Part shown: positions 1 through 38,228 of the stretch, piece by piece
Position numbering within the stretch: position 1 is the first letter of the stretch
How the letters are laid out: every line of letters begins with the position of its first letter
From: a virus
Direction: 5' to 3' (one strand)
IMG/VR virus record: IMGVR_UViG_3300032053_000210
Span: 1 to 38,228 of that record
Length of the DNA stretch: 38,228 nt
Notes under the pieces: generated by a model
Seen by the model: only the letters and a program-made list of their open reading frames with translations
Told to the model about the DNA's origin: nothing
Databases searched by the model: none
Made by a program: the position numbers and the translations under genes

Positions 1-606
1 AACATCAGCCACTCCTGCCATTACTGATTGATTAGTATTCATCCACCATTCTTTAATCATTTTAGTTTTAAATTCATTTAATGATAAATTGAGAGTTTCA
101 GATGTTTCCCTATGAAAATCTTCTAAATACTTTAAAAGAAAATCAACTCTTGACTTAACAATACTTTCAGTCCCGGAGAAACTGAAACTAGCTTCATGGT
201 ACATGATAGAGGCGCTTTTATGAATATACAGTTTATTACAATGTGCGGCAATAACTGCTGCCATTGAATAAGCTTCGCTATCAATAACGCAAATTACAGG
301 ACTTTTAATAGACCTAATGGTTGTAATGATAGAGCGACCGTCATATACTGAACCACCTGGGGAATTGATAATCAAGAAAATATTATCATCATTAATCGCG
401 TCTAAAGAAGTAAGTTGAGCAACGATGGAAGGGCCAGACACACTATCAATTGCTCCTCGAAGAACAACAGTTCTTTCTGGGTCAAGTTTTACGCTTTGAA
501 TAAGCGGTATTTTCGTTGTTTTAACTCTTTTCCCGGTTCTGCCCATAGCAAAACCAATTGTTGGTACTAATAAAATAGAAACAACCCAAACTAAGAATTT
601 ACGCAT
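1..606 (-). CDS. ClpP-like serine protease with signal peptide (C-terminus cut by window edge)
   Basis: Reading left from an ATG at 606 the frame is open for 202 codons and leaves the window, so it is partial. Residues 1-20 form a clear signal peptide (MRK, a hydrophobic run, then a GFA cleavage-like site). The rest has the ClpP/crotonase fold pattern: NSPGGSV at 81-87, the nucleophile elbow EAYSMAA with Ser114, and MYHEA with His137. In ClpP these supply the oxyanion loop, catalytic Ser and catalytic His. The segment where ClpP has its catalytic Asp reads KEWWMNTNQ here, with no Asp, so activity is uncertain. An AAGGAG site lies 7 nt before the ATG. Known: phage S14 proteases often act in head maturation, but those are cytoplasmic, so export suggests another role such as envelope proteolysis (inference). 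A SppA-like peptidase is an alternative. Confidence 0.8.
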   Translation of the reverse strand, partial: MRKFLVWVVSILLVPTIGFAMGRTGKRVKTTKIPLIQSVKLDPERTVVLRGAIDSVSGPSIVAQLTSLDAINDDNIFLIINSPGGSVYDGRSIITTIRSIKSPVICVIDSEAYSMAAVIAAHCNKLYIHKSASIMYHEASFSFSGTESIVKSRVDFLLKYLEDFHRETSETLNLSLNEFKTKMIKEWWMNTNQSVMAGVADV

Positions 607-625
607 ATTTAATCTCCTTAATATT

Positions 626-654
626 ATTATACTAAGAATATAAAAAAATATTAT
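626..654 (-). promoter_or_regulatory. Possible promoter for the ClpP-like gene
   Basis: On the minus strand a perfect TATAAT (626-631) lies just before the AAGGAG ribosome site (614-619) of the protease gene. The -35 region 17 bp further up is only AT-rich. The predicted start would leave a very short leader. Confidence 0.35.
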
Positions 655-727
655 TTTTTTTAATAAATAAGGGAAAGTTGGAGATTTTAAAAGGAAATAA
701 GAGAAATTTTAAATAGATTCTTTAAAA

Positions 728-835
728 TCACTTATTCCTTGGTGCCTTAAGTATGCTGTCAATTGGATGGTCTAACCGACCTTGGTTCCGCCAGCAAGCT
801 GCGGTATTTTTCCTCTCGACACCATTTACGAACAT
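728..835 (-). other. 35-codon micro-ORF or small structured RNA of unknown function
   Basis: This is most of the 267-bp gap between the HNH gene and the protease gene. On the minus strand an ATG at 835 opens a 35-codon frame ending in TGA at 728-730. It has no convincing ribosome site, and its ATG lies about where transcription from the promoter at 840-868 would begin. The same stretch can fold: GGTGTC (818-823) pairs with GGCACC (741-746), enclosing two hairpins. One is CCGC/GCGG with a short inner stem, the other GGTC/GACC with a 5-nt loop. I tested a tRNA cloverleaf in both directions and found no T-arm. It is visibly richer in GC than its surroundings. It may be a small RNA, a leaderless microprotein, or a remnant. 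Confidence 0.35.
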
Positions 836-839
836 ATCT

Positions 840-868
840 ACTATACCACAAAAAGCTATGAACAGCAA
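840..868 (-). promoter_or_regulatory. Sigma70-type promoter, leftward
   Basis: Minus-strand TTGCTG (863-868), a 17-bp spacer and TATAGT (840-845), with a TGG extended -10 element. It lies immediately after the stop of the HNH gene and fires into the small structured or micro-ORF locus and then the ClpP-like gene. Confidence 0.55.
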
Positions 869-873
869 ATAAA

Positions 874-1341
874 TTATGATTGTGATTTCTTTGTAAGGCG
901 CTTTAGAAGCTTCTGTTCTTTTTCGTCTAAGTCGGATCGTTGTTGTAATTCTTTTAGTGTGGCAGTGTCTTTAATCATTCGTCGAGCGCGATTTTCTTTT
1001 AGAGATTTTACTCTATGACAAGATTCACAAATTGTTTGCAAATTTTCAGGTCCACAGAATAGCCTTGTAATGAAGCTTTCCCAATTAGTAAACCCCCCGA
1101 CAACGGGTATCACGGGGTCAATATGGTCTACCGCGATCTGTGTGGAACTGACGTATTGCATGCACGTCTGACATTGATATTGGACATGATCTTTTTTTGC
1201 CCTAGAACCGTCCTTCTTAATACGGGGAACTTCCCGTCTAACTTTCTGAAGAACCTCACGGATAATAGGGGAGCGGGAAAAGGTACGCCGAAGAGCGCCG
1301 CGTATGGCCGCGTTCTCGTTATATGGAGGACGTTTACTCAA
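874..1341 (-). CDS. HNH endonuclease
   Basis: A 155-aa protein with a classic HNH nuclease core. CQTC (about residues 57-60) and CESCH (about 104-108) form a zinc-binding pair of knuckles, and VDHIDPV supplies the catalytic His region. The FCGPENLQTIC segment is the Asn-containing helix typical of phage HNH proteins. The N-terminus is very basic and the C-terminus is a charged helix rich in Lys and Glu. Its start overlaps the stop of the upstream HNH gene by 4 nt, so the two are translationally coupled. Free-standing phage HNH proteins are usually homing nucleases, although some assist the packaging terminase. The packaging genes here are far away on the other strand, so I favour homing. Confidence 0.85.
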   Translation of the reverse strand: MSKRPPYNENAAIRGALRRTFSRSPIIREVLQKVRREVPRIKKDGSRAKKDHVQYQCQTCMQYVSSTQIAVDHIDPVIPVVGGFTNWESFITRLFCGPENLQTICESCHRVKSLKENRARRMIKDTATLKELQQRSDLDEKEQKLLKRLTKKSQS

Positions 1342-1967
1342 ATCTTCTCCTTTCTTGGGATCAATTCAAATCTACCGGCATGAAGCGCCTTGTGTTCTTT
1401 GTGGGTTAAGGCGATTAGATTGGTGTGGTGGTTAAGACGCTCAATGTCCTCTTTGGTGTTAGCGGTTTTGAGGTATACGATATGGTGAATATGGCAGCCA
1501 GGGAACCAGCCTATTAAAGCCATTGCCTCCTCAAGGGAACAACCAAGAATTTTGCAGGTTTTAGAGGTTTTGGAAAATCCACCATTGTAAAAGGAGATAT
1601 TAATTAGGTTCCGGATACTTTGCGAGTAGCAAAAAAGCTCATCGATGGCACGGCGGACCTTCTGGCGGGCATTCTTTTTAGCCTTAGCTTCAGGGGTCCT
1701 ATTGTAAGCCTTTTTAGCGGCTTTACGTTCTGGAGTCTGGCTGTAAGCTATAGCGGCGGCTATGCCCTTTAGGGATTGTTTGTAGGACTTATTGTAAGAT
1801 TTAAATTCTGGAGTCTGGCCGCGAGCCTTATTGGCTGCTATGCGTTCAGGGGTCTGGTTGTAGGCTCTCTTATAGGCTACACATTCGGAGGTCCGTTGGT
1901 AGTGCTTTTGGCATAGTCCCTTGGATTTATGCTTCAAACCACACCCATCTATTGAACAGATTCTCAT
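1338..1967 (-). CDS. HNH homing endonuclease with zinc finger and 13-residue tandem repeats
   Basis: A 209-aa protein. Residues 4-22 hold a zinc-finger-like signature (C4, C9, C19, H22; GLCQKHY). Residues 21-98 are six consecutive 13-residue units with the core YxxTPE, a probable DNA-reading array. The C-terminal domain contains IHHIVYLKTANTKEDIERLN and ALTHKEHKALH, the His-rich nuclease core. That domain is nearly identical to the gene at 19441-19752 and to the remnant at 11506-11646, and the match is visible in the DNA too. It overlaps the gp46-like gene by 4 nt upstream and the next HNH gene by 4 nt downstream. Its base composition is richer in GC than the neighbours, as expected of a mobile gene. 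Confidence 0.85.
   Translation of the reverse strand: MRICSIDGCGLKHKSKGLCQKHYQRTSECVAYKRAYNQTPERIAANKARGQTPEFKSYNKSYKQSLKGIAAAIAYSQTPERKAAKKAYNRTPEAKAKKNARQKVRRAIDELFCYSQSIRNLINISFYNGGFSKTSKTCKILGCSLEEAMALIGWFPGCHIHHIVYLKTANTKEDIERLNHHTNLIALTHKEHKALHAGRFELIPRKEKI
1674..1907 (-). repeat. Six 39-bp tandem repeats inside the HNH gene
   Basis: Six units of exactly 13 codons encode diverged copies of a K/R-A-Y-x-x-T-P-E-x-x-A-x-x pattern. The first and fourth units are the most degenerate. The exact periodicity without indels suggests a modular DNA-binding array. Confidence 0.75.
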
Positions 1968-3772
1968 TCTACGTTCGTTTCTTGGTTTCTTTTTACAAGC
2001 CGAAATACTTGGTTGAAGCTAGATTTAAATTCTGAACTGTGATCCACTATGTAGATTGCGTCTTTTTTGTCGGTAAGTAACGACATAAGGTGCATAAGCG
2101 ATTCTTTCCCGGAAACATCAAGACCATCTGCTGCTTCATCAAGAAAAAGAACATTGGGGGCAATTGAAGACCTACCAGAAACCACATCCGCTAAAGCCAA
2201 ATCTACCGCTAAAGATAAACGTTTATATTCGCCGCCTGAAAGGGAGCCGATATCTCTATTTAAGCCGGAATATTCACATTGTTCGGAAAATTTTCCTTTT
2301 ATTTCATCAGAAGTAAAATTAAATTTCATAATTCCGCCAGTTAGTACGTCCAGGAAATATTCGATTCTCGTATTAAGCTCTCGAATCAAAGCATCGAACA
2401 CGTAAGCTTTAACCCCAGTTGGACTAAAGATCTTCTTTGCTTCTGATAGATATGTTTTTTGCTCCGCCAGATCCATATGCTGGAGTTGTAACTTTTCGAG
2501 ATTGTTTTTCGATGTAGATATTGAATCTTTCAGGTTGCTGATTTGTCCCTGCAACACCATCCCTTTTTCATCGGCGGAACTAAGGGTGTTTGAGATGTTC
2601 CTAAGTTCGGACCTTTTAAGACTCACTTCCATTTGAAGTTTTTCCGGGCCTTTCGATTTCTCTTGACCAATCTTTTCCATGATTAACATCAATTCGCTAT
2701 TCAGAGAATCGTAATTAGGCACTTCATATGTACCTAATAAAACTGTTAAAGATTTTTGTCTTGAAACAAGTGGTACTAATTTAGCGTCGCATTCTAGGAT
2801 ATGGGTTTGGAGATTGAAATCCGGTAATTCCTGTCCACAAGTTTGGCATACACTTTGACCGTTATCTTTGAGTGAAGTGAGTTTTTGAATATCAGATTCT
2901 ACATTTTCAATCTCTCTTCTCACCTTTCTGATAGAATCTTCGATATTTCTGCCTTTTTGAATCTTCTGATCAATAACCATCTTTTCAGATTGTAGTTGTT
3001 GAATAGCTAAATTCGACTCTTTCGACAATTCTTGTATCTTAGTTTCCAATAGGGTAATGTCCTTTTGTAACGCATTTGCTTGGAATGTAAGGTCTTTCTT
3101 TTGTGACTCCTTTTGCGTCTGGAAGATGGAAAGAGCCTCAGTAGCGGATTCTAGTTGTTTGTTTAGAAGTTCTAGGTTTTGTTTTGTAGATTCGGTTGAG
3201 CCGGAGATCCTAGAAGTATCCAATTCGTTAGCGGTTAAATTGGTATGGGCTAGTTTATATGCCGCGTCATAAGAATCTAGGTTTAGAATAGTGGAAAGGA
3301 ATTTCTTCTTATCGCTATCGTTAAGCGAGATGAATCGTTTATTTGAACCCTGAAATATATATACAGACTGCACAAATTGTTCAAAACTTAAACCAACAAG
3401 CTCAGGAATACGTTTCTCAAGATCTTTAATAGTACCGTCAATCTTTTCACTATTTATGGTTAATATAAGTTTGCTAGAAGTATCTGTTCGGATGCGTTTT
3501 ACGGTAATCAATGTTCCATTGTTAGCTTCAAATTCTAGTTCAACAGACATTGAAGCCATACCATCGCGTTTAAGGCTCTCTAATTTAATATCCTTAGGTG
3601 TCCTCCCATACAACGCATAAGTAATAGAAGACATTAAGGCTGATTTGCCAACACCGTTGGAACTTTGCAAATCTAAATCTATACCATCAATTAAAACAAG
3701 ACCGGAAGGGAACGGAAAGGTAACGTCACCTAAGCTTTGAAAGTTTTGCGCTTTGAGGTTTTTAAATTTCAT
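1964..3772 (-). CDS. gp46/SbcC/Rad50-like recombination nuclease ATPase subunit
   Basis: A 602-aa SMC-family ATPase. Walker A is SSNGVGKSA (37-45). A long coiled coil is broken by a zinc hook CQTC at 309-312. The ABC signature LSGGE is at 511-515 and Walker B VLFLDEAADGLD at 541-552. Together with a gp47/SbcD nuclease such proteins form the Mre11-Rad50-type complex, which resects DNA ends for recombination-dependent replication and, in T4, host DNA breakdown. The matching nuclease is encoded about 25 kb away on the opposite strand (28519-29523), whereas the two are usually adjacent. It overlaps the upstream zinc-ribbon gene by 1 nt and the downstream HNH gene by 4 nt. Length and motif order fit phage gp46. 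Confidence 0.93.
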   Translation of the reverse strand: MKFKNLKAQNFQSLGDVTFPFPSGLVLIDGIDLDLQSSNGVGKSALMSSITYALYGRTPKDIKLESLKRDGMASMSVELEFEANNGTLITVKRIRTDTSSKLILTINSEKIDGTIKDLEKRIPELVGLSFEQFVQSVYIFQGSNKRFISLNDSDKKKFLSTILNLDSYDAAYKLAHTNLTANELDTSRISGSTESTKQNLELLNKQLESATEALSIFQTQKESQKKDLTFQANALQKDITLLETKIQELSKESNLAIQQLQSEKMVIDQKIQKGRNIEDSIRKVRREIENVESDIQKLTSLKDNGQSVCQTCGQELPDFNLQTHILECDAKLVPLVSRQKSLTVLLGTYEVPNYDSLNSELMLIMEKIGQEKSKGPEKLQMEVSLKRSELRNISNTLSSADEKGMVLQGQISNLKDSISTSKNNLEKLQLQHMDLAEQKTYLSEAKKIFSPTGVKAYVFDALIRELNTRIEYFLDVLTGGIMKFNFTSDEIKGKFSEQCEYSGLNRDIGSLSGGEYKRLSLAVDLALADVVSGRSSIAPNVLFLDEAADGLDVSGKESLMHLMSLLTDKKDAIYIVDHSSEFKSSFNQVFRLVKRNQETNVE

Positions 3773-4140
3773 TACTCTCCTTTATTTCGCTTCCCAGTCT
3801 TCTTATCGATCCAGCCCAATCTTTCAGCTTCTTTTTTACCTGCTTTAGCGATTGCTTCACCCATCTCATTTTCTATAAAGAACTTCTTTGCTCGTTTTTT
3901 AAGTCGTTCAGTTTGATTTTGTCTCCACTTAACGTTTCTGTGTGTATCTGCAGTTTCCATAATAGAGGGCTCCATAACCCTAGAAAGACCGCGAAGCATT
4001 ACTCCTTCACATACCTTAAATTCTTTTGGATTAATACGTATGGTATTGCCACATGGTTCGGTGCGGTCGCGGTCTTCTATTAATCGAAGTTCAGTTACGA
4101 CTCGCCCACAAACATTACACATGTAACAATACTTTGGCAT
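3772..4140 (-). CDS. Small zinc-ribbon protein (FmdB-like N-terminus)
   Basis: A 122-aa protein starting MPKYCYMCNVCGRVV, which resembles the FmdB/zinc-ribbon start with one CxxC pair. Later cysteines (C30 and C44 region) could supply the other ligands. The rest is basic and helical, rich in Lys and Arg, ending in a KKTGKRNKGE tail. Family members are small nucleic-acid or metal-associated proteins of uncertain role. It lies 1 nt from the upstream membrane protein gene and shares 1 nt with the gp46-like gene, so it is part of the same leftward operon. The function is not established. Confidence 0.55.
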   Translation of the reverse strand: MPKYCYMCNVCGRVVTELRLIEDRDRTEPCGNTIRINPKEFKVCEGVMLRGLSRVMEPSIMETADTHRNVKWRQNQTERLKKRAKKFFIENEMGEAIAKAGKKEAERLGWIDKKTGKRNKGE

Positions 4141-4141
4141 T

Positions 4142-4711
4142 TTAGAATCTTATACCAATTCCTAGACCTGTTTGCTTTTCTGAAGTTACTTGACCTGTAA
4201 TTAAGAAAGGACCCCAAACATCATATGTAAATTGACCGTAACAATATTTATCTTTAAATGTGTCTACATGAGTTCCCACACCAGCGGCAATACTAAAATG
4301 CTTTTGATTAGTAATAGATTTGTAGTATGATTCTTTCTTTTCAAACTCTTTTGTCGCTTCAGCGAGCTTTTCCTGATAGAATTGTTTTTCCAGTTCTTTC
4401 ATTCTATCTACTTGCTGAGAATTTTCTTCATATACCTCAGTTTCCACAATCTTCCCATCGGGATATGTTGTTTTACTCCATGCCTTTTTAATTTGGACTT
4501 CTTTGATAATTTCTTTCTCAACAACGCGATCTACATATTTAACCACTTCTTTTTCAACAATCTTTTCTTTTTCAACAACCACTTCTTCCTTTTTTACCAC
4601 TATTCTTTCAGGTAAAAAGAACCATACAGCAATCGCTCCAACAACAAAGGCAATGCCAATTTGGCCAACTCGACTTGTCGCTACATTTTTAGCTGTTTCT
4701 TTAATACTCAT
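4142..4711 (-). CDS. Single-pass membrane protein with long charged coiled coil
   Basis: A 189-aa protein. Residues about 16-34 form one transmembrane helix. They are followed by a striking Lys/Glu/Val heptad-like segment (about 38-75) in which V-x-K-E units recur. A second charged helix spans about 100-130. The C-terminal 50 residues alternate Gly, aromatic and hydrophobic residues and end in GIGIRF, like beta strands. I do not recognise the family. The topology (N-terminal anchor, coiled coil, distal beta domain) is compatible with an envelope-spanning or spanin-like lysis protein, but that is inference only. It overlaps the upstream 77-aa gene by 4 nt. Confidence 0.6.
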   Translation of the reverse strand: MSIKETAKNVATSRVGQIGIAFVVGAIAVWFFLPERIVVKKEEVVVEKEKIVEKEVVKYVDRVVEKEIIKEVQIKKAWSKTTYPDGKIVETEVYEENSQQVDRMKELEKQFYQEKLAEATKEFEKKESYYKSITNQKHFSIAAGVGTHVDTFKDKYCYGQFTYDVWGPFLITGQVTSEKQTGLGIGIRF

Positions 4712-4941
4712 GACTTATCTCCTTCTTCTTGCTTAGAATTTATATTTTCTTCATAACTAATTAAAATCTTTCCTGAACCGACATAAATACCAAAAGGAAC
4801 AACTGTAACTATTTGAATACTACGGAAATTAGTATTATTACACAACTCATCGAATTTTAAATTTACTTCTTCAGGTGTATCAAAAAAAACACGTTTAACC
4901 CACTTTTCTTCTTTTGGAATTTCAAATTGCATAAAGCCCAT
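4708..4941 (-). CDS. Hypothetical 77-aa protein
   Basis: A small acidic-tailed protein with no recognised family. It has an alternating strand/helix pattern (FFDTPEEVNLKFDELC, then IQIVTVVPFGIYVGSGKILISY) that suggests a compact alpha/beta fold. A GAAAGG ribosome site lies 11 nt before the ATG at 4941; an internal ATG four codons in is an alternative start. The 3' end overlaps the membrane protein gene by 4 nt, so they are co-translated. No signal peptide or membrane segment is visible. Confidence 0.55.
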   Translation of the reverse strand: MGFMQFEIPKEEKWVKRVFFDTPEEVNLKFDELCNNTNFRSIQIVTVVPFGIYVGSGKILISYEENINSKQEEGDKS

Positions 4942-4949
4942 ATTAAAAA

Positions 4950-5045
4950 TTACCTTTCTTGTAAAACACGAATTGCGCGAGCAATTCCATTACCTATTCT
5001 GATTATACCGTCTTTTTCTAAAAATAAAGCACAATTCTTTGGCAT
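4950..5045 (-). CDS. Putative 31-aa microprotein after groEL
   Basis: A frame of 31 codons starts 4 nt after the GroEL stop, in the gap before the 77-aa gene. It begins MPKNCALFLEKDG and ends in an Arg-rich helix. An AGGA sequence at the end of groEL could be its ribosome site. It fills the only gap in the tight leftward operon, which supports it being a gene, but I recognise no homologue. Confidence 0.4.
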   Translation of the reverse strand: MPKNCALFLEKDGIIRIGNGIARAIRVLQER

Positions 5046-5049
5046 ATCA

Positions 5050-7755
5050 TTAGGTTCCTGACATTTGTGCTGCAAAAGCTTGGGCTGCCAGTTCCGCTTG
5101 TCTTTCTTCCACAATATCCCTAGGAATTGTAACAGCCCCTCCTAGAGTCATAAGAAGCTGAGACACAGAAACCGCATTATTAAGGGCGCTAATAGTTACC
5201 TTCACCGGATCAATTATCCCTGCTTTAAATGGCTCAACTAACTGGTGTCGAAGTGAGTCATATAAAAGTGTCGGCATTAAGTTGCTATTTGGAGTTACTG
5301 ACCCCTGTACCACTGTGCCGGGATTTATTATGTCCTGTTGCGTAACTCCAGAATTGGATAGTATTCGATTAAAAGGGACCGTGAAAGAAGACGCAAGAAT
5401 GCTCTTTGCTGGCGTTTGTTTTTCACGGAGAACTAAGGAAAGAGCCAGCAATGCCGATCCTCCTCCAGGAACCACCCCCATCTCAATTGCGGATCGAACA
5501 GAGTTAATGGTATCTTCGATCCTATGTTTTTTTTCTCTAATCTCTAATTCGGATGTACCGCCGACATAAATAGTGGCAATTCCACCAGATAATTGACTTA
5601 CCCTCTCCTTAATGATCTCAGCGTCAAAATCGCTTTCTGCAATTTCCATTTGCTTTTTCAAAACCTCCATCCGTTCTTTTACGGCGTCAGAATCGTTCAT
5701 GCCTAAAATTACAGACTGATACCTACCTATACGACTCTGTTCACAAACGCCTAAATCTTCCACTTTGGCGCTTTTCAAGTTCTTTGATATGGGATCAAAA
5801 ACTGTTCCACCTGTGAAGGCTGCTAAATCATGTAAAAGATGATGTTTTGAGTTTGGTTGTGCAGTGGCAACGGTTTCCAGAAGACATATTGCTGCCCTAT
5901 TTGCTTTCACATTAAACGAAATAACTTGAATAACCTGTGGTGAAAACTTATGAGCCACAATAACCATCGGCTTGATATTATCGCCCATTTGAACAAATAG
6001 GTTTTGCAATGGAATTCCTAGATCTTGAGCAACATTTAAATCACCATCGTAGAGTAAAATATAAGGCAAATCAAACACACACTGCTGGTCTTCCGGTCGG
6101 TTAATGAAGAGTTCCTGAACTGCTCCAAGGCTATTCAGTCCCTTTTGAATCGGGAAGCCTTCCCTCATTTCCACTACCGTTTTACGTCCAGAACCATCCT
6201 CTGTAATAATTGTTCCGTCTTGGCCTACAAGATCAATAGCCTCAACAACGGATTTAGCCACGTCTTCATCAGAATTGGATGAAATCATAGCTACGTGAAG
6301 GAGTTCTTCGGGGGTTCCAATCGGTTTGGCACCTGCCTTAAGAAGCTCCACCATTTCGTTTGAGGTGGCGTCTAATTCCCGACAAAGTTCTTGAGGAGAT
6401 TTAGTAGGATTGTTTTTAAGGAATTTCATTCCTTCCTCAACAATAGCTTGGGCAAGGACAATAGCAGTAGTGGTATTGTGGGTGGTAATATAGTCATTCG
6501 TTATGTAGAGGTTATCTGGATTGCTTACTTTGATGCACTGCATGGGAGTTTTTGTGCCTGTGGCTGTAATTTTATCAATTCTATCCCCACACTTATCCTC
6601 TTTGAGCTGGGTAACTCTATATATCGGTGTCATAGAATAAGACATACCTTCTTTTCTAATTATTTTGGATAGGGTAACTGTTTGGCCAAGACTACGACAC
6701 AAATCCACCATGTCCTTAGCTAATTCTTCGCTAACACTACTGAATTCAAAGAGACCCCTAGTATTGATGTAGCCGTCCGTATCCAATAAGCCGTGAAGTA
6801 ATTGTTTTCTGTTTGCTATAGATGTATACAAATAAGATTTGGGGATAAACTTATTATCACTTCTTCTTCCGAGAAGACCTAGGGATGTAATAATATCTTT
6901 AATATAATTACCATGTCTATCTCTACCAGATATTTTTACACGATAAGAATGTTTCTCCTCTACGTAGGTGCTATTGGTATGAAAACCTTCGGGCAATATT
7001 AATTTATCAATAATGTGCTCCTTTTTCATCCCTAAAGATAGTTCAACTGACCCGGTTCCGCTTAAACTACCGTCTCCCAACAGCACCCCCACTAAGTAGG
7101 GGTCTAGAGGCATTTCAGCGGAATTAGTGTAAAATTCAACTAGGCTTCGAGGCGTATAATATTTTCTTCTTACTCCACCTTCTGAGTTGTAACTAACATA
7201 ATCTTTTAAAAGGTCTGAGACAGTCTTAATTTCTATATTTCCATATGGAGTGGTATTAACGTTGGCGACCATCCAGAGGTGATCACCACAACACTCCACT
7301 ATCCTCCCATTTGCAAACTCAATCCTATAAATTTCTTTCTCGCCCTTTGGAAACACACCTAACACTTTTTGAATTGTGCCATTAGTGCCACAAATATCCA
7401 TACCCACTCGCACGTCACCCATAGTAATAAAACCTTTAGGAGTTAAAATTTTACTATATAGTGGTTGGGGACCATCGCCAGCTTCCCTATTGGTTCTCTG
7501 ACAAGCTTCTTTAGCGGCTTCTGAAATAACATGTTCCGTGGAATTTGATAAAGAAACAGATTCAGCAACAGTTACTCCATCTTTCGTTATGAGAGGGGAA
7601 AAACCGGGTCTTTCAATAAGAACAGGATTTCCACCGGGACCTAATGTCACACCCACTAAATCACTAAGCATTTTCATAGTTCTTAAAGTTATGGCATCAA
7701 GCATTTCACCTTTAAGTATAATTGTTTTTGCTTTGGTTTTTAGTTCTGTTCCCAT
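5050..7755 (-). CDS. groEL: Phage GroEL-like chaperonin interrupted by an intein
   Basis: The 901-aa precursor is a GroEL chaperonin split by a 332-residue intein (residues 96-427), leaving about 569 residues after splicing. GroEL hallmarks are VGVTLGPGGNPVLI near residue 35, TKDGVTVAESVSL, the ATP-site sequence GDG|TTTAIVLAQAIVEEG restored by splicing, and VPGGGSALLALS late in the protein. The tail lacks the Gly-Met repeat of bacterial GroEL and ends AAQAFAAQMSGT. Known: some large phages carry a divergent GroEL that folds phage proteins, in some cases without GroES. I see no GroES gene here. The Asp in GDG is the ATP-hydrolysis residue, so the unspliced form should be inactive. It sits 9 nt after the methyltransferase-like gene in the leftward operon. 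Confidence 0.95.
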   Translation of the reverse strand: MGTELKTKAKTIILKGEMLDAITLRTMKMLSDLVGVTLGPGGNPVLIERPGFSPLITKDGVTVAESVSLSNSTEHVISEAAKEACQRTNREAGDGPQPLYSKILTPKGFITMGDVRVGMDICGTNGTIQKVLGVFPKGEKEIYRIEFANGRIVECCGDHLWMVANVNTTPYGNIEIKTVSDLLKDYVSYNSEGGVRRKYYTPRSLVEFYTNSAEMPLDPYLVGVLLGDGSLSGTGSVELSLGMKKEHIIDKLILPEGFHTNSTYVEEKHSYRVKISGRDRHGNYIKDIITSLGLLGRRSDNKFIPKSYLYTSIANRKQLLHGLLDTDGYINTRGLFEFSSVSEELAKDMVDLCRSLGQTVTLSKIIRKEGMSYSMTPIYRVTQLKEDKCGDRIDKITATGTKTPMQCIKVSNPDNLYITNDYITTHNTTTAIVLAQAIVEEGMKFLKNNPTKSPQELCRELDATSNEMVELLKAGAKPIGTPEELLHVAMISSNSDEDVAKSVVEAIDLVGQDGTIITEDGSGRKTVVEMREGFPIQKGLNSLGAVQELFINRPEDQQCVFDLPYILLYDGDLNVAQDLGIPLQNLFVQMGDNIKPMVIVAHKFSPQVIQVISFNVKANRAAICLLETVATAQPNSKHHLLHDLAAFTGGTVFDPISKNLKSAKVEDLGVCEQSRIGRYQSVILGMNDSDAVKERMEVLKKQMEIAESDFDAEIIKERVSQLSGGIATIYVGGTSELEIREKKHRIEDTINSVRSAIEMGVVPGGGSALLALSLVLREKQTPAKSILASSFTVPFNRILSNSGVTQQDIINPGTVVQGSVTPNSNLMPTLLYDSLRHQLVEPFKAGIIDPVKVTISALNNAVSVSQLLMTLGGAVTIPRDIVEERQAELAAQAFAAQMSGT
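6475..7470 (-). mobile_element. Class 3-type intein with LAGLIDADG endonuclease in groEL
   Basis: It encodes precursor residues 96-427. It starts with Pro (PQPLYSKILTPKG) rather than Cys, Ser or Ala, and ends TTHN before the +1 Thr. The class 3 signature is complete: Trp161 two residues after the block B His (CGDHLW), Cys407 at the block F nucleophile position (QCIKV, where class 1 has Asp or similar), and Thr425 in the final THN. Two LAGLIDADG dodecapeptides (LVGVLLGDGSL and LHGLLDTDGYI) mark an embedded homing endonuclease. In class 3 inteins the block F Cys attacks the N-terminal splice junction directly. Boundaries follow from restoring the GroEL GDGTTT motif. Confidence 0.92.
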
Positions 7756-7764
7756 TTTATATCC

Positions 7765-8583
7765 TTATTTTAATTGTTTAATAATTTCGTTACAATCTTT
7801 ACAAACCTTTTTATTTTCACTACAACCCCAAAAACTATGGCCAAGTTGTAAACTTGCTTTAAATGTTGAAAGTGTCAAAAAAGGATCAACAATAAGAGAA
7901 TTTGGCAATATATTCGATAATTTAATAATACTTTCATAAAGTTCTATTGGGGTAGAATCTCTATCATCAATTTTTATTTTCCAAACATTGCCAGGACAAA
8001 TATAATCTTCCTCACATTCTGGTAATGATTGTTTTTTAAGATAAACAATAGATTGTCTATCTAAGTGATAATTGTCTCCCTTGCTTAATAAAAAAACAAA
8101 ATCATATATATTATTTAATCTTTTAGCCCCTTGCGTTGGAGTAAATTTATTACGTACCCAAATAATAGTATCAATAAAATTGAAACCAACAGAAGTGAAA
8201 ATATCTATTAAGGCGAAGGGTCGTTCTTTACTTTCCTTGAGAGAAGAAACTACCAAATATAATAGGGTATTAGAATTCATACCGTTAAAAGCTTTATTAG
8301 CAACATAACCCGCTAATCCTTTAGAATAACCATCTTTTTCAGTAGCTGGAAAACGCGTAATCACTAAGTCTATATTTCTAGGCCAAATAGCAACTTCTGT
8401 AATGTTTTTATTTAATATTGTATATTCTGATTGTAATACATTAAAAGTTTTTTTAGAATTTTCCATTATTAATTCTATTGGGCATCTATCCCCTATAGTT
8501 AATTTGAGCCTTTCACATTGTTTTTTAAAATCTTCAATGAGTTTTGGTGGATGTTTAGTATTATGAAATTTACAATTTGACAT
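7765..8583 (-). CDS. DNA methyltransferase homologue with degenerate catalytic motifs
   Basis: A 272-aa protein with the beta-class (permuted) N4-cytosine/N6-adenine methyltransferase layout. The IDLVITRFP strand (71-79) stands where IDLIITDPPY is expected. FIDTIIWVRNK plus the following QGAKRLNN and YDFVFLLSKG match the middle of the fold. GNVWKI and TPIELYESII precede IVDPFLTLSTFKASLQLG (231-248), where DPFxGSGTTxxAAxxLGR is expected. So DPPY has become TRFP, and the SAM-binding FxGxG has lost its glycines. Methyl transfer is unlikely (inference). It could bind DNA, act as a decoy, or cap a missing partner. It is the first gene of the leftward operon, immediately behind the divergent promoter. 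Confidence 0.75.
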   Translation of the reverse strand: MSNCKFHNTKHPPKLIEDFKKQCERLKLTIGDRCPIELIMENSKKTFNVLQSEYTILNKNITEVAIWPRNIDLVITRFPATEKDGYSKGLAGYVANKAFNGMNSNTLLYLVVSSLKESKERPFALIDIFTSVGFNFIDTIIWVRNKFTPTQGAKRLNNIYDFVFLLSKGDNYHLDRQSIVYLKKQSLPECEEDYICPGNVWKIKIDDRDSTPIELYESIIKLSNILPNSLIVDPFLTLSTFKASLQLGHSFWGCSENKKVCKDCNEIIKQLK

Positions 8584-8594
8584 GAGATAATTTT

Positions 8595-8623
8595 ATTATA
8601 CTTTGTTTATTTTCTTTTGTTTA
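8595..8623 (-). promoter_or_regulatory. Leftward promoter of the divergent region
   Basis: Minus-strand TATAAT at 8595-8600 with a weak TAAACA -35 (8618-8623), 17-bp spacing. The -10 is only 12 nt from the methyltransferase-like ATG, giving a very short leader. It is probably the main promoter for the leftward operon. Confidence 0.5.
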
Positions 8624-8678
8624 AAAAAAATATAATTATTCCAACATAAGCGAACCGTTACATAAAATCTTACCTAAT

Positions 8679-8707
8679 TTGCTATTTATATGTATTTATA
8701 GTATAAT
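8679..8707 (+). promoter_or_regulatory. Rightward promoter of the divergent region
   Basis: TTGCTA (8679-8684), a 17-bp spacer and perfect TATAAT (8702-8707), 29 nt before the helicase ATG. The 8584-8736 region holds this and the opposing promoter and no gene. Confidence 0.65.
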
Positions 8708-8736
8708 AAAGAATATACGCTTTAAAGAAAATTAAA

Positions 8737-10263
8737 ATGCAAATAAAGATTGGAACTTCGAAATCATTAATCTATGATTGTCCTGAGAATTTAATAGAAT
8801 CTCTTATTTTGGATTTTACTTATACCAATACATCTATCTCTTTTCAAGTTTTTACTCATAAAAAGAATCGACAAAGAATTATATCTAGACTTGCTGCTAC
8901 TATTGCTATGAACAGAGCAGAAGCTGAATCAATGTGGAGGGAACAACTGATTGAAGTTTCAAAAGGATTAAAGGTTTCCTTAGTAAAAATGACCCAGGAT
9001 AAACTTATTGTGTTTCCTACTGGGTTATTAGAAAAAATATTAGATTTCTTTGATAAAAATGGCTTTTCAAAAGATCAATTAAGAGAAACATCTATCATCG
9101 ATTATCGCGTGAAACCAAAAGAAACTAATGGTTTCCCTATTGCCGGTAAACCTGCTCAATTAAGACCTTATCAAGAAACGGCAGTTAAAGAACTTTTATC
9201 CCATGGGCAAGGGACATTTGTTGGTTCTACAGGGAGCGGAAAAACTCTTGTAATTCAAGAGGTTATACGTAGATTGGGATTAAAAACTGTAGTAGTGGTT
9301 CCAAATATATCCATTCTAAATCAAACAGTGAAGAGATTTGAAAAATATTTCGGTACTAGATTGGTGGGAAAACTTGGAGATGGTAAAAGGGTATTAGACA
9401 AGAAAATTACGGTGGCGTGTGCGGCTTCTGTTGCTTTAACAACAGCTGATGATTGGAAGAACATAGATGTCGCTTTTTTTGACGAAACTCATCACGCGCC
9501 CTGTAAGACAATAGAAACAATAGCTTATAAGGTATTTCCTAATGCTTTTTATCGATTTGGAGCAACCGCGACTTGTTTTCGTACAGACGGGGCAGATCTC
9601 GCTATTGAGGCTGCTGTATTCCCTCCAGTATTTCAATATACCCTAGAAGATGGAATTAAAGATGGATTTTTAGCAACACCATCAACAATTATGTACCATG
9701 TTCCTTTTAATTCATATCGGAATTATTCTGGCAAAATTATGACCTATGCCTATAAATATCACGTTTTCAGAAATCACAAACTGACAAACTATATTGTTCA
9801 ACAAATTAATTCCTATCTAGATCAAGGAAAACAAATTTTAATTCTTGTTCGTGAAAAGGAACAGGGTTTTCATCTTCAATCTAAACTTCCTGGAGCGGCT
9901 TTTGTCCATCAAGGTCCTAGACCAGAAAAACTTGGTCCTGCCCCAGAACCCGTTTATAAAAAATCTACTGCTGCAGTGGAAGATTTCAATAAAGGGAAAT
10001 TGAGATGTCTTATTGCAACCTCGATTTTGGGAGAAGGAAGTGATCTCCCACCAGTGGATGTCTTATTCAATCTTTCTGGGGGAAAATCAAAGTTAGACCT
10101 TATGCAGCATGTAGGTCGTGGCCTTAGAAAGACTGAAACCAAGAAAGAGCTGATTGTGGTTGATTATATACACGCTACCCATGACCTACTCAAAAAACAC
10201 TCCATAGAGCGTTATAAGTGGTATCAGACAATTGGTAAGGTAGAATTAAAGGAATTACATTGA
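8737..10263 (+). CDS. SF2 DNA helicase (UvsW-like)
   Basis: A 508-aa superfamily 2 helicase. LRPYQ (Q-motif-like) is followed by Walker A GSTGSGKT (163-170), motif II DETHH (249-253), motif III GATAT (275-279), an ATSILGEGSDLPPVD motif V and QHVGRGLR motif VI. The N-terminal 130 residues are a separate alpha/beta domain, as in phage UvsW. The known role of UvsW-type enzymes is remodelling branched DNA: unwinding R-loops and D-loops and driving branch migration, which switches replication to the recombination-dependent mode. That fits the UvsX, gp46/47 and gp32 set in this window. It is the first gene of the rightward block, with its own sigma70-type promoter. Confidence 0.9.
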   Translation: MQIKIGTSKSLIYDCPENLIESLILDFTYTNTSISFQVFTHKKNRQRIISRLAATIAMNRAEAESMWREQLIEVSKGLKVSLVKMTQDKLIVFPTGLLEKILDFFDKNGFSKDQLRETSIIDYRVKPKETNGFPIAGKPAQLRPYQETAVKELLSHGQGTFVGSTGSGKTLVIQEVIRRLGLKTVVVVPNISILNQTVKRFEKYFGTRLVGKLGDGKRVLDKKITVACAASVALTTADDWKNIDVAFFDETHHAPCKTIETIAYKVFPNAFYRFGATATCFRTDGADLAIEAAVFPPVFQYTLEDGIKDGFLATPSTIMYHVPFNSYRNYSGKIMTYAYKYHVFRNHKLTNYIVQQINSYLDQGKQILILVREKEQGFHLQSKLPGAAFVHQGPRPEKLGPAPEPVYKKSTAAVEDFNKGKLRCLIATSILGEGSDLPPVDVLFNLSGGKSKLDLMQHVGRGLRKTETKKELIVVDYIHATHDLLKKHSIERYKWYQTIGKVELKELH

Positions 10264-10269
10264 TTTCTC

Positions 10270-10278
10270 TGGTATAAT
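10270..10278 (+). promoter_or_regulatory. Extended -10 promoter
   Basis: TGGTATAAT directly after the helicase stop, with no good -35, so an extended -10 promoter is likely. It precedes an AGGAG ribosome site and the ATG at 10294. Confidence 0.5.
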
Positions 10279-10293
10279 ATAATTAGGAGATTA

Positions 10294-10650
10294 ATGAGAG
10301 ATATAGACGATAAGGTTGCCGATTTGGTAAACGAATTTCCTAAACTAGATGATTACGAAAAACGTAATAAAATTAAGCTGTTAATAGAAAGTCTTGTTGG
10401 GGGTAATCTGCCTCCAATTAAGATCACAATTCAAGATCTTAATGAAATAGCCGCTATTGCCTCTTCTCATTATCGTAATCTTATTTTAACTTCTACCATC
10501 GACGGGGGAAAATTAACACCGGATATAATTCGCACTATTCTTTGGGTAAAAGGAGTTTCGGCTGTTTTGGGTAAAAAGGGATTACTCCCAAGAAAAGCTA
10601 TTGTCGAATTTGATGAATATTTTATAACCGAATCTGCATTTATTGATTAA
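10294..10650 (+). CDS. Hypothetical 118-aa protein
   Basis: An unrecognised, mostly helical, mildly acidic protein. It has an N-terminal charged helix (MRDIDDKVADLVNEF), a central VGGNLPPIKITIQDLNEIAAIASSHYRNLI segment and a C-terminal acidic end. No signal peptide, membrane helix or cysteine motif is visible. It has a strong AGGAG site, and lies 11 nt before the PhoH gene in the same operon. The function is unknown; position suggests a nucleic-acid metabolism accessory. Confidence 0.6.
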   Translation: MRDIDDKVADLVNEFPKLDDYEKRNKIKLLIESLVGGNLPPIKITIQDLNEIAAIASSHYRNLILTSTIDGGKLTPDIIRTILWVKGVSAVLGKKGLLPRKAIVEFDEYFITESAFID

Positions 10651-10661
10651 AAAGGACATAT

Positions 10662-11504
10662 ATGCCAAGAAAAATAATATACCAGGGGATATCTGTCGTA
10701 GAAGTCGCAAGTCTTGATGAATTTTATAAGACGGGCGCAATAGCATTGGCGGACTTACCCAAACGCAAATATTTTTTGAATGAAAATTTGGTAATTAAGG
10801 CAGAAAAGGGATCAGCCCTCGCCATCGTGAAAGATACTAGCGCCGTTCGGGTTTTAGAATTAACAGCATCTGGAATTGTCCCGAAATCTAAAGAACAAAT
10901 CTTTGCGTTGAATTCTTTGATGAACCCTGCAATTAAGGCCGTTACTGTAACAGGTAGTGCGGGAACAGGCAAAACACTGTTGGCGGTCGCGGCGGCACTC
11001 CAACAATCAGTTGGTCCAAAAGCCTTATATCGTAAAATATTTTATATTAAATCAGCAGTGCCGGTGGGACGTGATATAGGTTTTTTGCCAGGAAATTTTG
11101 AAGAAAAACTTGATCCTTTTTTTGGCGCATTACATGATTGTATTTCATTGATTCAATCAACAAAAGACATTGAGAAACTAATCGGATGGGATGAAAAGTC
11201 TAAAATTCAAAAACTTGCGAGTGCTTTTGTCCGTGGGAGAACTCTTCGTAAAGCGTTTGTTATAATCGATGAGGCACAAAATTATAGTATATTGGAACTT
11301 AAAACTATGTTAACGAGACTAGATGAGGATTCCAAGGTAGTTATTTTGGGTGATGTGGATCAGGTCGATGCCATTCTAAAACCCGAAAATGAAGGTCTTA
11401 TGAAAATTATTGAGATATTTAAAGAGGAATCTATGTTTGGACACATTAATTTGATAAAATCTGAGCGTTCAAGATTATCTCAACTTGTGGCTGAAAAATT
11501 ATAA
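10662..11504 (+). CDS. phoH: PhoH-like ATPase
   Basis: A 280-aa P-loop ATPase of the PhoH family. Walker A is GSAGTGKT (98-105). The family block IKSAVPVGRDIGFLPG is at about 128-143. RGRTLRKAFVIIDEAQN (190-206) includes Walker B, and the GDVDQVD block follows at about 255. The C-terminus ends ERSRLSQLVAEKL. PhoH-like proteins are widespread in phages; bacterial members are RNA helicase/ATPases, and phage roles are not settled. An HNH gene remnant abuts the stop codon with only 1 nt between. An AAAGGA ribosome site lies before the ATG. Confidence 0.93.
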   Translation: MPRKIIYQGISVVEVASLDEFYKTGAIALADLPKRKYFLNENLVIKAEKGSALAIVKDTSAVRVLELTASGIVPKSKEQIFALNSLMNPAIKAVTVTGSAGTGKTLLAVAAALQQSVGPKALYRKIFYIKSAVPVGRDIGFLPGNFEEKLDPFFGALHDCISLIQSTKDIEKLIGWDEKSKIQKLASAFVRGRTLRKAFVIIDEAQNYSILELKTMLTRLDEDSKVVILGDVDQVDAILKPENEGLMKIIEIFKEESMFGHINLIKSERSRLSQLVAEKL

Positions 11505-11505
11505 A

Positions 11506-11646
11506 AGGCTCAATCATTACACCAACTTAATAGCGTTGACTAAAGAGCAACATAATGCCATACATTCCGGTAAGGCCGTAATTAACGAAAAAAGAGAATT
11601 TGAATTAATTCCAGTACAAACTCCAATAGTATCAGATAAATTATAA
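11506..11646 (+). pseudogene. Remnant of the HNH homing endonuclease family
   Basis: A 46-codon open stretch ending in TAA, without a start codon. It encodes RLNHYTNLIALTKEQHNAIH and, further on, EFELIP, matching the C-terminal third of the HNH genes at 1338-1967 and 19441-19752. The 5' two thirds, including the zinc-finger repeats and the IHHIVYLK nuclease core, are gone. The fragment starts right after the phoH stop codon. This looks like a former HNH insertion mostly lost by deletion. The remaining gap to 11751 holds only a promoter. Confidence 0.85.
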
Positions 11647-11677
11647 TTAATATATAATTTTCATTTTACAAAAAAAC

Positions 11678-11707
11678 TTGACTTTTACCTTTCTTTTCTG
11701 GTAAAAT
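11678..11707 (+). promoter_or_regulatory. Sigma70-type promoter
   Basis: TTGACT (11678-11683), an 18-bp spacer and TAAAAT (11702-11707) preceded by TGG (extended -10). It drives the small genes and the sigma-like gene that follow. Confidence 0.65.
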
Positions 11708-11751
11708 AGAATTGTGTCGAAGAATAATCTATTTAAAATAAGAGAAAAAAA

Positions 11752-11940
11752 ATGAAGGGATTTCCAAAAGGTTTTAGGCCACGACGTTCTAAGATAAGAG
11801 TTCCAGTGCCTCCTACCGGATTTTTTCATAAAACTCCGAGAGAGTATGATCGAAATGATTGGAAACAAGACATCAAAAATCAAATTGATGACGCAATAAG
11901 GAGCTTGAAATTTAATGACAAAAAACAAAATAATGGATGA
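11752..11940 (+). CDS. Hypothetical 62-aa basic protein
   Basis: A short basic protein with an Arg/Pro-rich start (GFRPRRSKIRVPVPPTGFF) followed by a charged helix. It is the first gene after a good promoter. Its ribosome site is weak (AAGAGAA). The 3' end overlaps the next gene by 26 nt in another frame. There is no recognised family; a nucleic-acid-binding role is conceivable from its charge. Confidence 0.5.
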   Translation: MKGFPKGFRPRRSKIRVPVPPTGFFHKTPREYDRNDWKQDIKNQIDDAIRSLKFNDKKQNNG

Positions 11941-12211
11941 CCCATTTAATCCTTATATTGACAATGAGGGGAAACCTCTAAATAAGCCTTTATATTTTCC
12001 TAAATATATAAAAAAACATTTTATTTTTTCACCAGAAATATTAAGTAAAATTTTGAAAGAAGTAGAAAAAGGTGATTATCACACTATAGGAGAATATATA
12101 GGAAGTGATGGGAAATCTGAAATGCACGCTTTTTTAGTTATTGAAATTATTCCTACGGAAATACAAGATAAATATCTTGTTGTTTCCGAAGATTACGGAC
12201 AAATTCAATGA
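11915..12211 (+). CDS. Hypothetical 98-aa protein
   Basis: An unrecognised protein with a Pro/Tyr-rich start, a helix (PEILSKILKEVEKGDY) and a C-terminal beta pattern (AFLVIEIIPTEI, YLVVSEDYG). I chose the ATG at 11915 because AGGAG lies 10 nt before it; an ATG at 11933 is the alternative. It overlaps the sigma-like gene by 4 nt (ATGA), so the two are likely co-translated. Confidence 0.55.
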   Translation: MTKNKIMDDPFNPYIDNEGKPLNKPLYFPKYIKKHFIFSPEILSKILKEVEKGDYHTIGEYIGSDGKSEMHAFLVIEIIPTEIQDKYLVVSEDYGQIQ

Positions 12212-13101
12212 AAAATAATTTATTAGATATCCCAGTGTCTTATTCAGAAATTCAACAATACGAACCAATGATTTATAAGTTTATTAGACAAGAAGTTCTT
12301 CAATATTGGTCTGCAAATAAAATGATATGTAAAGAAGATATTATACCGCGATTAGGAATGTCTGTTGATGATTTGCTACAATATGGTCGAGAGGTTGTTT
12401 TAGAGCAAATCAGATGGTATAAAAAATATGGGGATAGTCGAAAAGCGAAATTAACCACTACAATTTTTACAAGACTTCGTAATAGATTTATTTCATTATC
12501 CGCTGGTTTTGGTGCCAATAAACGAGGTGGTAACATTTTAAATGTTTCTTCAAATAGAATTATTATTCAAAATTTTATCGACAATTTTGATTATAAAATA
12601 TCAATAGAAGAAAATAAGAAGCTATTAGATGTAGCCATATTAAGGTCGAATTCTCTTAAAAAACATTTTAATAAAACTTTTAAAACAAATGCTTCCCTTT
12701 TAAGGTTTCTTAATCACGTACTTCAGACTCTCTCTGTCATACAATTTGTAGATTTAGGTTCACCAACTGGAATTATGTTAATGTCATCTGTGCCTAATCC
12801 TGAAGAATATCTTTTAATTAAGGAACATATTAGTCAAATTCTAGCTAAAGGAATTCCTTATAAAAAGGTTCATTCTAGTGGATTGATGCCAAGATTATTA
12901 TTATTAGCAAAAGAACGCGGAATTCAATCTAATAAAGAAATTGCGGAACTTCTAAATGTTAAACAATTGGCGTTAATGAAGGTGTTATATTGTCAAACGC
13001 AAGCTAGCAAAAGATTACAAGATAGGATGGAACAGACATTCGGAAAAAGCTTTAGAGAGCTGACATCATTAGTCAGAATTAAAGAGGAAAGAACAGAATG
13101 A
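12208..13101 (+). CDS. Sigma-factor-like transcription protein
   Basis: A 297-aa protein. Residues about 50-95 (MSVDDLLQYGREVVLEQIRW, then KLTTTIFTRLRNRFISL) follow the sigma70 region 2 pattern of a DLxQxGxxxLxxAI helix, then a T-rich helix with arginines. Near the C-terminus, IQSNKEIAELLNVKQLALMK resembles the region 4 helix-turn-helix. The intervening region is not recognisable. Phage sigma factors redirect host RNA polymerase to late promoters, as T4 gp55 does. The match is by pattern only, and a DNA-binding regulator is the alternative. It overlaps both neighbours by 4 nt. Confidence 0.55.
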   Translation: MKNNLLDIPVSYSEIQQYEPMIYKFIRQEVLQYWSANKMICKEDIIPRLGMSVDDLLQYGREVVLEQIRWYKKYGDSRKAKLTTTIFTRLRNRFISLSAGFGANKRGGNILNVSSNRIIIQNFIDNFDYKISIEENKKLLDVAILRSNSLKKHFNKTFKTNASLLRFLNHVLQTLSVIQFVDLGSPTGIMLMSSVPNPEEYLLIKEHISQILAKGIPYKKVHSSGLMPRLLLLAKERGIQSNKEIAELLNVKQLALMKVLYCQTQASKRLQDRMEQTFGKSFRELTSLVRIKEERTE

Positions 13102-13349
13102 AATTCAATAGGACAGAAGAAGAGAAAGAAATAGCCGAGCTTGAAAAAATGCTTAGAAAAATGGGTTGGAAACCTTTTATTGCCAACGATACATTCACTC
13201 TGGTGAATGGCAAGGTTATTGAGAAGGGCGAAGAATGGCCTGGTATCTACCTACCAAATAAAGAACATGCTGAAATTATTAGAATTTTATTTGGTTTAGG
13301 TGTTGGCGATTTCGGACTAGATCAATTTAGCGAAAAAGTAGAGAAATAG
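13098..13349 (+). CDS. Hypothetical 83-aa protein
   Basis: A small acidic protein with an N-terminal Glu/Lys helix (about residues 5-22), a beta segment (FTLVNGKVIEKGEEWPGIY) and a hydrophobic C-terminal helix. No family is recognised. It overlaps the sigma-like gene by 4 nt and lies 4 nt before the replication initiator gene, so it is probably in the replication operon. Confidence 0.55.
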   Translation: MKFNRTEEEKEIAELEKMLRKMGWKPFIANDTFTLVNGKVIEKGEEWPGIYLPNKEHAEIIRILFGLGVGDFGLDQFSEKVEK

Positions 13350-13353
13350 TAAA

Positions 13354-14211
13354 ATGAAAATAGGTTTTATAAAAATACGCCGTGAGATTATGGAATGGGA
13401 ATGGTATCGCACCCGCGATATGTTTCATTCATTTTGCCATTTAATTATGAAAGCAAACTGGGTTGATAAGAAAGATCGAGGCCAATTAATTAAACGAGGG
13501 TCTTTTATATCAAATGTAAGGGAATTATCCTCGCAAACTGGCATCAGTGGCCAAAGATGGAAAACCATCATAGCTCGATTACAACAAACTGGCGAAATCA
13601 ACATTCAAACAACCAATAAATATACACTCTATGTTATTAATAATTATGATTATTTTCAGACATGGGTTTATGAGAATGGTGAAAATCAACAAACAGCCAA
13701 TAAACAAACAATAAACAAAACCGTGCAAGCCGATGAAATCATTGAGGAAACAGGCCCTGAAGAAGATAAAGAAGATAAAGAATATAAGAATTATTATATT
13801 GTTGTTGAAAAAGCAGATAAAACAGATCTTTCTGATGGTTTACCAAAAGAAGAAAAAATAGAAAATGATGTTTCAGAAATTAATGGTAAGTTTAAAAGAA
13901 CGGCACAACAAAGGCTTATTGATGAGGCGTCAAAATTTAGAAGAAATCATATGGATTATAAATTTGTAGAAGATTTTCTTGCACCATGGTTTAATGAAAA
14001 ACCAGATCGGATTACAAAAGTTAATTTAAATAGATTTATTGTGTCTTATAAAAAATTATACACCCCCCCAACCGGGAAGGTTTTTACTGATGCTATTATT
14101 CCAAATATTGTTTCGGCCTTTAATGAAGCAAGATTGAAATACCAGCTAGAACAAGATCAAATGAAAGAGTGGAAAGAATTAATAAAGGGAGAATTGAATG
14201 AAAAAGCTTAG
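13354..14211 (+). CDS. Phage replication initiator / replisome organizer-like protein
   Basis: A 285-aa protein. The N-terminal about 105 residues follow the phage replisome-organizer winged helix: KIRREIMEWEWYRTRDMFH, a helix with MKANW, the conserved LIKRGSFISNVRELSSQTGI block, and a closing beta wing ending VINNYDYFQ. A low-complexity linker rich in Gln, Asn, Asp and Glu follows. The C-terminal helical region (about 195-285) could bind partner proteins. Such proteins recognise the origin and load helicase. Here the primase-helicase gene follows with a 14-nt overlap, which supports that role. No obvious iteron cluster was seen inside the gene. Confidence 0.75.
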   Translation: MKIGFIKIRREIMEWEWYRTRDMFHSFCHLIMKANWVDKKDRGQLIKRGSFISNVRELSSQTGISGQRWKTIIARLQQTGEINIQTTNKYTLYVINNYDYFQTWVYENGENQQTANKQTINKTVQADEIIEETGPEEDKEDKEYKNYYIVVEKADKTDLSDGLPKEEKIENDVSEINGKFKRTAQQRLIDEASKFRRNHMDYKFVEDFLAPWFNEKPDRITKVNLNRFIVSYKKLYTPPTGKVFTDAIIPNIVSAFNEARLKYQLEQDQMKEWKELIKGELNEKA

Positions 14212-15862
14212 TGTTTCTTTTTTGGGTAATGACTTTGGAAAAATCATAGGGACACTTGATTTATCTCTGTCTGATCTTTGTAGGTGCGTTTGTAAAAAGA
14301 ATTGGTCCGCTGGTACGTTTAAAGATGGAATTAGGAGAATAAGTAATTGGATTTCTAGTGATATTTTAGCTCTTGATATTGATTCAGGTTGTACAATTGA
14401 AGAAGCAAAAGAGAAGTTTAAAGGTTATAAAGCTATTTTTGCTACCACCAAATCCCATCAAAAAGAGAAAAATGGGATAATTTGTGATCGATTCAGAGTC
14501 TTACTACCCCTTGAATTAACTATCACTTCGGAATCAGATTATAGGGCTACTTGGTTTGCTGCTTTTAAACTTTGGCCCTTTATCGATGAAGCCTGTAAAG
14601 ATCCTTCTAGATTTTTTTATCCATCGGGTAAGGTCGTTCATATTCAAGATGGCATCCCTTTTCCCATAACTAAAGAGGAGCCTAAAACTAATGCGGTGAG
14701 TCAAGTAGTTATCCCAAATGGGATAAAAGGGTTACTTTCCGCTAAAACAAAGGATTTTATTACACTTGGAGCCCCTGATGGAGAATGGAATTGTAGACTC
14801 CATCTCGCTGCGGTTGATATGAAAGAACAACAGTATAGTTTTGATGAAGCAATTTCTTTACTTAAAAAAGCTTCACCCGTTCTAACTCTAGATTCAAAAG
14901 ACATGTCCACAATTGAAGGAGTTTTTAATAGGGATGTCAAATATGCTCCAAGATTGCCAAAAACCGAAATAGCAACCATTCAGGGTGTTTTCAATCTACC
15001 AGATGTTGTAGAAGAAATCGCATCCTATGATAGAGATAGTTTGGTTATGGAGGATGCTAAAACTCGAAGGGTGTCGTTTATGAACCCCTGCGTAGATAAA
15101 ATTGCTTATTTGGAACCTGGTGTGACGATATGTGGTGCGTTGACGGGAACGGGTAAAACTACCGTAGCTTTGAATGTTTCATATAATTTTCTTAAAAATG
15201 AGCCTGTTAAAAAAGTTGTTTATATCTCAAACGAAATGTCATCTTCGGTTGTAAAAGACAGAGTTTCATGTTTGTTTTTAGGGAAAAGTTTTGATTATAG
15301 ATATTTGAGCCCTGAGCAAAAGGAAATTGTAAGGGCAAAATCAAGAGAGCTTTCTGATAGGTTCACTGTCGTGGATCAGAACGCTTATGATATGACGGTA
15401 GTTGAAGAGGTCTATAGTGTTTTGGAGGCTATTGAGCGACGCAGAGGTGATGTGGGATTACTTATAATAGATTATCTTCAAACAATTTCTGTATCGAAAG
15501 ATCCTAAAGTGAGGGGTCGTTATGAAGCGTCAAAGAGATTTGGTGATTTATTACTAGCATATGGTAAAAGGAACGCACCTCCAGTATTAGCTTTCGCACA
15601 ATTAAAAACAACAAAAGACTCTGTTGATTTTACAGATAGAGTGGAAGGAGATAAGACAATCTGTAACCACTCAGTTTTAACGGCTGAGATTATTCGTACA
15701 AAAGATACTAATCAGAGTAAGATTCTATTTCATAAGGATAGAAATGGAGAAGCGACAGGAAAAGTTGCTTTTTTCTTGTATAAAAATGGATTACTTGTAC
15801 CACAGGGAGATGAATCTCCCACTGTATATTTATCATCTCCTTCCCATAGTGATGAAGAGTAG
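14198..15862 (+). CDS. AEP-type primase fused to DnaB-like helicase
   Basis: A 554-aa bifunctional replication protein. The N-terminal domain has archaeo-eukaryotic primase (PrimPol) landmarks: ILALDID (56-62) with the metal-binding DxD, TTKSHQ (83-88) as the sxH motif, DRFRVLLPLE, and DPSRFFYPS (135-143). The C-terminal domain is a RecA-fold hexameric helicase with Walker A GALTGTGKT (313-321), an ISNEMSS segment, Walker B LLIIDYLQT at about 416-424, and FAQLK. This makes primers and unwinds the fork for the DnaE polymerase encoded at 20302. It replaces the TOPRIM primase-helicase of T7 or separate gp41/gp61 of T4. An AGGGAG ribosome site lies in the preceding gene. Confidence 0.85.
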   Translation: MKKLSVSFLGNDFGKIIGTLDLSLSDLCRCVCKKNWSAGTFKDGIRRISNWISSDILALDIDSGCTIEEAKEKFKGYKAIFATTKSHQKEKNGIICDRFRVLLPLELTITSESDYRATWFAAFKLWPFIDEACKDPSRFFYPSGKVVHIQDGIPFPITKEEPKTNAVSQVVIPNGIKGLLSAKTKDFITLGAPDGEWNCRLHLAAVDMKEQQYSFDEAISLLKKASPVLTLDSKDMSTIEGVFNRDVKYAPRLPKTEIATIQGVFNLPDVVEEIASYDRDSLVMEDAKTRRVSFMNPCVDKIAYLEPGVTICGALTGTGKTTVALNVSYNFLKNEPVKKVVYISNEMSSSVVKDRVSCLFLGKSFDYRYLSPEQKEIVRAKSRELSDRFTVVDQNAYDMTVVEEVYSVLEAIERRRGDVGLLIIDYLQTISVSKDPKVRGRYEASKRFGDLLLAYGKRNAPPVLAFAQLKTTKDSVDFTDRVEGDKTICNHSVLTAEIIRTKDTNQSKILFHKDRNGEATGKVAFFLYKNGLLVPQGDESPTVYLSSPSHSDEE

Positions 15863-15903
15863 CAAAATGAAAAAAAAGAATTTGAAATTATTTAAAAATA
15901 TAC

Positions 15904-15932
15904 TTGACATAAACCTTGTAATTTGATAAAAT
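15904..15932 (+). promoter_or_regulatory. Strong sigma70-type promoter
   Basis: Perfect TTGACA (15904-15909), a 17-bp spacer and TAAAAT (15927-15932), 20 nt before the MoxR gene ATG. The 89-bp gap after the primase-helicase stop holds this and a GAGG ribosome site. Confidence 0.8.
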
Positions 15933-15951
15933 ATAAAAAGAGGTACAGATA

Positions 15952-17148
15952 ATGGCACATGACATTATTTCATTAAAAGCTTCTCAGATTAAAGAATTAA
16001 TCAAAAATAGAGTTCGTAATAGAGGCATAAAAACTCGTCCAATTTATCTCGTAGGGCATAAGGGCATTGGTAAATCTCAAATAACCAAACAACTAGCCGA
16101 TGAACTATCTAAGGAATTTGGTGTTTCTGTTGAATGCCGAATCATTAATCTTCAATTTGTTGAACCGCCTGATTTTCTTGGGCTTCCATACGTGGATCAA
16201 GAATCAGATAGTTCCAATGTTCGCGTCACTCGTCACGCTAGACCAGAACTTCTACCTTTCAATGACGATATAGGAATTCTCTTTTTTGATGAAGCCAATC
16301 GTTGTGCTCGAGATAATCGACAGGGTTTAATAACGATAATCGAAGATCGAGCTGTCAACAATCATATTCTTGGAAAGAATTGGATAATTGTACTTGCTGG
16401 GAATCCTTCAGATGGTTCCGATGGTATTTCATATGAAACGCAGGAGTTTGATGCTGCCCTTGAAGATCGAATTTGCAGAGTGAATTTTCAAGGTGATGTT
16501 GCTGAATTTACAGATTTTATGGTTAAGAAACATGGGGAATCTCATCCAGTGGTAAGATGGATCATGAACCAACCAGAAATAGTTGATTTTAAAGGCAAAA
16601 CTCGCACTTCTCCACGCGGACTAGATTATTTGTGTGCTGGAATTGCAGTGGATGGCGGTTTTGAATCTCCCACTGTATGGCAAGCGATTGGTGCCGAAAT
16701 TGGAATGGAAGCGGCTCAGGTTTTCAGAAAGTTTCTTATGGACCCTGAAAAGATCTCTGCTGAAGACATTGTAGAAAATTTTGATAAGACCGACTCAATG
16801 GTTAAACTAAATGAGCTTGAAAAACATGGTAGGACAGATGTTTTAAATGCTTTAGTAAATAGTGTAGTGAATCTTTTGGTGAGTAGAGATATTAAACCAG
16901 AATATTTGGAGAATGTGGGAAAATATCTTCAAGGATCTACCGCTGAGACAATTTGTAATTTCTTTTTAGTTCTTGGTGAAAAAATCCCCACTAATGACAG
17001 TAGATTTTTACAGATTACCAATGTATTAGCAAAAAATCCTAGAGTAAAAGATACTTTAGATAAGTTTGATTCAGATGTTAGTGGTGAAACAATTAAAACA
17101 ACTCCATCTCAAAAAAAGCGTGGACGCCCATCTAAAAAACCTATTTGA
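15952..17148 (+). CDS. MoxR-family AAA+ ATPase
   Basis: A 398-aa AAA+ protein. Walker A is GHKGIGKS (35-42), Walker B ILFFDEANR (109-117), sensor 1 LAGNPSD (148-154), and FDAALEDR resembles the arginine-finger segment. The C-terminus (about 380-398) is basic and carries KKRGRPSKKP, an AT-hook-like DNA-contact motif. MoxR ATPases act with VWA-domain proteins to remodel or insert cofactors into target proteins. A VWA/metallopeptidase protein is encoded 43 bp downstream, matching this pairing. It has its own strong promoter. The AT-hook-like tail is unusual and hints that the complex may act on DNA or nucleoprotein (inference). Confidence 0.88.
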   Translation: MAHDIISLKASQIKELIKNRVRNRGIKTRPIYLVGHKGIGKSQITKQLADELSKEFGVSVECRIINLQFVEPPDFLGLPYVDQESDSSNVRVTRHARPELLPFNDDIGILFFDEANRCARDNRQGLITIIEDRAVNNHILGKNWIIVLAGNPSDGSDGISYETQEFDAALEDRICRVNFQGDVAEFTDFMVKKHGESHPVVRWIMNQPEIVDFKGKTRTSPRGLDYLCAGIAVDGGFESPTVWQAIGAEIGMEAAQVFRKFLMDPEKISAEDIVENFDKTDSMVKLNELEKHGRTDVLNALVNSVVNLLVSRDIKPEYLENVGKYLQGSTAETICNFFLVLGEKIPTNDSRFLQITNVLAKNPRVKDTLDKFDSDVSGETIKTTPSQKKRGRPSKKPI

Positions 17149-17173
17149 CAAAGTTTCTGATTTAGAGTAGAAT
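17145..17173 (+). promoter_or_regulatory. Strong sigma70-type promoter
   Basis: Perfect TTGACA (17145-17150) overlaps the MoxR stop codon, with a 17-bp spacer and TAGAAT (17168-17173), 18 nt before the VWA gene ATG. The two partner genes therefore each have a promoter. Confidence 0.75.
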
Positions 17174-17191
17174 AAAGATATAGGCCGTAAA

Positions 17192-18421
17192 ATGGATAAA
17201 AAACCATCAATGACTTTAGAAGAAATTCGAGCAGTTAATGATAAATTATCTAAAGCTATTATTAAATTCTTTGATCAATATCCTCTTTATTACATCATTC
17301 TTTCTTCTTTAGCTCGTATAGGTACTTCCGCAATTTCAACCATTGGTGTTGGCTTTGATTCTCAAAATATTATTTCTTTATTTTATAATCCTGATTTTAT
17401 TGGGAAATTAGATACTAATGAGCTTCAAATTGTTTTAAATCATGAATGTCAACATTTAGGTCTTCGCCATTTAGATCGCGGTAAGAGTCAAAAATATCAC
17501 GAAAATAAAAAATTGGCTAATGTGGCAATGGATATTGTGATTAATGACGCTATTGCTGATTTTATATCGTCTGCACCAAATTTATATAAAAAAGCAATGA
17601 CTGCCGATAAATTTGAATCTCTTCAGGGGGTTGTGATTAGAGACAAGACATGGGAACAACTTTTTGAAATTATCAAGGAAGAAGTTGATAAACAAAAGAG
17701 TAAAATGGAACAACTTTTTAAAGACGCAATGGATTCGCATGATAAGTGGAATGGAGAAGATGGGCAACAGTCTGATCTTAGTCCTGAACAACAAATGGCC
17801 CTTGATGGACTGATGAAGGATGCTGTTAAGAATCTTGGTAATCGTGATCCCGGAAATGTTCCAGGCGCTATGCGTAGAATGGTTGAAGAAATTCGTAAGG
17901 TATTTTTTAATTGGAGAAGGGAACTTAGTATATTTGCCCAAATAGTTGCCCAGGAAGATCGTATCCCCACTTGGAAAAAAATTAATAGGCGTCTTGGGAC
18001 TATTAGTCCTGGTAACAAGAAGGAATTTAAACCTAATATTTTGCTAGTTGTAGATAATTCTGGGTCTATTGATGGACCTATTTATGATTTATTTATGTCA
18101 CATATGTTAAAAATTTCAGAAACCTGTAATCGGATTGATGGAATTGGTGTTGATACGAAAGTTAATTGTGAATTTAAACTTGAAAAGGGTAAAACTCCTA
18201 ATTTAAAAGATTTATTATCTGGAGGTGGAACTAATTTTCAACCAGCTTTTGATTATGCAAAGAAAAAAGGAGATTATAGCGGGATTGTTTATTTTACAGA
18301 TGGTTATAATTTTGATTCTTTTATTACACATAGTATCCCTGTCATTTTTGCCATTTGTGCGGGCGGAAAAGAGGTCATGGGATATCGGAATATAAGAATT
18401 GAAGACGATGAATCTATTTAG
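17192..18421 (+). CDS. Metallopeptidase-like plus VWA-domain protein (DUF2201-type)
   Basis: A 409-aa protein. The N-terminal half holds a zincin-like motif NHECQHLGLRH (83-93; His84, Glu85, His88) in a fold typical of VWA-associated putative metallopeptidases. The C-terminal half is a VWA-like domain with the MIDAS motif DNSGS (288-292), a downstream GGGTNF Thr (about 347) and FTDG Asp (370). These proteins pair with MoxR ATPases, as here. The target is unknown; the HExxH arrangement suggests it could cut or bind a protein substrate delivered by the ATPase (inference). It lies directly downstream of its partner and upstream of a second zincin gene. Confidence 0.85.
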   Translation: MDKKPSMTLEEIRAVNDKLSKAIIKFFDQYPLYYIILSSLARIGTSAISTIGVGFDSQNIISLFYNPDFIGKLDTNELQIVLNHECQHLGLRHLDRGKSQKYHENKKLANVAMDIVINDAIADFISSAPNLYKKAMTADKFESLQGVVIRDKTWEQLFEIIKEEVDKQKSKMEQLFKDAMDSHDKWNGEDGQQSDLSPEQQMALDGLMKDAVKNLGNRDPGNVPGAMRRMVEEIRKVFFNWRRELSIFAQIVAQEDRIPTWKKINRRLGTISPGNKKEFKPNILLVVDNSGSIDGPIYDLFMSHMLKISETCNRIDGIGVDTKVNCEFKLEKGKTPNLKDLLSGGGTNFQPAFDYAKKKGDYSGIVYFTDGYNFDSFITHSIPVIFAICAGGKEVMGYRNIRIEDDESI

Positions 18422-18449
18422 TGTGCCTATTGTCATTGAGTGATTTTTA

Positions 18450-19094
18450 ATGAGTATGAAAAAGAATAAAACAAAGTTTGTGTCTCATTACCAGCTGGAA
18501 TTGGAAATTACTACTAAATTTCTTCATTTGGCTAAAAGTGTAGATCACTCTCTATCCCGCCTCACTTACTGGATGCTTTCTCGCAAAAAGCATTTCAAAT
18601 ATGATAATACGCTTTTATTAACTCAGTTTAAGCGTAATCGAAAAATAGAACATTTTTTAGTTAATATCAAAAAGGTACCCAAACTATGCTTTTTTGCTGA
18701 CAAAATACCTGTACTTTCATTTGGCTCTTATGACGATAAAAGAGATACGATTTTTATTTCTGATAAGGTAAGGGGGACGGGTGCATTTTATTCTATTTTT
18801 TTTCATGAATTAATTCATGCAGCCGGTAGAAAAAATAGGGTACCGAGACCCTCTATGGTTTATGAGACAAAATCTGAGAAGATTACAGAGGAATTTATAG
18901 CTGAATTTGGTTCCTTATTTTTGAGTACTTATTTTGGTGTTGCCTCTCGCCGCCTTATGGAGAGTTTTGCTGTTAGAATTAACGCCATTACCAACGCAGT
19001 TAAGGAGGATAAGCGTTTTAAGCGTAAACGTGTTTATTATCAACCATATATTCAAGAAGCAATAAGGTCTATAAAATATCTTTTAGTTAATTGA
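18450..19094 (+). CDS. ArdC-like zincin metallopeptidase (possible antirestriction)
   Basis: A 214-aa basic protein. FFHELIHAAGRKNRV (117-131) holds the HExxH zinc motif (His119, Glu120, His123), and TEEFIAEFGSLFL (146-158) supplies the downstream acidic ligand. This matches the ArdC and phage polyvalent zincin pattern HELxHxxGxxxR...EExxAExG. The classic N-terminal ssDNA-binding half of ArdC is not evident; the first 90 residues are basic and helical. ArdC-type proteins protect incoming DNA from restriction. The start could be the ATG at 18450 or 18456. It stands third in the MoxR/VWA cluster, before a very acidic protein. Confidence 0.65.
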   Translation: MSMKKNKTKFVSHYQLELEITTKFLHLAKSVDHSLSRLTYWMLSRKKHFKYDNTLLLTQFKRNRKIEHFLVNIKKVPKLCFFADKIPVLSFGSYDDKRDTIFISDKVRGTGAFYSIFFHELIHAAGRKNRVPRPSMVYETKSEKITEEFIAEFGSLFLSTYFGVASRRLMESFAVRINAITNAVKEDKRFKRKRVYYQPYIQEAIRSIKYLLVN

Positions 19095-19145
19095 AAATGT
19101 AGTATTATAGATGTGTATATTAAATATAAATGGAGGTTTACATTC

Positions 19146-19454
19146 ATGATTAAGTTGGATTCATATTGGAATGATAAAGTAATGGCGGGAAAAGTCAAAC
19201 AATTAAGAGATGAGTTACCTCAATTTTTTGAAAACGTTGAAGGCTATGATTTATTTCTGTCCTGGTTGAAATTTTCAGATTATAGTTGGTTGGAGCCCAC
19301 TCCCAAAGCTGTTGAAACCTTTATTGCTGAAATTGATATTGATAATTTAAAATTATTGAATGATTGCGATGATGGAGATGAAGACGGTGAGTTGGAAGAT
19401 TATGACAATTTGTTTACTACTGATTGTGATTGGTCTTTTGATGAAGAAAAGTGA
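19146..19454 (+). CDS. Highly acidic 102-aa protein
   Basis: I chose the ATG at 19146 because a GGAGG ribosome site lies just upstream, rather than an in-frame ATG at 19113. About 28 of 102 residues are Asp or Glu against roughly 9 Lys or Arg. The last 35 residues are almost all acidic (CDDGDEDGELEDYDN). The first 65 residues are Trp- and Phe-rich and helical. No family is recognised. Small, very acidic phage proteins are sometimes DNA mimics that block restriction or nucleoid enzymes. The neighbouring ArdC-like zincin fits that idea (inference). The HNH gene begins inside its 3' end. Confidence 0.6.
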   Translation: MIKLDSYWNDKVMAGKVKQLRDELPQFFENVEGYDLFLSWLKFSDYSWLEPTPKAVETFIAEIDIDNLKLLNDCDDGDEDGELEDYDNLFTTDCDWSFDEEK

Positions 19455-19752
19455 ATTTTATAATGATCCTATGAGGATGAGAGGAATTGCTACCTCATTT
19501 AAAAGGAATGGATTTAAAAAAGATTCGAAAACGGCGGCTATTCTGGGGTGTGATTTCGAAACCGCCTTTAAATCAATAGGCTGGTTCAGAGGTTGCGAAA
19601 TTCACCACATCGTCTATCTAAAAACCGCCAATACCAAAGAAGACGTGGAGCGTCTTAACCACTACACCAACCTAATTGCCTTAACCCACAAAGAACATAG
19701 GGCCGTACACAAGGGGATTTTTGAGTTAATTAATATGGGGAGAAAAAAATGA
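19441..19752 (+). CDS. HNH homing endonuclease, short form
   Basis: From the ATG at 19441, which overlaps the acidic gene by 14 nt, this gives 103 aa. The frame is open further upstream in the other gene's sequence, but that part looks like a shadow. The domain core (GFKKDSKTAAILGCDFETA, then IHHIVYLKTANTKEDVERLN, then ALTHKEHRAVH) matches the nuclease domain of the HNH gene at 1338-1967, with long identical DNA stretches. The zinc finger and tandem repeats are absent, so DNA targeting may differ or the gene may be a truncated derivative. It overlaps the cyclase-like gene by 4 nt and contributes its ribosome site. Confidence 0.8.
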   Translation: MKKSEFYNDPMRMRGIATSFKRNGFKKDSKTAAILGCDFETAFKSIGWFRGCEIHHIVYLKTANTKEDVERLNHYTNLIALTHKEHRAVHKGIFELINMGRKK

Positions 19753-20285
19753 TTAATTTTATAAATCAGGCGAATTTAAGTAGAAAAATAAATAAAGCGG
19801 ATCTTTTTAAATTCATAGTTAAATTAGCACAGGACACGGCATCGCATAACGCCCCGCACTGGGGTTTGTTCTTAATAGTCGGAAATTTTGCTCTAGTGTC
19901 GTATAAACTCGAACAGTATATACAGCTAACCACAAACGACCTAGATGGTCACTATGTGGCATACGGAAGTAAGGCGTTTAAGGATATCTTTATTGAAAAC
20001 TGTAAAAAAAATATCGACGGGGCATTCATTTTAGATACCGCATCCGGCCAGCTTTTAGGTAATAGGGTTTTATATTTAGACCTTAAGAGCGAGATTTCAG
20101 AGGAACGCGGCGCAAGGCATCACGCTTCCGCTTCCGCATCTCTAGATTCCAATATTGAGTTTATTATAACCGTTTCGGAAGAGACACTCAATGTCCGTCT
20201 ATACAACGATGGGAAAGTAGAATCATCGGAAGAGGTGGGAGTTCAGCAATTGGGTTTAGAGTCTATAGCGGAAGATACCCTCTGA
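19749..20285 (+). CDS. Diadenylate cyclase (DAC / DisA_N-like) domain protein
   Basis: A 178-aa protein with the DAC fold pattern. A hydrophobic strand WGLFLIVGNFALV (38-50) is followed by FKDIFIENC, then NIDGAFILD with the DGA motif (90-92). GARHHASASAS (121-131) aligns with the family GTRHRAA motif, and ITVSEETLNVRLYNDGKV (140-157) matches the SEETG segment. DAC enzymes join two ATP into cyclic di-AMP, a second messenger controlling potassium, osmolyte and cell-wall physiology. The RHR motif is RHH here, so activity needs testing. No DisA DNA-binding or CdaA membrane domain is attached. It is coupled to the HNH gene by ATGA with a GGGGAG site, and its base composition is richer in GC than neighbouring genes, suggesting transfer. 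Confidence 0.8.
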   Translation: MINFINQANLSRKINKADLFKFIVKLAQDTASHNAPHWGLFLIVGNFALVSYKLEQYIQLTTNDLDGHYVAYGSKAFKDIFIENCKKNIDGAFILDTASGQLLGNRVLYLDLKSEISEERGARHHASASASLDSNIEFIITVSEETLNVRLYNDGKVESSEEVGVQQLGLESIAEDTL

Positions 20286-20301
20286 GACATGAGACGGGAA
20301 T

Positions 20302-23300
20302 ATGAGCTTTAAGCCCTACATTGACCTTCATGTTCATTCCCACTACTCCCTACTCGATGGGGTGAGTAGTCCTGAAGAGATTATTGAACGCGCCAAAGAA
20401 CTCGGAGCCACTTCTGTAGCCATTACGGACCACGGGAATGTTTCCGGGATTTATGAGTTTTATTGGGCCGCTAAAAAAGTTGGTATTAAGCCTCTGATAG
20501 GTTGCGAGTTTTACATGAAGGGTGATTTATCTAACAATGATTCTAAATATTTTCATGGCATTTTAATAGCTATGAATAAGAAGGGATTTGAAAATCTCCT
20601 AAAATTATCTTCAATGGCTCGTAATGAAGAACATATGATAGGAACAACCGAAAGGAACAAACGCCCCATTATTTCCTTTAAGGAGATTTTCAAACACTCT
20701 GAGGGACTTCTTTTTTCCACTGCCTGTGTCGTTGGTATCTCTGGGGCTTGCCAGAAGAAGATGGCTAAGTTAAAGACAGGTAAGGGGAATAAGTACGAAA
20801 GTCATAATCTTTCTTTTCAAGAGGTTGACCTTCTATTTGGAGCTTTTAAGGCAGTTTTCAAAGATAGGATGTTTGTTGAGATTCATCCGGCTAGAGTGAA
20901 TACCGATTATAACAATAATGTTTTTGTTGTTAGACCCGTAGAGAATACGGAGTTTGGTGAACTGCAATTTTCCACTAATTGTCTACAAGAAGAACACAAT
21001 CGTAGATCAATTCTAATGGCCAAGAGGCACGGTTTACCACTTGTGATAGCTACTGATGCTCACATGATAAGACCGGATCTTAAGACTGTACAAGATTTGT
21101 TAATTAAAAATGCTGCTGATAACTTTAATGGATGGCATTTTGATGAAACTTTTTCCATGGTAGGGTCTGAGGAAATGTGGAATATGTTTCAAAAGAATCA
21201 TCCATATATCACTAAAGAATTATTTGAACAATGTATTGACAATACATATATGGCGGCATCTCTTTGTGAAGATATTCAATTGGATTTTAAAACTATTGTT
21301 CCAAAATTTCCATTATGGCTTCTTGAGAAAAAGATAGCCGATTCCGCAGTCCAGGCTTATTTCCATGAAAGATATAAAGATATTTATAAGCCCGGAATGA
21401 CATCTAGAGAAATGATGTTTGCGATTATTAAACGCACTGGAAGAATGCCAAAGGATAATTTACAATATTTAAGGCGATTGCAAGAAGAAGTGAAAGTTAT
21501 ATGCGATAATGGGATCATTGATTTTACAGACTACTTTCTTATTTTGTCTGATACAGTTAATGCGGCTCCATATTTGGGGGTCGGTGTAGGTCCTGGCCGT
21601 GGAAGTTCAGCTGGTTGTTTACTCGCTTATTTACTTGGAGTAACCTCCATTGATCCAATTAAATATGATTTAAGTTTTGTACGTTTTTTAAATGCAGGAC
21701 GTATCGAGAGCGGACAGATGCCAGATATTGATTTGGATTTCAGCAATCGAAGTTTAATTGTGAAATATCTTTTCGAGCTATACGGTAAGGATTATGTTTC
21801 GTTGGTGGGAACATTCCAGACCATCAAAACAAAAAATGCGTTGAAGGATATTGTTAGGACACTCAATGGCGGACATCTGAAGAGTGATGATGAGATATTT
21901 AAAGTTTGTGCTGAAATCGATACTGCCCCCCAATATTATCCGACCGAAAAGGCATTTTTAGAGGGTTTCACGGATGATGACGGTGATTACCATAGTGGGA
22001 TGTTGGAAAGCAATAAAACTCTTCGTACTTATCTTGAAACCCATCCTGAAGTGAATAAGATGCTTTTTGAGATTTTAGAGAAGCCTCGTAATCAAAGTAA
22101 GCACGCCGGTGGTGTGGTTATTACTTCCCCCATATCTATTGACTCTGTAATTCCTACCCAGTTCTTACATGGGGATAAGAGTACACAAGTAGATTATAGG
22201 ACATTGGAAAAGATCGGTGGCCTTAAGATAGATATATTGGGCGTCAACACACTGAATTTTATTTGGGACGCTGTGAAATTAATTGAAAAGAGACACGGAA
22301 TTAAATTAGATCCATGGAACCTACCGGAAGATATTCAGGTATTTAAGATGCTGTCTAGGGGGGATACTTCTACAGTTTTTCAATTGGACACACAAGTGGC
22401 CATCCCTATATTAAAGGCGATCAGTGTTAATTCCATAAGCGATCTTGCATTAGTAACCGCCGTTGGTCGTCCTGGGTGTCTGGATTCTAAACTTGAAGAT
22501 GGGGTGTCTGTAGCGGATCACTTTATAAAGCGAAAACGTGGTGAAGAGCCTTTAGTATTACTAGATCCTATATTAGAACCGATTTTAGGTAAAACTTATT
22601 CCATTCCAATCTTCCAAGAACAGGTCCAAAAGATATTTGAAGTTGTTGGTGGCCTTTCTCCCGTGGAATCAGACGACGCACGTCGCGCAATGGGGAAAAA
22701 GAACCTACAAGTACTTTTAAGTATTAAGAAGCAACTTTTTGATGGCGCTCAATTTCGTCTTGGATGGAATGAAGAAAAATGTGAAGCCTTATGGCAATCG
22801 TTTATAGGTTCTGCAAACTACAATTTTAACGAAGCCCACGCATATGGATATTCGGTTATTGCTTATGCTTGTGCATATCTTAAGAAGAAATACCCCTTGG
22901 AGTGGTGGTGTGCTGTTCTGTCCCATATTGGATCAGATAAAGTTAAGACCTATTTAGGCGAAATTGAAGATTTTATGAAATTGCCTAACGTGAATTATCC
23001 TCAAAATCAATGGGTAATTACTGAAGATTCTAAACTCATTTCGCCATTAACTTTGATTTTAGGGATTAGTGAGAAAACAGTTGGTGAAATAGCATTAAAT
23101 TCGCCTTTCACCTCATTTGAGGACTTTTTTAATAGGGTTCATAAGCGTACTGTTAATAAAACTGCAATCAATAATATGATAATAACAGGATGTTTCACGA
23201 GAATTCCGATAAGAGATGGTGGACCCTTATTAACTGACTCCCAAAACGACACAAATGCCCTTTTGGCTCACTTTGGGGAGCTACGCAGGGAAAAGGAGCC

Positions 23301-23802
23301 CCCCAGGACATGGACCGATTTAGAGCTGATTAAGGAGCGTTCAAGGCTATTGTCAGTGGTGTCTTATGAGTATGTCGAAATATTCAAAGAGTCATTAAAA
23401 AATAGTAAAAATTTGGATTTTATTGAAGTTCGAAATGAAGTTGGTGATATATTTTACAAGATAGACAACTGTATTGTTATCACAAATTCTGATAATTTCG
23501 ACTTCTGGTACCAAAATCTCGGTTTAGATACTAAGATTTGTTTTGTAGGAATTTTTAATGATGAGTCTAAGATGTTTCATTATATCGAAAAGAAAACAGG
23601 TAATAAAGTGGGGGCCTACAAGTTACTGGTTGAAAATGATAATAGAATTGTTGAAACTGTCATTTGGCCTAATACACTTTCAAAGACCTCAAAGAGAGAT
23701 TTTGAAAATGGAGCTATTTTAGCGGTGTTTGGGACTCTAAGAAAAAGTGGTTTTAAGAAGAATATTGAATTTAGTTATCTTTTTCATAAAAGAATTTTAT
23801 AA
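20302..23802 (+). CDS. dnaE: DNA polymerase III alpha subunit (C-family)
   Basis: A 1166-aa DnaE-type replicative polymerase. The N-terminal PHP domain starts YIDLHVHSHYSLLDG (6-20) and continues with ITDHGN and GCEFY. The palm holds GPGRGSSAG and the catalytic PDIDLDF (474-480; Asp475, 477 and 479). The finger/thumb continues with KHAGGVVI, the helix-hairpin-helix-like segment NEAHAYGYSVIAY and the later region up to the OB-like C-terminal part. Length matches bacterial DnaE. With the AEP primase-helicase it gives the phage its own fork. Most T4-like phages use a B-family enzyme, so this is a distinct replication type. It lies 16 bp after the cyclase-like gene. Confidence 0.95.
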   Translation: MSFKPYIDLHVHSHYSLLDGVSSPEEIIERAKELGATSVAITDHGNVSGIYEFYWAAKKVGIKPLIGCEFYMKGDLSNNDSKYFHGILIAMNKKGFENLLKLSSMARNEEHMIGTTERNKRPIISFKEIFKHSEGLLFSTACVVGISGACQKKMAKLKTGKGNKYESHNLSFQEVDLLFGAFKAVFKDRMFVEIHPARVNTDYNNNVFVVRPVENTEFGELQFSTNCLQEEHNRRSILMAKRHGLPLVIATDAHMIRPDLKTVQDLLIKNAADNFNGWHFDETFSMVGSEEMWNMFQKNHPYITKELFEQCIDNTYMAASLCEDIQLDFKTIVPKFPLWLLEKKIADSAVQAYFHERYKDIYKPGMTSREMMFAIIKRTGRMPKDNLQYLRRLQEEVKVICDNGIIDFTDYFLILSDTVNAAPYLGVGVGPGRGSSAGCLLAYLLGVTSIDPIKYDLSFVRFLNAGRIESGQMPDIDLDFSNRSLIVKYLFELYGKDYVSLVGTFQTIKTKNALKDIVRTLNGGHLKSDDEIFKVCAEIDTAPQYYPTEKAFLEGFTDDDGDYHSGMLESNKTLRTYLETHPEVNKMLFEILEKPRNQSKHAGGVVITSPISIDSVIPTQFLHGDKSTQVDYRTLEKIGGLKIDILGVNTLNFIWDAVKLIEKRHGIKLDPWNLPEDIQVFKMLSRGDTSTVFQLDTQVAIPILKAISVNSISDLALVTAVGRPGCLDSKLEDGVSVADHFIKRKRGEEPLVLLDPILEPILGKTYSIPIFQEQVQKIFEVVGGLSPVESDDARRAMGKKNLQVLLSIKKQLFDGAQFRLGWNEEKCEALWQSFIGSANYNFNEAHAYGYSVIAYACAYLKKKYPLEWWCAVLSHIGSDKVKTYLGEIEDFMKLPNVNYPQNQWVITEDSKLISPLTLILGISEKTVGEIALNSPFTSFEDFFNRVHKRTVNKTAINNMIITGCFTRIPIRDGGPLLTDSQNDTNALLAHFGELRREKEPPRTWTDLELIKERSRLLSVVSYEYVEIFKESLKNSKNLDFIEVRNEVGDIFYKIDNCIVITNSDNFDFWYQNLGLDTKICFVGIFNDESKMFHYIEKKTGNKVGAYKLLVENDNRIVETVIWPNTLSKTSKRDFENGAILAVFGTLRKSGFKKNIEFSYLFHKRIL

Positions 23803-23809
23803 TTTTTAG

Positions 23810-23815
23810 TATAAT
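23810..23815 (+). promoter_or_regulatory. Possible promoter -10 element
   Basis: Perfect TATAAT in the 32-bp gap between polymerase and kinase-like genes, 19 nt before the ATG. The -35 region lies in the end of dnaE and is poor. Confidence 0.4.
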
Positions 23816-23834
23816 AGGAATAGAAAGGGAATTT

Positions 23835-24488
23835 ATGGATATTTTGATTTTATTACAGGGTGATCCCGGAAGTGGTAGACGAACAGTAGCGGATATTGCT
23901 GTTGGAAAGTTTAATTGTACGGGCTCTATTAGTATTAACCACTGGTGTGTTGGGGTCCTTTCAAATGAATTTAAAGTTCCATTAGAAGATTTTTTTGATT
24001 CCAAACCATTTGAAAAACCTATTATTGTTAAGCGTTCCAACATGAGTAAATTATTGATGAAAATTGGAGAATATGGGTTCAACAACGTTAATCGTATTAG
24101 TACTGGACGTTGGTACGGATATCTTATTATGTCTCCTCAAGTATTACTTACTTGGTTTCGAGATATGTTTGTTACTAAGAATTGTGGTCTTGGTTTTCAT
24201 TTGAAGGTTACTAAGGAACGTTTTATTGATAAATGGGAGTCTCGTAAAGAGAGTGAGCATAATGCGTTTTTAATTACAGATTTAAATGGTGATATTACTA
24301 GTAAGGACATTCAATCGCTTCGTCCGGCTTTTATATTCACCGTAACGGTTTCGAAAACGCCCAAAGAAGCAACTTATTTGTTGCTAAATGATGGGACGCT
24401 TTCGGATCTAGAGAACAAAGTAAAAGACATGCTATTGTCTGTTAAAGAACAGGCGAAGCTTTTAATTCCAACAACAACAGCCAAATAA
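23835..24488 (+). CDS. Deoxynucleoside monophosphate kinase-like protein
   Basis: A 217-aa P-loop protein. Near the N-terminus GDPGSGRRT (9-17) aligns with Walker A of phage dNMP kinases (GxxxSGKDT), but the key Lys is Arg15. RWYGYLIMSPQVLLTWFRD (about 93-111) resembles the Arg-rich substrate/LID region, and FLITDLN is a late beta strand. Such kinases phosphorylate dNMPs to feed phage DNA synthesis, and the gene lies between the polymerase and SSB genes. The Lys-to-Arg change may weaken catalysis or point to a non-enzymatic role. A GGGA ribosome site precedes the ATG. An adenylate or thymidylate kinase relative is an alternative. Confidence 0.6.
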   Translation: MDILILLQGDPGSGRRTVADIAVGKFNCTGSISINHWCVGVLSNEFKVPLEDFFDSKPFEKPIIVKRSNMSKLLMKIGEYGFNNVNRISTGRWYGYLIMSPQVLLTWFRDMFVTKNCGLGFHLKVTKERFIDKWESRKESEHNAFLITDLNGDITSKDIQSLRPAFIFTVTVSKTPKEATYLLLNDGTLSDLENKVKDMLLSVKEQAKLLIPTTTAK

Positions 24489-24509
24489 GGCAAAATAAAG
24501 GAGAACAAA

Positions 24510-25562
24510 ATGTATCAAGAACCAGAAGTAAATTTAGACGGTTTAATTCCAGGCAATAGCGGAATGGGTCGTAAAATTGTTAATCATAAAATGAAAGAGG
24601 GAGACAATGTATTCCGAATTCTCCCACCCTTTGGAACTAATCACAATGGATTATTGTACGCAGAAGTGACATTGCATTGGTTTCTCGATCCCAGTGGTAA
24701 GAGTCGGCCTCTTGTTTGTTCTCGTGATAAGGAAAAATATTGTCCAATTTGTGCGGAAGCTTTTGAATTTTATAATCGCAAGCAAGAACTTGTAAAGAAA
24801 TTTTCGGACGATTCTGGAAAGGTAAATTGGAAGGCTTTACCAAAAGAAGTTAATGAGCAATATCAAGAATTAAATGAAGTTTATAATAAACTTCGTGGTC
24901 AGAAGGGGTTTTACTATAATGCACTTGATCTGTCTGGTACAGTGGGAGTTTTAAGGCTTTCAAAAACTACCGCTGAAAAACTAGGTAAGAAGATTAAAGA
25001 AGCACAACAGATGTACAGTATTAAGTGCACATCATTGTCAGATGGAATATTATTTAATATCAAAAAGACTAAGACAGGCTCTCGTGATTTTGATGTCACC
25101 TATGATGTTGAATATTTAATGACTCCTAAAAAGAGAGAAGATGGGTCTATTTCATTGGAATTTAATCGTGGTTCGGTTTCTGATAGTATTATGCAAAACT
25201 TTGAAAATTTAGCGTATGATATTCATGCCATGTATCCAGTGAGAACATCAACGGAATTAAAGAGAGTACTGGATGGAGATAAGAGCGTATGGGCAGAGAT
25301 GGACGCAAGGCGTAATGCCGTAGTGAGCAATGGTAATGGTAACGGTAATGTGGCCAAGGATGCGTCGGTTGTTGCCGCTTTTCAAGCTCCAACATATTCT
25401 TCATATCCAGAACATCCAAAATATCCAACCGTCACCCTGGTATCTCCTTCAATGGTTCCTTCAGTTTCAGTTGTTTCGACCCCTAATATAGCGGTTCCTA
25501 CAACTAATTCTGATGAAGAAGAATCAATTAGGAGGCTTAAGGCTGAATTGGGTATTGATTAA
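24510..25562 (+). CDS. gp32-like single-stranded DNA-binding protein
   Basis: A 350-aa protein. The DNA-binding core includes a zinc site built from His56, Cys70, Cys78 and Cys81 (HWF, LVC, CPIC), in the spacing seen in T4 gp32. FRILPPFGTNHNGLLYAEV before it matches the gp32 OB-fold entry. The C-terminus has a long low-complexity linker rich in Ser, Pro, Thr and Val (about 275-335), then an acidic tip DEEESIRRLKAELGID, the usual docking tail for other replication proteins. It covers ssDNA in replication and recombination and works with UvsX and UvsY. A strong AAGGAG site precedes the ATG. It lies 21 bp after the kinase-like gene. Confidence 0.9.
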   Translation: MYQEPEVNLDGLIPGNSGMGRKIVNHKMKEGDNVFRILPPFGTNHNGLLYAEVTLHWFLDPSGKSRPLVCSRDKEKYCPICAEAFEFYNRKQELVKKFSDDSGKVNWKALPKEVNEQYQELNEVYNKLRGQKGFYYNALDLSGTVGVLRLSKTTAEKLGKKIKEAQQMYSIKCTSLSDGILFNIKKTKTGSRDFDVTYDVEYLMTPKKREDGSISLEFNRGSVSDSIMQNFENLAYDIHAMYPVRTSTELKRVLDGDKSVWAEMDARRNAVVSNGNGNGNVAKDASVVAAFQAPTYSSYPEHPKYPTVTLVSPSMVPSVSVVSTPNIAVPTTNSDEEESIRRLKAELGID

Positions 25563-25563
25563 T

Positions 25564-26100
25564 ATGGGTGATATAGCTAAATTGGTCCAGGAATCTGGAC
25601 TTGTTAAAATAACGAAAGACCAGCGAGGTTTGCTTTTAGACATTACATCGCTGGTAAGTATAGAAAAGCTTAGGAATGATATTCCTAATGTTGATGTATA
25701 TAGCGCACCAGCATATATGCGTGATTTTACGACTGCTTGTGATATATTGGGTCGTATGATTTTTGAAGCGCAGCGAGAACTGGATATGGCGGTGTTGAAT
25801 TCCAAACATGAAGAGGCTATGGCTAAATTGGATCGCGCTCCTGCGTATCTTAAGGAAAAAGGGATTCTTGATACTATGAAGGATTCCAATTCTCTAAGAG
25901 AAACTTACGTTCAACTGGATGAGGGATATCGGGCGGCAAAAGAAATGGAGTCTAAATTAAGGGCTTTTGTTTCTTATTTGGAAAATAAACTTTCATGTTA
26001 TAAACAAGATCATTATACGGTTAAGGCCACTTTTGATAAATTTGCGTCTTCTAATCCAGTGGGCATGAAGTCCGGTGGAAAGCTGGGGGACATTGAGTAA
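25564..26100 (+). CDS. Putative UvsY-like recombination mediator
   Basis: From the ATG at 25564, 1 nt after the SSB stop, this gives 178 aa. An earlier in-frame ATG at 25513 lies inside the SSB gene. The protein is nearly all helix: a helix at about 55-85, then KEKGILDTMKDSNSL, then a second long helix ending YTVKATFDKF. This layout resembles T4 UvsY, where a disordered KSEMKT-like loop separates two helices, but the identity is low. UvsY loads UvsX on SSB-covered ssDNA. The position between SSB and UvsX genes supports this. I rate it as likely by context more than by sequence. Confidence 0.45.
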   Translation: MGDIAKLVQESGLVKITKDQRGLLLDITSLVSIEKLRNDIPNVDVYSAPAYMRDFTTACDILGRMIFEAQRELDMAVLNSKHEEAMAKLDRAPAYLKEKGILDTMKDSNSLRETYVQLDEGYRAAKEMESKLRAFVSYLENKLSCYKQDHYTVKATFDKFASSNPVGMKSGGKLGDIE

Positions 26101-26131
26101 GTGGTGTTTAAAAATACTATAGGAGATCAAA

Positions 26132-26350
26132 ATGTTGAAAAATAAAATAATTTTCTTTTGTCCAGTGGTAGATTGCACTCAAAGTGACTTTCTTTTTAAA
26201 ACAGAGGAGGCAGCTTTGAAAGAGGCAAAGAAGATGTTTAATAAGAAGGAATTCAGATATCTTAAGTCATTGGATGATTGTAAGAGTTTTGAATCAGCTG
26301 TTCGCTCTAGGATTATTTACTTAGACACGTATACTTTAAAGGAGTTCTAA
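26132..26350 (+). CDS. Hypothetical 72-aa protein
   Basis: A small protein starting MLKNKIIFFCPVVDC with a beta strand, then a Lys/Glu helix (TEEAALKEAKKMFNKKE) and a C-terminal strand. No family is recognised. A GGAG ribosome site lies 6 nt before the ATG. It sits between the putative mediator and the UvsX gene, 9 nt from the latter, so it is co-transcribed with the recombination genes. Confidence 0.55.
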   Translation: MLKNKIIFFCPVVDCTQSDFLFKTEEAALKEAKKMFNKKEFRYLKSLDDCKSFESAVRSRIIYLDTYTLKEF

Positions 26351-26359
26351 AGGAGTAAT

Positions 26360-28519
26360 ATGACAACAAATTGGTATTCCAGAATCCAAAAAATGGGGGA
26401 TGGCTTAATCGCAGATCAAATGGGGAGTACCTCTGAAGCGAAGAGGGTCCTTATCCCCTCTCCGAGCTTCAATTGGGCGGTAGGAGGGGGCCTAGTCTAC
26501 GGAAAAGTCTGTACCGTTTATGGGCCTGAGCAGTGTCAACCTGCTGGTTCTAAAGTGCTGATGGCGAACGGGGAGTTTAAAAATATTGAAGACATAAAGG
26601 TTGGGGATAATGTTCTTTCTCCTCAACGTAACGATGAATATAATTTTTCTACAGTTTTACACACAACCTCCTGGTTTTGTGAGGATATGTACACCATAAA
26701 ATCACTAAGAAAGAATAATCCAATATTATATTCTTGTTCCGGTAATCATATCGTTCCTCATACTTTTCTTGATCAACGAAAAATTCCCAAGACAAGAAAA
26801 AGCGGTCAATTCCGCGTTACCAGAGAATTGACCGCTAAAGAGATTTTTTCACTTAAGGCGGGACTGATACAAAACAGTCATGTCGTAACATGTCCCTTGA
26901 TCGCCAAGTTTAACAGGGCGGAAAATCCTCAGATAGACGGCTATGCGCTGGGGGTATATTTGGGAGATGGTCATCTTGCACCGAGTGGTCAGGTTAGTCT
27001 AACGAATGTCAATATGGGAATTTTGGATAGACTCTTATCATTGGGGGCAATTTTCCCCAGTGGTATTAGGGAAAGGAAAGGAAATCCCCATATAAAGGTG
27101 GTGACTTTAAGTAAGTTTCATCCGTGGGTTAAATATTTTGAAAAGGTTGGTTTATTGGGTAAATTAAGTCATGATAAGTTTATTCCAAACGAGGCTAAAT
27201 TTTCTGATTTAGAATATCGGCAAAACTTACTAACCGGTTTATTAGATACGGACGGGTATTATGATGTGAAAAAAAATACTTATGAATACGCCACCGTTTC
27301 AACACAACTGGCTAAGGATGTGCAGTTTTTGGTTCACTCATTAGGCGGATATGCGGGGATTTCTGAACGTTTTACTAGCTATAATAAGGGGGGAACGAAA
27401 TTTAAAAGTTATCGCCTATATATACAGCTTAACATGCAATTAAAGATGTTAAACAAATATAAGCGAATGAAATTCATTCCTTATAGGCGATCAAATTGCC
27501 GCCATCAGGGGTTTTTGATAGAGCGTTCTAACCCGCAACAGGTGTATGGTTTCGTGCTAGACTCCCCTTCAAACTGGTATGTTACAGATAATTATATTAT
27601 TACGCACAATTCAGGCAAGTCTTTGATAGCTCAATTAGCTATCGCCTCTATGCATAAAGAAGACCCTGAAGCTTGGGCATTATGGTATGATGCTGAGTTT
27701 AGTTTCGATTCCCAATATGCTTCTAAACTAGGAATAGACCTAAAACGTTTAATGGTTGTACAATCTAATAAGCCGTCTGATATTTTTGATCATTTTGTAG
27801 ATCAAATTCTTCCTATGTTACAGGATGAAGAACCTTTTCCTTTGAAGATTATGGTTATTGATTCTATTAAGTCAATTCGCGGCCCCAAAGAAGCTGACAA
27901 AGATTCGGTTGAGGCGCAGATCATGGGCGACCTGTCTCAGCTTTTGCAGAAGGCATTTCGCAAGATTATTCCGCCCATTAAGCAGAATAAGATCCTCCTG
28001 ATCTGTGTGCAACAGGTTTCAGAGGAGTTTGATCAGACACGAGTTATGCAAGGTCACAAATGGCATGTCCCGTCTGGAATGGCCCTCAAACACGCTTCTG
28101 ATTATATGATTCTTGTTGAGAAGGTTGAGAATAAAGCAAGTAAAATATTTGATGAAACCCATAAGGGTATCAGTAATCTTCCTATTCAATTGGGACACAT
28201 TATTCGCTGTAAGGTCGAAAAGAATCGTGTCAATTGTCCTCATCTCGTTGCTCAATTTAGACTTCAATATGGTGTTGGTGTAGTGGATACGGAACTTGAA
28301 GTTTGTGAACTTGCAGTTAATATTGGTGTAGTAAATAGACCTACACAAGCTGCATATGAGTTTGAAGGTATTAAAGTGGTAGGAATTGCTAACTTCGTGA
28401 ATAAAGTTAAAAAAGATCCCAAGCTTTATAACGCACTGGTTGAGGCTATTAATAAGACAGATGTTTTTAGGAAGAGGGAAGTACCTACAACTCCAGTTAT
28501 TGAGGATGATGAGGAATAA
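26360..28519 (+). CDS. uvsX: UvsX/RecA-like recombinase interrupted by an intein in its P-loop
   Basis: The 719-aa precursor is a RecA-fold recombinase with a 359-residue intein (59-417), leaving 360 residues. Extein parts: NWAVGGGLVYGKVCTVYGPEQ, joined after splicing to SGKSLIAQLAIASM, which rebuilds Walker A GPEQSGKS. Walker B is KIMVIDSIKSI. QNKILLICVQQVSEEF is the loop L1/sensor region and HASDYMILVEK follows. The acidic tail is VIEDDEE. UvsX coats ssDNA and performs strand exchange in recombination-dependent replication and repair. Because the intein splits Walker A, ATPase activity requires splicing. The ATG follows AAAGGAG. The stop overlaps the gp47 gene start by 1 nt. Confidence 0.92.
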   Translation: MTTNWYSRIQKMGDGLIADQMGSTSEAKRVLIPSPSFNWAVGGGLVYGKVCTVYGPEQCQPAGSKVLMANGEFKNIEDIKVGDNVLSPQRNDEYNFSTVLHTTSWFCEDMYTIKSLRKNNPILYSCSGNHIVPHTFLDQRKIPKTRKSGQFRVTRELTAKEIFSLKAGLIQNSHVVTCPLIAKFNRAENPQIDGYALGVYLGDGHLAPSGQVSLTNVNMGILDRLLSLGAIFPSGIRERKGNPHIKVVTLSKFHPWVKYFEKVGLLGKLSHDKFIPNEAKFSDLEYRQNLLTGLLDTDGYYDVKKNTYEYATVSTQLAKDVQFLVHSLGGYAGISERFTSYNKGGTKFKSYRLYIQLNMQLKMLNKYKRMKFIPYRRSNCRHQGFLIERSNPQQVYGFVLDSPSNWYVTDNYIITHNSGKSLIAQLAIASMHKEDPEAWALWYDAEFSFDSQYASKLGIDLKRLMVVQSNKPSDIFDHFVDQILPMLQDEEPFPLKIMVIDSIKSIRGPKEADKDSVEAQIMGDLSQLLQKAFRKIIPPIKQNKILLICVQQVSEEFDQTRVMQGHKWHVPSGMALKHASDYMILVEKVENKASKIFDETHKGISNLPIQLGHIIRCKVEKNRVNCPHLVAQFRLQYGVGVVDTELEVCELAVNIGVVNRPTQAAYEFEGIKVVGIANFVNKVKKDPKLYNALVEAINKTDVFRKREVPTTPVIEDDEE
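26534..27610 (+). mobile_element. Intein with LAGLIDADG endonuclease in the UvsX P-loop
   Basis: It encodes 359 residues from Cys59 (CQPAGSKVLMANGEF) to THN before a +1 Ser. Block B is CSGNH, the LAGLIDADG blocks are LGVYLGDGHL and LTGLLDTDGYY, and block F/G is YVTDNYIITHN. With Cys1, a penultimate His and final Asn it fits class 1 splicing. It begins with the same CQP/PQP-SKxL pattern as the groEL intein, and its endonuclease core looks related to it. Confidence 0.93.
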
Positions 28520-29523
28520 TGGGAAAAATACTTTATAGTGGAGATGTTCACGCTAAGTTGAGTTCGTTAGATACATTTCAAAAGTATCTAGCTACTATGC
28601 TGAGGCTTCAAAAGGAAAGACTTCCTGATATGGTGGTTATTGGTGGAGATCTATTTGATGGCCATGCAATTATTCGTTCCGAGATTATGAAGGAATGGGT
28701 TGATTATTTAGAAAAAAGTATAATTCCACATGTTCTTTTAGTGGGTAACCACGACTTAATAGCGCCCGGAGCCGCTATTCATGCTATGGCGGCTCTTAAG
28801 AAACACGCTAAGGTTGTGGATAAGCCTTATAGAATGGGGGATTTATTATTTTTGCCTTATGTTCATACCCAGGTTGAATTTGAAGAAATGATTGATATAT
28901 CTAATGCTGGTCATCCATATGACAGATGTCTGGTTCTCTTTTGTCATCAATCATTTGATGGTTCAAAGTATGATAATGGGTTTTATGTACCCGATGGTAT
29001 TAATCTAGATCTTGTAAGGCAATTTAAACTTGTTGTTAGTGGTCATATACATTGTGATCAGCAATTTGCTAATGTGTGGTATCCTGGTAGTCCTTATAGT
29101 ATGAGTTTTGCTGATGTCGGGCTTGATAAGGCTGTCTGGATGATTGATACTGATACTGATTCAAGGGAGCGAATTCCAACCAATCTTCCGAAGTTTCTTT
29201 CTGTTACACTTTCCGTTCATGAAGTACTTTCATTCCTTGAAACAGCTAATAATGAAGATCATTATAGATTGATTGTTCAAGGCAATCGGTCAGAAATTAC
29301 TGCTCTAGCAGACCAAAACGCCTATAAGGACCTTCGTAAGACCTTGAAAATAAGCATTCAGCCTAATTATCTTGATATAGCGGTAAAAGAAGAGAAAATC
29401 TCTGATAAGATTACACCAGAGGATATGGTAAAGACGTATATTGAGAAAGTTATGATCACTGAATTAGACAAAAATAGACTTTTAGATCTTTCAAATAAAC
29501 TTCTGAAGGGTAACATGTTATAA
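28519..29523 (+). CDS. gp47/SbcD/Mre11-like recombination nuclease subunit
   Basis: A 334-aa calcineurin-like phosphoesterase. The five metal-binding motifs are in order: SGDVHAK (Asp9, His11), GGDLFD, GNHD, FCHQS and SGHIHCDQ. WYPGSPYSMSF follows, as in SbcD-type nucleases. The C-terminal 110 residues are the helical/capping part that binds the ATPase subunit. With the gp46-like ATPase (1964-3772) it forms the end-resection complex. The ATG overlaps the UvsX stop (TAATG), so it is translationally coupled to the recombinase, rather than to its own partner, which lies in the leftward block. Confidence 0.92.
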   Translation: MGKILYSGDVHAKLSSLDTFQKYLATMLRLQKERLPDMVVIGGDLFDGHAIIRSEIMKEWVDYLEKSIIPHVLLVGNHDLIAPGAAIHAMAALKKHAKVVDKPYRMGDLLFLPYVHTQVEFEEMIDISNAGHPYDRCLVLFCHQSFDGSKYDNGFYVPDGINLDLVRQFKLVVSGHIHCDQQFANVWYPGSPYSMSFADVGLDKAVWMIDTDTDSRERIPTNLPKFLSVTLSVHEVLSFLETANNEDHYRLIVQGNRSEITALADQNAYKDLRKTLKISIQPNYLDIAVKEEKISDKITPEDMVKTYIEKVMITELDKNRLLDLSNKLLKGNML

Positions 29524-29535
29524 TTAAAGGATATT

Positions 29536-30129
29536 ATGGAAGAACATCAAAAACAGACAGAAGAAGATATAAAGAAATCGGTAGCAACAGATCGTTGGCT
29601 TCTAGATAGTGGTTTGGTAACTGATTCTGTTCAGCAAAATCTTTTAGCTTTTGGTTATATTTCATCTGAGAAAGTGAAGGATGTTAAAATCGCTCTTGAT
29701 GTAAATAACAAAACAGTTGCTTTCCAAATTTTTCTATCTTCATCTGATCTTAAAAGATATCAAGCTTTTCGTAAACGTTTAGCAAAAGGTAAAGGAATTC
29801 CATTATGGCGTAAAGTTCAATTACTACTTGCCACTAAAATAATGGATGTAAAATTCTGGTTCACACACGGAACTAAAATAGCCGATATTTCTAAGAGACT
29901 TTGGATCCTTGCTGGTATTATTGGATTTGTAGTTTATAAGAATCCCCAATATTACCGATGGGAATCTTTGTTGATCCTGATTCCGATTATAGCCACTTTC
30001 TCTTATTGTTCGCATGTAGTGGCGGTTGGAATTTCAGATACCTATATCAACGTTGAAGGGAATCTAAAGCAGATGGTAACCGACTATATACCCCATTATA
30101 CCCTCACAATTGAGGTACTCGCAAAATGA
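29536..30129 (+). CDS. Membrane protein of unknown function
   Basis: A 197-aa protein. The N-terminal 100 residues are charged and probably cytoplasmic. Two hydrophobic segments lie at about 121-138 (LWILAGIIGFVVYK) and 144-160 (LLILIPIIATFSYC), separated by a short NPQYYRWE turn, so they may form a hairpin in the inner membrane. The C-terminal 30 residues are polar. There is no signal peptide and no recognised family. An AAGGA ribosome site precedes the ATG. The 3' end overlaps the small terminase gene by 4 nt. A holin-type role is possible, but the long soluble domain argues against it. Confidence 0.55.
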   Translation: MEEHQKQTEEDIKKSVATDRWLLDSGLVTDSVQQNLLAFGYISSEKVKDVKIALDVNNKTVAFQIFLSSSDLKRYQAFRKRLAKGKGIPLWRKVQLLLATKIMDVKFWFTHGTKIADISKRLWILAGIIGFVVYKNPQYYRWESLLILIPIIATFSYCSHVVAVGISDTYINVEGNLKQMVTDYIPHYTLTIEVLAK

Positions 30130-30740
30130 CATCGGGCATCCCATTGGTTAGGAAGGAACATGCCCCTACTTTTACTGAAGAAGAATTAGAAAGCCTTAAT
30201 AAATATCTTTTAAAAAAAGAAAAGCTTATGTCTCTTACCACTTCAGAAAAGCTTATGGGGCTTTATTTGAATGGACGTTCTATTTCACAAATTAATGAGC
30301 TGTTTCCTCAATGGAGTAAGGGAGCTGTACTAGCTGCACGACATACCTATGAATGGGATAAACAAAAAGAAAAATATATACAAGAAATGATGGATCTTTT
30401 TCGTGGAAGATTGGTGAAATCTAAATTGGAATCGGTAGGATACTTAATGGACCAATTAACCCTTACTCATAAAGAATTTGCTAGAGAAATGGATACTTAT
30501 CTTAAAGATCCTACTGAAGAAAATTTACCTAAAATGCGAATTAGGGGAAACAAAGAATACCGAGAGATGTTGAAAGCATTGCAGGAAGTATTAGTTTTAG
30601 GAGATAAGCCAGCCGCATCCGGTGGGGCGCAAGTATTGGTGAATGTAAACGCGGCAGAAGGGTCGGTAGTTCAAATCACACAAGAAGAGCATTCCAAGAT
30701 ATTAGAAACATTGGCGGAACCTAAGAAGCTAACAGAGTAG
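30126..30740 (+). CDS. Terminase small subunit-like DNA-packaging protein
   Basis: A 204-aa protein. Residues about 40-80 (MGLYLNGRSISQINELFPQW, then SKGAVLAARHTYEW) form a helix-turn-helix like the DNA-recognition domain of phage small terminases. A helical oligomerisation region (about 80-155) and a C-terminal beta/acidic part (GGAQVLVNVNAAEGSVVQI) follow. Small terminases select packaging sites and regulate the large subunit. The large subunit gene begins 4 nt downstream, which strongly supports the assignment. Confidence 0.75.
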   Translation: MTSGIPLVRKEHAPTFTEEELESLNKYLLKKEKLMSLTTSEKLMGLYLNGRSISQINELFPQWSKGAVLAARHTYEWDKQKEKYIQEMMDLFRGRLVKSKLESVGYLMDQLTLTHKEFAREMDTYLKDPTEENLPKMRIRGNKEYREMLKALQEVLVLGDKPAASGGAQVLVNVNAAEGSVVQITQEEHSKILETLAEPKKLTE

Positions 30741-30743
30741 GTT

Positions 30744-32675
30744 ATGGGCCATCCTGAATTTATAGAGATTGACGGAAAAAAACTCACTACACTTGAATTG
30801 ATGTTGAGGCCGTGCAGCACCAAGAAGGATTTACATAATTGGATTAAGACTTTTCTTGGTCTTGATTTTCCTGATTGTATAGTTTGTGAGGAATCTACTG
30901 CTTCCCCGATGGATATGATTTGGAACACATATAGGGCGGCAATGGAAAATGATTTTTCTGAATCTAGTCAATTATACTTTGCATCCAGAGATTCGATGAA
31001 GACTTTGGGTGCCGCAATTATTGAACTTTTATTTCTCATTCATCACCGAAGAACCGCCACTCACATGGGTGCTATTAAGAGTCAATCTAAAAAATGTTAT
31101 GATTATTTCCGAGATTTTTTGAATCTACCCCTATTAGATAAAATTCCACGTCAATCTGAAACAATGGAGCATACGGAACTGAATATAAAAAATGAATGGA
31201 ATATTAAACCTTCTTTACATATTGTTATATGTACAATGCAGGGGGCCAATTCAAGCCATTCAAATTTACATGTGATTGATGAGATTGAGACTGTTGAAGA
31301 TGTCCGTGCCTACCATGAATCTAAGAAAATTCCGACTGAAACACCAGATAAAAAAACATCAATTACTCTTTATATCTCCACTAGAAAATCGAATTATGGT
31401 TTGGTTCAATATGAAATTGATAGGGCCAAAGAAAGTAATCTAAAAGTTCGTTCTTGGAATATTATTGATGTGACTCAAGCCTGTCCTAAAGAGAAGAGTA
31501 GGATGGATCGGGATATGGTTGTTAGATATTTTAATGAATCTAAATTATCCCTAATTTCTGAAGAGGAGTTTAATAATATTGAATTAATCCAACAATCAGA
31601 ATGGGTTCGTAAAGAAATGTATCCCGGATGTGTTAATTGTACTATATCTCCTCTTTGTCTCGGAAGGCTAGCAACAAAACAAACATCTACTTCTCGCTTA
31701 TTAAAGTCTCATAACGATGTGGAAAAGAAATTTAGGGAATCGGAATTGGATGACGCTCTTGCACAACTTATGTGTTTAAGAGCGTCAACACATGGTTTAG
31801 TGTTTACGACTTTTGATCAAAGAAAAAATGTTGTGACCCCTACGCAGATGTGGGAGATTTTCACTGGCAGTAAAGCACCATCAATTATTTCAAAAGATGA
31901 ATTAATAGAGACATTTAAACAATACAATGTACCATGTTTTACCGGACTTGATTGGGGCTGGGACGATCCAAGTGTTGCTATTTTTATTTATATTGATAAG
32001 GCCGATAATATCTATGTTGTACAAGAGTTTTCTGTGACCCATACTGATGATGCGGAATTTATAGAAATTTTAAAAAGGCGTTTTCATACTAAATTTAATG
32101 TTCAAATGTATTATCCTGATTCTTCCAATCCTTCCGGCATTAATTTACTTAAAAAAGCGGGTCTTGGAGTCTCCACTAAAAAGCTGGATAAAAGTATTCA
32201 TTTGGGGATTCAAACTATAAAACGTTTTATCCGTATTCCAGGCACCAATCAAACAAAGTTTTATGTTTTAGATGATTGTAGCGGATTATTAAATGAAATT
32301 AATAAATACCATCTTAAATTAGATTCTGCGGGGTTAATAATAGCTAGTGATGAGTATGATGATAAATTCAATCATAGAATCGATAGCTTAAGATACGTTA
32401 TACATAATCGGCTTGCTCGTTTTTCTGCTATGATTGAGTCAGGTGAGATCCCCAAAGATTCACAAACAATGATTCAGAATTCAGAAGGTAATTTTGTTCG
32501 TTCTCCCACCGTAACCGAATATGCCAAAGAACTCGGAATTCCATTCAATGATAATAGAGATCTAGTCGAAAAACAACAGAAAAAAGAACAGTTGGGTGAT
32601 AAATATCATGAAAAGGACAGCGGGAATGGTGGTGAATCAGGGGGGTCGAATTCTGGTTTTAGCTGGTCTTTTTAA
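30744..32675 (+). CDS. Terminase large subunit (packaging ATPase/nuclease)
   Basis: A 643-aa terminase. The ATPase half has a Walker A-like FASRDSMKTLGAAI (about 80-93) in which the usual Gly before Lys is Met, and a Walker B NLHVIDEIE. The nuclease half is RNase H-like: TGLDWGWDDPSVAIFIY with the first Asp, MYYPDSSNPSGINLLKKAG with the second, and DKFNHRIDSLRYV with the third acidic site. A Cys cluster (CVNCTISPLC) in the middle may bind metal. A Gly/Ser-rich tail ends GFSWSF. It pumps DNA into proheads and cuts concatemers. The ATPase and nuclease motifs are intact apart from the Walker A variation. Confidence 0.9.
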   Translation: MGHPEFIEIDGKKLTTLELMLRPCSTKKDLHNWIKTFLGLDFPDCIVCEESTASPMDMIWNTYRAAMENDFSESSQLYFASRDSMKTLGAAIIELLFLIHHRRTATHMGAIKSQSKKCYDYFRDFLNLPLLDKIPRQSETMEHTELNIKNEWNIKPSLHIVICTMQGANSSHSNLHVIDEIETVEDVRAYHESKKIPTETPDKKTSITLYISTRKSNYGLVQYEIDRAKESNLKVRSWNIIDVTQACPKEKSRMDRDMVVRYFNESKLSLISEEEFNNIELIQQSEWVRKEMYPGCVNCTISPLCLGRLATKQTSTSRLLKSHNDVEKKFRESELDDALAQLMCLRASTHGLVFTTFDQRKNVVTPTQMWEIFTGSKAPSIISKDELIETFKQYNVPCFTGLDWGWDDPSVAIFIYIDKADNIYVVQEFSVTHTDDAEFIEILKRRFHTKFNVQMYYPDSSNPSGINLLKKAGLGVSTKKLDKSIHLGIQTIKRFIRIPGTNQTKFYVLDDCSGLLNEINKYHLKLDSAGLIIASDEYDDKFNHRIDSLRYVIHNRLARFSAMIESGEIPKDSQTMIQNSEGNFVRSPTVTEYAKELGIPFNDNRDLVEKQQKKEQLGDKYHEKDSGNGGESGGSNSGFSWSF

Positions 32676-32693
32676 GTAATACGGGCTAAAAGA

Positions 32694-32702
32694 TGTTAAA
32701 AT
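32694..32702 (+). promoter_or_regulatory. Possible extended -10 promoter before structural genes
   Basis: TGTTAAAAT in the 60-bp gap between the large terminase and structural protein genes. The -35 is weak. An AGGAG ribosome site follows before the ATG at 32736. Confidence 0.35.
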
Positions 32703-32735
32703 TTAACGATATACCATATATAGGAGAAACATAAT

Positions 32736-33722
32736 ATGAGCACAAACCAGCTTTCTAATGTAATTATTAACTTTTTGGTGTATGACGATGGAGCCCAAAC
32801 TAATAATCCCAAGTTGCGCTCTGTCGATTGGTACAGGCAATATATTGGAGTACCTACTGGTAACTCATTTGGGCGTAGTTTTGACGTTCCCCCTTCTTCT
32901 ACTCTTCAGGTGGTCACTACAGCCCGAACCCTATCTCAAGACGCCACTACACAATATACTGTTTCTCTCTCTACTGGATATGTTTATCGTTGGCTTTTTG
33001 CTGCAGGAACCGATCCAGTACTTCGTACTCATAGGGCTTCTTCACAAGCCGCTTCAACTGTTTTTAACGTTACAAGAAGTGGAGATGTTGTAAGATATAC
33101 TTTCTCTGGTGTTGGGACTGATCCTAATTTTGCCGCAGGTGGTGTTGTAGTGGGTGATGGGGTCACTATCGAAGTGGGTAGCCCATTTAACGCATCAAAT
33201 GAAGGTACTTTTACTGTTGTCACCGTAACAGATGATTATTTTGAAGTTGTTAATGCTAATGGCGTAGCGGAAACTGGAATTGTATTAGGTGCCCTAATTG
33301 GTGGTGTAGCTCCTATGGATATTTATTCTTCTACAGGTGTTCAAATTGGAGATAATGCTAGAATTACTTCTATAGCATTCAATATTGAAAATCGTGGTGA
33401 TTTTCAGGTTAGTGCGGTAACATCAAAGTATTTTGAGATTTCTAATGGAAATCCCGGAATTCCACAAGGACCTATTGCTGTAGGATCTGCCACCGGAATT
33501 GTATTTTATCCTGACATTTATCAATGGTGTTATATTGAATCTGATCAAAAGGTTTCTATTCGTATTAATGCTGATACTTCAGATAACGTAGTTATTGAGC
33601 CCATTAGTACAGTAGTTCCAACCATGCCAGGTGTGTATCTTCAAAGAGGCGGAATCTATAAACTAGAGATTGCCAACAATGGAATAGCTTCTGCACAAGT
33701 AAAAGTGGCTTTAGCGGAATGA
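32736..33722 (+). CDS. Beta-rich structural protein with internal duplication
   Basis: A 328-aa protein, nearly all beta pattern with many Gly, Thr, Val and Ser, typical of virion components. Two repeats of about 46 residues are visible at about 140-185 and 205-250. Each follows G(D)-x-x-x-I-x-x-x-x-F-N, then (G)xFxVxxVTxxYFE(V/I). They encode small Ig- or SH3-like domains. The N-terminal 120 residues and C-terminal 70 residues are also beta-rich. I do not recognise the family. The position between large terminase and portal suggests a head decoration, head fibre or neck protein (inference). A good AGGAG site precedes the ATG. Confidence 0.6.
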   Translation: MSTNQLSNVIINFLVYDDGAQTNNPKLRSVDWYRQYIGVPTGNSFGRSFDVPPSSTLQVVTTARTLSQDATTQYTVSLSTGYVYRWLFAAGTDPVLRTHRASSQAASTVFNVTRSGDVVRYTFSGVGTDPNFAAGGVVVGDGVTIEVGSPFNASNEGTFTVVTVTDDYFEVVNANGVAETGIVLGALIGGVAPMDIYSSTGVQIGDNARITSIAFNIENRGDFQVSAVTSKYFEISNGNPGIPQGPIAVGSATGIVFYPDIYQWCYIESDQKVSIRINADTSDNVVIEPISTVVPTMPGVYLQRGGIYKLEIANNGIASAQVKVALAE

Positions 33723-33729
33723 GGAAAAT

Positions 33730-36700
33730 ATGACTTCGATTTGGGATAACCTCAACAGCAAATTGGATGAAGCTTTACATCTAGCTCATGCAGAGGATTT
33801 AGCTGATTCTACTGATGGACTAGTAAAGGGTGAAGACCCTATAGCTAAAGCGGAACGTGAAAAGAAACTCCTCAAACGCGTTGCGTTGGTTGATCCCAAT
33901 CTGGTAGCCTATTACGGTGGTGCTGGATTCGGACCCTATAAGCCTAGATTTTCTCATATTTCGTTTAAAACCCTTAAAGAGATGTCTCTTAGGGACCCAA
34001 TTGTTGCTACCATTTTCCAAACTCGTATTAACCAAATTTCCACTTTTGCACGTCCTCAAGCTAATCGATATGACACTGGATTTAAGATTTTCCCTAAAGA
34101 CGCTGGATTAGAAATTGAACCAGATTCTCAAGAAGAGCAAGAAGTTAAGTTTTTAACAGATTTTATTATGAATACAGGTATCATGGATGAAAACCGTGAT
34201 CCTAAAGATTACATGAATTTTGAGACATGGTTGAAACTGGTTACACGCGATAATTTAACTTTTGGCGCAGTGGCTATTGAAACCATAAGAGATCAACGTG
34301 AGCGTCTATATGCATTTTTACCTGTTCCCACTGAGACTGTATTTTATGCAAATAAATCTGTTTCGGATGAACTTGTTCAGTCACTAGCGGAAGGTAATAA
34401 ATCATCGTTTTTTAATGGCGCGGAAAAAGAACAAAAACAAGAAGATTATGATCAACGTATTGAACGATTAAAAGATGGCGAATATGAGTTTGTTCAGGTT
34501 ATTGAAGGCCGGATTGTAGAGGGTTTTTCGGATCAAGAATTAATTTATTCTTTAGGATATCCCAATAATTTTATTGACTCAAATGGCTACTGCTACGTTC
34601 CAGGAACTCTTGTATTGATGGCGGATGGTACGTCTAAAGTAATTGAAGACATCAAAATAGGAGATAGTCTTATTAACCACCTTGGTCAAACCGTTTCGGT
34701 TGAGAAGACAACACGTCGAAGCGTTCATGAAGACATCTTGCGTTTTCGTATCGGTGGATATACGCCATTTAGCGCGACAAAGAATCACCCGATTTATGCG
34801 GTTAATGATCCAATGTTTAGATTTAAAGTTGGAGAGATTAAACCGTCTTTTATTGCGGCTGAAGATTTAGTTAAGGGTTCTTATCTGGTGGTTCCCAAGA
34901 TTAAGTCGCTAGAAAAAACATACACTGTAGATTTGTGTGGCATTAGAGAATATAGACATCCAAATGGAATTGAGCGGGCATTATTAGGCAAGGATACTAT
35001 TCGTGCATGGGCACCAACTTCTCGGTGGCATGATCGTTACATTAACATAGATGAAGATTTAGCCTGGCTTGTTGGTCTTTATGCTGGCGATGGGTGTATA
35101 CATAGTGGCAATGGACATAAAGTGCGTATCGATTTATCTAATCATGAATCCTGGGTATGGGAACGGATTGAAAAGATTGCACAAAAATATGGGTGGTTTT
35201 ATAAGAGAAGTTGTGCATCTAAATCTGCCGGGGAATACACCAATGTATATATTGGTGATTCCGTTGTTGCTGATCTCTTTTCTTATTTAGTCCCCGGTAA
35301 GGCATTAACGAAACACTTTATTTCTCCATTACTGGAACTACCAAAGCAACAACTAAAACAATTATTGATGGGGTATATTGAGGCCGATGGGAGTTTGGTC
35401 CACTATAAAGGATGTTTTAATGGTGCCGTTAGGGCCGTGACCGCATCTTTAGATTTAGCTTCTCAATTATCATTAATTTCAAATAAGTGCGGAATATTAG
35501 CCCGTGTAAAGGAAGTAAAAGGGCATTCTCTAAATAATTTTGGTAATACTTATTTTACTATTTCTTTCCCAGGCAGTTTTGGCGGCTGGTGTGATACCTT
35601 AAAGGGAAGAGCGATTCATTCTACTAGTAAAAAGAGATATTTAGAGGATAGTGAAAATTTTTATGTTGTTATTAAGTCTATTGATAAGGAGTATCGCGAT
35701 GGTTGGGTTCACAATTTAGAGGTACCAAAAGGTAATTCCTATATAGCAGCTGGTTTCGCTACTCACAATTGTATTGGTATGCTGGAACAGGCCACTAGCA
35801 GCATTACGGGACACTTGCAGGCCACCAATTATAATAATTTATTTTTTTGTGTTTCTCCAGAATCTTTAATTAGAACTAAGAACGGAGAAATTTCCATACT
35901 TGATGCTTTCAATGAATATGGGGATGCCGAATTACCTATTTGGACCGGAAGAAAGTTCCATCAAGGTAGGGTATATAAAACAAGAGTATTAGAGGAATGT
36001 GAAACTCATCTTAAAAATGGACAAATTCTCAAGACAAGTGATGAACATTGGTTTTATACAATTAAGAGTGGGGAATCTGAGCCTAAGTTTGTTAATCAGC
36101 GTGACCTAAATCCTGGAGATATTCTATTAGTTTCTTGTGAGGGGTATAAGGGTAAGGGAGACTTTTCTAGAAAAATTTATTCCACCAATATCCCCAAATC
36201 ACATATTAATTATCACGAATGGGATTCTTCTAATGTTCAAGAAGATATGTTTGAGCTTTTGGGTTGGATAGCTGGCGATGGACACATAGGTAGACAAGAT
36301 GAGTTGGGTCGAGAAGCACCGATACAGATGTTTTATCATCACATTAAAGAGCTTAAAATTTTAAGTAGACATGAAGAGATTTTAAATAAATATGGTATTT
36401 CTTATAAAGTTAAACACATTCCATATTATGGTAAGAATAAAGTAAAATATGGCAACCATACCAATCCAAGAATTTTTATTCATGATGTTGCTTTTAAACG
36501 ATGGGTATTAGATTTAGGATTTGAAAGGTCGGGCGGTCGAAGGATAGCTCCGATTCTATTTACATTGCCCGAATCCTATCGACAAGCATTTTTAAGGGGT
36601 TTGTTTTCCGCAGATGGACATACAATTAAGAATCCCAATGGATATGGTACTCCCTCATTAGCTATAGTTGATCAGTATGACCGAAGTGATGTTGTGTCGT

Positions 36701-38228
36701 TACTCCTATCACTAGGAGTTCGTTCCACTTTGATGAAAAATTATAACAAGAAAAATTTAAATCCTTACATTGGAATACGAATTAAGGATGTTAATGCCTT
36801 TAAATCTATAGGATATATTCAGGAATATAAAAATGATTTTGATGATAGATCCCAACAGGTTATTAATAGATCAGATGTTGTCTCTTTAGAACTTTCTCGG
36901 GTTATTGCGGAGAAATTGTTAAAAGTTGTTGATGATGTTGCAATTAAGTCCCATTTATATCAAGTTAGGCAGGGAGAAAATAAATTATCCAGATTACATG
37001 CTCGTAGTTTATGTGCCGATTACGGTTTAGAAGAATTCATGGACGTATTAAGTTTTACCCATGTGCCTGTTTTAAATACTGTCAAGACCAACAAAATGGT
37101 ACAGATGTATGACGTTGAGATTCTTGATCCGATTCATCGTTTTACATTGAACGGAGTTCTCGTCCACAATACACATGGCTTTGCGTCACGCGGTTTGTTA
37201 TGGATTCAAGGCGATATTACCCCATCTCAACTTCAAAGTTTTAGGGCGATGTGGGCGGCCCAAATCGCTGGTAACGCCAACTCTTGGCGTACTCCAATTT
37301 TAGCGGGTGTCGATAATGTACAATGGGTACAACTTTCCGCTAATAATAGAGACATGGAATATAGCAATTATCAAGATCATATTATCCGAACACTTTGCGG
37401 TCTTTTTCAAATCTCTCCAGTAGAAATTGGTTTTGATTATCTCACTAAAGGTTCTGAACAAAAATCACTTGGAGAGTCCAATAACGAATGGAAAATTGAA
37501 GACTCTAAAGATCGCGGTTTAAGACCCATTATGATGTGGATTGAGAATATAATCAATACCTCTATCATTCCTGGTATCGATCCCGAACTTGGAAAGAAAT
37601 ATTCCTTTAGCTTTGTTGGGCTGGATGCGGAATCAAAAGAAGAAGAATTAGTCAGACAAGGCCAGGAAATGGCTTTACATAGTTCTCTTAACGAAATTCG
37701 TAAAGAACTTTCAAAAGATCCACTTTTAGCTGGTGATGTTCCATTAAATCCTATTTATTTGGATTTCTTGTTTAAGACACACACCATCGGTGAAATTCGA
37801 GAAAAGATTTTGAGTTATAAAGGCGCAATATCTGATCCACTTTATTCTTACATGAATGACGGTGGAGCTTTCTTACAAAATAGGACCGTCATGGTCCAGG
37901 CAATGAATCCTCAAGGTGGAGATCCAAACGACCCTAATGGCGGTGGACAAGTTGATGAAAATGGTAACCCTATTGAGGGTGGTAGTGGACAAGTTGATGA
38001 GGAAGGGAATCCAATAGAAAATGAGGAAGTATCCCCTGAATTTAGAGGTGGAAAAGAAGATCCCAAATTACATTCATCCCTACAAGATGGTAGGGAAGGA
38101 GTACAACAAGAAGAAGGGCAACCCTCTGAAGAGGAGGAAGGGCAATCTCTAGAAGGCGGTAATGAACAAGAAGCTGTTGATGCTGCGGTTGTTGAGTATT
38201 TAAAGGAACATCCTGAATTGCAAAAAAC
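33730..38228 (+). CDS. Portal protein carrying two inteins (3' end cut by window edge)
   Basis: The frame from the ATG at 33730 (GAGG site) stays open to the window end, 1499 codons. Removing two inteins (393 and 441 residues) leaves at least 665 portal residues. Portal features: PIVATIFQTRINQISTF, LTFGAVAIETIRD, FLPVPTETVF, then the spliced segment GY|CIGMLEQATSSITGHLQA, NYNNLFF|THGFASRGLLWIQGD, and later WRTPILAG, CGLFQISPVEIGFDY and GESNNEWKIEDSK. These match Mu/HK97-type portals. The C-terminal part visible is Gly/Glu-rich and low complexity with near-repeats (GGGQVDENGNPIEG, GSGQVDEEGNPIE). The portal ring is the DNA gate of the head and nucleates assembly. Confidence 0.9.
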   Translation, partial: MTSIWDNLNSKLDEALHLAHAEDLADSTDGLVKGEDPIAKAEREKKLLKRVALVDPNLVAYYGGAGFGPYKPRFSHISFKTLKEMSLRDPIVATIFQTRINQISTFARPQANRYDTGFKIFPKDAGLEIEPDSQEEQEVKFLTDFIMNTGIMDENRDPKDYMNFETWLKLVTRDNLTFGAVAIETIRDQRERLYAFLPVPTETVFYANKSVSDELVQSLAEGNKSSFFNGAEKEQKQEDYDQRIERLKDGEYEFVQVIEGRIVEGFSDQELIYSLGYPNNFIDSNGYCYVPGTLVLMADGTSKVIEDIKIGDSLINHLGQTVSVEKTTRRSVHEDILRFRIGGYTPFSATKNHPIYAVNDPMFRFKVGEIKPSFIAAEDLVKGSYLVVPKIKSLEKTYTVDLCGIREYRHPNGIERALLGKDTIRAWAPTSRWHDRYINIDEDLAWLVGLYAGDGCIHSGNGHKVRIDLSNHESWVWERIEKIAQKYGWFYKRSCASKSAGEYTNVYIGDSVVADLFSYLVPGKALTKHFISPLLELPKQQLKQLLMGYIEADGSLVHYKGCFNGAVRAVTASLDLASQLSLISNKCGILARVKEVKGHSLNNFGNTYFTISFPGSFGGWCDTLKGRAIHSTSKKRYLEDSENFYVVIKSIDKEYRDGWVHNLEVPKGNSYIAAGFATHNCIGMLEQATSSITGHLQATNYNNLFFCVSPESLIRTKNGEISILDAFNEYGDAELPIWTGRKFHQGRVYKTRVLEECETHLKNGQILKTSDEHWFYTIKSGESEPKFVNQRDLNPGDILLVSCEGYKGKGDFSRKIYSTNIPKSHINYHEWDSSNVQEDMFELLGWIAGDGHIGRQDELGREAPIQMFYHHIKELKILSRHEEILNKYGISYKVKHIPYYGKNKVKYGNHTNPRIFIHDVAFKRWVLDLGFERSGGRRIAPILFTLPESYRQAFLRGLFSADGHTIKNPNGYGTPSLAIVDQYDRSDVVSLLLSLGVRSTLMKNYNKKNLNPYIGIRIKDVNAFKSIGYIQEYKNDFDDRSQQVINRSDVVSLELSRVIAEKLLKVVDDVAIKSHLYQVRQGENKLSRLHARSLCADYGLEEFMDVLSFTHVPVLNTVKTNKMVQMYDVEILDPIHRFTLNGVLVHNTHGFASRGLLWIQGDITPSQLQSFRAMWAAQIAGNANSWRTPILAGVDNVQWVQLSANNRDMEYSNYQDHIIRTLCGLFQISPVEIGFDYLTKGSEQKSLGESNNEWKIEDSKDRGLRPIMMWIENIINTSIIPGIDPELGKKYSFSFVGLDAESKEEELVRQGQEMALHSSLNEIRKELSKDPLLAGDVPLNPIYLDFLFKTHTIGEIREKILSYKGAISDPLYSYMNDGGAFLQNRTVMVQAMNPQGGDPNDPNGGGQVDENGNPIEGGSGQVDEEGNPIENEEVSPEFRGGKEDPKLHSSLQDGREGVQQEEGQPSEEEEGQSLEGGNEQEAVDAAVVEYLKEHPELQK
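34591..35769 (+). mobile_element. Intein 1 of portal, with LAGLIDADG endonuclease
   Basis: It encodes 393 residues from Cys288 (CYVPGTLVLMADGTSK) to ATHN, with +1 Cys. Block B is SATKNHPIY (TxxH). The endonuclease blocks are LVGLYAGDGCI and LMGYIEADGSL, and block F/G is GNSYIAAGFATHN. All class 1 splicing residues (Cys1, block B His, penultimate His, Asn) are present. Removal restores SNGY-CIGMLEQAT, a conserved portal segment. Confidence 0.93.
35848..37170 (+). mobile_element. Intein 2 of portal, with LAGLIDADG endonuclease
   Basis: It encodes 441 residues from Cys707 (CVSPESLIRTKNGEIS) to LVHN, with +1 Thr. Block B is KTSDEHWF, the endonuclease blocks are LLGWIAGDGHI and LRGLFSADGHT, and block F/G is MYDVEILDPIHRF then LNGVLVHN. 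It has a different end sequence and +1 residue from intein 1, so it is a separate acquisition. Only 26 portal codons separate them. Removal restores NLFF-THGFASRG. Confidence 0.93.

Follow-up and report, generated by a model that had tools for sequence, protein, structure and literature searches.

Phage class 3 inteins are known from the P-loops of helicases, terminases and DnaX, where they sit at GxGK|T in nucleic-acid enzymes and mostly begin with Ala1. The mycobacterial class 3 DnaB inteins MchDnaB1 and MsmDnaBi1 have been solved as splicing domains, and the sole demonstrated class 3 redox switch is that of MsmDnaBi1, in which the catalytic Cys pairs with Cys48 (PMC6195587). Portal is already known as a phage intein host gene from the mycobacteriophage portal (PORT) inteins, and the published mycobacteriophage inteins are all located in nucleic-acid-binding proteins (PMC5050341). 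Two close inteins within one gene occur in haloarchaeal MCM, and such close neighbours hinder co-homing (PMC10643990).

The window analysed here is the complete IMG/VR record IMGVR_UViG_3300032053_000210, a 38,228 bp fragment of an uncultivated phage genome, which was used whole. Junctions read on the ORF translations revealed four inteins of 332, 359, 393 and 441 aa in the GroEL, UvsX and portal genes, and the reading frames were open through all three intein-bearing genes. LAGLIDADG and intein-splicing HMMs of Pfam and NCBIfam matched the intein-bearing ORFs, and relatives without inserts showed the exact empty sites, so the inserts represent real insertions. All four inteins retained the two LAGLIDADG motifs, acidic residues included. 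The initial annotation had described four full-length LAGLIDADG inteins, together of about 1525 residues, located at conserved sites in three core phage genes. Junctions, HMM matches and empty sites confirmed the four inteins, and the total was exact (1,525 residues), its 4,575 bp making up 12% of the 38 kb record. The sites are conserved as claimed, ranking between the 85th and 100th percentiles of local conservation (UvsX, 100th; GroEL, 99th; portal sites, 85th–98th), and the UvsX and GroEL inserts sit in nucleotide-binding loops. The count of three genes held as well, but GroEL is auxiliary and not one of the core phage genes.

The heavy homing load that had been proposed was upheld, as five LAGLIDADG_3 matches from the four inteins were found in 38 kb compared to 0–4 per comparison record. 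The comparison covered 14 other intein-bearing phage records of 19–484 kb (1–4 matches each) and 20 GroEL-intein contigs (0–4 matches each), both sets having been picked for their inteins and many of the records being fragments. The intein density of the record is high, while its kind is not unprecedented; at most three inteins per genome have been reported for an intein-rich crAss-like phage group (PMC7886860). The full set of four inteins was not found in any relative examined. Megablast analysis of 12 kb against phages produced no match, and an RNA family scan of the window gave none either, so no group I intron was indicated by that route.

The GroEL intein and its family

The phage GroEL (chaperonin) gene could be recognised from its translation on the complementary strand (5,050–7,755; Cpn60_TCP1, 8.9e-37, together with GroEL models). 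On the same strand, an intein of 332 aa (6,475–7,470) separates the N-extein (7,471–7,755) from the C-extein (5,050–6,474). The insertion falls at GDG|TTT, with the junctions GDG|PQPLYSK...THN|TTTA. The first residue of the intein is Pro, and no Cys, Ser or Thr nucleophile is present at position 1. The class 3 triad could be assigned to Trp66 (B:12), Cys312 (F:4) and Thr330 (G:5), using the block positions defined in PMC5050341, and a profile of GroEL inteins aligned the W, C and THN with those of the solved class 3 MchDnaB1 intein. The AlphaFold2 model (pLDDT 87.7) displayed the Hint splicing fold, and it matched the yeast VMA intein PI-SceI over the whole length (Z 25), and in its splicing domain it matched class 3 DnaB inteins (Z 17, 27% identity). 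The LAGLIDADG motifs, VGVLLGDG and LLHGLLDTDG, have their acids D133 and D232 intact. Judged from sequence and predicted structure, the GroEL insert is a non-canonical, class 3 intein; its earlier description as a full-length LAGLIDADG intein stood, while its class 3 nature without an N-terminal nucleophile had gone unnoticed. In the proposed route, Cys312 of block F would attack the Gly-Pro junction directly, the N-extein would next be passed to Thr+1, and Asn332 would then cyclise.

The GroEL intein has the same Hint and LAGLIDADG layout and the same Trp-Cys-Thr triad as the phage P-loop class 3 inteins, with approximately 29–36% identity over most of the length, and both end in THN|T. In contrast to the P-loop inteins, however, the GroEL inteins begin with Pro1 and occupy a chaperonin loop, GDG|TTT. 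The mycobacterial DnaB inteins align with the GroEL intein in splicing-domain fold and triad, but their solved structures are without an endonuclease, which the GroEL intein has, and the Cys48 redox partner of MsmDnaBi1 is missing from the GroEL inteins. PI-SceI, which gave the best full-length fold match for the GroEL model, is a class 1 intein of a different host gene, whereas the GroEL intein belongs to class 3. Class 3 inteins at GK|TTTA were also seen in the DnaX clamp loader and in SNF2-like helicases (L067, L060, L074, L081 and L088).

Relatives were reached by querying with alignments and by searching IMG/VR for the DNA pattern of HN|TTTAxV; single-protein IMG/VR scans with GroEL and portal returned no relatives. 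The DNA pattern revealed 72 loci, 20 of which were GroEL genes carrying an intein at the identical GDG|TTT ATP-loop site, while the remaining loci were chance matches or other P-loop proteins. Sixteen distinct GroEL inteins could be collected, namely that of the window and 15 further ones from IMG/VR. The Trp-Cys-Thr triad was present in all 16 and Pro1 in 15 (the window and 14 of the 15 others), and the GroEL inteins grouped in a single clade (100/100) to the exclusion of the P-loop class 3 inteins. Their endonucleases represent a decay series which runs from intact, through an intein whose second motif lacks the acid (L017) and one in which the first motif is deleted (L039, 263 aa), to the mini-inteins of L063 and L082 (146 aa). 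The L017 intein (IMGVR_UViG_3300025018_000138) has the full triad, yet it combines Cys1 with a second LAGLIDADG motif devoid of the acid.

Among named phages, no record covers an intein-bearing GroEL. A stricter pattern, limited in scope to THN|TTTAxV junctions and applied to one genome per species for 85,000 bacterial and archaeal species, yielded nine matches, all by chance, and no cellular GroEL intein. A search of the literature for inteins with GroEL or chaperonin, mostly outside subscription journals, did not find such an intein, and an earlier description is possible.

The UvsX and portal inteins and the HNH genes

The UvsX/RecA-like recombinase gene (26,360–28,519, forward strand; RecA, 5.7e-20) is interrupted in its P-loop by a class 1 intein of 359 aa (26,534–27,610, forward strand) at the site GPEQ|SGKS. 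The junctions, GPEQ|CQPAGSK...THN|SGKS, give the class 1 pattern C1...HN|S, with Cys1 and Ser at +1. Block B, where TxxH is expected, reads SGNH, so that the His is kept with Ser in place of Thr, and the LAGLIDADG motifs LGVYLGDG and LLTGLLDTDG have intact acids. PI-SceI was the closest solved relative by sequence (7.9e-10). Intein-free UvsX was observed in 11 of 12 relatives; in the closest of these, L273 (66% identical), GPEQ|SGKS is uninterrupted, and synteny between its contig and the window extends from the VWA gene to portal. The UvsX gene of G007 (L375:11946-13493) contains a 160-aa endonuclease-free class 1 mini-intein at a codon boundary identical to that of the window, and similarity between this mini-intein and the 359-aa intein was undetectable. 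The UvsX site is occupied twice independently. The short N-extein DNA of the window (26,360–26,533) has 50% GC and 53% GC3, compared to 38–39% GC and 32–36% GC3 elsewhere in the gene. A match to the N-terminal region of the UvsX intein was also seen in a 1,558-aa ORF of a near relative (G024:58131-58262), which is probably another intein in a different gene.

The portal protein gene (33,730–38,226, forward strand; Phage_portal, 2.4e-11) is open at the record end and contains two class 1 inteins, both on the forward strand and separated by 78 bp of extein. Portal intein 1 (34,591–35,769; 393 aa; intein_Cterm, 1.8e-05) lies at NGY|C with Cys1 and Cys at +1 (NGY|CYVPGT...THN|CIGM), and portal intein 2 (35,848–37,170; 441 aa; LAGLIDADG_3, 5.8e-13; Intein_splicing, 7.5e-06) lies at LFF|THG with Cys1 and Thr at +1 (LFF|CVSPES...VHN|THGF). 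They show the class 1 patterns C1...HN|C and C1...HN|T, respectively. Block B is TKNH in intein 1, in accordance with TxxH, and SDEH in intein 2, with the His kept and Ser for Thr. The acids are intact in the LAGLIDADG motifs of both intein 1 (VGLYAGDG and LLMGYIEADG) and intein 2 (LLGWIAGDG and FLRGLFSADG). In the UvsX and portal inteins, the class 1 route would begin with an acyl shift at Cys1, followed by transfer to the Ser, Cys or Thr at +1 and by Asn cyclisation.

Both portal inteins were absent from all of the 80 nearest portal genes. This first scan was ranked by the best segment and was biased against split genes; a repeat with a query downstream of both sites gave the same outcome, with 76 of 76 portal genes being without an insert there. 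The near clade has Ala, Cys or Ser at +1 of site 1 and mostly Thr at +1 of site 2, while the wider set has Pro and Gln, respectively; thus, a splice-capable +1 residue occurs only near this phage. No sequence similar to portal intein 2 was found among 50,697 phage records, and its match to solved structures was weak (0.043). The portal pair resembles the haloarchaeal MCM double inteins in the closeness of two inteins within one gene, but the host gene and the lineage differ.

Three HNH-family loci had been annotated within 5,050–38,228, of which one passes the Pfam cut-off. This gene (874–1,341, complementary strand; HNH, 4.9e-07) and the HNH-like gene next to it (1,338–1,967, complementary strand; weak Pfam match to HNH_2, 0.0092) lie outside that range, while the short HNH-like gene at 19,360–19,752 (forward strand) has no Pfam match. 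The latter shares 72% identity over 82 aa with the C-terminal portion of the gene at 1,338–1,967, so that two genes 18 kb apart have an HNH-like module in common, as if one had been copied from the other. The gene at 874–1,341 is near the recombination endonuclease in the window, unlike its 58% identical homologue in G031 (L378:3736-4146), which lies directly before the portal gene. It is a putative free-standing HNH endonuclease gene that moves.

Homing and the alternative explanations

Intein presence was sporadic for all four inteins, with exact empty sites in relatives. The comparison with related phages for intein-free alleles, which the initial annotation had suggested, revealed inteins in 0 of 80 portal genes, 1 of 12 UvsX genes and 1 of the 80 best-ranked viral GroEL genes, the other 79 being intein-free. 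GroEL was also intein-free in the near kin G028, G031, G033, G038 and G039 and carried the intein in G007. With a probability of roughly 0.87, the four inteins of the window are independent mobile elements that owe their persistence and spread to the LAGLIDADG homing endonucleases they encode, carried by a tailed phage that is a distant relative of Myxococcus phage Mx1. After translation, every intein would splice itself out, and spread would take place when the endonuclease cuts an intein-free allele during co-infection and repair copies the intein in. We infer both the splicing activity of the inteins and the DNA cleavage. Intact endonucleases, sporadic presence and all stages of decay are predicted by homing alone.

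The inteins could instead be long-term vertical residents, in GroEL and elsewhere, that were lost in some lineages and have little current mobility. Intein and extein distances of GroEL correlate (Spearman 0.47), which points to a partly vertical history, and several relatives have decayed endonucleases. However, the AU test rejected identical histories both ways, with p=0.001 for the intein tree given the extein data and p=0.042 for the extein tree given the intein data. Mean identity was 51% for the inteins compared to 37% for the exteins, and the inteins were the less diverged in 89 of 91 pairs, a gap to which fast evolution of phage GroEL could contribute. On the extein tree, GroEL genes with and without the intein are interleaved, and the sisters L056 and Mx1 (100/98) differ in carrying and lacking it. 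Two inteins without detectable similarity at the same UvsX codon boundary also speak against long residence, which is unlikely. The TTTA half-site of GroEL is common to an intein in the P-loop of the DnaX clamp loader (GSGK|AQPL...THN|TTTA; L067), and we infer that the GroEL intein lineage originated when a P-loop intein jumped from GK|TTTA into the chaperonin loop at GDG|TTTA. A chimeric contig, an annotation error or insertion elements other than inteins would be conceivable for a metagenomic fragment in which portal intein 2 has no named-phage match and gave a single-sequence fold with a pLDDT of 30. Such an artefact is hardly credible, given that the frames are open throughout with correct junction residues, splicing and LAGLIDADG HMMs match the ORFs, the exteins are in unbroken synteny with G035 and 20 other contigs also carry the GroEL intein. 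Of the explanations weighed, artefact and purely vertical inheritance were both rated as less probable than homing.

The initial annotation had further suggested a tuning of splicing to infection conditions, so that conditional splicing would time chaperonin, recombinase and portal activity to the infection state. Unspliced GroEL and UvsX would be inactive, since the insert breaks the ATP site. The placement of both inserts in nucleotide-binding loops of the 99th–100th percentile of conservation is consistent with such timing, as are the persistence of endonuclease-free mini-inteins in relatives (UvsX of G007, 160 aa; GroEL of L063 and L082, 146 aa) and the precedent of the redox-sensitive class 3 intein DnaBi1 of M. 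smegmatis (PMC6195587). Homing into conserved DNA, however, equally expects placement in active sites. All four endonucleases look intact, close kin are without each intein at the same site, and the set is common to no relative examined. The redox-trap partner equivalent to Cys48 was Cys in none of the 16 GroEL inteins and Ile, Val or Leu in all of them, in the register of the MchDnaB1 alignment. With intact endonucleases, sporadic presence and every stage of decay in the GroEL family, no positive evidence for tuning was obtained, and it is highly improbable. With endonuclease-free members persisting, a retained function may exist in some lineages. A narrower version is very unlikely. In it, the GroEL inteins would form a class 3 lineage specific to chaperonins, with a conserved Pro1 that fixes the Gly-Pro junction of the ATP loop and thereby makes the chaperonin active only after splicing, and the endonuclease-free members of some phages would be kept switches rather than parasites.

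Chaperonins as intein hosts

The new content of this analysis is the chaperonin insertion site for class 3 inteins together with the conserved Pro1, and the chaperonin joins the list of intein-invaded proteins. Set against the mycobacteriophage inteins, all of which are in nucleic-acid-binding proteins, the repeated occurrence of the insertion in GroEL suggests that intein sites are set by the conserved DNA of nucleotide-binding loops and not by protein function. Since proline cannot be the first nucleophile, the near-invariant Pro1 puts the class 3 mechanism to a clean natural test. With alleles that are intact, decaying, endonuclease-free or empty at a single site, the set offers a usable series for the homing cycle in phages.

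Follow-up and report, generated by a model that had tools for sequence, protein, structure and literature searches.

Do four consecutive phage genes encode the parts of one machine, and what would such a machine do? The question is raised by positions 15952-19454 of the window, that is, the whole 38-kb stretch of DNA analysed here, a virus record from a tailed phage. An earlier note had described these genes as an AAA+ remodeller with an AT-hook-like tail, a VWA protein with a HECQH motif, a second HExxH zincin resembling ArdC and a very acidic small protein. It saw two strong promoters serving the first two genes and suggested that the set could act as a counter-defence or protein-remodelling machine delivered early in infection. 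A check against the ORF list found all four open reading frames where they had been placed (Table 1).

Table 1. Position of the genes and promoter-like sites of the window.
Feature	Position	Strand	Matches and remarks
SbcC-like protein	1964-3772	-	
Phage GroEL homologue	5050-7755	-	split by intein-like insert, about residues 100-430
DnaB-like helicase	14198-15862		
Promoter-like site TTGACA-17-TAAAAT	15904-15932	+	upstream of MoxR gene
Gene 1, MoxR-type AAA+ ATPase, 398 aa	15952-17148	+	Pfam, phrog_1297; AT-hook-like basic C-terminal tail
Promoter-like site TTGACA-17-TAGAAT	17145-17173	+	upstream of VWA gene; overlaps MoxR stop codon
Gene 2, metallopeptidase-VWA partner protein, 409 aa	17192-18421	+	DUF2201_N and DUF2201, phrog_1314
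Gene 3, stand-alone MPTase-PolyVal zincin, 214 aa, basic, pI 10	18450-19094	+	HELIH, EEFIAE; without ArdC-N
Gene 4, small acidic protein, 102 aa, pI 4.05	19146-19454	+	corrected start; without family match
Small HNH-like protein	about 19441-19752	+	phrog_119, phrog_4321, weak; overlaps end of acidic gene
Diadenylate-cyclase-like protein, DAC/DisA_N domain, 178 aa	19749-20285	+	PF02457; start overlaps HNH stop
DnaE	20302-23802		
RecA/UvsX-like recombinase	26360-28519	+	carries intein-like insert
SbcD-like protein	28519-29523	+	
Terminase	30744-32675		
Likely portal protein	33730-38226	+	judged from sequence by eye and from place alone

The run of genes is unbroken past position 19454 and continues into an HNH-like and then a diadenylate-cyclase-like (DAC-like) gene. 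According to Pfam and PHROGs, genes 1 and 2 sit between a DnaB-like helicase and DnaE, that is, in a replication module. A nucleotide-level search of the phage collection with the window gave no match, and direct IMG/VR searches with the VWA protein, the zincin, the DAC-like protein and DnaE returned no relatives. Elsewhere in the window, the genes for the SbcC-like and SbcD-like proteins are widely separated and oppositely oriented, and the portal-like protein, inspected by eye, apparently contains two intein-like inserts. Host assignment based on the GroEL homologue was uninformative, yielding only distant matches in Thermotogae, Bacillota and Actinomycetota (30-34%).

Gene 1 matches Pfam AAA_5 (E=2.5e-6) and phrog_1297 (E=1.6e-33), and its product ends in KKRGRPSKKPI with an AT-hook-like RGRP, which bears out the AAA+ remodeller with its AT-hook-like tail. 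None of the five homologues in the gene 1 alignment has this tail. Among 13 ATPases, the invariant positions include G40-K41 of Walker A, E114 of Walker B, N151 (sensor 1, assigned by position), R173 and R222. When the profile of the ATPase family was compared with solved structures, midasin ranked first (4e-29), and CbbQ and other AAA+ ATPases were matched as well.

The second gene encodes a metallopeptidase domain at the N terminus, followed at the C terminus by a VWA domain whose MIDAS is complete. Its Pfam matches (putative metallopeptidase DUF2201_N, E=1e-16; VWA-like DUF2201, E=5e-8) and the HECQH at residues 84-88 agree with what had been claimed for it; its PHROGs match is phrog_1314 (E=2.6e-54). 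In all 15 partner proteins compared, H84, E85, H88, N110, A112, D114 and N118 of the peptidase half and D288, S290, S292, G345-G346-T347 and D370 of the VWA half are invariant. The profile of the partner family matches integrin I domains with their MIDAS in its VWA half, and weakly M48-type/MJ1213, HtpX and BepA peptidases in its N-terminal half. A structure prediction from the single sequence was unusable (pLDDT 33), and we count this against our best explanation. PHROGs and many phage records name phrog_1314 an 'HNH endonuclease', which is contradicted by Pfam and by the conserved residues. Conserved residues and profiles instead support a putative remodeller plus a MIDAS adaptor with a peptidase site. 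By tblastn, the gene 2 protein was found in 276 phage records from many hosts, with about 20-25% identity among the matches listed. The couple is widely shared among phages, and its second gene is misnamed in many public records.

Conservation of the set was analysed in 14 phages picked from different groups for having the VWA gene. The phrog_1297 ATPase was present in all of them, and in 13 the two genes lay within 4.5 kb of each other, where random placement yields about 1.5 phages and at most 8 in 200,000 simulations, an estimate which is optimistic because the phages are phylogenetically non-independent (roughly half carry N4-like genes or a Schitoviridae annotation). The pair is also present in phage G, PBS1, MIJ3, 4MG and two cyanophages, while W07, chosen for its DnaE, has neither phrog_1314 nor phrog_1297. 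In SBP1, Ab09 and Horatius the pair adjoins a helicase or DNA polymerase. The helicase-polymerase placement recurs in N4-like phages. Two cases count against our best explanation: in phiKT1024 the pair genes are 45 kb apart, and in the cyanophage S-TIM54 their neighbours are Hsp20 and a virion gene. The MoxR and VWA genes of Synechococcus phage MinM2 flank a DUF3150 gene (2870-3742), which possibly encodes a further partner.

The co-conservation expected for four genes was thus found for the first two only. An MPTase-PolyVal domain like that of gene 3 did not reach the family cut-off in any of the 14 pair-carrying phages (PBS1 had one sub-threshold match), four PolyVal-carrying records lacked phrog_1314, and for the acidic protein the family searches came up empty. 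With no PolyVal match above the cut-off in the 14 phages and no VWA gene in the four records, a four-gene system is rejected.

What, then, are genes 3 and 4? The product of gene 3 matches MPTase-PolyVal (E=6e-9), with HELIH at residues 119-123 and EEFIAE at 147. Its best match among solved proteins is ArdC (E=9e-4), in the C-terminal half of the latter, where HELIH and EEFIAE align with the metal site; in PHROGs it matches phrog_7245, 'anti-restriction protein' (E=9e-11). It resembles ArdC of plasmid R388 in its C-terminal metallopeptidase with HExxH and a glutamate helix, but differs from it in having an unrelated basic N-terminal region in place of the ssDNA-binding domain ArdC-N (PF08401), which a profile search found neither in gene 3 nor elsewhere in the window. 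The zincin and its resemblance to ArdC therefore stand for the peptidase half, while the missing ArdC-N rules out that gene 3 is ArdC. For gene 4, the ATG at 19146, preceded by GGAGG, is most likely the start, rather than the GTG at 19113 taken by the ORF finder. With the start moved, the protein is very acidic, as had been noted (pI 4.05, 27.5% D+E), and Pfam, PHROGs, NCBIfam and PADLOC contain nothing that matches it.

On these two genes hinges the idea that all four constitute one counter-defence system, in which the zincin would provide ArdC-like antirestriction and the acidic protein would mimic DNA. ArdC as the best solved match, the phrog_7245 annotation and the strong acidity of gene 4 are in line with it. 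However, the peptidase activity of R388 ArdC is dispensable for antirestriction (PMC7213743), the window has no ArdC-N, and a PADLOC scan gave no meaningful match. Since gene 3 is not ArdC, genes 3 and 4 are not co-conserved with the pair and gene 4 is without match, the counter-defence role is unsupported, and we regard a four-gene system of this kind as highly improbable. ArdC-like peptidases of some other phages are thought to cut host proteins (PMC7824862), and such a role appears more likely for gene 3 than antirestriction; its function is probably separate from that of the pair.

The strong promoters proposed for genes 1 and 2 correspond to the only two sites of the window with 11/12 or better agreement with the consensus (15904 and 17145; about 0.8 expected per strand), and their last bases are 20 and 19 positions upstream of the respective start codons. 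While this placement is suggestive, the number of 11/12 sites is not clearly above chance. Since the window has no excess of promoter-like sites overall compared with shuffles (65 versus 64), activity of both sites is plausible only.

We consider it fairly probable that genes 1 and 2 form a single machine of two components, of the type of N4 gp24/gp25, which remodels and cleaves a client protein. The PHROGs matches, the co-occurrence and proximity of the two genes, the invariant residues, the profile matches, the placement in the replication module and the status of N4 gp24/gp25 as core genes with middle expression all point in this direction. The MoxR AAA+ protein would assemble into an ATP-driven ring, and the VWA partner would use its MIDAS to bind either the client or the ring itself, in the manner of midasin and RavA-ViaA. 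Remodelling or pulling of the client would then be driven by ATP hydrolysis, and its cleavage would fall to the metallopeptidase domain joined to the VWA domain. The client would most likely be a replication or transcription protein of phage or host, handled during the middle phase of infection, whereas the zincin, acidic and HNH-like genes would be same-direction neighbours outside the machine. Of the functions suggested previously, protein remodelling accordingly fits the MoxR-VWA pair but does not extend to genes 3 and 4, which are not co-conserved. Delivery early in infection finds no support: the genes are located in a replication module, and N4 gp24/gp25 are middle transcripts (PMC4193335).

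The pair could alternatively serve virion assembly or maturation: it would chaperone structural proteins, which its metallopeptidase domain would process. Such a role has been put forward for group 2.2 jumbo phages; the jumbo-phage MoxR protein and its partner, a vWA domain fused to an N-terminal metallopeptidase, were named chaperone and co-chaperone in 2021 and assigned a putative part in virion assembly and processing (PMC7824862). The related MoxR-VWA pair p618/p892 of Acidianus two-tailed virus (ATV) acts in tail development (PMC4124505), virion genes are found near gp24/gp25 in the Roseobacter N4-like phage RPP1 (PMC4193335), and the neighbours of the S-TIM54 pair fit as well. We nevertheless think a virion function less likely here, as the pair belongs to the replication module in the window and in several N4-like phages, and the N4 virion proteins that the available text of PMC4193335 names do not include gp24/gp25. 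Less probable still is that the pair serves to activate an enzyme that depends on a metal or cofactor, for instance one of phage nucleotide metabolism, as CbbQO does for rubisco or as CoxDE supports the insertion of a cofactor. Enzyme activation is a common role of bacterial MoxR-VWA couples (PMC7159879), and RHph_I1_6 and V13 have nucleotide-metabolism genes near the pair. But cofactor insertion leaves unexplained why the HExxH is intact and invariant in 15 of 15 partners, and no gene for such a client lies beside the pair in the window.

The gene directly upstream of DnaE is the rarest and most unusual of the stretch at the sensitivity of the scans used. Its product scores 39.7 bits against PF02457 (cut-off 27), aligns to CdaA/DacA structures by phmmer (E=9e-4) and reaches a probability of 94.8 by hhalign; a single-sequence structure prediction was unusable (pLDDT 37). 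Compared with 25 bacterial DACs, it shares with CdaA/DisA-type cyclases the DAC domain, DGA, G-x-RH and the CdaA-type VSEET. It differs from them in being phage-borne, in lacking the DisA C-terminal domain and in reading RHH instead of RHR, where the third residue is R in 24 and K in one of the 25 bacterial proteins. Mutants with RHR changed to AAA are inactive (PMC3328451, PMC4568413); a single R to H exchange is not among the mutants reported in the available text of these papers. No credible relative was detected by tblastn in 50,697 phage records, none was confirmed in IMG/VR by protein and alignment pattern scans, no DAC domain was present in 15 phage genomes searched, and PHROGs, probed with canonical DACs, contained no such family. 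This rarity holds only at the sensitivity of the scans, because they are pattern- or identity-limited. Staphylococcus aureus DacA matches 21 unannotated records of the phage collection, which are labelled as gut 'Bacteriophage sp.' or as phages of Listeria, Staphylococcus and Enterococcus; these records, one of which was inspected and carried no annotation, are probably host DNA. We tentatively entertain the possibility that the gene encodes a genuine phage diadenylate-cyclase homologue, which might make c-di-AMP or, given its altered RHR, hinder the host enzyme and so reset a host second messenger during replication. An active protein would constitute a c-di-AMP enzyme encoded by a phage, of which we found no report in the literature.

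The MoxR-VWA pair itself is not new, since it has already been described in jumbo phages and N4-like phages, where gp24/gp25 are core genes (PMC4193335, PMC7650795). The literature yielded no tested function and no biochemical test of any pair member. The HExxH and MIDAS residues invariant in 15 of 15 partners provide the exact positions for point mutants in N4, where the genes are gp24/gp25.

How does the pair relate to known MoxR-VWA systems? As to the third component of bacterial MoxR-vWA ternary conflict systems, general Pfam, PHROGs and PADLOC scans named no VMAP, iSTAND or FtsH-like protein among the neighbours. Midasin (Rea1/Mdn1), RavA-ViaA, CbbQO and ATV p618/p892 share with the window a MoxR/midasin-type AAA+ ring protein and a MIDAS VWA domain; however, descriptions of their VWA partners mention no HExxH domain such as the one found here (PMC7824862, for ATV), and midasin is a single chain. 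Closest are N4 gp24 (AAA+ ATPase) and gp25 (vWFA) and the jumbo-phage pair, which have the same families (PHROG 1297 and 1314), gene order and adjacency, the same metallopeptidase plus VWA architecture with its invariant residues, and a replication-module setting. Identity to the aligned phage homologues is only about 19-26%, and the window pair is set apart by its AT-hook-like ATPase tail, a promoter-like site for each gene and other downstream neighbours.

What the first reader, a model, noticed from the sequence alone, without database searches (positions are those of the whole stretch)
19749..20285. Phage-encoded stand-alone diadenylate cyclase-like protein
The sequence shows the DAC landmarks DGA (90-92), GARHH (121-125) and VSEET (142-146) in the right order and spacing within 178 residues, with no DisA or CdaA accessory domain. 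DAC enzymes make c-di-AMP. A phage carrying one could rewire host osmotic or cell-wall physiology, or interfere with c-di-nucleotide-based defence; these roles are inference. The RHR motif is RHH here, so it may also be a nucleotide-binding sponge. The gene is ATGA-coupled to an HNH nuclease and has distinct base composition, suggesting recent transfer.
Basis: partly seen in the sequence, partly recalled or inferred. Interest (0 to 1): 0.85.

Follow-up and report, generated by a model that had tools for sequence, protein, structure and literature searches.

The report
Phage-borne compact c-di-AMP synthase domain
An environmental phage carries a small gene for a diadenylate cyclase domain, the enzyme that makes the bacterial signal c-di-AMP; its nearest match found is in a second large phage, so phages may be able to make this host signal themselves, though activity has not been tested.

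Summary
The 178-aa ORF at 19749-20285 is a genuine diadenylate cyclase (DAC) domain: Pfam DAC 39.7 bits against a cut-off of 27, and 35.6 bits with a profile I built from 40 cellular DACs, while the best of 1000 shuffles scored 7.7. It keeps every column invariant in those 40. The contig is a phage related to Myxococcus phage Mx1. The gene is an accessory next to DnaE: no DAC was found in Mx1 or in 50 related records. The unusual change is Thr to Ala just before it. I found a second stand-alone phage DAC in a 206-kb IMG/VR contig with a tail sheath (P0003, 58 bits to this protein against at most 40 for cellular DACs). Both share, with a family on haloarchaeal plasmids, a one-residue-longer spacing after the RH motif that 44 of 44 CdaA/DisA/CdaS/DacZ sequences lack. 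A tree neither proves nor rejects a single clade. Most likely it is a compact c-di-AMP synthase used during infection. Activity is inferred, the role in infection is speculative, and both structure models failed.

The parts
19749..20285 (+). Stand-alone DAC-domain protein (P0001, 178 aa), predicted compact diadenylate cyclase
   Evidence: Pfam DAC 39.7 bits vs cut-off 27; independent DAC profile 35.6 bits; closest match phage protein P0003, 58.2 bits
20016..20024 (+). DGA motif (residues 90-92), ribose/metal side of the DAC active site
   Evidence: invariant in 40 of 40 cellular DACs and kept here
20109..20123 (+). GARHH (residues 121-125), counterpart of GTRHR; third residue His, Thr replaced by Ala
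   Evidence: G, R, H invariant and kept; GTRHR 39, GTRHH 3, GMRHR 1, GSRHR 1 of 44
20172..20186 (+). VSEET (residues 142-146); Ser143 lies 19 residues after His124 (18 in other DAC classes)
19737..19742 (+). GGGGAG, likely ribosome-binding site of the DAC gene
   Evidence: read
19441..19752 (+). Small HNH endonuclease (103 aa from the ATG at 19441), ATGA-coupled to the DAC gene
   Evidence: weak HNH matches: phrog_119 E 0.0017, Pfam HNH_2 below cut-off; conserved GCxIHHIVYLK...NLIALTHKEH core; 79% identical over 156 nt to 1360-1515
19146..19454 (+). Small acidic ORF (102 aa from the ATG at 19146), overlapping the HNH start; no family
20302..23802 (+). Phage DNA polymerase III alpha (DnaE), 16 nt after the DAC stop; conserved downstream neighbour of the variable slot
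   Evidence: phrog_405 E 3e-225; the closest relative has VWA, then another gene, then DnaE
17192..18421 (+). DUF2201/VWA-like protein, the conserved upstream border of the variable slot
   Evidence: Pfam DUF2201_N E 1e-16; found upstream of DnaE in L090
18450..19094 (+). Zincin-like metallopeptidase (MPTase-PolyVal; PHROG anti-restriction), slot gene upstream of the HNH-DAC pair
1338..1967 (-). HNH paralogue elsewhere in the window, without a DAC gene beside it
   Evidence: inverted repeat I1, 156 nt, 79%

Best explanation
The gene encodes a compact diadenylate cyclase with nothing but the DAC domain. Two copies would face each other, each holding one ATP, and join the two into 3',3'-c-di-AMP. 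It is expressed with an HNH nuclease and the phage DNA polymerase. In infected cells the extra c-di-AMP would most likely act on host c-di-AMP receptors (potassium and osmolyte transport, turgor, envelope) in the phage's favour. Shown here: DAC homology, all invariant active-site residues kept, phage context, accessory position, and a second phage with a similar protein. Inferred: catalysis, oligomer state, co-expression, product and effect on the host.
For: DAC family match well over cut-off and with an independent profile against shuffles and 8065 ORFs. All columns invariant in 40 cellular DACs are kept: G39, D90, G91, A92, L108, G121, R123, H124, S143. RHH has precedents in two DacZ proteins and in the sole DAC found in genome G097; H. 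volcanii DacZ makes c-di-AMP in vitro (PMC6741144). A second phage carries a stand-alone DAC with GTRHK and SEET (P0003, 65.9 bits), and P0001's best match of all is this protein. Intact ORF with a ribosome-binding site, coupled to its neighbour.
Against: Thr before RHR is Ala here, seen in none of 44 comparison sequences, and this Thr contacts the nucleotide phosphate in S. aureus DacA (PMC6368335). Replacing RHR by AAA abolishes activity in M. tuberculosis DacA (PMC3328451). The protein sits on a very long branch. Structure models have mean pLDDT of 37 and 39, so the active site cannot be checked. No c-di-AMP phosphodiesterase was noticed and no Rfam riboswitch matched in the window, and the host and its use of c-di-AMP are unknown.
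Confidence: 0.6

Rival explanations
1. A DAC domain that has lost catalysis but still binds c-di-AMP, ATP or a defence nucleotide, acting as a sponge or decoy.
For: Both departures from the usual motif (Ala122, His125) are in the phosphate-binding loop; very long branch; phages are known to use nucleotide sponges (papers listed).
Against: Every invariant catalytic column is kept; RHH has precedents in DacZ and in a sole CdaA; the related phage protein keeps Thr and a basic third residue.
Confidence: 0.24
2. A passenger gene without benefit, carried into the slot with the HNH element and decaying.
For: HNH genes are mobile and a paralogue lies elsewhere in the window; the slot differs in the closest relative; no DAC in 50 related records.
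Against: Intact ORF with ribosome-binding site and coupling; motifs kept despite great divergence; a second, distantly related phage also holds such a gene, without an HNH ORF immediately beside it.
Confidence: 0.1
3. A two-gene cyclase-effector unit: the DAC makes a signal and the coupled HNH nuclease responds to it, like a miniature CBASS borne by the phage against rivals.
For: HNH and DAC are translationally coupled, and cyclase plus nuclease is a known defence layout (background knowledge).
Against: The HNH protein is only 103 aa with no ligand-sensing domain found, its paralogue stands without a DAC, PADLOC gives no DAC hit, and the second phage DAC has no HNH ORF beside it.
Confidence: 0.04

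Closest known systems
Stand-alone DAC of the 206-kb phage contig IMGVR_UViG_3300009537_002640 (L172 5724-6281, P0003)
   Same: Phage, compact (185 aa), DAC domain only, DGA, SEET, 19-residue H-to-S spacing, SL and V-x-(V/L)-(W/Y)-x-DGK signature; 30% identity over 145 aa
   Different: Keeps GTRH with Lys third; set between a SLOG (YpsA) protein and a sigma factor, near SpoVR; gene neighbourhood quite unlike the window's
Small diadenylate cyclases of haloarchaeal plasmids (L184-L186; 26 plasmid records)
   Same: About 185 aa, DAC domain only, 19-residue spacing, T-(L/V)-SEE, similar C-terminal strand; on extrachromosomal elements
   Different: Gly-Thr-(Arg/Lys)-His-(Leu/Met); two of three beside a cation:proton antiporter; only 25-28 bits to P0001; activity of these small ones not known to me
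DacZ/CdaZ (archaeal diadenylate cyclase)
   Same: DAC domain with RHH in the two examples read; best NCBIfam hit of P0001 (18.7 bits)
   Different: 268 aa with an N-terminal domain; SES rather than SEE; 18-residue spacing
CdaA/DacA (PF02457, membrane-bound housekeeping class)
   Same: DGA, GxRH, VSEET; Pfam DAC
   Different: N-terminal membrane helices and CdaR operon absent; RHR, HDGA, 18-residue spacing in the reference set
DisA
   Same: DAC domain, DGA preceded by a non-His residue
   Different: No helix-hairpin-helix DNA-binding part; SEE instead of SxR/SQR; 18-residue spacing

Membership tests
DAC domain family (Pfam PF02457) | Match over the curated cut-off | tested here: met
   39.7 bits vs 27; whole-record search 40.2 bits
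DAC domain family (Pfam PF02457) | DGA motif | tested here: met
   D90 G91 A92
DAC domain family (Pfam PF02457) | G-x-R-H loop, usually RHR | tested here: met
   G121, R123, H124 kept; the third residue is His, not Arg, as in three of 44 comparison DACs (two DacZ, one CdaA)
DAC domain family (Pfam PF02457) | Thr before RHR contacting the phosphate | tested here: not met
   Ala122; Thr in 42 of 44, Met in one (Rossellomorea DisA), Ser in one. Not treated as defining
DAC domain family (Pfam PF02457) | Ser-Glu-Glu after the loop | tested here: met
   S143 E144 E145
DAC domain family (Pfam PF02457) | DAC fold | tested here: inconclusive
   AlphaFold2 models with pLDDT 37 (single sequence) and 39 (three sequences); no fold search made
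DAC domain family (Pfam PF02457) | c-di-AMP synthesis | not testable with these tools
   needs an enzyme assay
CdaA class | N-terminal membrane helices and CdaR partner gene | tested here: not met
   178-aa protein that is only the DAC domain; neighbours are HNH and DnaE
DisA class | C-terminal linker and helix-hairpin-helix DNA-binding domain | tested here: not met
   ORF ends 22 residues after the DAC match; NCBIfam DisA 16.8 bits vs cut-off 201
CdaS class | Two-helix N-terminal YojJ extension | tested here: inconclusive
   Too few residues before the domain for it, and spacing 19 not 18, but no CdaS-specific model was run
DacZ class | N-terminal archaeal domain, about 268 aa in all | tested here: not met
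   NCBIfam DacZ 18.7 bits vs cut-off 430
Compact stand-alone DAC group (proposed here) | DAC domain alone and 19-residue H-to-S spacing | tested here: met
   P0001, P0003 and L184-L186 have 19; 44 of 44 others 18
Compact stand-alone DAC group (proposed here) | Monophyly | tested here: inconclusive
   one side of a branch with support 57/66, neither shown nor rejected; P0001 and P0003 alone p-AU 0.405
CBASS | CD-NTase with a sensing effector | tested here: not met
   no PADLOC hit for the DAC; HNH protein has no sensor domain found

The most novel reading that the evidence does not exclude
There is an undescribed class of compact, DAC-only c-di-AMP synthases carried by mobile elements (large phages and haloarchaeal plasmids), marked by a one-residue-longer loop after the RH motif, through which phages take direct control of host c-di-AMP, or of c-di-AMP-like defence signals, during infection.
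Probability: 0.3. Interest if true: 0.85.

Novelty: new variant of a known kind. Interest (0 to 1): 0.62.

Why it matters
c-di-AMP is essential in many bacteria and harmful when in excess, so a phage that makes it would have a direct handle on host turgor, potassium and envelope control. Phage proteins that bind or degrade nucleotide signals are known; I found no report of a phage that makes c-di-AMP (open-access library only). Two phages with very different gene neighbourhoods but similar small DACs, plus a simple diagnostic spacing, make the idea easy to search for and to test with a single enzyme assay.

Tried and rejected
Single-protein scans of IMG/VR and GTDB genomes with P0001: no relative. 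tblastn of P0001 in phage records: none; CdaA hits in that collection come from unverified, unannotated contigs, and the four read are bacterial cdaA-cdaR operons, so contamination. A Vibrio phage hit (H82) was rejected: wrong strand, weak. Mx1's annotated 'nucleotide cyclase' is not a DAC (sequence reads GGDEF-like; PF02457 search of Mx1 negative). Nearest bacterial hits in Bacillota were ordinary CdaA, all 256-344 aa; no compact DAC in 398 or 199 genomes searched. Of four other motif-pattern hits in IMG/VR, none is a DAC. Structure prediction failed, so no fold search was run. No c-di-AMP riboswitch in the window. Trees could not place P0001 because of its long branch.

Full report
What is there. 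The ORF at 19749-20285 (+) encodes 178 residues. Pfam's DAC family matches residues 74-156 with 39.7 bits (cut-off 27). It gives P0001 35.6 bits (E 2e-9 among 8065 ORFs of the window and related phages), while the best of 1000 shuffled copies reaches 7.7 bits. All columns invariant in those 40 sequences (G39, D90, G91, A92, L108, G121, R123, H124, S143 in P0001 numbering) are kept. The pattern DGA...GxRHx...SEE at DNA level is found once in the window and never in 100 shuffles.

The genome around it. The window is a virus record. Its terminase is 32% identical to that of Myxococcus phage Mx1 (169.6 kb) and 57% to IMG/VR contig L010; 89 stretches of IMG/VR encode a relative. GroEL, DnaE, RecA and SSB genes recur in Mx1. 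Mx1 has no DAC by whole-record search, nor do 50 related IMG/VR records, though many of these are fragments. In the closest relative the DUF2201/VWA gene is followed by a different ORF (it reads like a C39-type peptidase; not searched) and then DnaE. In the window the same slot holds a zincin peptidase, a small acidic ORF, an HNH gene and the DAC gene, so the DAC is an accessory gene in a variable slot.

Coupling and mobility. The small ORF, the HNH ORF (from the ATG at 19441) and the DAC ORF overlap one another (14 nt and 4 nt), and DnaE starts 16 nt after the DAC stop. The HNH core is 79% identical over 156 nt to a second HNH gene at 1338-1967 (-). HNH genes of this kind are often homing endonucleases (general knowledge), which would explain how the pair entered. 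GC3 of the DAC gene is high (3 of 193 other windows reach it) but total GC is ordinary, so composition is weak evidence for recent transfer.

Is the active site intact? Two residues of the phosphate loop differ from the common GTRHR: Ala122 and His125. RHH, however, occurs in two haloarchaeal DacZ proteins, the class in which H. volcanii DacZ was shown to make c-di-AMP with Mn2+ (PMC6741144; I did not read the H. volcanii sequence itself). It also occurs in one bacterial CdaA that sits in a cdaA-cdaR pair and is the only DAC found in its genome. In a survey of 299 Bacillota genomes the RHR form matched in 132 genomes and the RHH form in 5, of which only this one is a DAC (GAT-coded Asp only, and some RHR matches are chance). 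Thr to Ala is the more unusual change: 42 of 44 comparison sequences have Thr, one Met (a DisA), one Ser. In S. aureus DacA this Thr contacts the phosphate (PMC6368335), and RHR to AAA kills M. tuberculosis DacA (PMC3328451). Activity is therefore plausible and not assured. Two AlphaFold models were of low confidence and are not used.

A second phage DAC. A motif scan of IMG/VR gave five hits; one is a true DAC. It is 185 aa (P0003, Pfam DAC 65.9 bits), in a 206,495-bp contig with a tail sheath gene, PhoH, dUTPase and ribonucleotide reductase. It lies between a SLOG-family protein and a sigma factor, near SpoVR. P0001 matches P0003 at 58.2 bits, 30% identity over residues 19-158, N-terminal part included. 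Its best cellular match scores about 40 bits.

A shared mark. In P0001 and P0003 the Ser of SEE lies 19 residues after the His of GxRH; in 44 of 44 CdaA, DisA, CdaS and DacZ sequences it lies 18 after. Three small (183-185 aa) diadenylate cyclases from haloarchaeal plasmids also have 19, and tblastn finds this family on 26 plasmid records. I noticed this spacing after seeing the sequences, so it needs an independent test. A tree places the five on one side of a branch with support of only 57/66 and warns of long branches; a P0001+P0003 clade is not rejected (p-AU 0.405). No compact DAC appeared among Bacillota genomes; all hits of the phage pair's profile were 256-344 aa.

How it probably works. 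DAC enzymes join two ATP across two facing domains (PMC8573169). A domain-only protein must form such a pair by itself or in a larger oligomer. The most likely function is synthesis of c-di-AMP in the infected cell, acting on host receptors of potassium and osmolyte transport or the envelope. Counter-defence by flooding or mimicking nucleotide signals is possible. None of this is shown here, and the host is unknown.

Verdict. A genuine, divergent DAC in a phage; member of the DAC domain family, but not of the CdaA, DisA or DacZ classes (CdaS not tested with a model); probably active (about 0.6). No earlier report of a phage DAC turned up in an open-access full-text library, which does not cover all journals; earlier comparative-genomics papers on nucleotide-based conflict systems could not be read.

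Noticed in passing
window 5050-7755 (-) and 26360-28519 (+): GroEL and RecA genes both interrupted in frame by intein-like insertions (NCBIfam intein matches).
   Followed up: no
window 15952-18421 (+): MoxR-type AAA ATPase followed by a DUF2201 metallopeptidase/VWA-like protein, a pair that also has PHROG families; function in phages unclear.
   Followed up: no
window 874-1967 (-): Two HNH genes end to end, of which one is the paralogue of the HNH coupled to the DAC gene.
   Followed up: partly
L172 5070-8403 (-): Jumbo-phage run SpoVR - small ORF - SLOG (YpsA) - DAC - sigma factor, closely packed; a sporulation-like gene next to a c-di-AMP synthase domain.
   Followed up: partly
L184, L185, L186 (haloarchaeal plasmids): Small DACs; two of three lie next to a cation:proton antiporter gene and two of three near a universal stress protein gene, suggesting a plasmid-borne ion-homeostasis module.
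   Followed up: partly
L139 985-1803 (genome G097): Bacterial CdaA with GTRHHAG instead of GTRHRAA, the only DAC found in its genome.
   Followed up: yes
L002 17173-17904 (Mx1): Phage Mx1 has a 'nucleotide cyclase' whose sequence looks GGDEF-like (FRNGGDEF), between prohead protease and major capsid genes.
   Followed up: partly
L102, L106, L107, L111-L114, L116, L119, L120: DnaE of several related phages lies in two ORFs with breaks near the same profile positions (about 560 or 680), perhaps inteins or split genes.
   Followed up: no
phage records OR846611, OR845009, MT835502, MT835774, MT836709 and others: Unverified 'phage' records that carry CdaA; those read hold bacterial cdaA-cdaR operons, so likely host contamination.
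   Followed up: partly
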